A program made the translations under genes and the position numbers. Shown here one piece after another: positions 1-47,569 of a DNA stretch of 47,569 nucleotides. How positions within the stretch are numbered: position 1 is the stretch's first letter; every line of letters begins with the position of its first letter. Source of the stretch: a virus; the IMG/VR virus record IMGVR_UViG_3300008267_001650, positions 1 through 47,569 of that record; one strand, given 5' to 3'. The notes under the pieces are model-generated. The model did not search any database. It was not told where the DNA came from and worked only from the letters and a program-made list of their open reading frames with translations.

Positions 1-449
1 AGGTGAGCAAACAAATACTTACCCTTCATCTTCGCCAACTTCTTGTAGTCATCGCCGACAAGCCATGGTGCAATGACTACATTTCCTTCGTTAAACCAAT
101 CGTTAACGATTACCACATTAGGTAAATGATTAGCCCACTCAACACTGTGAACATCACGCCGGTCACGATAATAAAGATCGTGATTCCCGGGGATGAAGTA
201 TACCTTTTCGAAAGCATTGTTCATCTTTTCTAAAGCACGTAAGCCGTACTGTAGTGTGTGAATGTTAATACTTGCTCTATGGTGATTCCAATCACCCAAG
301 AACAAACAAGTTTCACAGCCTTCTTCTTTTGCCTTTAAGATAAACCAATCGACAAAATCCAAACAGTCTTGATTGTGTTGCAAGCTGTTTGATTTTAAGC
401 CAAAGTGAATATCGGTGAAGACGGCAGCCTTCTTGAATAGATTGTTCAT
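1..449 (-). CDS. 47: gp47-like recombination endonuclease subunit (SbcD/Mre11 family), C-terminal part cut off
   Basis: Metallophosphoesterase of the Mre11/SbcD type; in T4 gp47 pairs with the ATPase gp46 and resects DNA ends for recombination-dependent replication. The first 149 residues are in the window and the gene runs off the left edge. Three metal-binding motifs are readable: DIHFG near residue 14, GDWNHH near residue 57 and GNHD near residue 92. These match the D-x-H, G-D and G-N-H-D motifs of the family. The gene starts at ATG 449, 49 nt downstream of the gp55-like stop, in the same direction, so the two are probably co-transcribed. The motif spacing fits gp47 better than a generic phosphatase, but the missing C-terminus leaves some doubt. 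Confidence 0.85.
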   Translation of the reverse strand, partial: MNNLFKKAAVFTDIHFGLKSNSLQHNQDCLDFVDWFILKAKEEGCETCLFLGDWNHHRASINIHTLQYGLRALEKMNNAFEKVYFIPGNHDLYYRDRRDVHSVEWANHLPNVVIVNDWFNEGNVVIAPWLVGDDYKKLAKMKGKYLFAH

Positions 450-498
450 AGTATCAATATAGCGCCTTTGTTAAAGAAAAGCAACGAAACTGGTTACC

Positions 499-1416
499 TT
501 ATTGCTTAATTTTTTGATTAAGTCCTTGACCCATTTTTGTTCCGCTCATTTGGCGAGTAAAGCTTGGATTCAGTCCGTTCATTTCTAAGATATCATCACG
601 GATGTTCTGATTGCGCTTTTCGGTATTCAATACACGGCAGAAGCTATTAGTGATAGCGGCGGTGTAGTAAGCGAATGGGTTAGCACTCTTTGCTTCGTTG
701 AATCTTAGACCCACGTAAGTTAGCTGTAAGATTGCGCTAGCCTTCATTTCGTCATTATAGGTATACCCACGCCAGTTGAACTTCATAGCATATTTCTCGC
801 AAAGCATCATATACATACGAGCTAATTTGTTAGTGATATTACCATGGTCTTTACTGAAATGTCCGTTCTCCATTCCACCAATCCAGTGACTTTTGCCAAC
901 ACAAACCCAGCTACCGTTTTCGTCTAGCTTGTAATGTTGGAAAGGTGGGAAGTTTACCTTGACATGAACCATGTCTTCTATCTCTGCCTTAAGTGCCTTA
1001 TCTTCTAAATCAGAAAAGTCATCATTATCATCATCGATGAATACGAAGATATCCTTAGCGGTTTTCTTCTTTACTGTTTTTCTGGGTTGCTTCTGTGCTA
1101 CCGGAACATGATCCCAAGTCATGACTCTGAAAATTAAATCTGTAGTAGGTATCTTTTTTGGATCAAGCTTTTCGCCTGCTTCAATTGATAGTCTAGCTGC
1201 TCTGACTTCTTTAGCAGCCTTAATTTGTGCAGGCTTACCTGCAAATGTGAGCGCGGTAATTAAATCACTGTCTGGCTTGTCAACGATAAGATCATACCGA
1301 TGATATTCCTGATCTACGAATGAACAGTAAGTGGTTTTGCTCGAATGGATTTCTTTTAATATATCTTTATTGTTTAGGTAATTTACTTTTTTTGGTTTTT
1401 TTACTGCTGGTAACAT
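499..1416 (-). CDS. 55: gp55-like late-transcription sigma factor
   Basis: Phage sigma factor that in T4 directs host RNA polymerase to late promoters (TATAAATA). The C-terminal third carries the sigma-like signature: a helix beginning NPFAYYTAAITNSFCR at residues 246-261, then EKRNQNIRDDIL. The protein is 305 residues against about 185 for T4 gp55. The extra length is an N-terminal region of about 120 residues and an acidic stretch around residues 122-150. The start ATG at 1416 has AGGGA about 11 nt upstream on the minus strand. A sigma70-like promoter lies at 1444-1472. TATAAATA-like octamers before plus-strand genes in this window fit a gp55-type regulator. I see no clear C-terminal hydrophobic clamp-binding tail like that known for T4 gp55. 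Confidence 0.82.
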   Translation of the reverse strand: MLPAVKKPKKVNYLNNKDILKEIHSSKTTYCSFVDQEYHRYDLIVDKPDSDLITALTFAGKPAQIKAAKEVRAARLSIEAGEKLDPKKIPTTDLIFRVMTWDHVPVAQKQPRKTVKKKTAKDIFVFIDDDNDDFSDLEDKALKAEIEDMVHVKVNFPPFQHYKLDENGSWVCVGKSHWIGGMENGHFSKDHGNITNKLARMYMMLCEKYAMKFNWRGYTYNDEMKASAILQLTYVGLRFNEAKSANPFAYYTAAITNSFCRVLNTEKRNQNIRDDILEMNGLNPSFTRQMSGTKMGQGLNQKIKQ

Positions 1417-1443
1417 TAATGTTGATCCCTATTCTTAGAATAC

Positions 1444-1472
1444 ATCATACTACAAGTGTTGCATTAATGCAA
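1444..1472 (-). promoter_or_regulatory. sigma70-like promoter for the gp55 gene
   Basis: On the minus strand TTGCAT (1472-1467) is followed after 17 nt by TATGAT (1449-1444), a good -10 and a weak -35. It points into the gp55-like gene, whose start is 28 nt further on. The placement suits a gene that must be made by host polymerase before late transcription begins. Inferred from sequence only. Confidence 0.5.
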
Positions 1473-1474
1473 CA
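1457..1474. promoter_or_regulatory. 18-bp perfect palindrome, possible operator
   Basis: TGTTGCATTAATGCAACA is a perfect 18-bp palindrome in the gap between the divergent gp55 gene and the tail operon. It covers the -35 element of the predicted gp55 promoter and lies about 30 bp from the late promoter of the tail operon. The symmetry with no loop fits a dimeric protein site better than a terminator, as no T-run follows directly. What binds it is unknown. Confidence 0.5.
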
Positions 1475-1505
1475 TCTTTGGGTAAAATTAGCGGTTTTTT
1501 GCTGT

Positions 1506-1513
1506 GATAAATA
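1506..1513 (+). promoter_or_regulatory. T4-type late promoter octamer for the tail operon
   Basis: GATAAATA differs from the T4 late consensus TATAAATA by one base. It lies 38 nt before the TTG start of the first tail gene. By T4 geometry transcription would begin about 6 nt after the octamer, at 1519, which is the first base of a hairpin. Confidence 0.55.
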
Positions 1514-1518
1514 CTATT

Positions 1519-1538
1519 AAGTAAGTACTGTCTTACTT
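1519..1538 (+). promoter_or_regulatory. 5'-terminal hairpin in the leader of the first tail gene
   Basis: AAGTAAG (1519-1525) pairs with CTTACTT (1532-1538) around a 6-nt loop. It would form the extreme 5' end of the late transcript and end 13 nt before the start codon. No Shine-Dalgarno is visible after it. It may stabilise the mRNA or influence initiation at the TTG. Confidence 0.4.
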
Positions 1539-1551
1539 TGTAGACATAACT

Positions 1552-3393
1552 TTGTTTGGTTTATTCAAGCAGAGAGACGCTTCTAAGAAGCAGCTTGCCG
1601 CCGCCAAAGCAGCGTTAGCGACTGCGACTGCCAACAAACAAGATACTACTGCGGCTCAGGCAGCATTAACCGCTGCACAGAATGAGGTAAGCCGGGTTGC
1701 AGTAGCTCTTACCGCAGCCGAGAAACAAGAAGCTGCGTTTGAAGCGAAAAACGATGCACTTCAAACTTCAATTGCTGAAGCAAATACACAAATAGCTAAA
1801 CAAGCGGCTGGCACTACCCCGGCTACGAATAATACGGTATCGGCAACCACAACCCCTGCAGCAGCCGCCCCCGGTAATCCTAATGTTGCTACTACTCCTA
1901 CTCCTGCACAAAAGGCAGCACCCACAAACGTGACTGTACCTAGTAACTCAGTAGCAGCCGGCTCAACCAAGGCAGTCCCGAGCCCATCAACCGCAGAAGC
2001 ACAACCCGCTACTCCTAAAACTAAAATCGTTAAGCCAACTAAAACAGTTTCTACTACTAGAACAGTGGTAGTGAGCGATGGCGTACCTGAAGCATTGAAA
2101 ACTGCACCTGTCGGAACGCAATGGTATAGACCTGGCGATGGCAAGAAAACCGATGCGATGAATCTGCGAAAGACCGCTGACGGTCAGTTTATTTTCTTTG
2201 CATCCGGACAAGCATCGTATAAGGCTACCCCTGCAGAAGCAGCAACTTTCTTTAGGTCAAAGGGGTTGACTAATGCTAACAACCCTGCGTACATGCCTAA
2301 GAAAGTCACTAAAAAGGTAACTGAACAGAAGACTGTTCCTGACACTAAGGGCGCACCCAAAAAAGGTCCAACTGCGACGATTGATCCGGGTAAAGGTACA
2401 ACCTATACAGTTAAAAAGGGTGATACGTTATCTGCCATTGCTAAAAGATACGGTACTACCGTTGATGCACTACTTAAAGCTAATCCAAATATTAAAAATC
2501 CAAACTTGATTAAAGTCGGTCAAGTCATCATTATTCCAGGCAAGCCCGAACCCGACCCTGGATTTGATGATTATGATATCCAGTTAGCACAAAGCGTTCA
2601 GACTTCATTTGATCAAGCAGACTTTGATGGGCTAGTTCAAGATTGGCGCGTTAGATTGGCACTAGCGCCCGGCGCAGAATATCTATATGCCGGTGACAAT
2701 CCAGGTATACTACAACCGTTGCAGGCGACGAACGGGGTAATATTTCCGTACACCCCCACAATTAATGTTAGCTATCAAGCAAACTATCAGGGACTTGATT
2801 TAACTCATAGCAATTATAAGGTATTTCAATATACTAACAGTAGTGTAGACCAAGTCACTATTACTTGCGACTTTACTGCGCAAGATGTATATGAAGCACG
2901 GTATCTTCTTGCGGTAATCCACTTCTTTAAATCCATGACAAAAATGTTTTATGGTCAGGATAATTATCCGGTCCGTGGTACTCCGCCCCCACTCTGTTAT
3001 ATGTTTGGTCTAGGTGGATATCAGTTCTCTGCACATCCTTTAGCTATCAATTCTTTCAATTACAATTTACCTAGTGATGTTGATTATATTAAAACAACTG
3101 CACCGATGATTACAGAATCAAACTTTGAGACTGCAATGAGAACTGATGTACTTGAGCAACTAAAACAAGATAGATTGGGAACACAGTGTACAGTTGGTGG
3201 AGGCCTACCTAAAGCTCAATTCACTAGTATGCTGAAAGATATTACGACCTATGTGCCAACTAAAATAACATTAACAATTGGATGTCTACCGATTATGAGT
3301 AGAAATCAAGTATCAAATTACTTTAGTCTTAATGATTATGCTAGTGGTGCGTTAATTAAAGGACAAACTCGTCCAGGCGGAGGTATGTGGTAA
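1552..3393 (+). CDS. baseplate/tail-tube-junction-like structural protein with LysM domain
   Basis: Protein of 613 residues in three parts. Residues 10-90 are Ala/Lys/Gln-rich and look like a coiled coil. Residues 90-175 are a Pro/Thr/Ala linker. Residues 285-331 form a LysM domain ([17 protein letters not shown], then NP and IIIPG), a fold that binds peptidoglycan or serves as a structural module. The C-terminal 240 residues contain [19 protein letters not shown] and FYGQ, which I recall from T4-like gp48/gp54-type tube-cap proteins of marine phages; this is memory, not a search. The start is TTG at 1552. The frame is closed by a stop at 1522 and offers no ATG before 1552. It is the first gene of the tail operon and overlaps gp53 as TAATG. 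Confidence 0.6.
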
Positions 3394-3716
3394 TGGCAGG
3401 CGTATCAAATACATGGAGTTATCCTCAGAGTAGTCCATATTATGACACTAATACTGTAGAAGATAAATTCTTAGATGTTCTTGAATATCGAGAAATTCCA
3501 ATCAATCCAAATGATGTTTATTACGAAGTACCTCTAGTGTACCAGTATAGACCTGATTTATTAGCATACGATTTGTACGGCGATCCACAATTATGGTGGG
3601 TATTTGCAGCAAGAAATCCTAATAAGTTAGGACCCGATCCATATTTTAATTTAGTAGGAGGCATCGGCATATATATACCTACGCTTATTACATTGCAACT
3701 GGCACTCGGAATTTAA
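3393..3716 (+). CDS. 53: gp53-like baseplate wedge protein
   Basis: Small baseplate wedge subunit of 107 residues; in T4 gp53 clamps neighbouring wedges together during baseplate assembly. The signature is LLAYDLYGDPQLWWVFAARN followed by DPYFN and a final hydrophobic IYIP strand, which matches the gp53 family core. T4 gp53 is longer (about 196 residues), so this is a reduced form. I chose ATG 3393 over GTG 3387 because GGAGG at 3379-3383 is 9 nt from the ATG but only 3 nt from the GTG. The start overlaps the previous stop as TAATG, implying translational coupling. Confidence 0.85.
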   Translation: MAGVSNTWSYPQSSPYYDTNTVEDKFLDVLEYREIPINPNDVYYEVPLVYQYRPDLLAYDLYGDPQLWWVFAARNPNKLGPDPYFNLVGGIGIYIPTLITLQLALGI

Positions 3717-3722
3717 CGATTT

Positions 3723-6700
3723 ATGGCAACTACTAACAACGACAGTCAAGCTAAACTTAACACCGCACTAGCCACACTTAAAGCTGGAGGCAGCGTCCCT
3801 ATAAGTAAAACTTCAGCAGCAAGACAAGTCAATGGTCAAATCTACATTTATAACCCACAAGTAATTCAACCTTTTCAATTTGTAGGTAATAAAGAAAAAG
3901 TCGCATCCGCTGTCCGTCAGGGAAAAATTAGCCCAATCACTACAGCACAATTATCTGCTGCATTGAATCCTACAAAACCAACTGTGCCTAAACCAGCCGG
4001 CAATGCTAAACCTAAAAAGAAACTTAAAGGTTCTGCTGATGACGATAAAGGTAAAAAGAAACCGGTAAATAAAGTTAAGGTAAGAAAAGAAGCAGACCCT
4101 GAATTAAGTCCAGGTAAGAGACTTAAGAATCCTTTAGGGTCGTTATCAAGTTACAATTATCAACTATCTCTTTATATGGTCACTCCTGATGCATTAGAAG
4201 TCTTTAAGGAAAAGGGTTACAAAGACATCAACAGTCTAGGCGTGTTGTATGCTAATGCAAATAGACCGGATGTCGATAACGATGTAGTTTCGGCAGGCGC
4301 CTATATCGTAGCACAGTCTGGAGGGGTGAACCTTGATAATGAGCAAAGAGCACCTAGCTTTGGATTTGATTATGGAATTGACAATCTAACATTTGAAATA
4401 GCCGGACCAAAAGACACCGGTACAGCGGCAGCAGAGTATTCATTTAATTTCACAATTACAGAACCATATGGATTTAGTTTCATCACTAATTTAAAACGCG
4501 CCGCAGATGCCATTGCAGATTATAATAAAAGATTAGCAAAGAAAAAAGCTAGTATAGCAAAAAAGAAAGCTGCTGCACAGCAAAATAGAGCAAGAAATCG
4601 TAGTTCGGGGACAACTACTCCTACTCAACGAAAGTTAACGAAGGGCGGCATCGGCGGCAGAGGCACCACCTCAGTTCCTCCCAAAAACATTAATTACAAC
4701 ACTAGGTTTCAATCTAACAATGACATTTTAGCAGGAGTCAGAGGATTTACTCCGAGAAACAAACCTCTACCTAAGGGCGGTAAAGGTGGCGGGCGCGCCT
4801 CACAGGATAGTGGTTATAGAGCATTAACTAATGCATTCGACAAGGAACAAGCAGCTAAGAAGACAGGAGCTAAAACAAGTCCGGGCAAGCCTGTAGGAAA
4901 AGGTTCATCAACTGAAACTCCTCAGAATGCTTCTAGACAATTATTCGTATTGGGTATTAGATTCTACGGGTATAATGCATCTGGTCAACCAATAAGAGGA
5001 ACTGATACTACTGCTGCTACTAATATTATGGGCGGAGTAATTGCCGGACCAGGACAAGAAATTGATCCAGGTAATAACTCTTATGCGTTGTTTGAAAGAT
5101 ACTACCCGGTTCTTATTTCTAAAGTAGCAACTACGGTTGACGGTAGAGAAACAAAATACAATATTGAAGCTGCACCTAATGGTCAGATGGCACTCGGAAC
5201 AAAAAGAGGACAAATTAATAATGAATTCGAAATTACTGCTGAGACAGTAGGAGAAGCATTAGATAAATTAATGGAAACTCTTAACAAAGAGCAACAAAAA
5301 TTAAACAATAATACTGGTACTGGTTATAGTTATAATATTGTATATGCTAGCGATGAAGATGCTCAAAGAATTAGAAATGCTAAAATTGTAAGTAAAGCAG
5401 ATCTAGACAAATATAAGTGGCCTGGTTCCGGTGCAAAGAATACTAAAGAATCAAATGCAAATACTGAAACCAAAGGCTCTGGTAAACCTAAGAACAACAA
5501 GCGCACAATTAAAATTACTAAGAAACCAATTATTCAGCAGATTAATGACATTATCGCACAAAGTTCGTTTTTACAAGATGCAATGCGTACGGTGTTTACT
5601 ACGGCATTAGAACCGGACCAGGAAAAAGAAGGTTTGCCAGCACTAGATAATAGTGGTAAAAAGACTATTGAATGGTTTCACTTAACTCCGGACATCGGTA
5701 ATTTGTCATGGGATGATAAGAGAGCAGATTGGGTATATGATATTAATTACATCTTAAATGTATACGATACTCCGGTATTAGACACTGCGTATACTAACCC
5801 AGGTAAAAAATATTACGGTCCAGTAAAAAGATACGAGTACTGGTACACCGGAACTAATACAGAAATTACAAGATATAAGCAAGTACTTGATAACAACTTC
5901 TACACCACATTCTTAGATGAAAATTTTGGAAAAAGTAAAGACGATAAAAACGCTAATAAAAACGGTGGACAAAACACACCAAATGCTAGTGGCGGCTCAG
6001 GTAATTCTGCTGGATCAACTACGCCGTTAGTGCAGAATCAGAAGACTGGCCAACCTACACAAGGTAAAGCAGGTCTTGGTATGGAAGCACAGAATAGCTA
6101 TCTAACCTCATTGTTTGATCCTAATGCTACTGCAATGGCAGAAGTAGAAATTTTAGGAGACCCAGACTGGTTAATGTCTACCGCACAAACTGGATTTGGT
6201 CAAAATGAAAGCACTGTTTACAATAAATTTTATGGTCGGGATTCGTATAGCGTTAGTCCGGCAGGCGGTCAGGTATTCTTTGAGATTGACTTTAGAGAAG
6301 CTATTGATTATAAATCAGCTGGGCAAAATATACCGACTAAAGATGGCTCCGGCGTATCGGGTGCACCAGGCACAATGTCAATCAATAGTAGTATTTTGTT
6401 TTGGAAAGACCCGAAAAGTGTTAGCAAATTAGTTAAAGGACTAAGCTACTCACTTAATAGGTGTAAGCATATCTTTAGTAACGGTGTTTTTAAACAAATA
6501 CTTTATGGTAATCTGAATTCATTCGGTGATAGTGGATCAAATGACGACGGTAAGGCAAGAGAAAATCCCAATACTAATAGAAAAAGTAACTCTGGACCTA
6601 ATGCAGGTAACAGCAACGCAACTACAACTACTAAGGGCTTGAAGGCTAAAGGTGGTAGAACTAGTGGTAGAGGTACTCCAGGCGCAGCAGAAGCAGCAAG

Positions 6701-6833
6701 AATTAGAGACTCACAAAGAAATGCTCCAGAAAATCAGGGCAGAGCAGCAGACCGCCGAAAAGTAAGAGGAGGAAGCAATTCAGGGGCAAATAGGAATCCG
6801 GGCGCAAATTTAAATTATGGGTTCGAGACCTAA
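3723..6833 (+). CDS. large virion structural protein, possible baseplate hub component
   Basis: A 1036-residue protein of unclear family. Residues 90-125 are a Lys-rich linker. A folded part follows with NPLGSLSSYNYQLSLYMV near residue 135 and FNFTITEPYGFSFITNLKRA near 240, then a basic coiled segment rich in Lys/Arg/Gln. A second folded part (about 400-540) contains YALFERYYPVLISKV, and a third (about 640-740) contains WFHLTPDIGNLSWDDKRADW and TRYKQVLDNNFYTTFL. The last 120 residues are Gly/Asn/Arg-rich low complexity. It lies just before the gp5-like gene, where a hub protein doing the job of T4 gp27 would be expected; that role is inferred from position. The start ATG 3723 has only a weak ribosome site. 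Confidence 0.6.
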   Translation: MATTNNDSQAKLNTALATLKAGGSVPISKTSAARQVNGQIYIYNPQVIQPFQFVGNKEKVASAVRQGKISPITTAQLSAALNPTKPTVPKPAGNAKPKKKLKGSADDDKGKKKPVNKVKVRKEADPELSPGKRLKNPLGSLSSYNYQLSLYMVTPDALEVFKEKGYKDINSLGVLYANANRPDVDNDVVSAGAYIVAQSGGVNLDNEQRAPSFGFDYGIDNLTFEIAGPKDTGTAAAEYSFNFTITEPYGFSFITNLKRAADAIADYNKRLAKKKASIAKKKAAAQQNRARNRSSGTTTPTQRKLTKGGIGGRGTTSVPPKNINYNTRFQSNNDILAGVRGFTPRNKPLPKGGKGGGRASQDSGYRALTNAFDKEQAAKKTGAKTSPGKPVGKGSSTETPQNASRQLFVLGIRFYGYNASGQPIRGTDTTAATNIMGGVIAGPGQEIDPGNNSYALFERYYPVLISKVATTVDGRETKYNIEAAPNGQMALGTKRGQINNEFEITAETVGEALDKLMETLNKEQQKLNNNTGTGYSYNIVYASDEDAQRIRNAKIVSKADLDKYKWPGSGAKNTKESNANTETKGSGKPKNNKRTIKITKKPIIQQINDIIAQSSFLQDAMRTVFTTALEPDQEKEGLPALDNSGKKTIEWFHLTPDIGNLSWDDKRADWVYDINYILNVYDTPVLDTAYTNPGKKYYGPVKRYEYWYTGTNTEITRYKQVLDNNFYTTFLDENFGKSKDDKNANKNGGQNTPNASGGSGNSAGSTTPLVQNQKTGQPTQGKAGLGMEAQNSYLTSLFDPNATAMAEVEILGDPDWLMSTAQTGFGQNESTVYNKFYGRDSYSVSPAGGQVFFEIDFREAIDYKSAGQNIPTKDGSGVSGAPGTMSINSSILFWKDPKSVSKLVKGLSYSLNRCKHIFSNGVFKQILYGNLNSFGDSGSNDDGKARENPNTNRKSNSGPNAGNSNATTTTKGLKAKGGRTSGRGTPGAAEAARIRDSQRNAPENQGRAADRRKVRGGSNSGANRNPGANLNYGFET

Positions 6834-6847
6834 ATTAGGAAAATTAA

Positions 6848-8044
6848 ATGGCACAAGACGAATTCAAAACAAAAGGCAAACTAAATTCTAACAAAGCTAA
6901 TGCAGGCGGCGGCGTTACCCTTGACCATCCAGTCATAGGTATTGTTAAGGATAATATTGATCCTACTTGCTCAGGTAAAATCAGAGTTCAGATAGAAGGC
7001 GCGACCAATAATCAGTCGAACAGCGGCGATGGTTGGACTACTGTTCAATATTTGAGTACTTACTTTGGCATGGTAAAGCCTACTGCCGGACAGTCCGGTA
7101 ATGGTGATTATGTTAGCAACCCAAGTGCATATGGGCAGTGGCAAAGCCCACCTGATATCGGCACACAAGTCTTGTGTATTTTTGCGAACGGTGACCCAAG
7201 CAGAGGATATTATATCGGTGCAGTAGTAGACCCAGAAGCATTGCAAATGATTCCTGCAATTGGTTCAAGCGACAATGTTGTTCCGAATGCAGGTGAAGCT
7301 CAAGGTCTCGCAGGGGCAACTAGATTACCGGTTACAAGCATCAACACAAACAACAGGGCACAAGCTGATAGCACAAACTATCTCGGCGCACCTAAGCCCG
7401 TACATAGTTATACAGCATCTATCATGAGCCAACAGGGTATCATTCGTGACCCTATTCGCGGACCTATTAGCTCTAGTGCAAGTCGTGAACCAGTTAGTCG
7501 TGTCGGCTGGGGAGTTGCAACTCCGGGGCGACCTATTATGGAAGGTGGATACAATGATGAGAATCTTCCTAATAATCTAAGCTCTAAAAATCAAGAACAA
7601 TTAAAAGTCACTGCACGTAGAGGTGGCCACAGTATCGTTATGGATGATGGCGATATTATTGGTCGTGACCAGCTCATCAGAATTAGAACAGCATTGGGTC
7701 ATCAGATTATGATGAGTGACGATGGCCAAACATTAATGATCTTACACAGTAATGGTCAAAGCTTTATTGAATTGGGCAAGGAAGGGACAGTTGACATCTT
7801 CTCTACTAACTCATTCAACGTAAGAACACAAGGCGATATCAACTTCCACGCTGACCAACACATTAATTTTCATGCTACCGAGAATATGAATATCCAAGCT
7901 AAGAATCTTCATATCAACACTGAAGAAGATTTTAAGATGAGGTCTGGACAAAACTTGCAGTTATATTCAGTAGCCGACTTTACAGTAAAAAGTTTAGGTG
8001 CTGCGGCTATTAAAGCAGGCGGAATCCAGCGTGAACCCGGCTAA
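6848..8044 (+). CDS. 5: gp5-like baseplate hub/needle protein without lysozyme domain
   Basis: Central spike of the baseplate. Residues 26-125 look like the OB-fold of gp5/VgrG (HPVIGIVKDNIDPTCSGKIR, then DIGTQVLCIFANGDPSRGYY). Residues 255-300 carry GGHSIVMDDGD and RIRTALGHQIMMSDDGQ. Residues 310-385 are short polar beta repeats (DINFHADQHINFHA, NMNIQAKNLHINTE) that fit the triple-stranded beta-helix. T4 gp5 (575 residues) has a lysozyme domain between the OB-fold and the helix; here at 398 residues there is no room for it and no catalytic signature. The start ATG 6848 has AGGA 7 nt upstream. The stop overlaps the next gene by 14 nt. Confidence 0.85.
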   Translation: MAQDEFKTKGKLNSNKANAGGGVTLDHPVIGIVKDNIDPTCSGKIRVQIEGATNNQSNSGDGWTTVQYLSTYFGMVKPTAGQSGNGDYVSNPSAYGQWQSPPDIGTQVLCIFANGDPSRGYYIGAVVDPEALQMIPAIGSSDNVVPNAGEAQGLAGATRLPVTSINTNNRAQADSTNYLGAPKPVHSYTASIMSQQGIIRDPIRGPISSSASREPVSRVGWGVATPGRPIMEGGYNDENLPNNLSSKNQEQLKVTARRGGHSIVMDDGDIIGRDQLIRIRTALGHQIMMSDDGQTLMILHSNGQSFIELGKEGTVDIFSTNSFNVRTQGDINFHADQHINFHATENMNIQAKNLHINTEEDFKMRSGQNLQLYSVADFTVKSLGAAAIKAGGIQREPG

Positions 8045-10904
8045 AGTTCCTATCATCACATTAATCACACAGACTGATACATTGCACGATGAGCAAAAAG
8101 GCTTTATTGCTGCGCCGGGTAAACTATTGACAGTCACTACAAGAACTCCGGCTCACTACCCTTGGAGCAACGCTGGACAAGGGGTTGATGTTAAGAGTAC
8201 ACTTGACGCAGTTAAGAGTCTACCGGTAACCCCTTCTAGTGGGGTGCAAAAAGCAAATCAAGAAGGACTTGCCTCAGGGGCACTGCCTCCTGCTATTGCA
8301 ACTGTTGCTTCTGCGCCGGACACTAAGACAATCAGTAAATCAGTTGACAAGACAGTAACTAACGCCGTAATGGGCAGTATTGCAACAAGTGCGGCTGTTG
8401 GTGTTGCTAAGCAAGCTGTAACGTCAGGCGCTGCTATTGTTAGATCGACCGGCGGTGTCATTAACGGCGAAGGCAATATCGTCGCTGTAGGTACATATGC
8501 TCAAACTCCTACTCAGCTTGTTAACGCAAATGTATTAAAGCCGGGTGCAGACACGCTTATTAATGGATTGGCACAACGAGCAGGAGCTACCGTTGAAAGT
8601 ATTATGCCTAAGGGACTCTTCACCGGTAAGCCTGGCGCAGTAGACCTAAAGTCTTTCATATCAGATACCGCATCACAGACTACAGCCGTTGTTACAACAA
8701 TGCAAAAAGCTCAAAATACTCTGGGCAAGATCGGCGCACTGACCGGCAAAGAAGCACCTACCCAGAGTGCAGGTATAGTTGCAGCCGCAGCCACAGTAGG
8801 TCTTACACCTACTATAAATGCAGTTAAGAGTGTTTCAGGTATAGCAACATCAGCGGTCAACAAAATTCCTGGTTCATTATCAGCTACAGTGTCCGGCGCC
8901 TTAGGCTCAGCTACGGCAGGCATAACTTCAGATCTTAACAAAGTTACTGGACAAATTACAAACGTTGCCGGACAATTAACTGGCACGCTGGGTCAAGCTA
9001 GTACTGCATTAAAAGCAATCGGATCGGGTGCGGCAGCAGCCGGTCTTGCAAACAAATTAGGCGGGCTTGGCGGCATATCGAATGCAGCTAAAGGCTTAAC
9101 AAAGGGACTTAGTGGGCTTAAGAATATCAAAGGCATTTCCGGACTCGCTGGTAAACTCGGAGGTCTATTTGGTGGCGGCGACGGCCCGTCATTCACTGAT
9201 CTAGTAGAGTCAGTTAAAGGACCAGCAGGGGCAGCCTTTACTAGTATCAGAGATAGTTTGAAGCCGCTTCAGGCAGGCGTACCGCAAAATCTTTCTGCGA
9301 TTGCCAAAGCAACTGCTGCTACTCTTGCAGGCATTTCTAGTAGCGCAAGTGAAATTACCGGAGAAGGTGCTGACTTATTAAATCAATTCATCAATGAGAA
9401 TGGGGTAACCTCAATCACTGATATAAATGAATTGCTTGATAACAATACTGTAGCTGGAATCACCGGAGCATTCAAACAAGTAAAAACTCAACTTAACTCA
9501 ATTGGTGATGGTTACGCTGGACAGTCGGCTAATCTAATAAATCAGATAGGCGCAGTGGTTACTAATAATACGACAAGTGGTGTTAGCAATGATATTATTT
9601 CTCAGTTCGGTGGAAATGCAGTAGCTACAATAACTGGATTGACCAAAGCATTCAGCGACACTACTCGGTTAGCTACCGGGATACCTGACAACTTAGGTTC
9701 AATTGTTAATCCAATGAATACATTGAATAATGTTTTCAATGAGATCAACACTGATATTACCGGGGTAGCCACTTCGCTACCGCTGACTCCTACTAATGCC
9801 GAAGAGGCAATCACTGCTATCGGTAATGCAGTGAACGACATCAGTGGTATAATTGGTGCAGGTCCTGCTATTGCGAACGGCGATATGAGAGAGTTGAGTA
9901 ACGCAGCCACTGCTATTCAGACCGGAGCAAGTTCAGCAAGAGCATCCGCCCTCGCTAGTGGAATTAATAATTTACCAGGTGGGCTTAAGTCTGTAGGTGC
10001 TGTTATGAACAACGCGGCTGATGCTATAAACAGCCTGCCTGGTACTGAAATGTTAGGGGACCTGGTAAAGAATATACAAACTTCTGCACTAAATGAAGGA
10101 ATTAAAAATATCAATGGAATAACATCTTCTGTTAATTCTAAATTGAAGGGAGTTTTAGGAAAAGCAGGTGGATTAACTAATCTAATTAGTTCTGCATTAC
10201 CATTGGGTAAAGCCGCTGGATTATTGTCTGGACTATCAGCATTGGGGGCAGGTGGACCTGCCAAAGTAAAACTTCCAACAGTTAGCTTCAATACATTTGA
10301 CCGAGACTCAGTAGACATTCAAGTTAAAACATTACTAGATAATATCAAAATTCCTCTACCAAATCTCCTCGGGGATATCAAGAGTAGTGTTGTCAATCAA
10401 GTAGAGCAATTGATTAAGCAGAATAAAGATGCATTTAAGATTTTTGATGAACTAGAAAGCTGGGATCAAAAGATTAAAGATGCTACTGATAAGTTATTCC
10501 AAGCCGAATCTGATTTTCCAGCCGGTGATAGGGGAATTGCTGCTGCACAAAACTTACTAGATAGTTTGATTAACGACAGTGAGTATAAATCACTTCTTAA
10601 GAAAGCAGATACTATAGGAGAAGATGCAATAGGTGATGTTAAGTCACTTATCAATAATGCAGGAAAGACTGCATCTAATATGCTTAATAGTAGTCAGTTG
10701 GGTGAAGCAGTAAGCACTATTAAATCTAGTGCTATGGAAATACTACAACAAACCTCATCAGATGCTACTAGGTCCGCAGTCAAATCAGTGAAGGGTCAAG
10801 GATCTACCGCAGTGACTATGCTGCAAAGTAAAAAATCTTCTTCCGAGCAAGATATTAATAACTCACTTGCTGGAATCGTGGGCCCATCAACGGGCGCAAC
10901 ATAA
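8031..10904 (+). CDS. long Ala/Gly/Ser-rich virion protein, possible tape-measure
   Basis: Protein of 957 residues dominated by Ala, Gly, Ser, Thr and Ile/Leu in long helical, weakly repetitive stretches, for example GLSGLKNIKGISGLAGKLGG and many short T-G-x-L-G-x-A segments. The last 200 residues are more charged (EQLIKQNKDAFKIFDELES). No enzyme motif is visible. I choose GTG 8031, which has AGGCGGA just upstream inside the end of the gp5-like gene; GTG 7998 would also be open but lacks such a site. Its length, helical bias and place between gp5 and gp25 allow a tape-measure role (T4 gp29 is 590 residues) but this is inference. A membrane-active or scaffolding role is also possible. Confidence 0.65.
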   Translation: MNPAKVPIITLITQTDTLHDEQKGFIAAPGKLLTVTTRTPAHYPWSNAGQGVDVKSTLDAVKSLPVTPSSGVQKANQEGLASGALPPAIATVASAPDTKTISKSVDKTVTNAVMGSIATSAAVGVAKQAVTSGAAIVRSTGGVINGEGNIVAVGTYAQTPTQLVNANVLKPGADTLINGLAQRAGATVESIMPKGLFTGKPGAVDLKSFISDTASQTTAVVTTMQKAQNTLGKIGALTGKEAPTQSAGIVAAAATVGLTPTINAVKSVSGIATSAVNKIPGSLSATVSGALGSATAGITSDLNKVTGQITNVAGQLTGTLGQASTALKAIGSGAAAAGLANKLGGLGGISNAAKGLTKGLSGLKNIKGISGLAGKLGGLFGGGDGPSFTDLVESVKGPAGAAFTSIRDSLKPLQAGVPQNLSAIAKATAATLAGISSSASEITGEGADLLNQFINENGVTSITDINELLDNNTVAGITGAFKQVKTQLNSIGDGYAGQSANLINQIGAVVTNNTTSGVSNDIISQFGGNAVATITGLTKAFSDTTRLATGIPDNLGSIVNPMNTLNNVFNEINTDITGVATSLPLTPTNAEEAITAIGNAVNDISGIIGAGPAIANGDMRELSNAATAIQTGASSARASALASGINNLPGGLKSVGAVMNNAADAINSLPGTEMLGDLVKNIQTSALNEGIKNINGITSSVNSKLKGVLGKAGGLTNLISSALPLGKAAGLLSGLSALGAGGPAKVKLPTVSFNTFDRDSVDIQVKTLLDNIKIPLPNLLGDIKSSVVNQVEQLIKQNKDAFKIFDELESWDQKIKDATDKLFQAESDFPAGDRGIAAAQNLLDSLINDSEYKSLLKKADTIGEDAIGDVKSLINNAGKTASNMLNSSQLGEAVSTIKSSAMEILQQTSSDATRSAVKSVKGQGSTAVTMLQSKKSSSEQDINNSLAGIVGPSTGAT

Positions 10905-10918
10905 TACTTAACCTAGGA

Positions 10919-10926
10919 ACTAAATA
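10919..10926 (+). promoter_or_regulatory. late-promoter-like octamer ACTAAATA before gp25
   Basis: ACTAAATA ends 6 nt before the A of the gp25 ATG at 10932, so a transcript starting at the usual T4 distance would be leaderless. Read-through mRNA would instead use AGGAAC at 10915-10920 as a distant Shine-Dalgarno. Only six of eight bases match the T4 consensus, so this is a weak call on its own. Confidence 0.35.
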
Positions 10927-10931
10927 ATAGT

Positions 10932-11381
10932 ATGCCACAATATTATGGATATTCAAGCATTGATGCTAACAAGCCAAAGACGACTAATGCTACGTCCGGC
11001 ACGGATGGCGGCCCAGGTGGTGTTAGACAACCTATCTACTGGGGCAAAAAGTTTGCATTAGTTGATGAGCAACTTGTTATTCAAGATTTTATTAATGCAT
11101 TCAACATTAGACAGGGTACTAAAGTAGGCAGGCCAGGGTATGGTACTAAATTATGGGACTTTGTTTTTGATCCTAATACTGCGGATGTAGTATATTCAAT
11201 CCAAGAAGAAGTGCGTAGAGTAGCTAATAGTGATCCACGAATTACTATCGCTACAATAAGTGTGTATCCAAAAGATAACGGTATACTTGTTGAATTAGAA
11301 ATGGCAGTTAACCCGTTCAACCAAGCACAGCTAGTTTCAGTATTCCTTAATCAACAGACTGGTACTGCCGGTTTCCAGTAA
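10932..11381 (+). CDS. 25: gp25-like baseplate wedge protein
   Basis: Baseplate wedge protein of the GPW/gp25 family, part of the core bundle with gp6 and gp53 that joins sheath and baseplate. The core from about residue 35 shows FALVDEQLVIQDFINAFNIR, then RPGYGTKLWDFVFDP, EEVRRVANSDPRI and a final strand pair, in the family order. Length 149 residues compares with 132 in T4. The first 30 residues are Gly/Thr-rich and variable. It precedes gp6 directly, the order seen in T4-like phages. The start ATG 10932 is 28 nt after the previous stop. Confidence 0.92.
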   Translation: MPQYYGYSSIDANKPKTTNATSGTDGGPGGVRQPIYWGKKFALVDEQLVIQDFINAFNIRQGTKVGRPGYGTKLWDFVFDPNTADVVYSIQEEVRRVANSDPRITIATISVYPKDNGILVELEMAVNPFNQAQLVSVFLNQQTGTAGFQ

Positions 11382-11391
11382 AGCTAAAAAT

Positions 11392-11428
11392 CGCTCTTTT
11401 TTACAAAGATAAATACTTTAAAAGAGTG
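11392..11428 (+). promoter_or_regulatory. hairpin enclosing a late promoter and covering the gp6 ribosome site
   Basis: CGCTCTTTT (11392-11400) can pair with AAAAGAGTG (11420-11428), nine pairs with one G-U. The 19-nt loop holds the octamer GATAAATA. The right arm contains the purine-rich AAGAG that serves as gp6 ribosome site. RNA reading through from gp25 would carry both arms and hide the site; RNA from the enclosed promoter would lack the left arm. T4 gene e is the known precedent. Confidence 0.5.
11408..11415 (+). promoter_or_regulatory. T4-type late promoter octamer for gp6
   Basis: GATAAATA, one mismatch to TATAAATA, 20 nt before the gp6 ATG. The predicted start at 11421 lies at the beginning of the AAAGAG ribosome site. 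It sits in the loop of the hairpin at 11392-11428. Confidence 0.55.
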
Positions 11429-11435
11429 ATACCAT

Positions 11436-14400
11436 ATGGCAACAAGTTCAAGACAATCAGCTTTATTCGGTTTGAACGATTGGAAAACTATTTACCAAAC
11501 CTTCAATCAAGCCGATTTTAGAAGTTATGATTACGAAACTCTGCGTAAGAGCTTCATCGATTACCTACAACTATACTATCCAGAAACGTTTAACGACTAC
11601 ACTGAATCAAGCGAATTCATTGCGCTTCTTGATGTCATCGCCTTTATGGGACAAGGTCTTGCATTCCGCAGTGACTTGAATGCTCGTGAAAACTTTATCG
11701 ACACCGCCGAACGTAGAGACAGTGTTATCAAGCTTGCCAATCTTGTAAGCTACACTCCGAAAAGAAACATTGCAGGGCAGGGTTATCTAAAGGTAACAAG
11801 CATAAGCACTACACAGAATCTTAACGACATCAATGGTATGAATCTAAGCAATCAGACTATTCTTTGGAACGACCCTGCTAACCCCAATTGGCTCGAACAG
11901 TTTAATACTATTATTAATGCCACGTTAGTCGATACTCAGAAGGTCGGTAAGCCTGGTAATATCCAAGACTTACTAGGGGTAACAACTGCTGAGTACAGTA
12001 TGGCTATTCCTAATGATGTTTTGCCTATTGTTCCTTTCGACAGCACAGTTGATGGCATCAATATGAATTTTGAATTAGTGAGTGCTAGTTCTATAGACAC
12101 TGACTATATCTACGAGATTCCACCTGCGCCTAGCGGACAATTTAATATATTGTATCGTAATGATAAGTTGGGCTTCGGTAGCCCACAAACAGGATTCTTC
12201 TTCTATTTCAAGCAAGGTTCGCTCACTACATATGATTTTACTTTCCAACAGCAAATCAGTAACCAAACTGCCGACATTGATATTCAAGGTATCAACAACA
12301 GTGACACATGGTTATATCAAATCCTAGAAGACGGCACGCAGTCTCAGTGGAATCAAGTAGAGAGTGTGTATGCTGATGCTTATCTACAAACAGAAGCGTC
12401 CACAAGAGCAATCTATTCGGTTGATAGTCGCTTTAACGACCAAGTATCATACGTGTTCGGTGACGGAGTATTCAGTGCTATTCCTGTCGGAAACTTTACT
12501 GCTTATGTAAGAGCAGGTAACGCATTGACCTATACGATTGATCCTATCGAAATGTCTGGGGTCAGCGTCACATTCACTTACTTGAGCAGAGCAAGTAAGT
12601 TTGAAACAATCACATTCAATCTTGAATTACCTACTCCTGTAACTACTGCACAACAGCGAGAACCACTTGACGAAATCAAGCTTCGTGCCCCTACTCGTTA
12701 CTATTCACAAAATCGTATGGTCAACGGTGAAGACTATAACAACTTCCCCTACACATTGTACAGTTCAATTGTTAAGAGTAAAGCTATTAACCGCTCAAGT
12801 ATTGGTGTTAGTAAGAATCTAGATTTACTTGACCCAACCGGCAAGTATTCAAGTACAAATAGTTTTGGTAGTGATACTCTATCAAGTGTATTGTCATTGA
12901 ATCGTGCTACTCAGTACTACATACAAAATTATCCTAGATATACTGTAACTTCTCTTACTGCTCCAACGACACCGGCTGATCAAGTCGTATATTGGAAAAC
13001 AAGTTCAGTTGATACTGGCGCAGAATCAGGTTATGTGTATACAGTTTCCGGTTCATTAGAACAGCCGCAGTCCGTGGGTACATTCAATACGACAAATCTA
13101 AAGTATTTGACTACTGGCGCAATATTAAAGTTCAATGCACCTGCAGGATATTATTTTGATCTCACTACCAATAGACTAGTACCGGGCATTGCGCCAAGTG
13201 CTGAAAATGAATATATTTGGACAACTGTCCTAAGCGTTGTAGGAGACGGTAGCAATAACGGTAGCGGTAGCTTTGCTAACGGAGCGGGCCCAATCAAAGT
13301 TAATGGCTACGTACCCGCAGGTGTAATACTCACACAAATCATTCCGGTGTTTGATAACTCGTTGTCAACTACATTGATTCAGGAATGCTTAATTAAAATG
13401 GAATTACAGCAAGATTTTACTTTAGTATTTGACAATAGCCTATTAGTAAATCAAGAACGCTGGAGTATTAGTTCGTTTAATGATAGTGACTATTTTGTGA
13501 AATTTGACAACACCGGTGCCAATACCTATATGATTACATATAAGGCACTTACTTACTATTTTGGTAGCGTTGCTGATACAAGATTCACATTTAGCCCAGA
13601 TGAATTAGTATACGATCCTTTCTCTGGTAAAATTATTCAGGACTTTATTAATGTACTAGCTATCAATTCGCAATTTGGTACAAGTACACCTTTAGGGGTC
13701 GACTTAAAGGTAAATATTTTAGGACAGACCGTCGAGAGCGATGGGTATGTAAATGACTTCCAAGTTGAAGTAGCAGCTACCGACGTAAACAATCGTCAAT
13801 TAATATTAAATCCAGATTTCTTTAATGAGATTACCGGATATCAAAATAATAATGCTAATACCGGTGTATATGTGTTCTTTGAAACTTTGCAAGATCCTAT
13901 TAACTTAACACGCCAGTACATTGTACCTTCAAGCGATGTAGTTTACATCTTTCCAAACAAGAGTCAAGTTGGAACTAGTAAGTACGACTATCCTTTAGGT
14001 ACATTATTTTATGCTTACGCTGAAAATAAATTCTATAAGACTATTCAAGATCAAACTATTACTACCCCATTCTATATTGTAACCGAACAGCTTCAATATT
14101 CAATGAAGCCTGGTCGTCAAGGATTGAGCTATCAGTATAGACATAACAGTAACAACACTGCAAGAATTGATCCAGTGACAACAAACATCATTGACTTGTA
14201 TGTTGTTACTCAGGCATACTATACTGCATATCAAAACTATATTGTAGATACAACGAACACGATTCCAGAACCAACAAGACCTACTATCGGGGAACTGCAA
14301 CAAGAGTATGGTGAAGTACAAAACTATAAAATGATGAGTGATGCTCTCATATTAAATAGCGTTGTGTTTAAACCGCTATTTGGTCCTAAAGCAGATCCTG

Positions 14401-14738
14401 CACTACGTTCTACTGTCAAGGTAATCAAAGCGCCAGGCATTAATGCAAGCGACAGCGAAATTCGAAGTGCAGTATTAGCAGCAATGAATGATTATTTCAA
14501 CATCAACTTTTGGGATTTCGGAGACACCTTCTACTTCTCAGAACTTACCGCCTACTTACACGGATCAGTAGGTTCATTACTTAGTTCAGTCGTTCTTGTA
14601 CCGAACGACCCAACTATGAGTTTCGGAGATTTATATGAGATAAAATGTATGCCCTACGAGATTTTTGTTAACGCAGCAACAGCAAATGATGTGGTGGTGA
14701 TCCCAGCACTCACACCCGCCGAATTACAGGTAAGATAA
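11436..14738 (+). CDS. 6: gp6-like baseplate wedge protein
   Basis: Core wedge protein that forms the inner baseplate ring and binds gp25, gp53 and gp7. The N-terminal signature is plain: FNQADFRSYDYETLRKSFID, YYPETFNDYTESSEFIALLD, RSDLNARENFIDTAERRDSV and LVSYTPKRN within residues 20-115, as in gp6/gpJ-type proteins. The conserved C-terminal part (about 985-1060) includes SEIRSAVLAAMNDYFNINFW and LHGSVGSLLSSVVLVPND. At 1100 residues it is much longer than T4 gp6 (660), the extra length lying in the middle as beta-rich sequence. The start ATG 11436 follows the hairpin and late promoter at 11392-11428. The next gene begins 8 nt after its stop. Confidence 0.92.
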   Translation: MATSSRQSALFGLNDWKTIYQTFNQADFRSYDYETLRKSFIDYLQLYYPETFNDYTESSEFIALLDVIAFMGQGLAFRSDLNARENFIDTAERRDSVIKLANLVSYTPKRNIAGQGYLKVTSISTTQNLNDINGMNLSNQTILWNDPANPNWLEQFNTIINATLVDTQKVGKPGNIQDLLGVTTAEYSMAIPNDVLPIVPFDSTVDGINMNFELVSASSIDTDYIYEIPPAPSGQFNILYRNDKLGFGSPQTGFFFYFKQGSLTTYDFTFQQQISNQTADIDIQGINNSDTWLYQILEDGTQSQWNQVESVYADAYLQTEASTRAIYSVDSRFNDQVSYVFGDGVFSAIPVGNFTAYVRAGNALTYTIDPIEMSGVSVTFTYLSRASKFETITFNLELPTPVTTAQQREPLDEIKLRAPTRYYSQNRMVNGEDYNNFPYTLYSSIVKSKAINRSSIGVSKNLDLLDPTGKYSSTNSFGSDTLSSVLSLNRATQYYIQNYPRYTVTSLTAPTTPADQVVYWKTSSVDTGAESGYVYTVSGSLEQPQSVGTFNTTNLKYLTTGAILKFNAPAGYYFDLTTNRLVPGIAPSAENEYIWTTVLSVVGDGSNNGSGSFANGAGPIKVNGYVPAGVILTQIIPVFDNSLSTTLIQECLIKMELQQDFTLVFDNSLLVNQERWSISSFNDSDYFVKFDNTGANTYMITYKALTYYFGSVADTRFTFSPDELVYDPFSGKIIQDFINVLAINSQFGTSTPLGVDLKVNILGQTVESDGYVNDFQVEVAATDVNNRQLILNPDFFNEITGYQNNNANTGVYVFFETLQDPINLTRQYIVPSSDVVYIFPNKSQVGTSKYDYPLGTLFYAYAENKFYKTIQDQTITTPFYIVTEQLQYSMKPGRQGLSYQYRHNSNNTARIDPVTTNIIDLYVVTQAYYTAYQNYIVDTTNTIPEPTRPTIGELQQEYGEVQNYKMMSDALILNSVVFKPLFGPKADPALRSTVKVIKAPGINASDSEIRSAVLAAMNDYFNINFWDFGDTFYFSELTAYLHGSVGSLLSSVVLVPNDPTMSFGDLYEIKCMPYEIFVNAATANDVVVIPALTPAELQVR

Positions 14739-14746
14739 GTATATAC

Positions 14747-17700
14747 ATGGCTAGAATTAGAACATTAGACTTCCTCCCGGAAATTTTTCAGACATCCACC
14801 AATAGTGAATTTTTGGCAGCAACGCTTGATCAAATCGTTAATCCGCCAAGCACGATACGTATTCAAGGATATGTGGGCAGCAAACTCGGGTATGGTATTA
14901 ATGCGACAAACAACTATGTAATTGAACCTACTAAAATTCGCACGGACTACCAATTAGATCCGGCAGTTGTCTTTACTAAAAAAGACGAAGAAATTGCCCA
15001 AGATTTCATTAGCTATCCTGGTATGATTGATGCACTAAATCTACAGGGCGCAGTAACTAACAACAATTCTAGACTTTTTGAAAGTCAATTCTATTCGTGG
15101 GATTCGTTTACCGATCTTGACAAACTAATTAACTACAATCAATATTATTGGTTACCGTTCGGCGCGCCAGCAGTAACAGTAAGCGCAGCCACAGTTTTTG
15201 CAAGCCAAGATTATGTCATCACTGATTTACCAAATGGATATAGCATCAGTGAGTTAGGTAGCGGTGGCGCCGCTGTTAATCCAACGCTTACCCTACTCAG
15301 AGGCGGCGTGTATAATTTTGCTGTCAGTCAGAGTAGTCAATTTTGGATTCAGGGCGAACCAGGCGTTACTGGTTATAGTCCAGCACAGCCTAATCTGTAC
15401 ACTCGTGATGTATATGGGGTCTCCAACAACGGTGCTAGTCAAGGTATCGTAAACTTTGCAGTGCCTAACAAAGACGCACAGGATGAATTTAACTTCCCCT
15501 ACAATACTACAGTAGATGTAATTTCTGATATCCCATTCGATCAAGTTAACGGAGCTAGACTGCAAGATTTAACTAACGGCATTGACGGAGTTACCGGTCT
15601 TAACGGCCTTACTGTTATGTTCTATAACACTGGGGTAGTGAATGAAACTGGATATGTAAGCTCGTACTTCGGTGAAACTGAATACGACACAAATCTTGGA
15701 TTAGTTGAACCCGTTGTTGCAACTGTTGGTAGCTGTGACTCATCTAGTCTCACACTCTCAGACGGTACTACTGATTTATTTTATGCGGTTGATCCTAATA
15801 CCGGTGTACTAATTTTTGCTCAACCTACTATTACGTTTAATAGCCCTGCTTTCGGAGGAATTGTTCCGGGACAAGTATACTATGTAAACAATGTCATCAA
15901 CTCAACTGATTTTACTATTAGTGAAACGCTGGGCGGATCGGCAGTGTCTCTTACTCCTAGTACCGGAGCAATGCCAGCAAATATTAATCAAGGGTTGTAC
16001 GAAGAAGGATTCTACACCCCAGTAAGTCAAAACTTCTATCAAGTGGAGTACGTTGGTGATCCAAATGACCCTGTATTAAGATTAAATCCAACAGGACTTA
16101 TTCCGATCAATACAAAAATCACAGCAATATATGGACAGCAATATGTTGGTTTAGGATTCTATAAGAACGTTGCCGGAAACATAACACAAATTCCATACAT
16201 AAGCGCACCGAAAGATATTCTATATTATCAAGACGGAACAACTGCTAATAAGGTAGGTGTTATCAGACTAATTGAAAGTAACGTTACTAACACATTAGAT
16301 GTAGAGACCGATATTTTAGGTCAAAAAAACTTCACATCAACTAACGGTGTAGTATTTACGAATGGATTAAAAGTAGAGTTTGACGGTGATGTAGTACCGG
16401 CAAGTTACCTAACAGGCGAATATTATGTTGAAGGAGTTGGTACCGGTATCCAACTTCTTCCTGTAGAGTCTTTAGTAGTTCCAGAAACATTCACATTAGA
16501 TGAATACAATCCTTATGACATAGCACCGTATGATATTGGCAATTATGATGTTAACTTAAATGTGCCGATTGACAAAGACTACATTACGATTGCTCGTGAC
16601 AGTATTAGTAAAAATGCTTGGTCAAGAAGTAACCGCTGGTTCCATATTGATGTAATTAGAGCTACTGCAACTTACAACAATAATCCAAATATTGTTACTA
16701 CGTTGGGCGCATATACTAACAAAGCCAACCGCCCGATTATTGAATTCTATCCTAATCTTAAAATGTTTAATTCTGGTTCTCGTGGAAAGAATCTAGTTGA
16801 CTTCTTTGATACAAGACAAACAGATGCATTATCGGTAATTCCCGGAACGAAAGCATACTACCCAGACGTTGAAACTTATACTGCATATGCTGCTACTATC
16901 GCATCAACAGTTACGTCCCCGGTTGCACCAAGTACGTTTGTTGTAGGTCAAACTTATCAGATTAACACATTAGGAACTACTGATTGGAATGTTGTAGCAG
17001 GCACATCAGGCGCAAGCTTTGTTATAGGTCAACGAATTACTTGTGCGGCAGCAGGAACCGGCACAGGTACCGCAACCCTGCTTGATACTAATACAACTAT
17101 TACTGTCAGTGAAGATGACATAACTGGATTATTCCAAGTAGGAATGTACGTCGGTGACACTGATGCTATTTTGCCGACTAACACACAAATCACAAGTATT
17201 TCTGGTACAGGTACAGGGACTTTAACATTAGCAGTTGAATGGCCAACTCCAGAAAACATTGCAGGTGCAAGCAACGCTAGTATCGTAGGCACTGACACTA
17301 CAGTTAACAACTATGAAGTATTCCCTGGTTCTAGAATTATTTTCAGTGAAGATACTACTGCCGGAACACGAACAAAAATCTACGTAGTAGATATTTCAGA
17401 AATTGTCACAGGTGAAGGCCCAGTCATTACATTGTCATTAGCTGAAGACGCTGAAATACTTCCAGACGACCAAGTTGCTATTCTACGTGGGTACAACTAT
17501 CGGGGTGAAACGTTCTACTACACAGGAACGGAATATTTACAAGCACAACAAAAAGTTACGGTAAATCAAGCTCCGCTGTTTGACGTATTTGATGAAAACG
17601 GCATTAGTTTCGGAGACACAGATGTATACAACGGTTCGAGCTTCCTAGGTAATAAGTTGTTTGCATACGGCGTAAGCGACTCTACCATTGACGACCCAGT

Positions 17701-20700
17701 ATTAGGTTTCCCTGTACGAATCTCATCAATCGATAACGTAGGAGATATTAGTTTTGATGTCTCGCTTAACGTAGATACCTTCGATTATGTTTCATTGGGT
17801 AATCCTATTACTCAGAAGGTAAATACCGGATACGTATATAACTTTAACACCAGAGTCGATTACACTAGATTATTGGGCTGGGAAACTACTGTAGCGCCAT
17901 CAACTCAGTATCAGGTATTTGACTTCCCTTACAATCAATTCTCACAACCTTCGCAATTTACTTGCGATATCGCAATGTCACCTGAATTAGCTGACGGTGA
18001 ATTGGGCTGGCCTAGAATTCAAGTTTATTTTAATAATGAATATCAATCGCCTGAAAACTATTCAGTTAGTGTTGGTGCTAATCAAACTGTTGTAACTATA
18101 TTGACAACTCCTGATAATCCAAATGATACAGTAGTCCAAGTGTTACTATTGAGCGATCAAGTAAGCCCAACAGCGTACTACACTATTCCGATTAACTTGT
18201 CAAACAATCCGTTTAACGGTGACGTAACTACAGTTAACGTGGGTGATGTCCGTCAGCAGTATCGTGACATTTTCATTAATGCCCCATCTACTTCAGGCGA
18301 AATCTTCGGACCAAATAACTATCGTGACTTAGGTAACCTTAATGTATACGGTACTAAAATTATTCAGAACAGCGCAAGTCTTGTTTTGCCAGGAACATTC
18401 CTGCGCAAGAAAGAACACGACCTATACAACTCATTGCTATTCAACAGCCGCGAGTACATCAAGTACAAGCAGTTAATTGTTGATACCGTACAGAACACAG
18501 ACTATGTGCAGAGATACACGCCTAGTGAAATCTTAGATGACGCACTTGACCAAATCACTGATGCTAAGAGTCAACTCAATGCATTCTTTTGGTCAGACAT
18601 GTTACCCAACAAGTCACCATATAGATCAAATACATACACCTTTAATAATAGTTTAGATACTAGTATCTATCCATTATCACAAATCTATAACTTTGAAACT
18701 GCAAACTACAATGGTGTATTAGTATATCTTACTAGAACCGAACAGGGAATAACCTTCCAGCAGCAATTACTAAGTGGAGTAGATTATGTTGTCAGCACTG
18801 ACAGCCCCTCACTGACTGTTACTCTTGACTTATTGCCAGGTGATAATATTACTGTTAAAGAATATAATCAAACTTATGGTTCGTATATTCCTAATACTCC
18901 AACCAAACTTGGACTATATCAAGCGTTTGAACCGAGCGTTGTATTAGATAGTAACTATAACACACCTACATATTTCATTAAAGGCCACGACGGCTCCTAT
19001 ACTAAATTGTACGGTGAGTACTTACCTGAACTTAACATTCTTGTAGACTTCAGAGACCAAGCATTGCTTGAGTTTGAAAAGAGAGTATACAATAACCTTA
19101 AGTTAAGCACTGAAGTTCCTATCTACGATTATGAAGTAGTACCTGGTTATTTCAGAGATCCAACTTATAGCTGGGAAGAATTCCTTGAAATGTATTCAAC
19201 TGGTTTCTTGAACTGGGTAGGACAAAATAGACTAGATTATAAAACTCAGTTCTTCAATAAGTTAAATGAGTGGACATACAACTATACTAATTCACAAAAC
19301 AAGCTAGACAGAGCACCTATTCTTCAAGGTTACTGGAGAGGATTGTACGAGTATCTATACGACACAACTACTCCGGAATCGACTCCTTGGGAAATGTTGG
19401 GCTTTGCTAATCAGCCAACTTGGTGGACAGAACGATATGGTCCAGCTCCATACACAAGTGATAACGACATTCTTTGGGGAGACTTAGAAGCAGGTTATGT
19501 TTGGAATAACGGCGATAGCTATATTATTCCTGAACTTGCTCGTCCAGGCTTGTCTGTCATACTTCCGGTAAACAGTGCAGGTGAATTGTTGACTCCTTTC
19601 GTGTCAACAGTAGCTAACTATAACCCAAGTACTTTCCAGAAAGACTGGAAAGTAGGAGACATGGGTCCAGTCGAACTAAGTTATCGTCGAAGCTCATCAT
19701 GGCCTTTTGATGTTATACGTTTGTTCTCACTAACCCGCCCTGCTGAGTTCTTCAACTTAGCGGTCGACCTTGATAATTATAAGTACAACGCAGAATTCAA
19801 TCAGTACCTTGTAAACAATAGACAGCATTTGATTATCAATGATGTTGAAATCTACGGTAATGGTACTGCCAAGACCTCATACATCAACTGGATTGTTGAT
19901 TATGAAAAACAATTAGGTATTGCTGCCACTGAAAACATCACTAGCTTATTAGATTCGCTAGATGTTAGATTGGCATATCGTTTGGCTGGCTTTAGTGACA
20001 AGACGCTTCTCAAGTTCTACGTTGAGAAGGGTTCACCTAACAGCAACAACGCATCACTTTTGATTCCAGACGAGAGTTATCAAGTATTATTATATGATAA
20101 CCAAGCATATGACCAGCTTATGTTTACTGGAGTAATTATTCAGAGAACAGATGCAGGTTGGTCTGTCTACGGTAATAGTCAAACATTTGCGTACTTTACT
20201 ACACTAGAACCTATCTATAATGGAAACAACTACACTATCGAAGTGCCAGGCGCATCGGTTAGAGTAACTAATGATTATGGCTCTAAAGAAGTATTAGTTC
20301 CTTATGGTACTATTTTTTACAGTTACCAAGAACTATCACAGTTCCTACTAAGCTACGCTGCTTATCTACAGAGTAAGGGTATGATATTTGATACTATCAC
20401 TGATGGTAGAGAAGTAAATTGGGTATTAATGGTACAAGAGTTCTTGTACTGGCTACAGATAGGATGGGAAGTAGGAAGTGTTATCACTCTTAACCCATCC
20501 GCTAATGGAATTAAAATTAATAAAGAAAGCACTGTTGTAGAACCACTTACGATCCAGCAGCAAAACTTTATTTTGAACCAAGACTTGTATCCTATTCAAT
20601 TAAACAACCTGAGTGTGTACAGAAAAGATACTGAATTTAATGTTCAGCCGCTCAACACCGGCGACTCATTAAGCTATGGGCAGTTTAATCTAAACAACTT

Positions 20701-22978
20701 TGAACACGCTATCGTATTCAATAACGTTACATTGTTTAACGACATCATTTATAATCTTATCACTGGACTAAAGCAAAACAGAATCAGTGTCAGTGGAACT
20801 AAGACAGCCGACTGGGACGGCACTGTTAATGCTTATGGATTTATTCTTAATCAAGACAACGTTAACGACTGGTCACCTAACATCAAGTATACTAAGGGAC
20901 AAATTGTCAAGTACAAGAACAGATATTATTCTGCATTAAGCTTATTGCAACCTGCACTAGTCTTCGAAGAATTGAACTGGGCACTTGTCGATTACGAAAA
21001 CATTCAAAAGGGCATGTTACCAAACTCAAGTACTCGTGCGTATGAAAGCACATTATACTATAATGTGAACAAGGCAAATATAGAGCAAGATGCTGATTTA
21101 CTCAGCTACTCATTGATCGGCTATCGTCCAAGAGATTATCTAGCACTAGTTGACTTGACTGACATTACCCAAATCAATGTATACAAGAACTTGATTCGCA
21201 ACAAGGGTACTAGAAATGCAACTCTTGCATTCAAGGGTGCTAACTTACCTCAAGGTGGCATCGATTACGATGTGTATGAAAACTGGGCAATTCAGTCTGG
21301 CTCATACGGTGGCACACTAAACGAAAACTTTGTTGAGTTTAAAATCAATCAAACTAGTATGACGGGCAATCCTTCAATTGTCGCATTGACTGAAGGTGTC
21401 TATACCCCAGGCGCAAATCAAGAGATTCCTTTATACAGCTTGTTCAACTACGGTCGTTCAATAACGACACCTAATATTCTAAGTACCACATACCTAACTA
21501 ATCCAAATCCACTCTATCCAAATGCTGGGTACGTAAACTTCAACGATGTTGAGATGGCATCGTATTATTTTGCAGGACTACCTGCAGCGGTTGACGCCAG
21601 TGGTATCCCTGTCCCTATCAATGAATTTTATGTTAGAGATTATATGTGGCTCGCTAACTTCAAAGAGAAGTGGGGAGTGTTCAGTTGGAAATCGATTGGT
21701 CAAGTGCTGCAAGTTGCAGGTAACTTAAATGGTACTGCTACTGTAACCTTTGCTCAACCTCATAATCTAAAAAGACTTGACCCACTATCAATTATTAACT
21801 TTGCAACAAACGTTGACGGTTATTACATTGTCACTGAAGTTCTAGGATTGAATCAGGTAATTATTAATCTGTCTGTAGGTAATGCAACTAACAATGCAAT
21901 TCAAGGTTTCGGCATCGGCTTGTCATTTGTTAATCAAAGAGTTGCAACTCCTGCTGACATTAAATCTATTGATTTACTTGAAGCAGAATTCCAAAAGAAC
22001 ACTGTATGGGTAGACGAAAATAACGACGGTGATTGGGCAGTATATCGCAAGAGCATCAACTATCAAAGCCAAGGTCAGCTAGAAGTAGATAACTCTACCA
22101 CATATGGTACTGCGGTTGCGTACACCCCTGATATGGGTTACTTAGTAAGTGATGCAGGTGCCGGCATTCTATATCGTTATGGTTATGATGATACAAATGG
22201 TACATACTCTGTCGGTGAAACTATCACTGAGGGAACATCATTTGGTACAAAGATTGTTTATGCTAATAACATTTATGTAGTCTCTGAACCAACAAGCGGT
22301 ACCCCAACAGTTTATGTGTACACACTAAACAACAGTATTCTTTCAGATGATATCGTAAGCTATCAAACAATTGTTGCTCCAATGGGAGTAACCAATTGGG
22401 GAACCGAACTAGCAATTAGTGATGACACTAATTGGATTTATATCAGTGACCTAACAAATGGTAAAGTCTATGTTTATCGTAAGCAGAACATTAATTTAAC
22501 TGCTGAATATCTCGTTCAAAATCAAACCTATGTCATTACTAGCGTAGGTGATACTGATTTCGTTGCTGACTTTGGCGCAATTGAAAATTCTGTAGGAATT
22601 ACATTTGTTGCAAATGCTAACGGTGTTATAGGCTCAAGCGGCACCGGTACTGCAATGCAGATTACATACGAACAATCTGCAATCATTGATGGTTCAGTGC
22701 AAGGACTCGTAAGTGCAGATGGATTTGCTAAGTCTACTTCAACTAATCAAAATGGTTCTGTACTCATCGTCGGCGCACCAAACAAGAACTTTAGCTCATT
22801 AATTCTTGACAATGGCGCCGCGTATGTTTATCAACGTACAGTGCAAAATGTTGAAGCACCGAATAACTCAATTCCAAATACTCCCCAGACATTCCAGTTA
22901 GCGTGGACCCCTACAACTGTAGGAACAACTGTGGCAAGCACTACTGCTCCAAACACAATTGAATTAGCAAGTGATTAG
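14747..22978 (+). CDS. giant tail/baseplate structural protein, fragment 1 (gp7 position)
   Basis: First 2743 codons of what reads as a giant gene ending at 35260. It follows gp6 where T4 has gp7. The N-terminus (FLPEIFQTSTNSEFLAATLD, GYVGSKLGYGIN, PTKIRTDYQLDP, LFESQFYSWDSFTDLDKLIN) resembles large baseplate proteins of marine T4-like phages, from memory. Most of the protein is beta-rich. Residues about 2450-2705 hold FG-GAP-like blades (WGTELAISDDTNWIYISD, GSVLIVGAPN). Two copies of the GTTD cassette are inserted at 16934-17080 and 22511-22663. The frame ends at TAG 22976, but similarity goes on in the -1 frame (GNTGIETNQVYYVESISG). The join is about 13 residues shorter than in related repeats, suggesting a deletion of about 40 nt. 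Confidence 0.8.
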   Translation: MARIRTLDFLPEIFQTSTNSEFLAATLDQIVNPPSTIRIQGYVGSKLGYGINATNNYVIEPTKIRTDYQLDPAVVFTKKDEEIAQDFISYPGMIDALNLQGAVTNNNSRLFESQFYSWDSFTDLDKLINYNQYYWLPFGAPAVTVSAATVFASQDYVITDLPNGYSISELGSGGAAVNPTLTLLRGGVYNFAVSQSSQFWIQGEPGVTGYSPAQPNLYTRDVYGVSNNGASQGIVNFAVPNKDAQDEFNFPYNTTVDVISDIPFDQVNGARLQDLTNGIDGVTGLNGLTVMFYNTGVVNETGYVSSYFGETEYDTNLGLVEPVVATVGSCDSSSLTLSDGTTDLFYAVDPNTGVLIFAQPTITFNSPAFGGIVPGQVYYVNNVINSTDFTISETLGGSAVSLTPSTGAMPANINQGLYEEGFYTPVSQNFYQVEYVGDPNDPVLRLNPTGLIPINTKITAIYGQQYVGLGFYKNVAGNITQIPYISAPKDILYYQDGTTANKVGVIRLIESNVTNTLDVETDILGQKNFTSTNGVVFTNGLKVEFDGDVVPASYLTGEYYVEGVGTGIQLLPVESLVVPETFTLDEYNPYDIAPYDIGNYDVNLNVPIDKDYITIARDSISKNAWSRSNRWFHIDVIRATATYNNNPNIVTTLGAYTNKANRPIIEFYPNLKMFNSGSRGKNLVDFFDTRQTDALSVIPGTKAYYPDVETYTAYAATIASTVTSPVAPSTFVVGQTYQINTLGTTDWNVVAGTSGASFVIGQRITCAAAGTGTGTATLLDTNTTITVSEDDITGLFQVGMYVGDTDAILPTNTQITSISGTGTGTLTLAVEWPTPENIAGASNASIVGTDTTVNNYEVFPGSRIIFSEDTTAGTRTKIYVVDISEIVTGEGPVITLSLAEDAEILPDDQVAILRGYNYRGETFYYTGTEYLQAQQKVTVNQAPLFDVFDENGISFGDTDVYNGSSFLGNKLFAYGVSDSTIDDPVLGFPVRISSIDNVGDISFDVSLNVDTFDYVSLGNPITQKVNTGYVYNFNTRVDYTRLLGWETTVAPSTQYQVFDFPYNQFSQPSQFTCDIAMSPELADGELGWPRIQVYFNNEYQSPENYSVSVGANQTVVTILTTPDNPNDTVVQVLLLSDQVSPTAYYTIPINLSNNPFNGDVTTVNVGDVRQQYRDIFINAPSTSGEIFGPNNYRDLGNLNVYGTKIIQNSASLVLPGTFLRKKEHDLYNSLLFNSREYIKYKQLIVDTVQNTDYVQRYTPSEILDDALDQITDAKSQLNAFFWSDMLPNKSPYRSNTYTFNNSLDTSIYPLSQIYNFETANYNGVLVYLTRTEQGITFQQQLLSGVDYVVSTDSPSLTVTLDLLPGDNITVKEYNQTYGSYIPNTPTKLGLYQAFEPSVVLDSNYNTPTYFIKGHDGSYTKLYGEYLPELNILVDFRDQALLEFEKRVYNNLKLSTEVPIYDYEVVPGYFRDPTYSWEEFLEMYSTGFLNWVGQNRLDYKTQFFNKLNEWTYNYTNSQNKLDRAPILQGYWRGLYEYLYDTTTPESTPWEMLGFANQPTWWTERYGPAPYTSDNDILWGDLEAGYVWNNGDSYIIPELARPGLSVILPVNSAGELLTPFVSTVANYNPSTFQKDWKVGDMGPVELSYRRSSSWPFDVIRLFSLTRPAEFFNLAVDLDNYKYNAEFNQYLVNNRQHLIINDVEIYGNGTAKTSYINWIVDYEKQLGIAATENITSLLDSLDVRLAYRLAGFSDKTLLKFYVEKGSPNSNNASLLIPDESYQVLLYDNQAYDQLMFTGVIIQRTDAGWSVYGNSQTFAYFTTLEPIYNGNNYTIEVPGASVRVTNDYGSKEVLVPYGTIFYSYQELSQFLLSYAAYLQSKGMIFDTITDGREVNWVLMVQEFLYWLQIGWEVGSVITLNPSANGIKINKESTVVEPLTIQQQNFILNQDLYPIQLNNLSVYRKDTEFNVQPLNTGDSLSYGQFNLNNFEHAIVFNNVTLFNDIIYNLITGLKQNRISVSGTKTADWDGTVNAYGFILNQDNVNDWSPNIKYTKGQIVKYKNRYYSALSLLQPALVFEELNWALVDYENIQKGMLPNSSTRAYESTLYYNVNKANIEQDADLLSYSLIGYRPRDYLALVDLTDITQINVYKNLIRNKGTRNATLAFKGANLPQGGIDYDVYENWAIQSGSYGGTLNENFVEFKINQTSMTGNPSIVALTEGVYTPGANQEIPLYSLFNYGRSITTPNILSTTYLTNPNPLYPNAGYVNFNDVEMASYYFAGLPAAVDASGIPVPINEFYVRDYMWLANFKEKWGVFSWKSIGQVLQVAGNLNGTATVTFAQPHNLKRLDPLSIINFATNVDGYYIVTEVLGLNQVIINLSVGNATNNAIQGFGIGLSFVNQRVATPADIKSIDLLEAEFQKNTVWVDENNDGDWAVYRKSINYQSQGQLEVDNSTTYGTAVAYTPDMGYLVSDAGAGILYRYGYDDTNGTYSVGETITEGTSFGTKIVYANNIYVVSEPTSGTPTVYVYTLNNSILSDDIVSYQTIVAPMGVTNWGTELAISDDTNWIYISDLTNGKVYVYRKQNINLTAEYLVQNQTYVITSVGDTDFVADFGAIENSVGITFVANANGVIGSSGTGTAMQITYEQSAIIDGSVQGLVSADGFAKSTSTNQNGSVLIVGAPNKNFSSLILDNGAAYVYQRTVQNVEAPNNSIPNTPQTFQLAWTPTTVGTTVASTTAPNTIELASD
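16934..17080 (+). repeat. GTTD cassette copy 1 (W type, 49 residues)
   Basis: In-frame unit beginning TFVVGQTYQINTLGTTDWN and ending GTGTGTATL. It has the pattern of all copies: a strand with Y-x-I, the hallmark L-G-T-T-D-W, a variable loop, a second strand, and a Gly-Thr-rich end. It lies between two stretches that show no other relation to the cassette. Confidence 0.8.
22511..22663 (+). repeat. GTTD cassette copy 2 (divergent, 51 residues)
   Basis: Begins LVQNQTYVITSVGDTDF and ends SGTGTAMQI. It interrupts an FG-GAP-like blade: the flanks read LTAEY before and TYEQSAIIDG after, and join to a plausible blade if the cassette is removed. It is the most diverged copy, with a longer loop before the Gly-Thr end. 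Confidence 0.7.
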
Positions 22979-23004
22979 GTAATACTGGAATTGAAACCAA
23001 CCAA

Positions 23005-26000
23005 GTGTATTACGTAGAGTCAATTTCTGGCACTGATATTACCATCAAAACAACTCGTTCTACTACAACAGAAGTTGAAGTAGATACCGTTGGCACAATT
23101 ACTGGTGTAACTGCTACAGTGCAAACTACACCTCTTTATGTAAATGTTAACGGTACATTAGTAGACGATATCAACTACGCAAGTGTTGGAAGTTTATTCT
23201 ATTATACAGGAACATTGCAAGCAGGCGACATTGTAAACATTAGTGACAATCAGTTCAACATGCTTCAAACATTGAACAATGATTATGTCAATAGAACTAA
23301 CATTCAGTTTGGTTATGACTTAGATGTTAACAAGCAAGGTTCAGATATTCTTGTAGGTTCACCATTTGAGATTGATGACAAGAATCGTGAGGGCGCGGTT
23401 TACAGATTTACTAACGGTGGCGCAAGACATGGCATCGTAATTGGTACAAGTGATGTTAATGTTGTGGGCAATCGCAATCTATTAATCAATGGATTCTTAG
23501 TACCACTTACACCAGGTGATGCAGACCATATCGCAGCTACTATCAATACTAATAACATCTCTAATGTTCAAGCAGCAGCAACCAATGGTAAATTAGTCAT
23601 CCAAGTTATCAACAATGACATTACAGTATTGAATGAGAAATTAGTAATTACTGCTTTTGATGGCAGCACACTTAATGAGCTTGGCTTACAAATCTTTACT
23701 AAAACTCAAATCATTACTTGCCCACATGAACAAGGACCAACTCAGTTTGGTTCAGCAATCAAGCTCAATGATTCTGGTTCAGTTGTTATCAGCGCACCAG
23801 TAGGCACTCGTTATGAAGGTACTACTTTCGACTTTACTGATGACGAACAACTTGATAATGATACAGTGTTTGATAATAACGCAACACGATTTGTAGAAAG
23901 TTATCCGAACGCAGGTGCAGTGTATATGTTTGACTTCTTGAGTCAAAACAACGAGAGCTTATTGAATCCAGGCTCGTATGTGTATGCACAGCCTGTCAAC
24001 AGCAATGATATAGATTATGGATTTAACCCAGAGTATGGCTACTCATTAGATTTTAACGAGAATGTTATAATGGTAGGGTCACCTAATTATCAACCTGCTC
24101 TAATAGGTGGACAAGTTATTGTCAACAAAAATAATACTGGGGTCAATGACTGGGCAGTGTATCGCCAAAGTTCACCTATTGTTGATATTGAGAAAATTCA
24201 AAACACTCAACTCTTTAGCGCCGAAACAAATAACACATTAGTAAATCTCGATTACATGGATCCATTGCAGGGCAAGTTGCTCGGTGCGGTTCGTCAAGAT
24301 ATTGACTATGTTTCTAGTGTCGATCCGGCGAAGTACAACAGCGATCTTGCTCCTATCACCGGACAAGTTTGGGGCGCACAGCATGTGGGCGAAATTTGGT
24401 TCAGCACAGGCAACGTAAGATTCTTAAACTATCATCAGAATGATCCTGTATACAATGCAAAGTACTGGGGTACATTATTCCCGGGTTCGGATGTAGCAGT
24501 ATACACTTGGGTAGCAAGTAATGTTCCACCTAACAATTATCAGGGAACTGGTTCACCATTAGATGTTAACTTGTTCTCAGTAAGCAGTACTCTAAATGCT
24601 TCAGGCATTGCTGTTCCTATCTATTATTTCTGGGTTAGAAACAGCAACATTATTGCACAACAGTTAGGCAAGCGTTTATCTGATACAATCATTGCATCAT
24701 ACATTGCTAATCCAAGGGCTAGTGGGGTTGCGTTTATGGCTCCTATATTGCCAAATGCTTTTGCACTTTATAACTGCTCACCGTATATCAATGCTAACGA
24801 TAGTGTATTCCATGTAGGATTCGCTAACGGTACAAACGACGATGCAGCGCATAACGAATTCACCCTGGTTCGTGAAAACTACCCAGACGACTTCTTACCG
24901 GGTTTACCATCTAGGGTCATAAAGACTTCTACCACTACTACTAACCTAACACAAAGCTTAAGCAAAACTTCAGAGCCATATGGCTTATATGACAGAATGC
25001 TTGACTCACTTAGTGGATGTGATGAGACAGGACAAGTCGTTCCTAACCCATTCTTACCTAAGGCAGTGCAAAGCGGTATTCTAGCAAGACCAAGACAGAG
25101 CTTCTTCTATAATAGATTTAAAGCATTGAACAATTATTTGGTGTATGCTAACTCAGTATTAGCACAAGTTCCTGTCGCTGAAACAAGACCAGACGCTACA
25201 TTCTTATTTGCTTCAGGTGAATTTTATAATACTCCTGACTATTGGGAGTTCATTAACTGGTGGGCACCGGGTTACAATGATAATACTAAATCAGTATTAG
25301 TAGTTCCGATTTATGCTGACCTTGCTGCACTAACAGTACCAACCGGAACAATCGTTAAGGTTGAACAAAACGGCGTTGGTAAGTTTGAAATATATATTAA
25401 CACTAGCGAAGTATTAAACACTTGGACACGAATCGGTTTAGAAAACGGAACAATCCGCTTTAAGTCAAGTCTATGGGATTATCCGGCTGCTAAGCTAGGC
25501 TTTGGTGGCGATTTCTATGACACCACTGTCTACGATCTTTACCCAAGTGAAGAAACTCGCTACATCATCCGTGCGCTAAACGAACAGATTTATATTGATG
25601 AACTATCGTTATTCAGAAATAAGAGCTTGATTCTATTATTCGAATACATCCAAAGCGAAACTACTGAATCTCAGAACTTCTTGCCTTGGCTCAACAAGAC
25701 TTCGCTTATTGACGTATCGCATACTATTCGTGAATTATTGCCTATTGAAAATCTTAAGACTGATAATCAGGCATTCTTAGAAGGGTACATCAACGAAGTC
25801 AAGCCTTATCACGTTGTCATTAAGGACTTCTTGTTTAATGACAATGAATACGAATATAGCCTAGATAGTACTATTTGGGAAGATGGTAATTACTCTCAGT
25901 GGTTTGCTAATAGAGGGGTATCTCTAGTTGGAGAGCCGGGATATCAAATCACTACTCTTACATCATATGTTACTACTGGCTCAAATTACCTGTTAGTTGA

Positions 26001-26679
26001 CAACGTGAACGGTTTCCCAATCAACGGTGTAATTACTATTGGTACAGAAGAAATTGCATATTCATTCGTAGATAGAGCGTTGAATCTTGTGGGCGGCTTA
26101 TTGCGTGGTGTTAACGGAACACCAATCTCTGAGCATATTCCCGGAGAACTGATTTATATTGATCTTCCTGCTGTCTTGCTATTAAACGGCGGCAGAGGCT
26201 ATCTCGAACCCCCTAAGATTACTGCATATATCGACACTGCAATTTATCCTGAACCTACAGTTCCTGCTCAATTAGAAGCAGTCATGAATTTGGATAGTGT
26301 GCTACAGATTAATGTCATCAATCCAGGTCAAGGGTATGCAGTTCTACCGCAAATCATCATTGACCCTGCTTACACCGTGTCGTTCAATAATACTAACGTA
26401 AACAATCTGTTGCACACGATTAACATATATGCTCCTAACTTAAGAACAGGAGATATCGTACGGTATGCACAAGCCCCTACCGGAGAAACGATTAATAAAT
26501 TATCTGATGGTCAATGGTATTATGTAGGTATTCTAGAAAATGATCCAGTCTCGGTAATTGCACTGTATACTAACTATGCAGATGCTCTACAAGATCATGA
26601 CAGAATTGCTATCACAGCAGATGGTGTTAGTGTTGGAATGACACTTAATGCAGGTGCTAAGGCTTCACTTTGCAGGTAG
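23005..26679 (+). CDS. giant tail structural protein, fragment 2 (frame-broken continuation)
   Basis: Continuation of the gene from 14747 in the -1 frame; the GTG at 23005 has no convincing ribosome site and is probably not a true start. It opens with a YYV-type repeat end, then FG-GAP-like beta-propeller blades (FGYDLDVNKQGSDILVGSPF, FGSAIKLNDSGSVVISAPVG, YGYSLDFNENVIMVGSPN) between 23300 and 24120. A conserved-looking region follows at 24385-25870 with VGEIWFSTGNVRFLNYHQND and GYINEVKPYHVVIKDFLFND. The end reads NAGAKA then SLCR and stop at 26679, while the +1 frame goes on with LHFAGSYFNSESV at about 26670. Seen: the frame change. Inferred: one protein. Confidence 0.75.
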   Translation: MYYVESISGTDITIKTTRSTTTEVEVDTVGTITGVTATVQTTPLYVNVNGTLVDDINYASVGSLFYYTGTLQAGDIVNISDNQFNMLQTLNNDYVNRTNIQFGYDLDVNKQGSDILVGSPFEIDDKNREGAVYRFTNGGARHGIVIGTSDVNVVGNRNLLINGFLVPLTPGDADHIAATINTNNISNVQAAATNGKLVIQVINNDITVLNEKLVITAFDGSTLNELGLQIFTKTQIITCPHEQGPTQFGSAIKLNDSGSVVISAPVGTRYEGTTFDFTDDEQLDNDTVFDNNATRFVESYPNAGAVYMFDFLSQNNESLLNPGSYVYAQPVNSNDIDYGFNPEYGYSLDFNENVIMVGSPNYQPALIGGQVIVNKNNTGVNDWAVYRQSSPIVDIEKIQNTQLFSAETNNTLVNLDYMDPLQGKLLGAVRQDIDYVSSVDPAKYNSDLAPITGQVWGAQHVGEIWFSTGNVRFLNYHQNDPVYNAKYWGTLFPGSDVAVYTWVASNVPPNNYQGTGSPLDVNLFSVSSTLNASGIAVPIYYFWVRNSNIIAQQLGKRLSDTIIASYIANPRASGVAFMAPILPNAFALYNCSPYINANDSVFHVGFANGTNDDAAHNEFTLVRENYPDDFLPGLPSRVIKTSTTTTNLTQSLSKTSEPYGLYDRMLDSLSGCDETGQVVPNPFLPKAVQSGILARPRQSFFYNRFKALNNYLVYANSVLAQVPVAETRPDATFLFASGEFYNTPDYWEFINWWAPGYNDNTKSVLVVPIYADLAALTVPTGTIVKVEQNGVGKFEIYINTSEVLNTWTRIGLENGTIRFKSSLWDYPAAKLGFGGDFYDTTVYDLYPSEETRYIIRALNEQIYIDELSLFRNKSLILLFEYIQSETTESQNFLPWLNKTSLIDVSHTIRELLPIENLKTDNQAFLEGYINEVKPYHVVIKDFLFNDNEYEYSLDSTIWEDGNYSQWFANRGVSLVGEPGYQITTLTSYVTTGSNYLLVDNVNGFPINGVITIGTEEIAYSFVDRALNLVGGLLRGVNGTPISEHIPGELIYIDLPAVLLLNGGRGYLEPPKITAYIDTAIYPEPTVPAQLEAVMNLDSVLQINVINPGQGYAVLPQIIIDPAYTVSFNNTNVNNLLHTINIYAPNLRTGDIVRYAQAPTGETINKLSDGQWYYVGILENDPVSVIALYTNYADALQDHDRIAITADGVSVGMTLNAGAKASLCR

Positions 26680-29470
26680 CTATTTTAATTCTGAATCAGT
26701 GTCAAGTTCTAATATATTACTTGACAACGAAAATCCTGACATTAGTACTATTCTTGCTAGTGCCCAAGGCGTTCCGTTTGAAATTAGTGAGGTTGAAAAC
26801 GATAGACAGCTAACTTGGTCTTCATTCGTCAGACAAGTTGAAAGAACGTCTTCAACTAATAATACAATAAGATTAGTACCGTCGACAAAAACATTCGCCG
26901 GCACCGCATCAATTGCAGGAACTGCAATGAACATCACTGCAATTACTGAGGGCACGGTGGTACTCGGTACATATGTATACGGTGTTAACGTTAATCCTGA
27001 CACAACGATTATTTCACAGACTAGCGGTACTCCTGGAGGCACTGGTATATATGAAGTGTCTATTAGTCAGTCATCAGCCAGCGCATCAGTCATCGGTTAT
27101 GAAACCCATGTATCAGGAAGCACTCTTGGTTTCTATGAAGGCATGCCAGTCAAATTTGAAGGCTACACAATCGGCGGATTAGTAGATAGCGTAGAATATT
27201 ATGTAAAGGCTATCGTAAATGATCTTGACTTTACTATTTCTGCAACAGACGGCGGTGCAACCCTAGCCTTAACTACTGAAGCGGTTGGTTTACAGACTCT
27301 AGGTTGTTATTCAGGCGAAGTAGTAGATACGGCTATCTTGACTGTAAACTATCCGGGTATTCTAGATGTAACTGCGACAACAGCAGGGACAAATACGTTG
27401 ACTGTTCCTATCTCAGAGATTGGTACAGGCGGAACAGCAGGTTTCTATCCTAACTTACCTATATTCTTTACTGGTAACGTCTTCGGTGAGATAGTTGAAA
27501 ATGATCCATACTATGTTACTACTGTCATTGATAATCAAACATTCACTCTCTCTAAGACTGAAAACCCGTTGACAGTTGACGTTACGCAAACTAGTTCTTC
27601 TACTGGTTATGTAACTATGGACTCTACTGTTGGATTCAGTGTAAATGATGCAGTAATCTTTACTGGTACAACATACGGTAACATCGTTGCTGGCACTGTT
27701 TACTACGTAAGACAAATCATTAGCGGCACACAAATTACATTAGCTACTGCAATCAACGGTTCACTATTCAATCCAGGCAATAGTACTGACACAATGACTA
27801 TTGTGAGTCAAGCGGATACGGTGGACCTCACTACTGCTACTGGAAACATGACAATGAACGTATCGCTTCCAGTAAGTCCGGGTCAAGTTAACGGACAGCT
27901 ATTCACTCTTTATACTACTTCAGGACAATATCCGAACATTAGCAGCGGCATAATCGGGAATCTAATTGAAAGAGATATCGGAGCTACTATAGGTGACGGG
28001 CTAAATCGAGTAGCATTAAGCGAACTTAGTGGTGGAACAACTAACTTCTATGTTAACATGCCATTTAGAGTTGGCGCTACAGTTGGTGGAAATTTAGTTG
28101 CAGGTACAACTTTCTACGTAAGTGAGTATTCAGGTGAAACTATTCCTGACCCACTGAATCCAGGAGAGTTCATCAACCGCCCTAATATCGAGGTAACTGT
28201 ATTAAGCACTAATGCTAGTACAGATGAATTGACTTGTAGTACGATAGACACTGCCGCTCCTACTGATACATTGTATGTAGGGATGCCAATCATATTCTCC
28301 GGTTCAGGCTTAGGCGGCATTACGATTGGACAGCAGTATTTTGTTTATTCAATAAATGTAGACGGTGTACGTTTCCAGATTACTGACACGGTAGGTGGCG
28401 CATCACCGGTTAACTTATTAGGTGAAAGCGGAACAATGCTTGGTACTGGTGACCCATACATTGTAGTAGTTGACTCTCCTGGAGGAACTGAAATCGTGTT
28501 AAGTGACGATACGCCAGTAACTCCCGGTGATGTCCTAACTACACTTGATCAGTTCTACACTGTAACTCCAGTCTTTGACATATCATACATTCTTGGTGGA
28601 TATCGTGCTATTGTTTCTAACGGTGGTGAAGGTTTTGCAATTGATAACACAATTACTATTCTAGGAACTGAGGTCGGTGGTGTGTCTCCTGCTAACGACA
28701 TCACGCTAACTGTTAATACAATCAATGAGGAATCTGCTCCATATGGTGCAATTACAGATGTTATCGCTGCAGGTAGTGTACCTTCAAACCCATCACAATA
28801 CTACTTGAAGGTAGTATCACCTACTCAATTCGCAGTCTATAGTGATCCGTTGATGGAAGTTCCGGTATCAGGTATTGATTTTGGATTTGTGGGCTTTACA
28901 ACTGCTATTGCAAAGACAACCAGCAGCACCGGTAATTTAATCACTCTTCCCATACTGACTAATGCCGGATCATTTGAGATTGGTAAAACCTATCAGATTG
29001 TTTCGGTGGGAACAACCGACTTTACTCTTATTGGTGCAGCAAGTAACACAGTGAGTGTAACGTTTGTTGCAACTGGTGTAGGTTCTGGAACAGGTACTGC
29101 AAATCTTGCAGTATCCGAATTATTCGCTATCAACGATTCAGTCGTGTTTACCGGAAATGTATTCGGAAATATAGTATTAGGTCAGACATATTACATTAAA
29201 ACAATTGCTTCACCTACTGCTATTACTATTTCAGAAACGCCAGCCGGCATAGCGTTTAATCCGGGCAATGGCTCAGGAACAATGACAATGGCTAAGGCAG
29301 GAAGCTTTGCATTCTTACCAGAACCTTTCTACTTCATGCCATCAATTGTCAAGTATCTTGGTAGAGTATGGATTTGTATAGTCTCAAATAATGATGATGA
29401 TTTCATCTTGGGTAAGTGGGAAGAGTTACTTTCGGGGGATAGAAAACTCAATGCACTTGATAGAAACTGA
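26648..29470 (+). CDS. giant tail structural protein, fragment 3 (repeat-rich)
   Basis: Next frame of the giant gene, overlapping fragment 2 by 32 nt. True coding in this frame probably begins near 26665, so the first residues of the open frame are noise. It is dominated by the YYV-type repeat: a strand ending in FTG or FSG, then FGNIVAGTVYYV, then a strand such as QITLATAINGS, ending in TM. At least six copies lie between 27115 and 29290. Cassette copy 3 is inserted at 28970-29107 and splits the start of one such repeat. The C-terminal end contains LGRVWICIVSNNDDDF and SGDRKLNALDR before the stop at 29470. The continuation ETEVDLSAIVYDGSKYIAP is in the +1 frame. Confidence 0.75.
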   Translation: MQVLRLHFAGSYFNSESVSSSNILLDNENPDISTILASAQGVPFEISEVENDRQLTWSSFVRQVERTSSTNNTIRLVPSTKTFAGTASIAGTAMNITAITEGTVVLGTYVYGVNVNPDTTIISQTSGTPGGTGIYEVSISQSSASASVIGYETHVSGSTLGFYEGMPVKFEGYTIGGLVDSVEYYVKAIVNDLDFTISATDGGATLALTTEAVGLQTLGCYSGEVVDTAILTVNYPGILDVTATTAGTNTLTVPISEIGTGGTAGFYPNLPIFFTGNVFGEIVENDPYYVTTVIDNQTFTLSKTENPLTVDVTQTSSSTGYVTMDSTVGFSVNDAVIFTGTTYGNIVAGTVYYVRQIISGTQITLATAINGSLFNPGNSTDTMTIVSQADTVDLTTATGNMTMNVSLPVSPGQVNGQLFTLYTTSGQYPNISSGIIGNLIERDIGATIGDGLNRVALSELSGGTTNFYVNMPFRVGATVGGNLVAGTTFYVSEYSGETIPDPLNPGEFINRPNIEVTVLSTNASTDELTCSTIDTAAPTDTLYVGMPIIFSGSGLGGITIGQQYFVYSINVDGVRFQITDTVGGASPVNLLGESGTMLGTGDPYIVVVDSPGGTEIVLSDDTPVTPGDVLTTLDQFYTVTPVFDISYILGGYRAIVSNGGEGFAIDNTITILGTEVGGVSPANDITLTVNTINEESAPYGAITDVIAAGSVPSNPSQYYLKVVSPTQFAVYSDPLMEVPVSGIDFGFVGFTTAIAKTTSSTGNLITLPILTNAGSFEIGKTYQIVSVGTTDFTLIGAASNTVSVTFVATGVGSGTGTANLAVSELFAINDSVVFTGNVFGNIVLGQTYYIKTIASPTAITISETPAGIAFNPGNGSGTMTMAKAGSFAFLPEPFYFMPSIVKYLGRVWICIVSNNDDDFILGKWEELLSGDRKLNALDRN
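28970..29107 (+). repeat. GTTD cassette copy 3 (F type, 46 residues)
   Basis: Begins SFEIGKTYQIVSVGTTDFT and ends GSGTGTANL. It is preceded by NAG and interrupts the start of a YYV repeat (LITLPILTN before, AVSELFAINDSVVFTG after). It shares long identical runs of DNA with copy 5, including attggtgcagcaagtaa. Confidence 0.8.
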
Positions 29471-32400
29471 GGTAGACTTGAGTGCTATTGTATATGACGG
29501 AAGCAAATATATTGCACCTGCAAACTTGCCAAATTACAGTGCAGTAGTCGGAAGCATTAACAGCGAAGATTGGGTAATCGGAAAACTCACTAACGCAGGT
29601 ATCGGCATCACCGACATCATCTATGGCGGTGACTACTATGTAATGACATCTACTAATAGTGCCACTCCTATTCTAAGAAGCAATGACGGAATAGAGTGGA
29701 GTACTAACGGTTATTATACACCGTACAGTCTATTGCCGTATGACACTAATCCATATGATATGACATCATTAAGTGTATCAGCCCTAGCGTTAAATTCAGT
29801 AGGGTTTACATACCAGACTACATCTATTATAGTTAATGCTACTAATTTAGTATATGGTCAACGGTATGCTATTCGCACTGTAGGCACAACAGACTTCACT
29901 ACCGCAGGGGCTAGCTCAAATACTGTAGGTACAATCTTTACTGCGACTACGACTGCAACTGGTACTGGCAATGTGTTCTTAGTGCAACCGGTTTATGTTG
30001 CAGTCGGTGAGAATATCATAAGAAGCGAAGATACATATGTTTGGAGACAAACTACCGAGTTTAATCCTACTTACAATTATCAGTTGTTTGGAGTAAGTGA
30101 AGTTGTTACTGAAGACTTCTCCGGATTCGTAGCTGTAGGGAAAGGTAAAATGCCTGATTACTCTACTGGTATAACAGAATTAATCGATACTGATTTAATT
30201 TTCTATAGTAACGATAGCGGAGTAACTTGGATTCAGGTAAACACCGTAAGTCCAAATGGACTTAATGGAGTGACATCTGACGGAACGGCTGCAATAGCAG
30301 TGGGCGAGCGCGGCGCTATCTATTATTCATTGAATGGTGCTACTTGGTTAGGTGTTACTGAAGCCGGTGTAAGTTCATTAAACACTGCGACAAATCAAAT
30401 CAATATAACAAGCACTATCGGTCTAAACGTTAACGATCCTATTAAGTTTAGCAAGAGCTTTGCTTCTATTGTTGCAGAAACAATTTATTATGTAAAATCA
30501 ATTGATTCGCCAACTCAGATTACGATTTCGACAACACCTAGCGGAGCTATTAAGCAATTAGTTAATATCACTGCTGGTTCGTTTGCTTCTGGAACTTCGT
30601 ATGTCATCACTTCAATTGGGACAACCGACTTTACATTAATTGGTGCAGCAAGTAATACAGTGGGTATCACATTCACCGCTACTGGAACAGGTACTGGAAC
30701 AGGTACTGCTAATATCGTAGCAGGTGATAACATTCCAGTTCAAACAATGATGTATCAATATGATCCAGCAGACCCTGTTCCATCAGAACTACGTGACGTA
30801 ATTTATGTTAACGGCTTTTGGATTGCGGTCGGCGACGATGGTACAGTAAAAACTTCTACCGATTACATCACTTGGACATTGAGTGATTCGGGTACTTCAG
30901 AAAGCTTGAAAGGAATCACATTTAACAGTGATGATAATTCCTTTACTGCGGTCGGCGATAATAATACTATCATTGTGAGTGACGATAACGGTACAACATG
31001 GACAAGCGCATCACTATTAAGTATTACCCCTCCCGTATATGATGTAGTAGGTTCACCGTTCGAATTCGGATATGGTCCTGAAGAATTAGTACCTGGCGTA
31101 GTTTCTGATAATCTTGCTATGATTGTGACTACAAAGCCAGGTACAACTTGGCCAGTTGTAGTATACGGTCACACTGGATTTAACATAGCTGCTGTTGTAT
31201 TGACACCAACCTCATCTACTCAAACTCAATACAGTTTTGAAAATGTAGTAGAGTACCCAACACAACTAACAGCACAAGTAGTCGACGGTGTTACTGGATT
31301 GGCGCAAACTTTGTCAGAAAGTGAATATACGATTGACTGGATCAACAAGACAATTACTCTTGTAACTCCTCTTTCTTTCTTACCAGTAGATAGCTTACGT
31401 ATCGAAGTGTATGAAGCAGGCAACGGAAATCAACTAGTGAAGTCTAGCACCGACGTTAACCCGATTAGGCAAAACAGCGGTACCGGATTCGATGAGATAT
31501 ATCTAAATTGTAACTATACCGCACTAAGTTATGAGGGCGGCGGCGCAATTCGACCAGGCACTGAACCGATAACTGTTCTTGCTACTGCTACTGATGGCAC
31601 ATCTAATAGAGTTGTATGCGAAAGCACTGATCTATTCGTACTCAACAGTCCAATCACTTTCCAAGGGGTGACGTTTGGCAACATTCAAGAAGACTTCACT
31701 TACTATGTAAAGTCTATCAGTCCCGCTACGAACTCAATAACGATTTCGGCTTCGTATAATTTGGTTACCGGATTAGCTGGACCAACTTTCACATTAGTTA
31801 CTGCAACTGGTACAATGTATGTTAACATCCAAACAGGAAGTGGATTAGTTTGGGCTGACCCACTCGTTTATCACAACGGTGAAAGGTTAATTCTAGGTGA
31901 GACTGGTCTCATTACTAAATCATCGTCTTCCACTAACGCATTTACTACTACAACTACATCCGGCTTAGTCACTGGCGAGAGAATAATGTTTAGTGAAGAA
32001 ATGTTTGACTCAGGTGTTACCCCGCTAACTCCTTACTATGTACGAGATGTGCTTGTTGGCGGCAATGAGTTCACTATTTCTGCTACCATCGGAGGTCCGG
32101 TTTTCCCGCTCGACGATGCATCAGGTACTGCTATATTTGTTTCTAGTGACTTCGCTATCGGATTGCAAGTTGCAACTAATCAAGCAAAACTAATTTTTGC
32201 TACGGATGGGTATGACAATGGACAAGATTATATTGTCTACTCGATTTTCGGAGAAACAGTTCCTGTAACGTATGGCTACTCTGCCCCCGAAATTCAAGAA
32301 TTCATTGGCAATGGTTCAACAACTGTGTTTGCACTAGCAAATTACGTAGGTGGAACTAATCCTGAAAATGCAGTAGTAGAAATTAATGGATTGCGTCTAT

Positions 32401-32780
32401 TGAGTTCGCTATACACGATTAACCCATCTACAAATAATCTACTACTAAACATTACACCTGCAATAGGTGATGTAGTACGAGTTACCTCATATAACGACAC
32501 AGACCAGCAGTACCTAACTACTCAGTACGGTATTACTGCTAATCCAACAAACAATATTGCTACGTTGGAAGTTGGGCAGGCCAGACACACTGGGATATTG
32601 TTTGATGATTTAGCAAGCCCAACCGGAAGTCCCCCAACTGTATCAGGTTCGTTCATAGAAGGACAAACTTATGTTATCAACACGGTCGGAACGACAAACT
32701 TTACGGCACCGGTACCGCATATGTTGGATATGATGCACCCTCACAGATTCCAGTTGCGTCAGTTAATGCAGTTGATTTGA
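29391..32780 (+). CDS. giant tail structural protein, fragment 4 (Asp-box propeller and repeats)
   Basis: Frame of the giant gene that becomes coding near 29465; the 24 or so residues before that are out of frame with the protein. It holds five Asp-box motifs of the S-x-D-x-G-x-T-W type at 29679, 30207, 30327, 30855 and 30978 (SNDGIEW, SNDSGVTW, SLNGATW, STDYITW, SDDNGTTW), the mark of a sialidase-like beta-propeller that often binds glycans. Cassettes 4 and 5 sit between blades. A conserved-looking part at 31050-31135 reads FEFGYGPEELVPGVVSDN. YYV repeats occur at about 30400, 31620 and 31930. The reading frame is lost inside cassette 6 near 32704; the last 25 residues are out of frame. No catalytic sialidase residues can be claimed. 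Confidence 0.75.
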   Translation: MMMISSWVSGKSYFRGIENSMHLIETEVDLSAIVYDGSKYIAPANLPNYSAVVGSINSEDWVIGKLTNAGIGITDIIYGGDYYVMTSTNSATPILRSNDGIEWSTNGYYTPYSLLPYDTNPYDMTSLSVSALALNSVGFTYQTTSIIVNATNLVYGQRYAIRTVGTTDFTTAGASSNTVGTIFTATTTATGTGNVFLVQPVYVAVGENIIRSEDTYVWRQTTEFNPTYNYQLFGVSEVVTEDFSGFVAVGKGKMPDYSTGITELIDTDLIFYSNDSGVTWIQVNTVSPNGLNGVTSDGTAAIAVGERGAIYYSLNGATWLGVTEAGVSSLNTATNQINITSTIGLNVNDPIKFSKSFASIVAETIYYVKSIDSPTQITISTTPSGAIKQLVNITAGSFASGTSYVITSIGTTDFTLIGAASNTVGITFTATGTGTGTGTANIVAGDNIPVQTMMYQYDPADPVPSELRDVIYVNGFWIAVGDDGTVKTSTDYITWTLSDSGTSESLKGITFNSDDNSFTAVGDNNTIIVSDDNGTTWTSASLLSITPPVYDVVGSPFEFGYGPEELVPGVVSDNLAMIVTTKPGTTWPVVVYGHTGFNIAAVVLTPTSSTQTQYSFENVVEYPTQLTAQVVDGVTGLAQTLSESEYTIDWINKTITLVTPLSFLPVDSLRIEVYEAGNGNQLVKSSTDVNPIRQNSGTGFDEIYLNCNYTALSYEGGGAIRPGTEPITVLATATDGTSNRVVCESTDLFVLNSPITFQGVTFGNIQEDFTYYVKSISPATNSITISASYNLVTGLAGPTFTLVTATGTMYVNIQTGSGLVWADPLVYHNGERLILGETGLITKSSSSTNAFTTTTTSGLVTGERIMFSEEMFDSGVTPLTPYYVRDVLVGGNEFTISATIGGPVFPLDDASGTAIFVSSDFAIGLQVATNQAKLIFATDGYDNGQDYIVYSIFGETVPVTYGYSAPEIQEFIGNGSTTVFALANYVGGTNPENAVVEINGLRLLSSLYTINPSTNNLLLNITPAIGDVVRVTSYNDTDQQYLTTQYGITANPTNNIATLEVGQARHTGILFDDLASPTGSPPTVSGSFIEGQTYVINTVGTTNFTAPVPHMLDMMHPHRFQLRQLMQLI
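29847..29981 (+). repeat. GTTD cassette copy 4 (F type, 45 residues)
   Basis: Begins LVYGQRYAIRTVGTTDFT and ends ATGTGNVFL. It lies between Asp-box motifs 1 and 2, splitting a blade: IIVNATN before, VQPVYVAVGENIIRS after. Confidence 0.75.
30579..30716 (+). repeat. GTTD cassette copy 5 (F type, 46 residues)
   Basis: Begins SFASGTSYVITSIGTTDFT and ends GTGTGTGTANI. It is preceded by TAG and follows a YYV repeat; both together sit between Asp-box motifs 3 and 4. It serves as the reference F-type copy because it is complete and uninterrupted. Confidence 0.8.
32649..32722 (+). repeat. GTTD cassette copy 6, internally deleted and out of frame
   Basis: Begins SFIEGQTYVINTVGTTNF in the frame of fragment 4, then jumps to GTGTAY in the frame of fragment 5. 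Only 74 nt remain of an expected 138 or so. The missing 64 nt or so (1 modulo 3) explain the frame change between the two fragments. Confidence 0.75.
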
Positions 32781-35260
32781 TTCCAGGAAATAATTACGAA
32801 ATTACTTCTTTGGGAACAACTGATTGGAACGATGTTGCTGGCACCGTTCCTCTAGAGGCAGGTAATTTTGTAATTGGACAAACCTATATAATTGAAACTT
32901 TAGGTACAACTGATTTCACATTAATCGGCGCAACATCAGTAAATGCAGGTTCATTTGTGTCAGGAACAGAATATATTATTACATCACTTGGTAGTACTGA
33001 TTGGGATGCGGTAGCAGGAACAACAGGTGAAACTTATGTAGTAGGAGATAAACTGACCGCACAAGCATCTGGCTCTGGAACAGGAGTAGCATTAGAAACA
33101 TTATTTGTTGCTAATGGTTCAGGAACCGGCGACGGTACTGCAAACTTTGGATATTTGGTTGGAGACATCATTACCGTAATTAATACTGGTTCTGGAACTG
33201 GAACTGCTGATACAGTAAATAGTGCATATGACGAGAGTTTGAATTGGCTTGTGCTTTCTTCAGGGTCAACTACTTCATTGGCTGTGGGTGACGCAGTAAT
33301 ATTTTCTGCAAATCCTGACATGTTAGGCGGCTTAATTGAAAATAAAACATATTATGTTATTGAAATTTGGAATAGCACAGATTTTGTAGTATCAGATGTG
33401 CCTAATGGACCGGCAGTGGTGTTAACTAACGACACTGGTACAATGGATGTCAATGCTAACCCATTCCTAGTAGTACCAATCACAAATATTAATAACACTA
33501 TTACTAATCCAATTGCGCAGGTTGTTGCAATAGCTACTACTACTGTCACAAATGAAATTACTGTACTAAGTACTGATAATTTTGTAGCGAATCAAACAGT
33601 AGAGTTTAATGGCGATCCCGCAGATTGGACTGGCAGCCCGCTATTCGGCGGAATTAACCCGGGCGAAATTTATTTCGTTGCAGGTATTGCAGCAGCTAAC
33701 TTAAGTGCAGCAACCCAGTATACTATCGCAGTATTAGGCAACACTGATTGGAATGCAATTGGCTACGTGGGAACACCGGTCGTTGGTGGAACATTCACTG
33801 CTTCGGCTGCTGGCACGGGAACAGGGGAAGCGTTCAGTGCTACCGCGTTTACTATCAAAGATCAAGATGGCAATCAAATTGCACTATCAAATGGAACTGG
33901 AATTCTAGTTGTTACTGTCGGCGGAACACCAGCAGTAACAGTCACGACATCGACTCCACCAGGATTCACCCTCAACACTCGTATTCGACTTGATGGTATT
34001 TCTGGTTCTACGCAGCTTAATGGGAATGCGTATTATGTGCGTCCTGTAACTGATACTGTATTTGAACTTTATCAGCAGGCTTACAACACCGCGTTTAATG
34101 CAACTAACTACCCAGTTACAACGGTATCTACATACTCAGGTGGTGGTTATATTTGGCAGCAAGGTATTCTATATCTAATTACGACATTCGCATCAGAAAC
34201 CGCGACATCGAACAAGATTACAGTTGCATCTACTGCGGATCTGGTTGAAAATACTCCGGTATACTTCAGTAAAGCCGGTGAAGAGAACGGAATAGATATA
34301 CTAGGTGGAATAGTGCAGGGTACCGAATACTTTGTACACACTATCTATTCTATAACTGAGTTTAGCGTATCTACTCAGCAGTATGGTGATGAATTTACAT
34401 TAACAAATGACAGCGGATACATTAACGTTACTCAGTGGAAACAGATAAACGTTGACCGTGTCTGGGTAACTGTTAACGGTTACCGAGTGCCTTCTGAGAA
34501 GTTGAGATTAAGTGACTTCAATGAATTGAGTATACTTACAACTATTGAAGCAGGTGACGAAATCATCATCACTAATATGATTCCTACTGCTACACCTAAC
34601 GAAGAAATATACATTAATTTTGTAAGCGCCACTAATGAAGGAACTGTATACAGAGAGAATGTAGGGAATAGAACTTGGTTAACACAACCTATCTATGACC
34701 TAAGCACATTGATATACGTTAATGATGTAAATTCAGTAACGGATCAAATTATTCAAAATGTTACTACACCGTCAGCGGTAGACGGTAGCTATCAGATTGG
34801 ATTGACTGCTCCTAGAAACTTGATACTGTCAGTGCAAGTAGTAAACAATACTACTGGTAACACGGTTGACCCAAGTAACTATTCTATTGTAATCGAAGAC
34901 CTTGCTCCAATACTAAAAATTAATGCAGGTTCGTACATCACACCGGGCAATGAATTAACAGTTACTACACTAATAGGCGGAACTATTTTGGTCAATGGTG
35001 AGCAAATTAACTTTGGTTCGGTAGACGTAGCAAACAATACACTTGGTAACATTCAACGAGGAGCCAATGGTACTGCTAAGCAGTTCTTGATTCCGGAATA
35101 TACAGTAGTTTACGGTTTACTAAATGAAAACAAGATGGCAGATACGTATTATGATCAAGTTTGGAATAGTTACGTCTATCAACCATATCCTCTAGGTGAC
35201 CCTTTGCAAATTAGCGAAACACCCGCTGCATTATTCTTAGAGTCGGATGCACAGGTATGA
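32777..35260 (+). CDS. giant tail structural protein, fragment 5 (C-terminal, nested cassettes)
   Basis: C-terminal part of the giant gene. The coding frame is already recognisable from 32705 (GTGTAYVGYDAPSQ), 72 nt before the TTG at 32777, which shows that this is a continuation and not a new gene. The first 147 residues are three nested GTTD cassettes (see the repeat entries at 32777-33217). YYV repeats follow at about 33255 and 33560, the second split by cassette 10 at 33701-33838. The last 260 residues (34440-35260) are non-repetitive with NVDRVWVTVNGYRVPSEKL and GEQINFGSVDVANNTLGNIQ. The stop overlaps the next ATG (ATGA at 35257), so translation of the following mini-gene may be coupled. 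Confidence 0.75.
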   Translation: MIPGNNYEITSLGTTDWNDVAGTVPLEAGNFVIGQTYIIETLGTTDFTLIGATSVNAGSFVSGTEYIITSLGSTDWDAVAGTTGETYVVGDKLTAQASGSGTGVALETLFVANGSGTGDGTANFGYLVGDIITVINTGSGTGTADTVNSAYDESLNWLVLSSGSTTSLAVGDAVIFSANPDMLGGLIENKTYYVIEIWNSTDFVVSDVPNGPAVVLTNDTGTMDVNANPFLVVPITNINNTITNPIAQVVAIATTTVTNEITVLSTDNFVANQTVEFNGDPADWTGSPLFGGINPGEIYFVAGIAAANLSAATQYTIAVLGNTDWNAIGYVGTPVVGGTFTASAAGTGTGEAFSATAFTIKDQDGNQIALSNGTGILVVTVGGTPAVTVTTSTPPGFTLNTRIRLDGISGSTQLNGNAYYVRPVTDTVFELYQQAYNTAFNATNYPVTTVSTYSGGGYIWQQGILYLITTFASETATSNKITVASTADLVENTPVYFSKAGEENGIDILGGIVQGTEYFVHTIYSITEFSVSTQQYGDEFTLTNDSGYINVTQWKQINVDRVWVTVNGYRVPSEKLRLSDFNELSILTTIEAGDEIIITNMIPTATPNEEIYINFVSATNEGTVYRENVGNRTWLTQPIYDLSTLIYVNDVNSVTDQIIQNVTTPSAVDGSYQIGLTAPRNLILSVQVVNNTTGNTVDPSNYSIVIEDLAPILKINAGSYITPGNELTVTTLIGGTILVNGEQINFGSVDVANNTLGNIQRGANGTAKQFLIPEYTVVYGLLNENKMADTYYDQVWNSYVYQPYPLGDPLQISETPAALFLESDAQV
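32864..33148 (+). repeat. GTTD cassette copy 8 (middle, F type), split by copy 9
   Basis: 5' part 32864-32950 (NFVIGQTYIIETLGTTDFT, LIGATSVNAG) and 3' part 33098-33148 (TLFVANGSGTGDGTANF). The two parts sum to 29 plus 17 residues, exactly the 46 of a complete F-type cassette, and align residue for residue with copy 5. Confidence 0.75.
32951..33097 (+). repeat. GTTD cassette copy 9 (innermost, W type, 49 residues)
   Basis: Complete uninterrupted unit beginning SFVSGTEYIITSLGSTDWD and ending SGSGTGVALE. Same length as copy 1. It sits within copy 8 after NAG, the same kind of flank (A-G or S-G) that precedes copies 3, 5, 6 and 8. Confidence 0.78.
33701..33838 (+). repeat. GTTD cassette copy 10 (46 residues), inside a YYV repeat
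   Basis: Begins LSAATQYTIAVLGNTDWN and ends GTGTGEAFS. The YYV repeat around it reads GEIYFVAGIAAAN before and ATAFTIKDQDGNQIAL after. With the cassette removed, the host repeat has a normal order of strands. Confidence 0.75.
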
Positions 35261-35421
35261 TAAATAAAGAGATGAATAATAAGTCAACTGCGCCCAAACC
35301 GGTCAACAATTTAGTAGAGAGAAAGCCTAACGAAAATGCAGGCTTTAATTTCTCATCTAGTATTAAGATTTTTGATCCGAATACGCAACAAATAATATTA
35401 CACAAAAGAGGGGACGTTTAA
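35257..35421 (+). CDS. 54-residue mini-gene related to the N-terminus of the next gene
   Basis: ATG 35257 overlaps the stop of the giant gene (ATGA), and its TAA overlaps the next ATG (TAATG at 35421), so it is tightly packed in the operon. The last 20 or so residues (SIKIFDPNTQQIILHKRGDV) resemble the start of the next protein (FLKIYDPNSGEVLVDKHNAI). The first 30 are Asn/Lys/Pro-rich and look disordered. An internal ATG at 35272 lies 6 nt after a late-promoter octamer and could be used in late mRNA. Function unknown; it may be a small structural subunit or a remnant of a duplicated domain. Confidence 0.6.
   Translation: MINKEMNNKSTAPKPVNNLVERKPNENAGFNFSSSIKIFDPNTQQIILHKRGDV
35259..35266 (+). 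promoter_or_regulatory. T4-type late promoter octamer inside the mini-gene start
   Basis: GATAAATA, one mismatch to TATAAATA. The base 6 nt beyond its end is the A of ATG 35272, so a transcript from here would be leaderless for a 49-residue product. It would also supply mRNA for the 206-residue gene. Confidence 0.45.
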
Positions 35422-36041
35422 TGTCTTTGATTACATTATCTTATAAGGTTGAAGGCTTTCTCAAGATTTACGACCCCAATTCAGGTGAAGTTCTTGTTGA
35501 TAAACATAATGCTATCAACTATGAGAATATGTCAGAAGCAATTGCAGATACTCTCAGTAGCAGAGGCTACGGAGAAATCTATCAAATGGCGTTCGGTAAC
35601 GGCGGCGCCAGTGTAGATGAAACAGGTGTTATCACCTACTTGCCACCAAATACTACTGGGCAAAATGCTGCGTTGTATAACCAAACATACGCAAAGATCG
35701 TAGATGATACAAGTGTTTTTAACTTAGATCCTACCCGCAACAAAATGACGGTGTTCCACACAACTGGTAGAACGTATACTGACATTCTAGTACAGTGCTT
35801 GCTTGATTACGGTGAGCCATCAGGGCAGGCGGCATTCGATAATAGCACTCAAACTGATTCGTCATACATATTCGATGAATTAGGGCTGTTAGCTAATTAC
35901 GGAACTGACAATAACGGTAACGTTATTACTAGATTGCTAACTCACGTAATCTTTCACCCAGTTCAAAAATCGTTAAACAGGCAGATTCAAATCGATTATA
36001 CCGTACGAATCCAAAGCTTGACCAACTTGATAACGACATAA
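35421..36041 (+). CDS. virion structural protein, function unknown
   Basis: A 206-residue protein with FLKIYDPNSGEVLVDKHNAI near the start, GYGEIYQMAFGNGG around residue 55, and a beta-rich C-terminus with VIFHPVQKSLNRQIQIDYTV. I recall similar proteins between the baseplate and fibre genes of marine T4-like phages, usually unnamed. No enzyme motif, signal peptide or membrane segment is seen. Its ATG overlaps the stop of the mini-gene, with AAGAGGGG 7-14 nt upstream as a strong ribosome site. A link between baseplate periphery and fibres is a guess from position. Confidence 0.7.
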   Translation: MSLITLSYKVEGFLKIYDPNSGEVLVDKHNAINYENMSEAIADTLSSRGYGEIYQMAFGNGGASVDETGVITYLPPNTTGQNAALYNQTYAKIVDDTSVFNLDPTRNKMTVFHTTGRTYTDILVQCLLDYGEPSGQAAFDNSTQTDSSYIFDELGLLANYGTDNNGNVITRLLTHVIFHPVQKSLNRQIQIDYTVRIQSLTNLITT

Positions 36042-36042
36042 T

Positions 36043-36050
36043 GATAAATA
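36043..36050 (+). promoter_or_regulatory. T4-type late promoter octamer for the tail fibre gene
   Basis: GATAAATA directly after the stop of the 206-residue gene. The predicted start near 36056 leaves a 17-nt leader that includes CGGAG, a usable ribosome site for ATG 36073. It is the most conventional of the late promoters here. Confidence 0.6.
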
Positions 36051-36072
36051 AAAATAACGGAGTGATTTAGAA

Positions 36073-37308
36073 ATGGCATATACAATTGTTAAGAGTGATG
36101 GTGCAGTACTTACTACCATTGCCGACGGTACTATCAATACGACAAGTACTTCTTTGGGATTACCGGGACGCAACTATGCTGGTTATGGACAGTCATTAGA
36201 CACAAACTTTGTCCATGTCATGGAAAACTTTGCAGACGGTACTCCTCCTCCGAACCCTCTAAGAGGTCAGCTTTGGTACAATACTAGTGCAAACACGCTG
36301 TATATTTGCCCGACAGATGGAGAATCAAACGCAAGCAATTGGCTATCTCTTACTTCAACTGCATCAGGCGGCACAACAACATTTGGTGCTATTACTATTT
36401 CCGGCAATGCACTATCAAATAACTTAACTGTAACTAATAACTCTAATGCCAATGCTCTTAACAGTTCTTATCTTTCCGTTTCTACTCAAGCAAACATTGC
36501 AAGTGCAAATATTACTTCTGCTACTATAGGAACAGTAACAACTGCGGCAATCACGACCGGAGCACAAGCAAACAATGGTACATTGACCGGAGTTTGGACT
36601 GCAAATGGCGCAGGTACTGCAAATGGCGCAGCCGGAACTAGTTTCTACGTGACCGGCGGCAATTTAGTTGTTTCAAACACTTCAAGTAGAGGCGTTGTTG
36701 CAGATTTCTTCTATTATGGTAATGGAAATGCTATTTCGTTTTCCGGTACATATAGTAATAGTAATGTAGCCTCGTATCTCCCAACCTATGCTGGTAACGT
36801 TGGTCTAGCAAACGGCGCTGCTGTCTTTAATGGCACAACACTTACAACCGGTGCCAACACGACTGCCGGAAGTATCACTGGTAACTGGACATTAACTACG
36901 GGTTCAAGATTAACTGCTACTTACGCAGATTTGGCCGAACGTTTCGCCGCTGATGCGGTTTATGTTCCGGGCACTGTTGTTCAAATCGGCGGCCCTAACG
37001 AAGTTACTGCCGTTCAAGTTGACCTTTCAGATGAGGTATTCGGTGTAGTTTCTAATACTGCGGCTTACTTAATGAACAACGATGCCGGAGATAATGACAC
37101 TCACCCTGCTATTGCACTTGCAGGCCGCGTAAAAGTTAAGGTTACCGGTAAAGTCACTAAGGGTAATCGTCTTGTTAGCGCAGGCAATGGAATTGCTCGT
37201 GCTGCTCAACTCGGTGAAGCAACATCGTTCAACGTTATCGGTAGAGCGTTAGAAGACAAGACTACTGACGATATCGGGCATGTAGAAGCCTTCGTATCAA
37301 TTAAATAA
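36073..37308 (+). CDS. tail fibre protein with C-terminal chaperone-like domain
   Basis: Protein of 411 residues. The N-terminal 90 residues (YTIVKSDGAVLTTIADGTIN, NPLRGQLWYNTSANTLYICP) match the attachment region of short fibre-like proteins in marine myoviruses, as I recall. The middle is Asn/Thr/Ala/Gly-rich and repetitive, like a fibrous shaft (ANITSATIGTVTTAAITTGA). From about residue 275, LTATYADLAERFAAD opens a domain with GTVVQIGG, VFGVVSNTAAYLMN, ALAGRVKVKVTGKVTKGNRL, resembling Peptidase_G2/intramolecular-chaperone ends of phage fibres. Whether it self-cleaves cannot be told. A late promoter lies just upstream. Confidence 0.75.
   Translation: MAYTIVKSDGAVLTTIADGTINTTSTSLGLPGRNYAGYGQSLDTNFVHVMENFADGTPPPNPLRGQLWYNTSANTLYICPTDGESNASNWLSLTSTASGGTTTFGAITISGNALSNNLTVTNNSNANALNSSYLSVSTQANIASANITSATIGTVTTAAITTGAQANNGTLTGVWTANGAGTANGAAGTSFYVTGGNLVVSNTSSRGVVADFFYYGNGNAISFSGTYSNSNVASYLPTYAGNVGLANGAAVFNGTTLTTGANTTAGSITGNWTLTTGSRLTATYADLAERFAADAVYVPGTVVQIGGPNEVTAVQVDLSDEVFGVVSNTAAYLMNNDAGDNDTHPAIALAGRVKVKVTGKVTKGNRLVSAGNGIARAAQLGEATSFNVIGRALEDKTTDDIGHVEAFVSIK
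37300..37307 (+). promoter_or_regulatory. late-promoter-like octamer ATTAAATA
   Basis: ATTAAATA overlaps the end and stop of the fibre gene. A start 6 nt downstream, at 37313, falls within AGGAA, the ribosome site of the next gene. Two mismatches to the T4 consensus, so weak. Confidence 0.3.
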
Positions 37309-37323
37309 TATAGGAATTAGAAC

Positions 37324-38274
37324 ATGAGTTACTCACAATTTTCATTAATTGACGCATCAGATTTTAATACATTAGTAGGCGGCAACCCCACAACAACATC
37401 AGGCACATTGAATGCTGTGTGGGCAACCGGCGGCACCGCTTTCGGTTATGGTCAGACTGCATTAGCTAACGTTGCTGTCGGTCAATCAGTCGCAGCAACA
37501 GGTCAATGGGCAAGCCTAGTTGCTAATACTGCAAGTGCTGCAACTCACCAAGGTTCTAGTATTACTGCTGTTGCTACACCGGTTGCAGGCGGCACTATTA
37601 CCTACTTGTCAGCTATTCCTACTAACTTGACAACAATCTCTACTAACAAATTGAATGCAGCTACACAAGGTTCTACTGCTGCAAATACTGCTACTAGAGG
37701 AACTACTTGGTCATCAGCACTAACATTTACTCATACTGCAACTTTTGCTAACGGCGATGCTGCACGTTACTTCTTTAACTCAGGTGGTCAGCTTAAGTTG
37801 ACATTTGCTCAACCAACTGGTACCGCAATGGCTAACGGATATAATACCCTAGCCACAGCATGTGGTACGCTAGTATTATCAGCACCTACTTCTGGCACTA
37901 TCACTGTTGCTGGCACTTCATATAGCGGTTTCACAAAAATCGGCGGAAGCGGAACTCCTTCCCCATATTCTACTAACACTGGTTACTACGCATTAACTAC
38001 ATCAAATGCTAACGTTTTCTTGCAAACAACCGGCACCCCAGCTGGATATACCACTTCGTACATTAACGTTCTCATTAAATCAAATGGTACACAGGGTTCT
38101 AACGGTGACGCTGGTTCAGTAATTACAATTACTACAGTATGGGACGAAATTCCAGACGGCCTATCTGTTACGGCAGGATCTGCTGTTACACTGACCGCAC
38201 AGGCACCTGAAACAACTAACATCGCTAATACATGGGGTGCAGTAACATTATCCGGTTCAGTAACCGGCTCTTAA
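37324..38274 (+). CDS. virion structural or fibre-associated protein, function unknown
   Basis: A 316-residue protein rich in Thr, Ala, Ser and Gly, with few charged residues. It starts MSYSQFSLIDASDFNTLVGG. The central part has TTWSSALTFTHTATFANGDA, RYFFNSGGQLKLTF, and later YALTTSNANVFLQTTG and INVLIKSNGTQGSNGD, all beta-strand-like. The end (LSGSVTGS) is polar. It follows the fibre gene with AGGAATT upstream of the ATG. The composition suggests an exposed virion protein such as a fibre tip, collar whisker or decoration, but I do not recognise a named family. Confidence 0.65.
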   Translation: MSYSQFSLIDASDFNTLVGGNPTTTSGTLNAVWATGGTAFGYGQTALANVAVGQSVAATGQWASLVANTASAATHQGSSITAVATPVAGGTITYLSAIPTNLTTISTNKLNAATQGSTAANTATRGTTWSSALTFTHTATFANGDAARYFFNSGGQLKLTFAQPTGTAMANGYNTLATACGTLVLSAPTSGTITVAGTSYSGFTKIGGSGTPSPYSTNTGYYALTTSNANVFLQTTGTPAGYTTSYINVLIKSNGTQGSNGDAGSVITITTVWDEIPDGLSVTAGSAVTLTAQAPETTNIANTWGAVTLSGSVTGS

Positions 38275-38292
38275 CTTTTTAATTACGTAAGG

Positions 38293-38333
38293 GGTATCCA
38301 TCTAAATACTTCTAGGAGTATATGATGGATACC
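38293..38333 (+). promoter_or_regulatory. 10-bp inverted repeat enclosing late promoter and ribosome site
   Basis: GGTATCCATC (38293-38302) and GATGGATACC (38324-38333) are perfect complements around a 21-nt loop. The right arm covers the ATG at 38325. The loop contains AGGAG (38314-38318), and the late octamer overlaps the left arm. Read-through RNA would bury the start codon; RNA begun at the octamer would lack the left arm. Confidence 0.6.
38301..38308 (+). promoter_or_regulatory. late-promoter-like octamer TCTAAATA
   Basis: TCTAAATA, two mismatches to TATAAATA. The predicted start at 38314 is the first base of AGGAG, giving a very short leader before ATG 38325. Its placement inside the inverted repeat strengthens the call. 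Confidence 0.5.
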
Positions 38334-38639
38334 AAGACCTTAATTACCGAAGCAAAAGCACGTTTTGCTCACAACTCAGCAAAAGATTATCTAAAAGAAA
38401 AGTATAATGCAAAGCTATTAGTAGCAGAGCAGGGTGGTCTTTGGCGTGCTGACCAACAAACTATTGCATTTCTATCAGTAATGATAAACGATTATGATGA
38501 TAGGGTTGTTCTAATTGATACTTTTGATAATCCAGTACTTGTAGAACGTAGTGAATTACTATCTAAGTTGAAAGGTGTATATAACACTGTTATGGCTGAT
38601 TGGTATAATGAGTGGAAAGAGCTAGAAAGCAAAAGATGA
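38325..38639 (+). CDS. conserved small phage protein, function unknown
   Basis: A 104-residue, charged, mainly helical protein: KTLITEAKARFAHNSAKDYL, then QGGLWRADQQTIAFLSVMIN, VVLIDTFDNPVLVERSELL and YNTVMADWYNEWKELESKR. I recall similar short proteins in cyanophages and other marine T4-like phages with no assigned role. I take ATG 38325, since AGGAG is 6 nt away; ATG 38322 would leave only 3 nt. The stop overlaps the next ATG (ATGA at 38636), linking it to the glycosyltransferase-like genes. It has no signal peptide or cysteine motif. Confidence 0.75.
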   Translation: MDTKTLITEAKARFAHNSAKDYLKEKYNAKLLVAEQGGLWRADQQTIAFLSVMINDYDDRVVLIDTFDNPVLVERSELLSKLKGVYNTVMADWYNEWKELESKR

Positions 38640-39448
38640 CCCGCGGTGTAATAATATTTGCCTTCAATAGTCACAAATATAACTATTATGAAATGGCTAA
38701 ACACGCAGCAAGTCGTGCTAAGCATTTCTTAAATCTACCAGTAACACTTGTGACAGATGAAGACTCCATGCCACCAGGAGAATATGAACACTGGGATAAA
38801 GTAGTAAAAATTAATCCAGACAAGAACAATGTTCGTGACTGGGGACAATGGATTAATAAAGGCAGATATTTGGCTTACGATTTGAGCCCATATGAAGAAA
38901 CTATTCTCATTGATGCCGACTATGTGATTAACTCTGATAAACTATTAAAGACGTTTGACATTTATGATGACTTTTGTTGCCATGATAGTGTACGATTTTT
39001 TATGCGTCAGGGCAATTTCCCTGAGCCTCTCAGTTCCAATAGCTATGATGACATTCTGTGGGCAACAGTTATTACGTTTAGAAAAACTCAACGGGCAAAG
39101 CAAATCTTTGAATGTTTAGAAATGATACAGAAGAACTATGAACACTACGAACAGATTCATGGGTTTTTGAATGCCGGATTTAGAAATGACTACGCATTGA
39201 CTCTTGCACTAAGAATCGTTAACGGACATACTGATAATCCTAGAGATTTTATCCCATGGCACTTGATGCATATAGGAACCAATACTACAATTTACCCTAA
39301 CAATGAAGGTGAGTTCAATACTGAATATACAATTATGTTTGACAATTGGCAAAGACACAAGATCAAAAAAGAGTATAATATCATTAAAGACATGGACTTC
39401 CATCTGATTAACAAAGATCTTTATGCAAGGATTATTGACAATGGATAA
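38636..39448 (+). CDS. glycosyltransferase-like protein 1 (GT-A type)
   Basis: A 270-residue protein with a GT-A-like layout: an N-terminal beta strand (RGVIIFAFNSHKYNYYEMAK), then LPVTLVTDEDS, and ETILIDADYVINSDKLL around residue 95, where D-A-D is a good metal- and nucleotide-sugar-binding DxD motif. Later LNAGFRNDYALTLALRIVNG could be the acceptor side. The start ATG 38636 overlaps the previous stop; the longer open frame from 38612 would overlap the previous gene without need. It shares SPYE-x-TI with the next protein, so the two look like paralogues. Sugar and acceptor are unknown; virion proteins or DNA are both possible. Confidence 0.7.
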   Translation: MTRGVIIFAFNSHKYNYYEMAKHAASRAKHFLNLPVTLVTDEDSMPPGEYEHWDKVVKINPDKNNVRDWGQWINKGRYLAYDLSPYEETILIDADYVINSDKLLKTFDIYDDFCCHDSVRFFMRQGNFPEPLSSNSYDDILWATVITFRKTQRAKQIFECLEMIQKNYEHYEQIHGFLNAGFRNDYALTLALRIVNGHTDNPRDFIPWHLMHIGTNTTIYPNNEGEFNTEYTIMFDNWQRHKIKKEYNIIKDMDFHLINKDLYARIIDNG

Positions 39449-40199
39449 GGGTTTTGTAATCATGGCACAGGGTGATGACTATGTTACTTGTGCTAAAGCA
39501 TTAGAGCTTAGTATAAAAAGAACAATGCCAGACGCTAACGTAACTATCATTACTACTGAAATGCTTCCGCACGGTGACCAAGCTCCTAATACTGACTGGA
39601 AGTTACAGAATGATTGGCAAGTATATGAAGCATCTCCGTATGAATATACTATCAAGCTTGAAGCAGATATGTATCTCCCACTGTCAATTGATTATTACTG
39701 GGATGTATTGAAAGAGCGAGACATCGTAGTGTCCACTAACATTCGTGATATTAGACAGGATATCAGTGACGTTCGGCATTATCGTAGATTTATCGATGAC
39801 AATAAACTCCCTGATACGTATAACGCTATTACATATTTCAGAAAGAGCGAACTAGCCGAGAAGTTCTTTTCAATTGTTAGAGATGTATTTGAGAATTGGG
39901 AAGAGTATAAGCATATATTGAAGTGTAAGGTCGATGAACTTTGCACAACTGATTGGGCATATGCTATTGCTGCACATATATTAGGTGCTGAGAACACAAC
40001 TATGCCTCAGTTTGATGCAATGTCAATGGTTCACATGAAACAATTCATTAATGGTTCTGCTACTGAAAACTGGACTGATTCATTGATTTATGAACTATTT
40101 CCCCACACCTTCCGTATCAATACTATTCCGCAAGTATATCCGGTACACTATCATATAAAGAATTTTGCTAACGTAATACTGGAGAAGTTCGGTGAGTGA
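39441..40199 (+). CDS. glycosyltransferase-like protein 2, paralogue of the preceding gene
   Basis: A 252-residue protein with the same plan as its neighbour: GFVIMAQGDDYVTCAKALEL, NVTIITTEMLP, then ASPYEYTIKLEADMYLPLSI. Here E-A-D stands where the first protein has D-A-D, so the metal site is altered or shifted. Further on, NAITYFRKSELAEKFFSIV and CTTDWAYAIAAHILGAEN parallel the other copy. The start ATG 39441 overlaps the previous gene by 8 nt, with AAGGATT as ribosome site. The altered motif could mean a different sugar or a non-catalytic partner. Confidence 0.65.
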   Translation: MDKGFVIMAQGDDYVTCAKALELSIKRTMPDANVTIITTEMLPHGDQAPNTDWKLQNDWQVYEASPYEYTIKLEADMYLPLSIDYYWDVLKERDIVVSTNIRDIRQDISDVRHYRRFIDDNKLPDTYNAITYFRKSELAEKFFSIVRDVFENWEEYKHILKCKVDELCTTDWAYAIAAHILGAENTTMPQFDAMSMVHMKQFINGSATENWTDSLIYELFPHTFRINTIPQVYPVHYHIKNFANVILEKFGE

Positions 40200-40267
40200 T
40201 GAAAGATGTCAGTATCATTACTGAAGCTGGTGGGCAATACTGGAAGTTGAAAACGGTCAGTTTATAA
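40199..40267 (+). CDS. possible 22-residue peptide
   Basis: ATG 40199 overlaps the previous stop (TGATG) and the frame runs to TAA 40265, giving MKDVSIITEAGG, then QYWKLKTVSL. It fills the gap between two glycosyltransferase-like genes and ends where the hairpin at 40267 begins. It could be a real coupled peptide, a remnant of a longer gene, or chance. I see no homologue. Confidence 0.25.
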   Translation: MKDVSIITEAGGQYWKLKTVSL

Positions 40268-40296
40268 TTTATAGGGTCGCATAATACCCTATAAAT
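40267..40296 (+). promoter_or_regulatory. 11-bp perfect hairpin overlapping a late promoter
   Basis: ATTTATAGGGT (40267-40277) pairs perfectly with ACCCTATAAAT (40286-40296) around 8 nt. The right arm is also most of the late octamer TATAAATA. No T-run follows, so a simple terminator is doubtful; as RNA it could mark the end of the upstream message, as DNA it could form a cruciform at the promoter. Confidence 0.5.
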
Positions 40297-40297
40297 A
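40290..40297 (+). promoter_or_regulatory. perfect T4 late promoter octamer TATAAATA
   Basis: The only exact TATAAATA noted before a gene in this window. It ends 6 nt before the A of ATG 40303, so by T4 geometry the mRNA would begin at the start codon. It probably drives the third glycosyltransferase-like gene and the radical SAM genes. Confidence 0.7.
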
Positions 40298-40302
40298 TAA
40301 TC

Positions 40303-41250
40303 ATGGACGACATTATTGATATCGCAGATTTAGACTGCATTTACCTAAGCTACGACGAGCCTCAAAAAGAGGAATTCTGGTTAAAGATTAAGAACATGGT
40401 ACCCTGGGCTACACGAGTAGACGGTGTTAAGGGTTCGGACGCCGCGCATAAAGCAGCAGGCGAAGCATCAACTACTGAACGTTTTATTCTCATTGACGGC
40501 GACAATATGCCCGATGAGAACTTCTTTAACCAACAACTAGACTTTACAGACAAAGACCCCAATTACAAATTAGCACAGTTTCGTTGGAAAGCAGTTAATG
40601 CTATCAACGGACTACGCTATGGCAACGGAGGAATGTCGTCCTGGACAAAAACCTACGTTGCCAACATGAAGACCCATGAGAATCAAACTGATGGGGATAT
40701 TGCTCGAATCGCTGATTTTTGCTTAGATAATTCCGATGCATTATATTGCCACATGCATGACTGCCACTCTACTACGTATCCGAATCACACTCCCTTCCAA
40801 GCATGGAGAGCAGGATTCCGTGAGGGCGTAAAGATGGTACTTGACCGCGGTGCAAAGCCTAGCATTGATGAGCTTAAAGAGCGAGTAGCAGGACGCAACC
40901 TCAACAATCTTACTATCTGGCATAATGTAGGTGCAGACGTAGATAATGGTATGTGGGCTATCTATGGCGCAAGACTAGGCACCCATATGACTATGCTGAC
41001 TGATTGGGAACACACTGATGTTATGTGGTTTGATAACTTCCCTGTTCTTTGGGAAGAACATAAAGACCTTGATCCCTTGCACAATGCAGAGCTATTAGGT
41101 GATGAACTAGAAGCACGACTGGGTCTCCCTATGTGTACATTAAGTCCAGAGCAAAGTAAGTTCTTTAAGCGTCACTATAAGACAGACTATCGCAATCATG
41201 GTTTACTAGTAACTGAAATGGACGTTATTCGTAAGATTGAGGGCTGGTAA
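40303..41250 (+). CDS. glycosyltransferase-like protein 3
   Basis: A 315-residue protein with a GT-A-like start: DCIYLSYDEPQKEEFW, VPWATRVDGVKGSDAAH, and RFILIDGDNMPDENFF at residues 61-76, in which D-G-D is the likely DxD metal site. The central HMHDCHSTTYPNHTPFQAWR and GFREGVKM look conserved. I recall similar proteins in cyanophages annotated as glycosyltransferases. No paralogy with the two upstream genes is obvious beyond the fold. ATG 40303 is the only suitable start before the first strand, despite having no visible ribosome site. The stop is followed directly by the TTG of the first radical SAM gene. Confidence 0.7.
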   Translation: MDDIIDIADLDCIYLSYDEPQKEEFWLKIKNMVPWATRVDGVKGSDAAHKAAGEASTTERFILIDGDNMPDENFFNQQLDFTDKDPNYKLAQFRWKAVNAINGLRYGNGGMSSWTKTYVANMKTHENQTDGDIARIADFCLDNSDALYCHMHDCHSTTYPNHTPFQAWRAGFREGVKMVLDRGAKPSIDELKERVAGRNLNNLTIWHNVGADVDNGMWAIYGARLGTHMTMLTDWEHTDVMWFDNFPVLWEEHKDLDPLHNAELLGDELEARLGLPMCTLSPEQSKFFKRHYKTDYRNHGLLVTEMDVIRKIEGW

Positions 41251-42744
41251 TTGTCAGGTGAATACGATCAATTTGCAAGAGATATGCGGGACAAACTTAA
41301 TAACGTTAGTCCCTCAATGTGCCTTGCTAAATGGCAGCAAGTAAGTCTTCACTTACCACAAGGACTAACGCAAAGTTGCTATCATCCTCCTACGCATAAG
41401 ATTCCTCTAGAACAACTGAAGGATAAGCCTAGCGTACTTCACAATACTCCACAGAAGATTGAAGACCGTAAGATGATGCTTGAGGGTAAAAGACCCGAAG
41501 GATGTAGCTACTGCTGGAAAGTAGAAGACGCAAAGAGCGAAGACCCTAAAGGACATCTGAGTGATAGACACTATCGTTCTAGTGAATGGTGGAACGCCCC
41601 CACGTTTGAAGAAGTAACTACTAATACATTTGACTATGACGTTGTTCCTAGATATGTCGAAGTAAACTTTAATCAGGCTTGTAATTTCAAGTGTCTCTAC
41701 TGTAGTCCTCACCTTTCTACTTCCTGGGAAGATGAAGTTAAGAAATACGGTGGACTAAAGCTTGAAGGCAACTATGTTCACAATGACTTAGCATCACTTG
41801 AGCAAAAGGGATTGATGCCACTAAAGGTATCAAATAAAGAAAATCCATATGTAGAAGCATTCTGGGAATGGTGGCCCACAATCTATCGTAAGCTAAGAGT
41901 ATTTCGCATGACTGGCGGCGAACCGCTAATGGACAAGAATACATTTAAGGTTCTTGATTACGTTAACGAGAATCCACATGGACAACTTGAACTTTCAATT
42001 ACGAGCAATATGTGCCCGCCCGATCAGAAACTATTTGATAAGTTTCTTGACAAGGTTAAGTCTCTTGAAGAACTTAGAACATATGAAGATAAAGAGAACT
42101 TCAACGAGTTCAGCGGCAATCACTGGTATGTTGATAAAGGCTTAAAGCACTTTTGGTTATTTGTTTCATTAGATGGCTTTGAAACAAAGCACACTACCGT
42201 AAGCTTCATCAATACATTTAACTTGATGAGCATCCCCAGCTTACATAAGTTCTTAGATATGATTTTAGAACTACGCAAAGAGTTTGGGGGCAGAAATCAA
42301 ATTGAGTTTGAGATTGCACCCGATCAAACAGTAACAGAAAAAGAACACAACATTGTTCACAAAGTTTATAAGCAAAAGAAATTTCAACGAGTGTTCTTTG
42401 ATATTCCTATCCTACGCTTTCCCCCATGGTTAAGCATTCAAAATTCGGGGACATACGGGATTACTGAAGTTGAGCGTTGCTTAAAGTACATGGAAGAAAA
42501 CGTTCAGGACGAGGACTATTCGGAAACATTTGAGGGCTTTAAGCCATATGAGATCTTGAAATTGCAGCGAGATTTAGCTATAATGAGAGAAACGTTGACA
42601 GAAGAATCGCAGTTACTAAATAAAAAAAACTTCTATTTGTTTATCAACGAAATGGATAGGCGCAGACAAACTAATTTCCTACGAACATTTCCTGAATTAA
42701 GAGAATATTGGAAATCGTGCGTAAAAGCACACACACAACATTGA
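41251..42744 (+). CDS. radical SAM protein 1 with N-terminal twitch-like Cys domain
   Basis: A 497-residue radical SAM enzyme. The [4Fe-4S] motif is C144-NFK-C148-LY-C151, followed by a GGEP motif (MTGGEPLMD). Before the core comes a Cys-rich region: C24 in SPSMCLAKW, C43 in QSCYHP, and C85/C88 in GCSYCW. These resemble the auxiliary-cluster cysteines of twitch/SPASM domains, which in most enzymes follow the core. The TTG start at 41251 gives the same spacing to C24 as in the second radical SAM protein; AGGG lies about 9 nt upstream. The substrate is unknown. Neighbours are glycosyltransferase-like and methyltransferase genes. Confidence 0.82.
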   Translation: MSGEYDQFARDMRDKLNNVSPSMCLAKWQQVSLHLPQGLTQSCYHPPTHKIPLEQLKDKPSVLHNTPQKIEDRKMMLEGKRPEGCSYCWKVEDAKSEDPKGHLSDRHYRSSEWWNAPTFEEVTTNTFDYDVVPRYVEVNFNQACNFKCLYCSPHLSTSWEDEVKKYGGLKLEGNYVHNDLASLEQKGLMPLKVSNKENPYVEAFWEWWPTIYRKLRVFRMTGGEPLMDKNTFKVLDYVNENPHGQLELSITSNMCPPDQKLFDKFLDKVKSLEELRTYEDKENFNEFSGNHWYVDKGLKHFWLFVSLDGFETKHTTVSFINTFNLMSIPSLHKFLDMILELRKEFGGRNQIEFEIAPDQTVTEKEHNIVHKVYKQKKFQRVFFDIPILRFPPWLSIQNSGTYGITEVERCLKYMEENVQDEDYSETFEGFKPYEILKLQRDLAIMRETLTEESQLLNKKNFYLFINEMDRRRQTNFLRTFPELREYWKSCVKAHTQH

Positions 42745-42760
42745 AAAAGCGCAAACATAC

Positions 42761-43432
42761 ATGGAAATTATAGAAAAATATTTTATTCAAGACTTTTTTA
42801 AAGACCAACCTACAGGAAGATTCTTAGAAATAGGGGCCAAAGATGGTGAGCCGGATATGGACTCCGAACCAATGTGGACCCTTGTTGAAAAGGGATGGTC
42901 AGGTGTGTATTGCGAACCCAATCCAATATCATGCGCTAGTTTAATAGAGAACATTTTGCCATATAAAGATAAAATACAGATATTCAACGGCGCCATTTCT
43001 TTGCCTGAATCACCTGGCAGATTAGAAGATTTTCATTTATGTTTTGACATACCTTCTATATCTAGCTTTGACGCAGATTGGCAAGAACAGACTACTAAAG
43101 GTGACTATTGGCTAGAACACTTTCCACATCTAAAACTTGATACTAATCGTCAAATTTCTATAATAACAAATACTGTTACTTTTCAAACATTAATTGATAA
43201 AGTAGGAAATGATTTTGATTGTATCAGTATAGATATTGAAACTGGTTTGGACAAGGTAGAAGAGCTTATAATGTCTATTGATTGGGGGCAGTTTAAAAAT
43301 TGTAAATTGTTATGCCTAGAGACTAGTGGAAATAAGTATCTTGCCCATCTTGAAAAATTCGGGTTCACTTCACATCTAGTAACAAAAAATAATAATATTA
43401 TTTGTTTAAAGAAGCCGCATACACACCACTAA
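42761..43432 (+). CDS. FkbM-type SAM-dependent methyltransferase
   Basis: A 223-residue protein with a Rossmann methyltransferase start: FLEIGAKDGEP (residues 21-31) as SAM-binding motif I, VYCEPNP (about 49-55) as the acidic end of strand 2, and DFDCISIDIETGLD (about 152) as the later strand. This order fits the FkbM family, which O-methylates sugars or small molecules. It sits between the first two radical SAM genes, with only a weak ribosome site. It uses AAA and ATA codons far more than the radical SAM genes around it, which favour AAG and ATT, so it may have been acquired separately. Confidence 0.75.
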   Translation: MEIIEKYFIQDFFKDQPTGRFLEIGAKDGEPDMDSEPMWTLVEKGWSGVYCEPNPISCASLIENILPYKDKIQIFNGAISLPESPGRLEDFHLCFDIPSISSFDADWQEQTTKGDYWLEHFPHLKLDTNRQISIITNTVTFQTLIDKVGNDFDCISIDIETGLDKVEELIMSIDWGQFKNCKLLCLETSGNKYLAHLEKFGFTSHLVTKNNNIICLKKPHTHH

Positions 43433-43435
43433 ATA
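43428..43435 (+). promoter_or_regulatory. late-promoter-like octamer ACTAAATA
   Basis: ACTAAATA overlaps the stop of the methyltransferase gene, 31 nt before ATG 43467. It is the same variant octamer as that at 10919. A leader of about 26 nt would include AGAGAG, a possible ribosome site. Confidence 0.35.
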
Positions 43436-43466
43436 ACACACAGTCAATAAGAGAGAATAACACAAC

Positions 43467-44999
43467 ATGGCAGGTAAAAGAAACAACGAATCATTTGCAG
43501 ATTACAAGAAGCGACTAATTGATCCAGTTAGTGATAGCTATTGTGCAGCTAAGTGGCTGAACGCTACTATTTGGTTAGGTAATGGACAGACTACTAGTTG
43601 TCACCACCCTTTGGGACATCAGATTGACGCTAGTGAACTAGAACAAAATCCAAGCGCAATTCACAATACGCAGCATAAGAAGCTTATGCGTAAGATGATG
43701 CAAGAAGGCACTCGTCCTCAAGAATGTGAGTACTGCTGGAAGATTGAAGACTTGGGTCGTAACTCTATCAGTGACCGTGTATACAAGACTGCTGTGTTTG
43801 ATGAAGAACATATTCAGGCAACTGCTAATGCAGATTGGCAAGAAAATACTATGCTGCGTACACTAGAGATTAGCTTTGACCGTACTTGTAACTTTGCTTG
43901 CTCATATTGTAATCCAAGCTTCAGTACGTCATGGGTTAAGGACATTAACAAGTTCGGACCATATCGCAACATTAATGGAGACGCACGGAGTCACTTCATT
44001 AACAAAGCTGACCACGCTCGTCCATTACCCGATGACGTTAACCCATATATACAAGCGTTTTGGAAGTGGTGGGAGCAAGAAGACGGTCTTGCAGATAACC
44101 TAGAAGAAATTCGTATCACTGGCGGTGAGCCACTTATGGCCCCGGGTGTATGGAAGTTGTTCGAATGGTTTAAGAACAATCAAGAGCGTGTAAAAAATCG
44201 TAAAGACGGCAAGGTAATGCGTTATGCTATTAACAGTAACCTTGTTCCCAAGGATGACATCATGGATCGTCTCATTGAACTAAGTCACTTTGTTCCTCAT
44301 CTTGAAGTTTATACAAGTGCAGAAAGTTTAGGTCAGCACAGTGAATATATTCGTGATGGATTTATCTGGGATAAATGGATTCACAATCTTACTCGCCTAC
44401 ACACTGAGGGTAATATTAAGAAGACCCATATTATGATGACTATCAACAGCCTGTGTCTTGCAAGTATTGTTGAATTCATGGATGAGATTCTTGCATTCAA
44501 GCGTAAGCACAACACTCACTACCCTACAATGAGCTTGAATATTCTTCGCTTCCCTAGCTTCCAATCATGCTCAATGCTTCCGATGGATATTAGACAGAAG
44601 TATAGCGAAAAGTTGCAAATCTGGCTTGATGCACAAATCCAGTTAGATGAACGTACCAAAGACGGCATGCCCATTCTTATGAGCATTGAGCGTGAACAGA
44701 CTCAACGCCTTATCGATTATCTTGACGTTATCAAGACTCCTCACAAGAACGTTAAGGACCCTGAACAGAACATGAGAGACTTCAAGCAGTTCTATAGCCA
44801 ATATGATATTCGTAGAGCAAAGAACTTTAGAGAGACTTTCCCTCCTGAGTTTGTTGAATGGTATGATAGTATTGATACAGAAGTTCCATCTAGTGCCGAA
44901 GTAATTACTGGTAACTATCGTGAAGGTATGGATCTTGTTCCTGAGCATCCACCCGAAGACCCAAGCAAGGAAGAATTTATTAATCCGGATCTGCTATGA
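43467..44999 (+). CDS. radical SAM protein 2 with N-terminal twitch-like Cys domain
   Basis: A 510-residue paralogue of radical SAM protein 1. N-terminal cysteines are C26 (SYCAAKW), C45 (TSCHHP) and C87/C90 (ECEYCWKIED); the core motif is C141-NFA-C145-SY-C148, followed by STSW, with RITGGEPLMAPG later. Spacing matches protein 1 closely, so the two arose by duplication. The last 50 residues are acidic and Pro-rich (LVPEHPPEDPSKEEF), an unusual tail that may be disordered. The stop overlaps the next ATG (ATGA at 44996). Role unknown; peptide or glycan modification is possible for twitch-type enzymes. Confidence 0.85.
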   Translation: MAGKRNNESFADYKKRLIDPVSDSYCAAKWLNATIWLGNGQTTSCHHPLGHQIDASELEQNPSAIHNTQHKKLMRKMMQEGTRPQECEYCWKIEDLGRNSISDRVYKTAVFDEEHIQATANADWQENTMLRTLEISFDRTCNFACSYCNPSFSTSWVKDINKFGPYRNINGDARSHFINKADHARPLPDDVNPYIQAFWKWWEQEDGLADNLEEIRITGGEPLMAPGVWKLFEWFKNNQERVKNRKDGKVMRYAINSNLVPKDDIMDRLIELSHFVPHLEVYTSAESLGQHSEYIRDGFIWDKWIHNLTRLHTEGNIKKTHIMMTINSLCLASIVEFMDEILAFKRKHNTHYPTMSLNILRFPSFQSCSMLPMDIRQKYSEKLQIWLDAQIQLDERTKDGMPILMSIEREQTQRLIDYLDVIKTPHKNVKDPEQNMRDFKQFYSQYDIRRAKNFRETFPPEFVEWYDSIDTEVPSSAEVITGNYREGMDLVPEHPPEDPSKEEFINPDLL

Positions 45000-45193
45000 C
45001 AGATAGATTAATACCTGTTTGGGGAGATAACGCAAAACCCACGCCCGACAGCCCCAACAAGGTATTTTGCATGGCGCCATGGACTCATACTTATATCAGT
45101 CCTCAGAGCGAACGCAGATTGTGTTGTGCTAGTAGAGAAGAACATAGTTTTCAAAAGCAATATATTGATAGTTCAAATGATGAGAAGTATTAA
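44996..45193 (+). CDS. radical SAM protein 3, N-terminal fragment (frame broken)
   Basis: Open frame of 65 residues containing the N-terminal Cys domain only: FCMAPWTHTYISPQ with C25, then RRLCCASREEH with C43/C44. It then runs into a stop at 45193. The following sequence in the +1 frame (SIKEHWNSPYMKDIRVKLM) is the expected continuation, so this is the start of a gene of about 450 codons interrupted by a small indel or deletion between 45126 and 45193. The ATG overlaps the stop of radical SAM 2. Confidence 0.75.
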   Translation: MTDRLIPVWGDNAKPTPDSPNKVFCMAPWTHTYISPQSERRLCCASREEHSFQKQYIDSSNDEKY

Positions 45194-46340
45194 AGAACAC
45201 TGGAATAGTCCTTATATGAAGGACATTCGTGTAAAGCTTATGAAGGGCGAAGAAATCCCTCAGTGCGATGTCTGCAATAAGAATCTATTGATGGAAGGTC
45301 ATAGCTACCGTGGATGGTTCACTGGTTCATTGTTTAGAGACAAGATTCAGGAAGCATTTGACAAGACTGATGACACTGGTCACACTACGATGGAGCCTAT
45401 TAGCTTTGACTATCGTATTAGCAACTTGTGCAACTTCAAATGTCGCATGTGCGGTGAGCAACTAAGTTCCAGCTGGGAAGCTGAGAAGCGAATGAATAAT
45501 GCTTGGACTCCTGAGAATCAACCATTCATGGTTCCAGAGATTAAAGAAGCAATGGAAAACTTCCAACAAGAAGTTGTTGAGCCAGAGTTTCGTGACGCTA
45601 TCAGCCGCGGCATTGTAGAAGAAATCTATTGGGTCGGCGGCGAACCACTGATGTACGATGTACACTGGTGGGCATTGCAAGAAATGACTGAGAACGGTAG
45701 CTCAAAAGATTGCTATCTACGTTATAACAGTAATCTTAGCAGAGTGCAGTTTGGCAACAAGAACTTGTATGATTTCTTGCCACAATTTAAAGACTGGATG
45801 ATGTGCGCTAGTATCGATGGCACGGGCGAGATTGTTGAGTATATTAGGTCGGGCATCAAGTGGGACACATGGCTAGAAAACTTTAAGCAAGGCTGTGAGC
45901 TACCAAACGGTAGAAGCAAGATGATACTCGACCTTACTATCACTGCCCCCGGCATGTTTAGTATTAAGGACCTATTCGATCTCAGTAACGAACTCGGAGT
46001 CAAGATTGAAACTAAGATTACATTTGCGTTTCACCCTGACATTATGTGGAGTCCGACAAGCTGGCCTAGAGAAATACTTAATGAATTCGTTGATGACTTA
46101 TTAGAGTATATCAGACCTAGAGCAGATGAGTGGCGTCACGGTACATTGATTGCTAACTTAGAAGCCTTAAAGGATAGTCGCAATACACACGAAGAAGAAT
46201 GGCCTGACAAGTATAAGCAAGCTGCAAAGAATGGCAAAAACTGGGTTATCTTCCTCGAAAAGATTCGTAAGAGTAAGTTAACACTTAGAGATATCTACAG
46301 CAGAAATCCTAAGCTACTTGAGTGGTGGGACAACATCTAA
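45126..46340 (+). CDS. radical SAM protein 3, main fragment
   Basis: The open frame has 404 residues, but genuine coding probably begins near 45183; the first 18 or so residues are noise, and no ribosome site precedes the candidate starts. It contains the second half of the Cys domain (QCDVCNKN), the core motif C-NFK-C-RM-C in SNLCNFKCRMCGEQLSSSW, and GGEP in IYWVGGEPLMYD. With the upstream fragment it forms a protein like the other copies, in which CC replaces the single Cys of copies 1 and 2. The stop overlaps the next ATG (TAATG at 46340). Confidence 0.78.
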   Translation: MLVEKNIVFKSNILIVQMMRSIKEHWNSPYMKDIRVKLMKGEEIPQCDVCNKNLLMEGHSYRGWFTGSLFRDKIQEAFDKTDDTGHTTMEPISFDYRISNLCNFKCRMCGEQLSSSWEAEKRMNNAWTPENQPFMVPEIKEAMENFQQEVVEPEFRDAISRGIVEEIYWVGGEPLMYDVHWWALQEMTENGSSKDCYLRYNSNLSRVQFGNKNLYDFLPQFKDWMMCASIDGTGEIVEYIRSGIKWDTWLENFKQGCELPNGRSKMILDLTITAPGMFSIKDLFDLSNELGVKIETKITFAFHPDIMWSPTSWPREILNEFVDDLLEYIRPRADEWRHGTLIANLEALKDSRNTHEEEWPDKYKQAAKNGKNWVIFLEKIRKSKLTLRDIYSRNPKLLEWWDNI

Positions 46341-47518
46341 TGAGCGATAGCTTCTGCGTACTACCCTGGATACATTTAGCCACCCATCCAAATGGTGGCT
46401 GTAGCCTGTGTTGCAGAAGCAATCACACGGATGCTATTAGCTGGGCTAAGAAAGATGACAGCCAAAGCCTAGTGCTACTAGACAATGATAGCTTAGATGA
46501 CATCATTAATAGTAAGAAGTTTGTAGAGGTTCGTCAAGCAATGCTTGATGGTAAACGTACCGATGAATGTGAAGGCTGCTGGTACGATGAAGATAATGGT
46601 ATCAAGAGCAAGCGCCAATATGAAAACGAACGCTGGGCCCACATCATTGACGAACTAGAGAAATCAGCATATATCAAAAGACCTAACTATCGCTATATCG
46701 AATTACGTTTAGGTAACATCTGTAATAATGCCTGCTTGACTTGCAACAGTTATAGCAGTAGTAGATGGTATCCAGACGAAAAGAAGATTGCTAAGGACTT
46801 GCCATGGTTCAATCTACGTCCAATGGAGAACTTTAAATGGTTCGAAAAGCCGGAGTTCTATGATGCACTCACCCTGTACAGCGAAGGCGTAGAAGAAATC
46901 TATATTAATGGTGGTGAGCCTACATTAATTAAAGCACACTTCCGCTACTTAGAAAATCTTATTAATAATGGTACAGCAAGCAAAGTTCATCTTGTTTATA
47001 GTTTAAATATGATGGATATTCCTGACAATTTAATTGAATTATGGAAGAGCTTTAAGCAAGTAACAGTCAATGCTAGTATTGATGACTATGCAGAGCGTAA
47101 CTATTATATTCGCTATCCTACTAAATGGGATGAAACACTAGCATCAATTGACAAGTTAAACGATGTGCCTAATGTTTATTGGCATGTTACACAGACTGTT
47201 AGTATCTTTAATGTGTTTAATCTTGATGAATTAAGTGACTGGCTCTATACTAATTATGAAAAGCGTCCACATCATAATTATGTACTGTATCCAGACTACT
47301 TAAGCTTTGCAGTTCTGCCCGAACACATTAAAGAACAGCTACGCACAATGTATGGTAACAGTCTGCCCGAACATCAACGTACTGATTTGTTAGCAAAACT
47401 TAATATTGATTTTGACCCTGCGCTATTGGAAAAGGCTAAGCAATTTATTAATTCGATTGACAAAGTTCGCAAACTGAGCTATAATGATTATTTACCGGAG
47501 CTAAGTAAGTTCATATGA
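46340..47518 (+). CDS. radical SAM protein 4 with N-terminal twitch-like Cys domain
   Basis: A 392-residue protein, the shortest complete copy. N-terminal cysteines are C6 (SFCVLPWIHL), C21, C24 and C25 (GGCSLCCRS) and C77/C80 (ECEGCW). The first part, F-C-x-x-P-W followed by P-N-G and C-C, is strikingly like the SPASM consensus. The core motif is C128-NNA-C132-LT-C135, with INGGEPTLIK later. ATG 46340 is chosen over GTG 46322 because it overlaps the previous stop and starts directly before the conserved SFC. The last residues overlap the next gene (ATGA at 47515). Confidence 0.85.
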   Translation: MSDSFCVLPWIHLATHPNGGCSLCCRSNHTDAISWAKKDDSQSLVLLDNDSLDDIINSKKFVEVRQAMLDGKRTDECEGCWYDEDNGIKSKRQYENERWAHIIDELEKSAYIKRPNYRYIELRLGNICNNACLTCNSYSSSRWYPDEKKIAKDLPWFNLRPMENFKWFEKPEFYDALTLYSEGVEEIYINGGEPTLIKAHFRYLENLINNGTASKVHLVYSLNMMDIPDNLIELWKSFKQVTVNASIDDYAERNYYIRYPTKWDETLASIDKLNDVPNVYWHVTQTVSIFNVFNLDELSDWLYTNYEKRPHHNYVLYPDYLSFAVLPEHIKEQLRTMYGNSLPEHQRTDLLAKLNIDFDPALLEKAKQFINSIDKVRKLSYNDYLPELSKFI

Positions 47519-47569
47519 CCGACATACCACCAGACATCAAGCATAGCTTTTGCGCAGCCAAATGGCTAA
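47515..47569 (+). CDS. radical SAM protein 5, first 18 residues (cut by window edge)
   Basis: ATG 47515 overlaps the previous stop and opens a frame reading HSFCAAKWL at the edge, the same opening as the N-terminal Cys domain of radical SAM protein 2 (SYCAAKWL). A fifth member of the array is therefore expected to continue beyond the window. Only 18 residues are visible. Confidence 0.65.
   Translation, partial: MTDIPPDIKHSFCAAKWL

Follow-up and report, generated by a model that had tools for sequence, protein, structure and literature searches.

The window analysed here, a phage contig of 47,569 nucleotides from IMG/VR, encodes ten copies of a protein cassette of about 50 residues within one giant virion structural gene. 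Our analysis suggests, with a probability of about 75%, that this cassette is a mobile, self-nesting domain that inserts in loops and would be spread by recombination between phages, without transposition machinery of its own. Comparison of related sequences demonstrates repeated gain, nesting and swapping of a domain that stays in frame and is selected as protein. Promiscuous domains on phage particles are already known; what appears to be undescribed is a domain that inserts in loops, occurs in 60 virion-gene clusters, nests in itself several layers deep and is present in one and absent from the other of two phages that are about 98% identical.

Ten cassette copies in a giant virion gene

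The open reading frames (ORFs) of the window include a late sigma factor, a tail lysozyme, a baseplate wedge protein (gp6-like) and other virion genes. The giant gene, about 20.5 kb long, lies 3' of the gp6-like gene, belongs to PHROG family phrog_10938 and is distantly homologous to genes of jumbo phages, for example PA5oct, RaK2, 121Q and Atu_ph07. In relatives of the window it forms a single ORF of about 5,300-6,800 amino acids. The initial annotation had spoken of one giant gene, which holds for the relatives but not for the ORFs of the window, where the gene is broken into five by frame changes near 22975, 26670, 29465 and 32705; these four probably stem from indels introduced in sequencing or assembly.

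An HMM built from the window copies recovers all ten in the window (Table 1), and the copies reported initially are therefore real: the cut-off for a full copy is 25 bits, and no reversed-sequence control scores above 15.3 bits. Iterated over related loci, the HMM has 49 positions, with the consensus TAGSFVVGQTYTITSLGTTDFTLIGATSTNTVGVTFTATGVGSGTGTAT, and the unit measures 47-52 amino acids, whether dispersed or nested. The ten units had been described as separate copies; all are present, but only seven are contiguous, copy 6 being truncated at a frame change and copies 7 and 8 being split in a nest of the form 7(8(9)8)7. The A-G or S-G that precedes the first F, earlier taken for a flanking feature, belongs to the unit itself (consensus TAGSF) and is not a target site. 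Nor do copies 3 and 5 share the long identical DNA runs from which recent copying had been concluded. Their DNA identity is 71% and their longest common run 17 nucleotides, against 63% identity under random codon choice (P 0.0015), so that, judged from their DNA, they are related but not recent. Copy 2 of the window, which is 15 nucleotides longer than its counterparts in L001 and L017, has 70% identity to them, compared with 86-88% in the flanks, an apparent case of either a swap or accelerated divergence.

Table 1. Position of the giant gene and of the cassette copies in the window
Feature	Position	Strand	Evidence or remarks
Giant virion structural gene (phrog_10938)	14747..35260	+	5 ORFs in window; intact, 5.3-6.8 kaa, in relatives
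ORFs of the giant gene	14747-22978, 23005-26679, 26648-29470, 29391-32780, 32777-35260	+	
Copy 1, W-type, TTDWNVVAGT	16925..17086	+	HMM; absent in sisters L062/L064/L065/L017
Copy 2, older, common to most relatives; unusually divergent in window	22499..22663	+	HMM, presence/absence, tree
Copy 3, window-only, within N-terminal part of FGNI-type repeat domain	28961..29107	+	HMM; 24 loci empty; tree; AlphaFold model
Copy 4, common to L001 only	29835..29984	+	HMM; tree: gain before window/L001 split
Copy 5, common to L001, L002/L012, L003/L004/L005/L008	30570..30719	+	HMM, presence/absence, tree
Copy 6, truncated, frame change across: GSFIEGQTYVINTVGTTNFT / YGTGTA	32640..32725	+	HMM; L012 counterpart intact
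Copy 7 (outer), N-terminal half	32765..32854	+	Nest analysis
Copy 8 (middle), N-terminal half, within copy 7 loop	32855..32941	+	Nest analysis; AF2
Copy 9 (inner), intact, within copy 8 loop	32942..33097	+	HMM, nest analysis; AF2
Copy 8, C-terminal half	33098..33151	+	Nest analysis
Copy 7, C-terminal half	33152..33217	+	Nest analysis
Copy 10, window-only, between two FGNI-type strands (YFVAGI / AFTIKD)	33689..33838	+	HMM; 12 loci empty; tree

Cassettes nested within cassettes

Self-nesting, which the initial annotation had not noticed, is the strongest evidence for mobility. Between 32765 and 33217 the order is the amino-terminal half of copy 7, the amino-terminal half of copy 8, the whole of copy 9, and then the carboxy-terminal halves of copies 8 and 7; the two outer copies are split because copy 9 lies inside copy 8 and copy 8 inside copy 7. 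Rejoined by script, copies 7 and 8 score 61 bits each, and the intact inner copy 9 scores 66. Aligned with the un-nested unit that L012 carries at the same site, the rejoined copy 7 with its downstream flank is identical at 49 of 72 positions (68%), and only one gap, of one residue, is needed. In an AlphaFold2 model of the nest, copies 8 and 9 reach pLDDT 92-98 and both show the canonical succession of elements; the prediction for copy 7, the outer one, is less secure.

Further nests occur in L044, L033/L029, L053, L034, L084, L076, L137 and L052, with a depth of up to about four, and un-nested homologues display the empty state (L034 versus L023; L084 versus L085). Host cassettes are interrupted at two positions, in most cases within the loop that follows DF..IGA and in two cases between GT and TDF.

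Proposed mode of spread

In our proposal, the unit of about 50 residues folds by itself as a small domain, and its DNA would be inserted in frame in loops, both those of virion proteins in aquatic phages and those of cassettes that are already in place. The chain ends of the unit may lie close together, so that turns would be permissive and the host protein would stay folded. Co-infecting phages would recombine and exchange, by homology, loop segments that carry a cassette, and new sites would be opened by rarer illegitimate or micro-homology insertion. A dedicated transposase would have no part in this spread; among the window ORFs with a PHROG hit there is no recombinase, the contig being a fragment. 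Once in place, the cassette would be kept as a tolerated and probably useful surface module, with a possible role in adhesion, spacing or antigen-like variation. A more speculative proposal, which we think improbable, is that the cassette represents a new kind of mobile unit, a self-contained domain that would propagate across unrelated structural genes of phages and target DNA that encodes loops, those of the cassette among them, by a specific phage recombination or template-switching process, and that nesting is a routine means of constructing giant virion proteins.

Distribution and host proteins

A profile search from the copies finds the unit far beyond the window gene: there are at least 417 full copies in at least 299 loci and at least 60 host-gene clusters (defined on masked host ORFs), in a sampling that includes contig fragments. 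IMG/VR scans with single units gave at least 461-513 confirmed loci each; the nine-copy alignment was too variable for searching viral contigs. Searches of cultured phages with single copies (tblastn) gave no match; matches appeared with the consensus and a loose cut-off. Cultured or deposited phage records contain three examples, one of them the single copy in structural protein UYE97271.1 of cyanophage S-TIM54, and there are five in 84,980 genomes of cellular species. One of the cellular loci (L170, Flavobacterium filum) is a bacterial ORF of 1,899 amino acids with two adjacent cassettes, apparently nested at a different loop, and may belong to a prophage or encode a secreted adhesin.

Among the hosts looked at, all those with an assigned function are virion or tail-associated. 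Their matches, in Pfam and in the commonest 25 of 92 PHROG families, include the central tail fibre J, tail fibre and spike proteins, the baseplate wedge, T4 gp8, tail sheath, tail tube, head closure Hc3, head-tail adaptors and connectors, minor tail proteins and major head proteins. One listed hit is called an amidase, and the ORF concerned has further matches to families of head closure and virion structural proteins. The alignment of L248 to a tail-protein family runs through the cassette and contains about 44 additional residues, as insertion in a loop would give, and in L157, compared with L094, the unit lies in a tail protein with J-like and FN3 features whose flanks are about 90% identical. 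The cassette is widespread in uncultured aquatic phages, has no family in Pfam or PHROGs and gave no relative in the PDB search. It appears to serve phages as a plug-in domain by which surface proteins are enlarged and varied.

Reading frame and selection

A cassette that is lineage-specific, dispersed, nested and found in 60 unrelated host-gene clusters could also be a selfish DNA element, similar to the Rickettsia palindromic elements or to a non-autonomous transposon, that is mobilised in trans and for which coding is camouflage. We consider this unlikely, as the properties of the DNA point to selection on the protein. All 417 full copies are in frame in ORFs of at least 156 amino acids, and so are 10,645 of the 10,711 matches at the DNA level; out-of-frame matches arise only as gapped alignments, a single match lies outside a protein hit and none is antisense. 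The pN/pS ratios of 0.09-0.30 indicate purifying selection at the protein level. Over 60 copies no palindrome or RNA structure rises above shuffled sequences (mean fold z -0.40), the unit carries no dyad signal, and no hidden ORF is present, alternative frames being open no more often than expected from random codons. In the closest filled and empty pairs, about ten of which were inspected by eye, there are no terminal inverted repeats and no target-site duplications.

Near-identical dispersed copies, as a selfish element might leave, are also lacking: in about 43,600 comparisons no non-orthologous pair exceeds 78.5% DNA identity, and the step of copying from donor to target has therefore not been caught. 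The best partner lies in the same genome in 14 of 167 cases, against 1.3 expected; copies from one genome are only slightly more alike than expected, a likeness that may reflect codon usage.

Filled and empty sites among relatives

Alignment of homologous giant genes, by which the mobility claimed in the initial annotation could be judged, reveals sites that are empty in some relatives and filled in others. For window copies 1, 2, 3, 4, 5 and 10, alignment of both flanks identifies relatives that have the unit as well as relatives that lack it. On a FastTree phylogeny of the conserved, cassette-free part of the giant gene, with gains placed by parsimony and polarity taken from this one gene, a single gain each is required at site 5 (ancestor of the window, L001 and L012), at site 4 (window and L001) and at sites 3 and 10 (window alone). 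Site 1 requires four changes; it is a hot spot used repeatedly, where inserts of other kinds are found too. In L046, L029, L030 and L019 the site of copy 1 (16934) is occupied by non-cassette inserts, with a gap of 73-88 residues, which suggests a general hot spot for insertion.

Across all loci, a strict empty homologue exists for 193 of 399 testable copies (126 of them distinct), a count from which self-matches are excluded and in which the same-contig comparisons of L182, L090, L002 and L012 that remain among the nested cases are to be disregarded. The net insertion has a median of 52 amino acids (interquartile range 50-55). Where a locus seemed empty when matched against itself or against a second locus on its own contig (L284, L109, L182/L090), the match was rejected as an artefact of neighbouring copies. 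With hundreds of sites, many of them with empty homologues, the spread of a domain by loop insertion becomes measurable.

Recency, for which copies 3 and 5 had been cited, is instead documented by two sister loci with about 98% DNA identity, L073 and L081, of which only L073 has an extra unit. Over about 4 kb most 150-nucleotide bins are 95-100% identical, and the only diverged bins (87% or less) are those of the junction and of a neighbouring shared cassette. Since L018, L032, L035, L051, L031 and L016 are also empty, the unit in L073 is a gain. A stepwise series is seen in a P22-gp10-like head-closure or stabilisation protein, which has three cassettes in L228 and L230, two in L241 and one in L220, L226 and L231, among proteins that are 75-90% identical and with an insertion in a TDN-GD-TK turn. 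At one site of this protein L230 (residues 394-448) has a different type of cassette from L228, L241, L220, L226 and L275, with 70-74% identity in the cassette and 82-93% in the flanks, an apparent cassette swap.

The junctions in filled and empty pairs are not clean, a few host residues being replaced, which fits recombination without proving it. Faster evolution of the cassette itself was rejected, as cassettes diverge on average no faster than their flanks in 66 close pairs (mean -0.008); the exceptions, ten or so comparisons that reflect a few events, look like swaps or strong divergence.

It is very unlikely that the cassette is an ancestral domain repeat of one giant gene whose copies were lost differently in relatives. 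Site 2 is common to most relatives and site 1 to many, as such a history would predict; loss, however, cannot produce nested copies, nor does it account for the single gains at sites 3, 4, 5 and 10, for a unit shared by 60 unrelated gene clusters or for the copy found in L073 alone. Nesting, the tree gains and the 60 clusters refute it as a general explanation. Lineage-specific gains, nesting, the unrelated host clusters and the consistent frame strongly support the earlier description of a coding mobile unit. Slightly less probable still is an assembly artefact in which repeats were mis-joined in metagenome contigs. The four frame changes and the truncated copy in the window gene would be in keeping with it, but independent contigs whose ORFs are intact (5-7 kaa) have these insertions at identical sites, the unit is present in the cultured phage S-TIM54 and in a bacterial isolate genome, and the nested copies 8 and 9 are modelled with high confidence.

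Predicted fold and sequence families

Structure prediction for one unit gives a confident fold. AlphaFold models copy 3 at pLDDT 95 and pTM 0.79 and places strand residues close to either end; the predicted unit comprises two short helices and a few strands. The conserved columns in an alignment of 120 copies are A, G, F, Y, I, T and N. No Pfam family matches the consensus or the window copies, and a Pfam scan of 120 members gave only chance-level or weak matches to YjbE, PilW_C and Glucokinase; those to YjbE (22 members, best E 8.5e-4) were absent in four single scans and are therefore treated as composition. PHROGs hold no family for the unit, and a sequence search of the PDB found no relative. 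A fold search of the PDB with a single unit (Foldseek, VIA) likewise gave no match, which is not proof of a new fold. Among viral predicted structures there are seven matches at E < 1e-3, all to the same cassette unit in phage proteins. The inner nested copy resembles FeoA (PDB 3e19_B) with Z 4.1 and rmsd 1.9 over 45 residues, the next match being at 2.8, too weak for assignment.

In-frame insertion in structural genes would also be expected of a mini-intein or intron-like element removed from protein or RNA, but a splicing element is the least credible explanation: in agreement with the initial annotation, none of 120 aligned copies combines a Cys, Ser or Thr start with a His-Asn end, the unit has only 50 residues and no RNA structure above shuffles, and its residues are under strong selection in a confidently folded domain. 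The intein, intron, palindromic-element, hidden-nuclease and tandem-repeat readings were each tested and rejected.

Comparison with known systems

Rickettsia palindromic elements are in-frame selfish DNA of about 100-150 bp in coding genes. The cassette is similar to them in being a short in-frame insertion in unrelated genes with empty orthologous sites; it differs in that it lacks a palindrome and non-coding or antisense copies, is selected as protein and, among hosts of assigned function, is confined to virion genes. These elements are mentioned in PMC10969869. PARCEL, like the cassette, is a horizontally spread coding repeat in surface proteins. It consists, however, of tandem arrays of 25 residues with dyad symmetry, whereas the cassette is a dispersed and nested globular domain of about 50 residues. 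The ShiLan domain is another in-frame insertion in phages, with a hidden HNH endonuclease, and is predicted to loop out without splicing (PMC11855218); the cassette, in contrast, has neither hidden ORF nor nuclease and occurs in many hosts and many copies.

The Ig-like domains (Big_2, FN3, I-set) on virion proteins of tailed phages (Fraser et al. 2006, cited in PMC8718954) are, according to the account given in PMC8718954, optional and promiscuous, occur on many unrelated virion proteins, are probably horizontally transferred and are in several cases dispensable; the examples from T5 pb6, lambda gpV, SPP1 gp17.1* and YSD1 are carboxy-terminal domains. The cassette is likewise promiscuous on unrelated virion proteins; it differs, however, in its size of about 50 residues, in having no Pfam Ig, FN3 or Big match, in its position inside loops and in its nesting within itself. 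The likeness to FeoA and to SH3-like small barrels is structural and weak (a middling Z), with no sequence match. The cassette constitutes a ready-made small scaffold that tolerates insertion.

Other features of the window

A second dispersed domain of about 70-90 residues, with the pattern VxFTGxxFGNIxxGxxYYVxxIxxxTxFTISxTxGG, has many occurrences between 23000 and 35000 of the giant gene. It is the host for cassettes 3 and 10 and may itself be a repeat of interest. Other short overlaps of ORFs on the same strand, at 7998-8044, 38612-38639, 39423-39448 and 46322-46340, possibly have the same origin as the frame changes in the giant gene. At the end of the contig (43467-47518) lie three adjoining genes with radical SAM matches.
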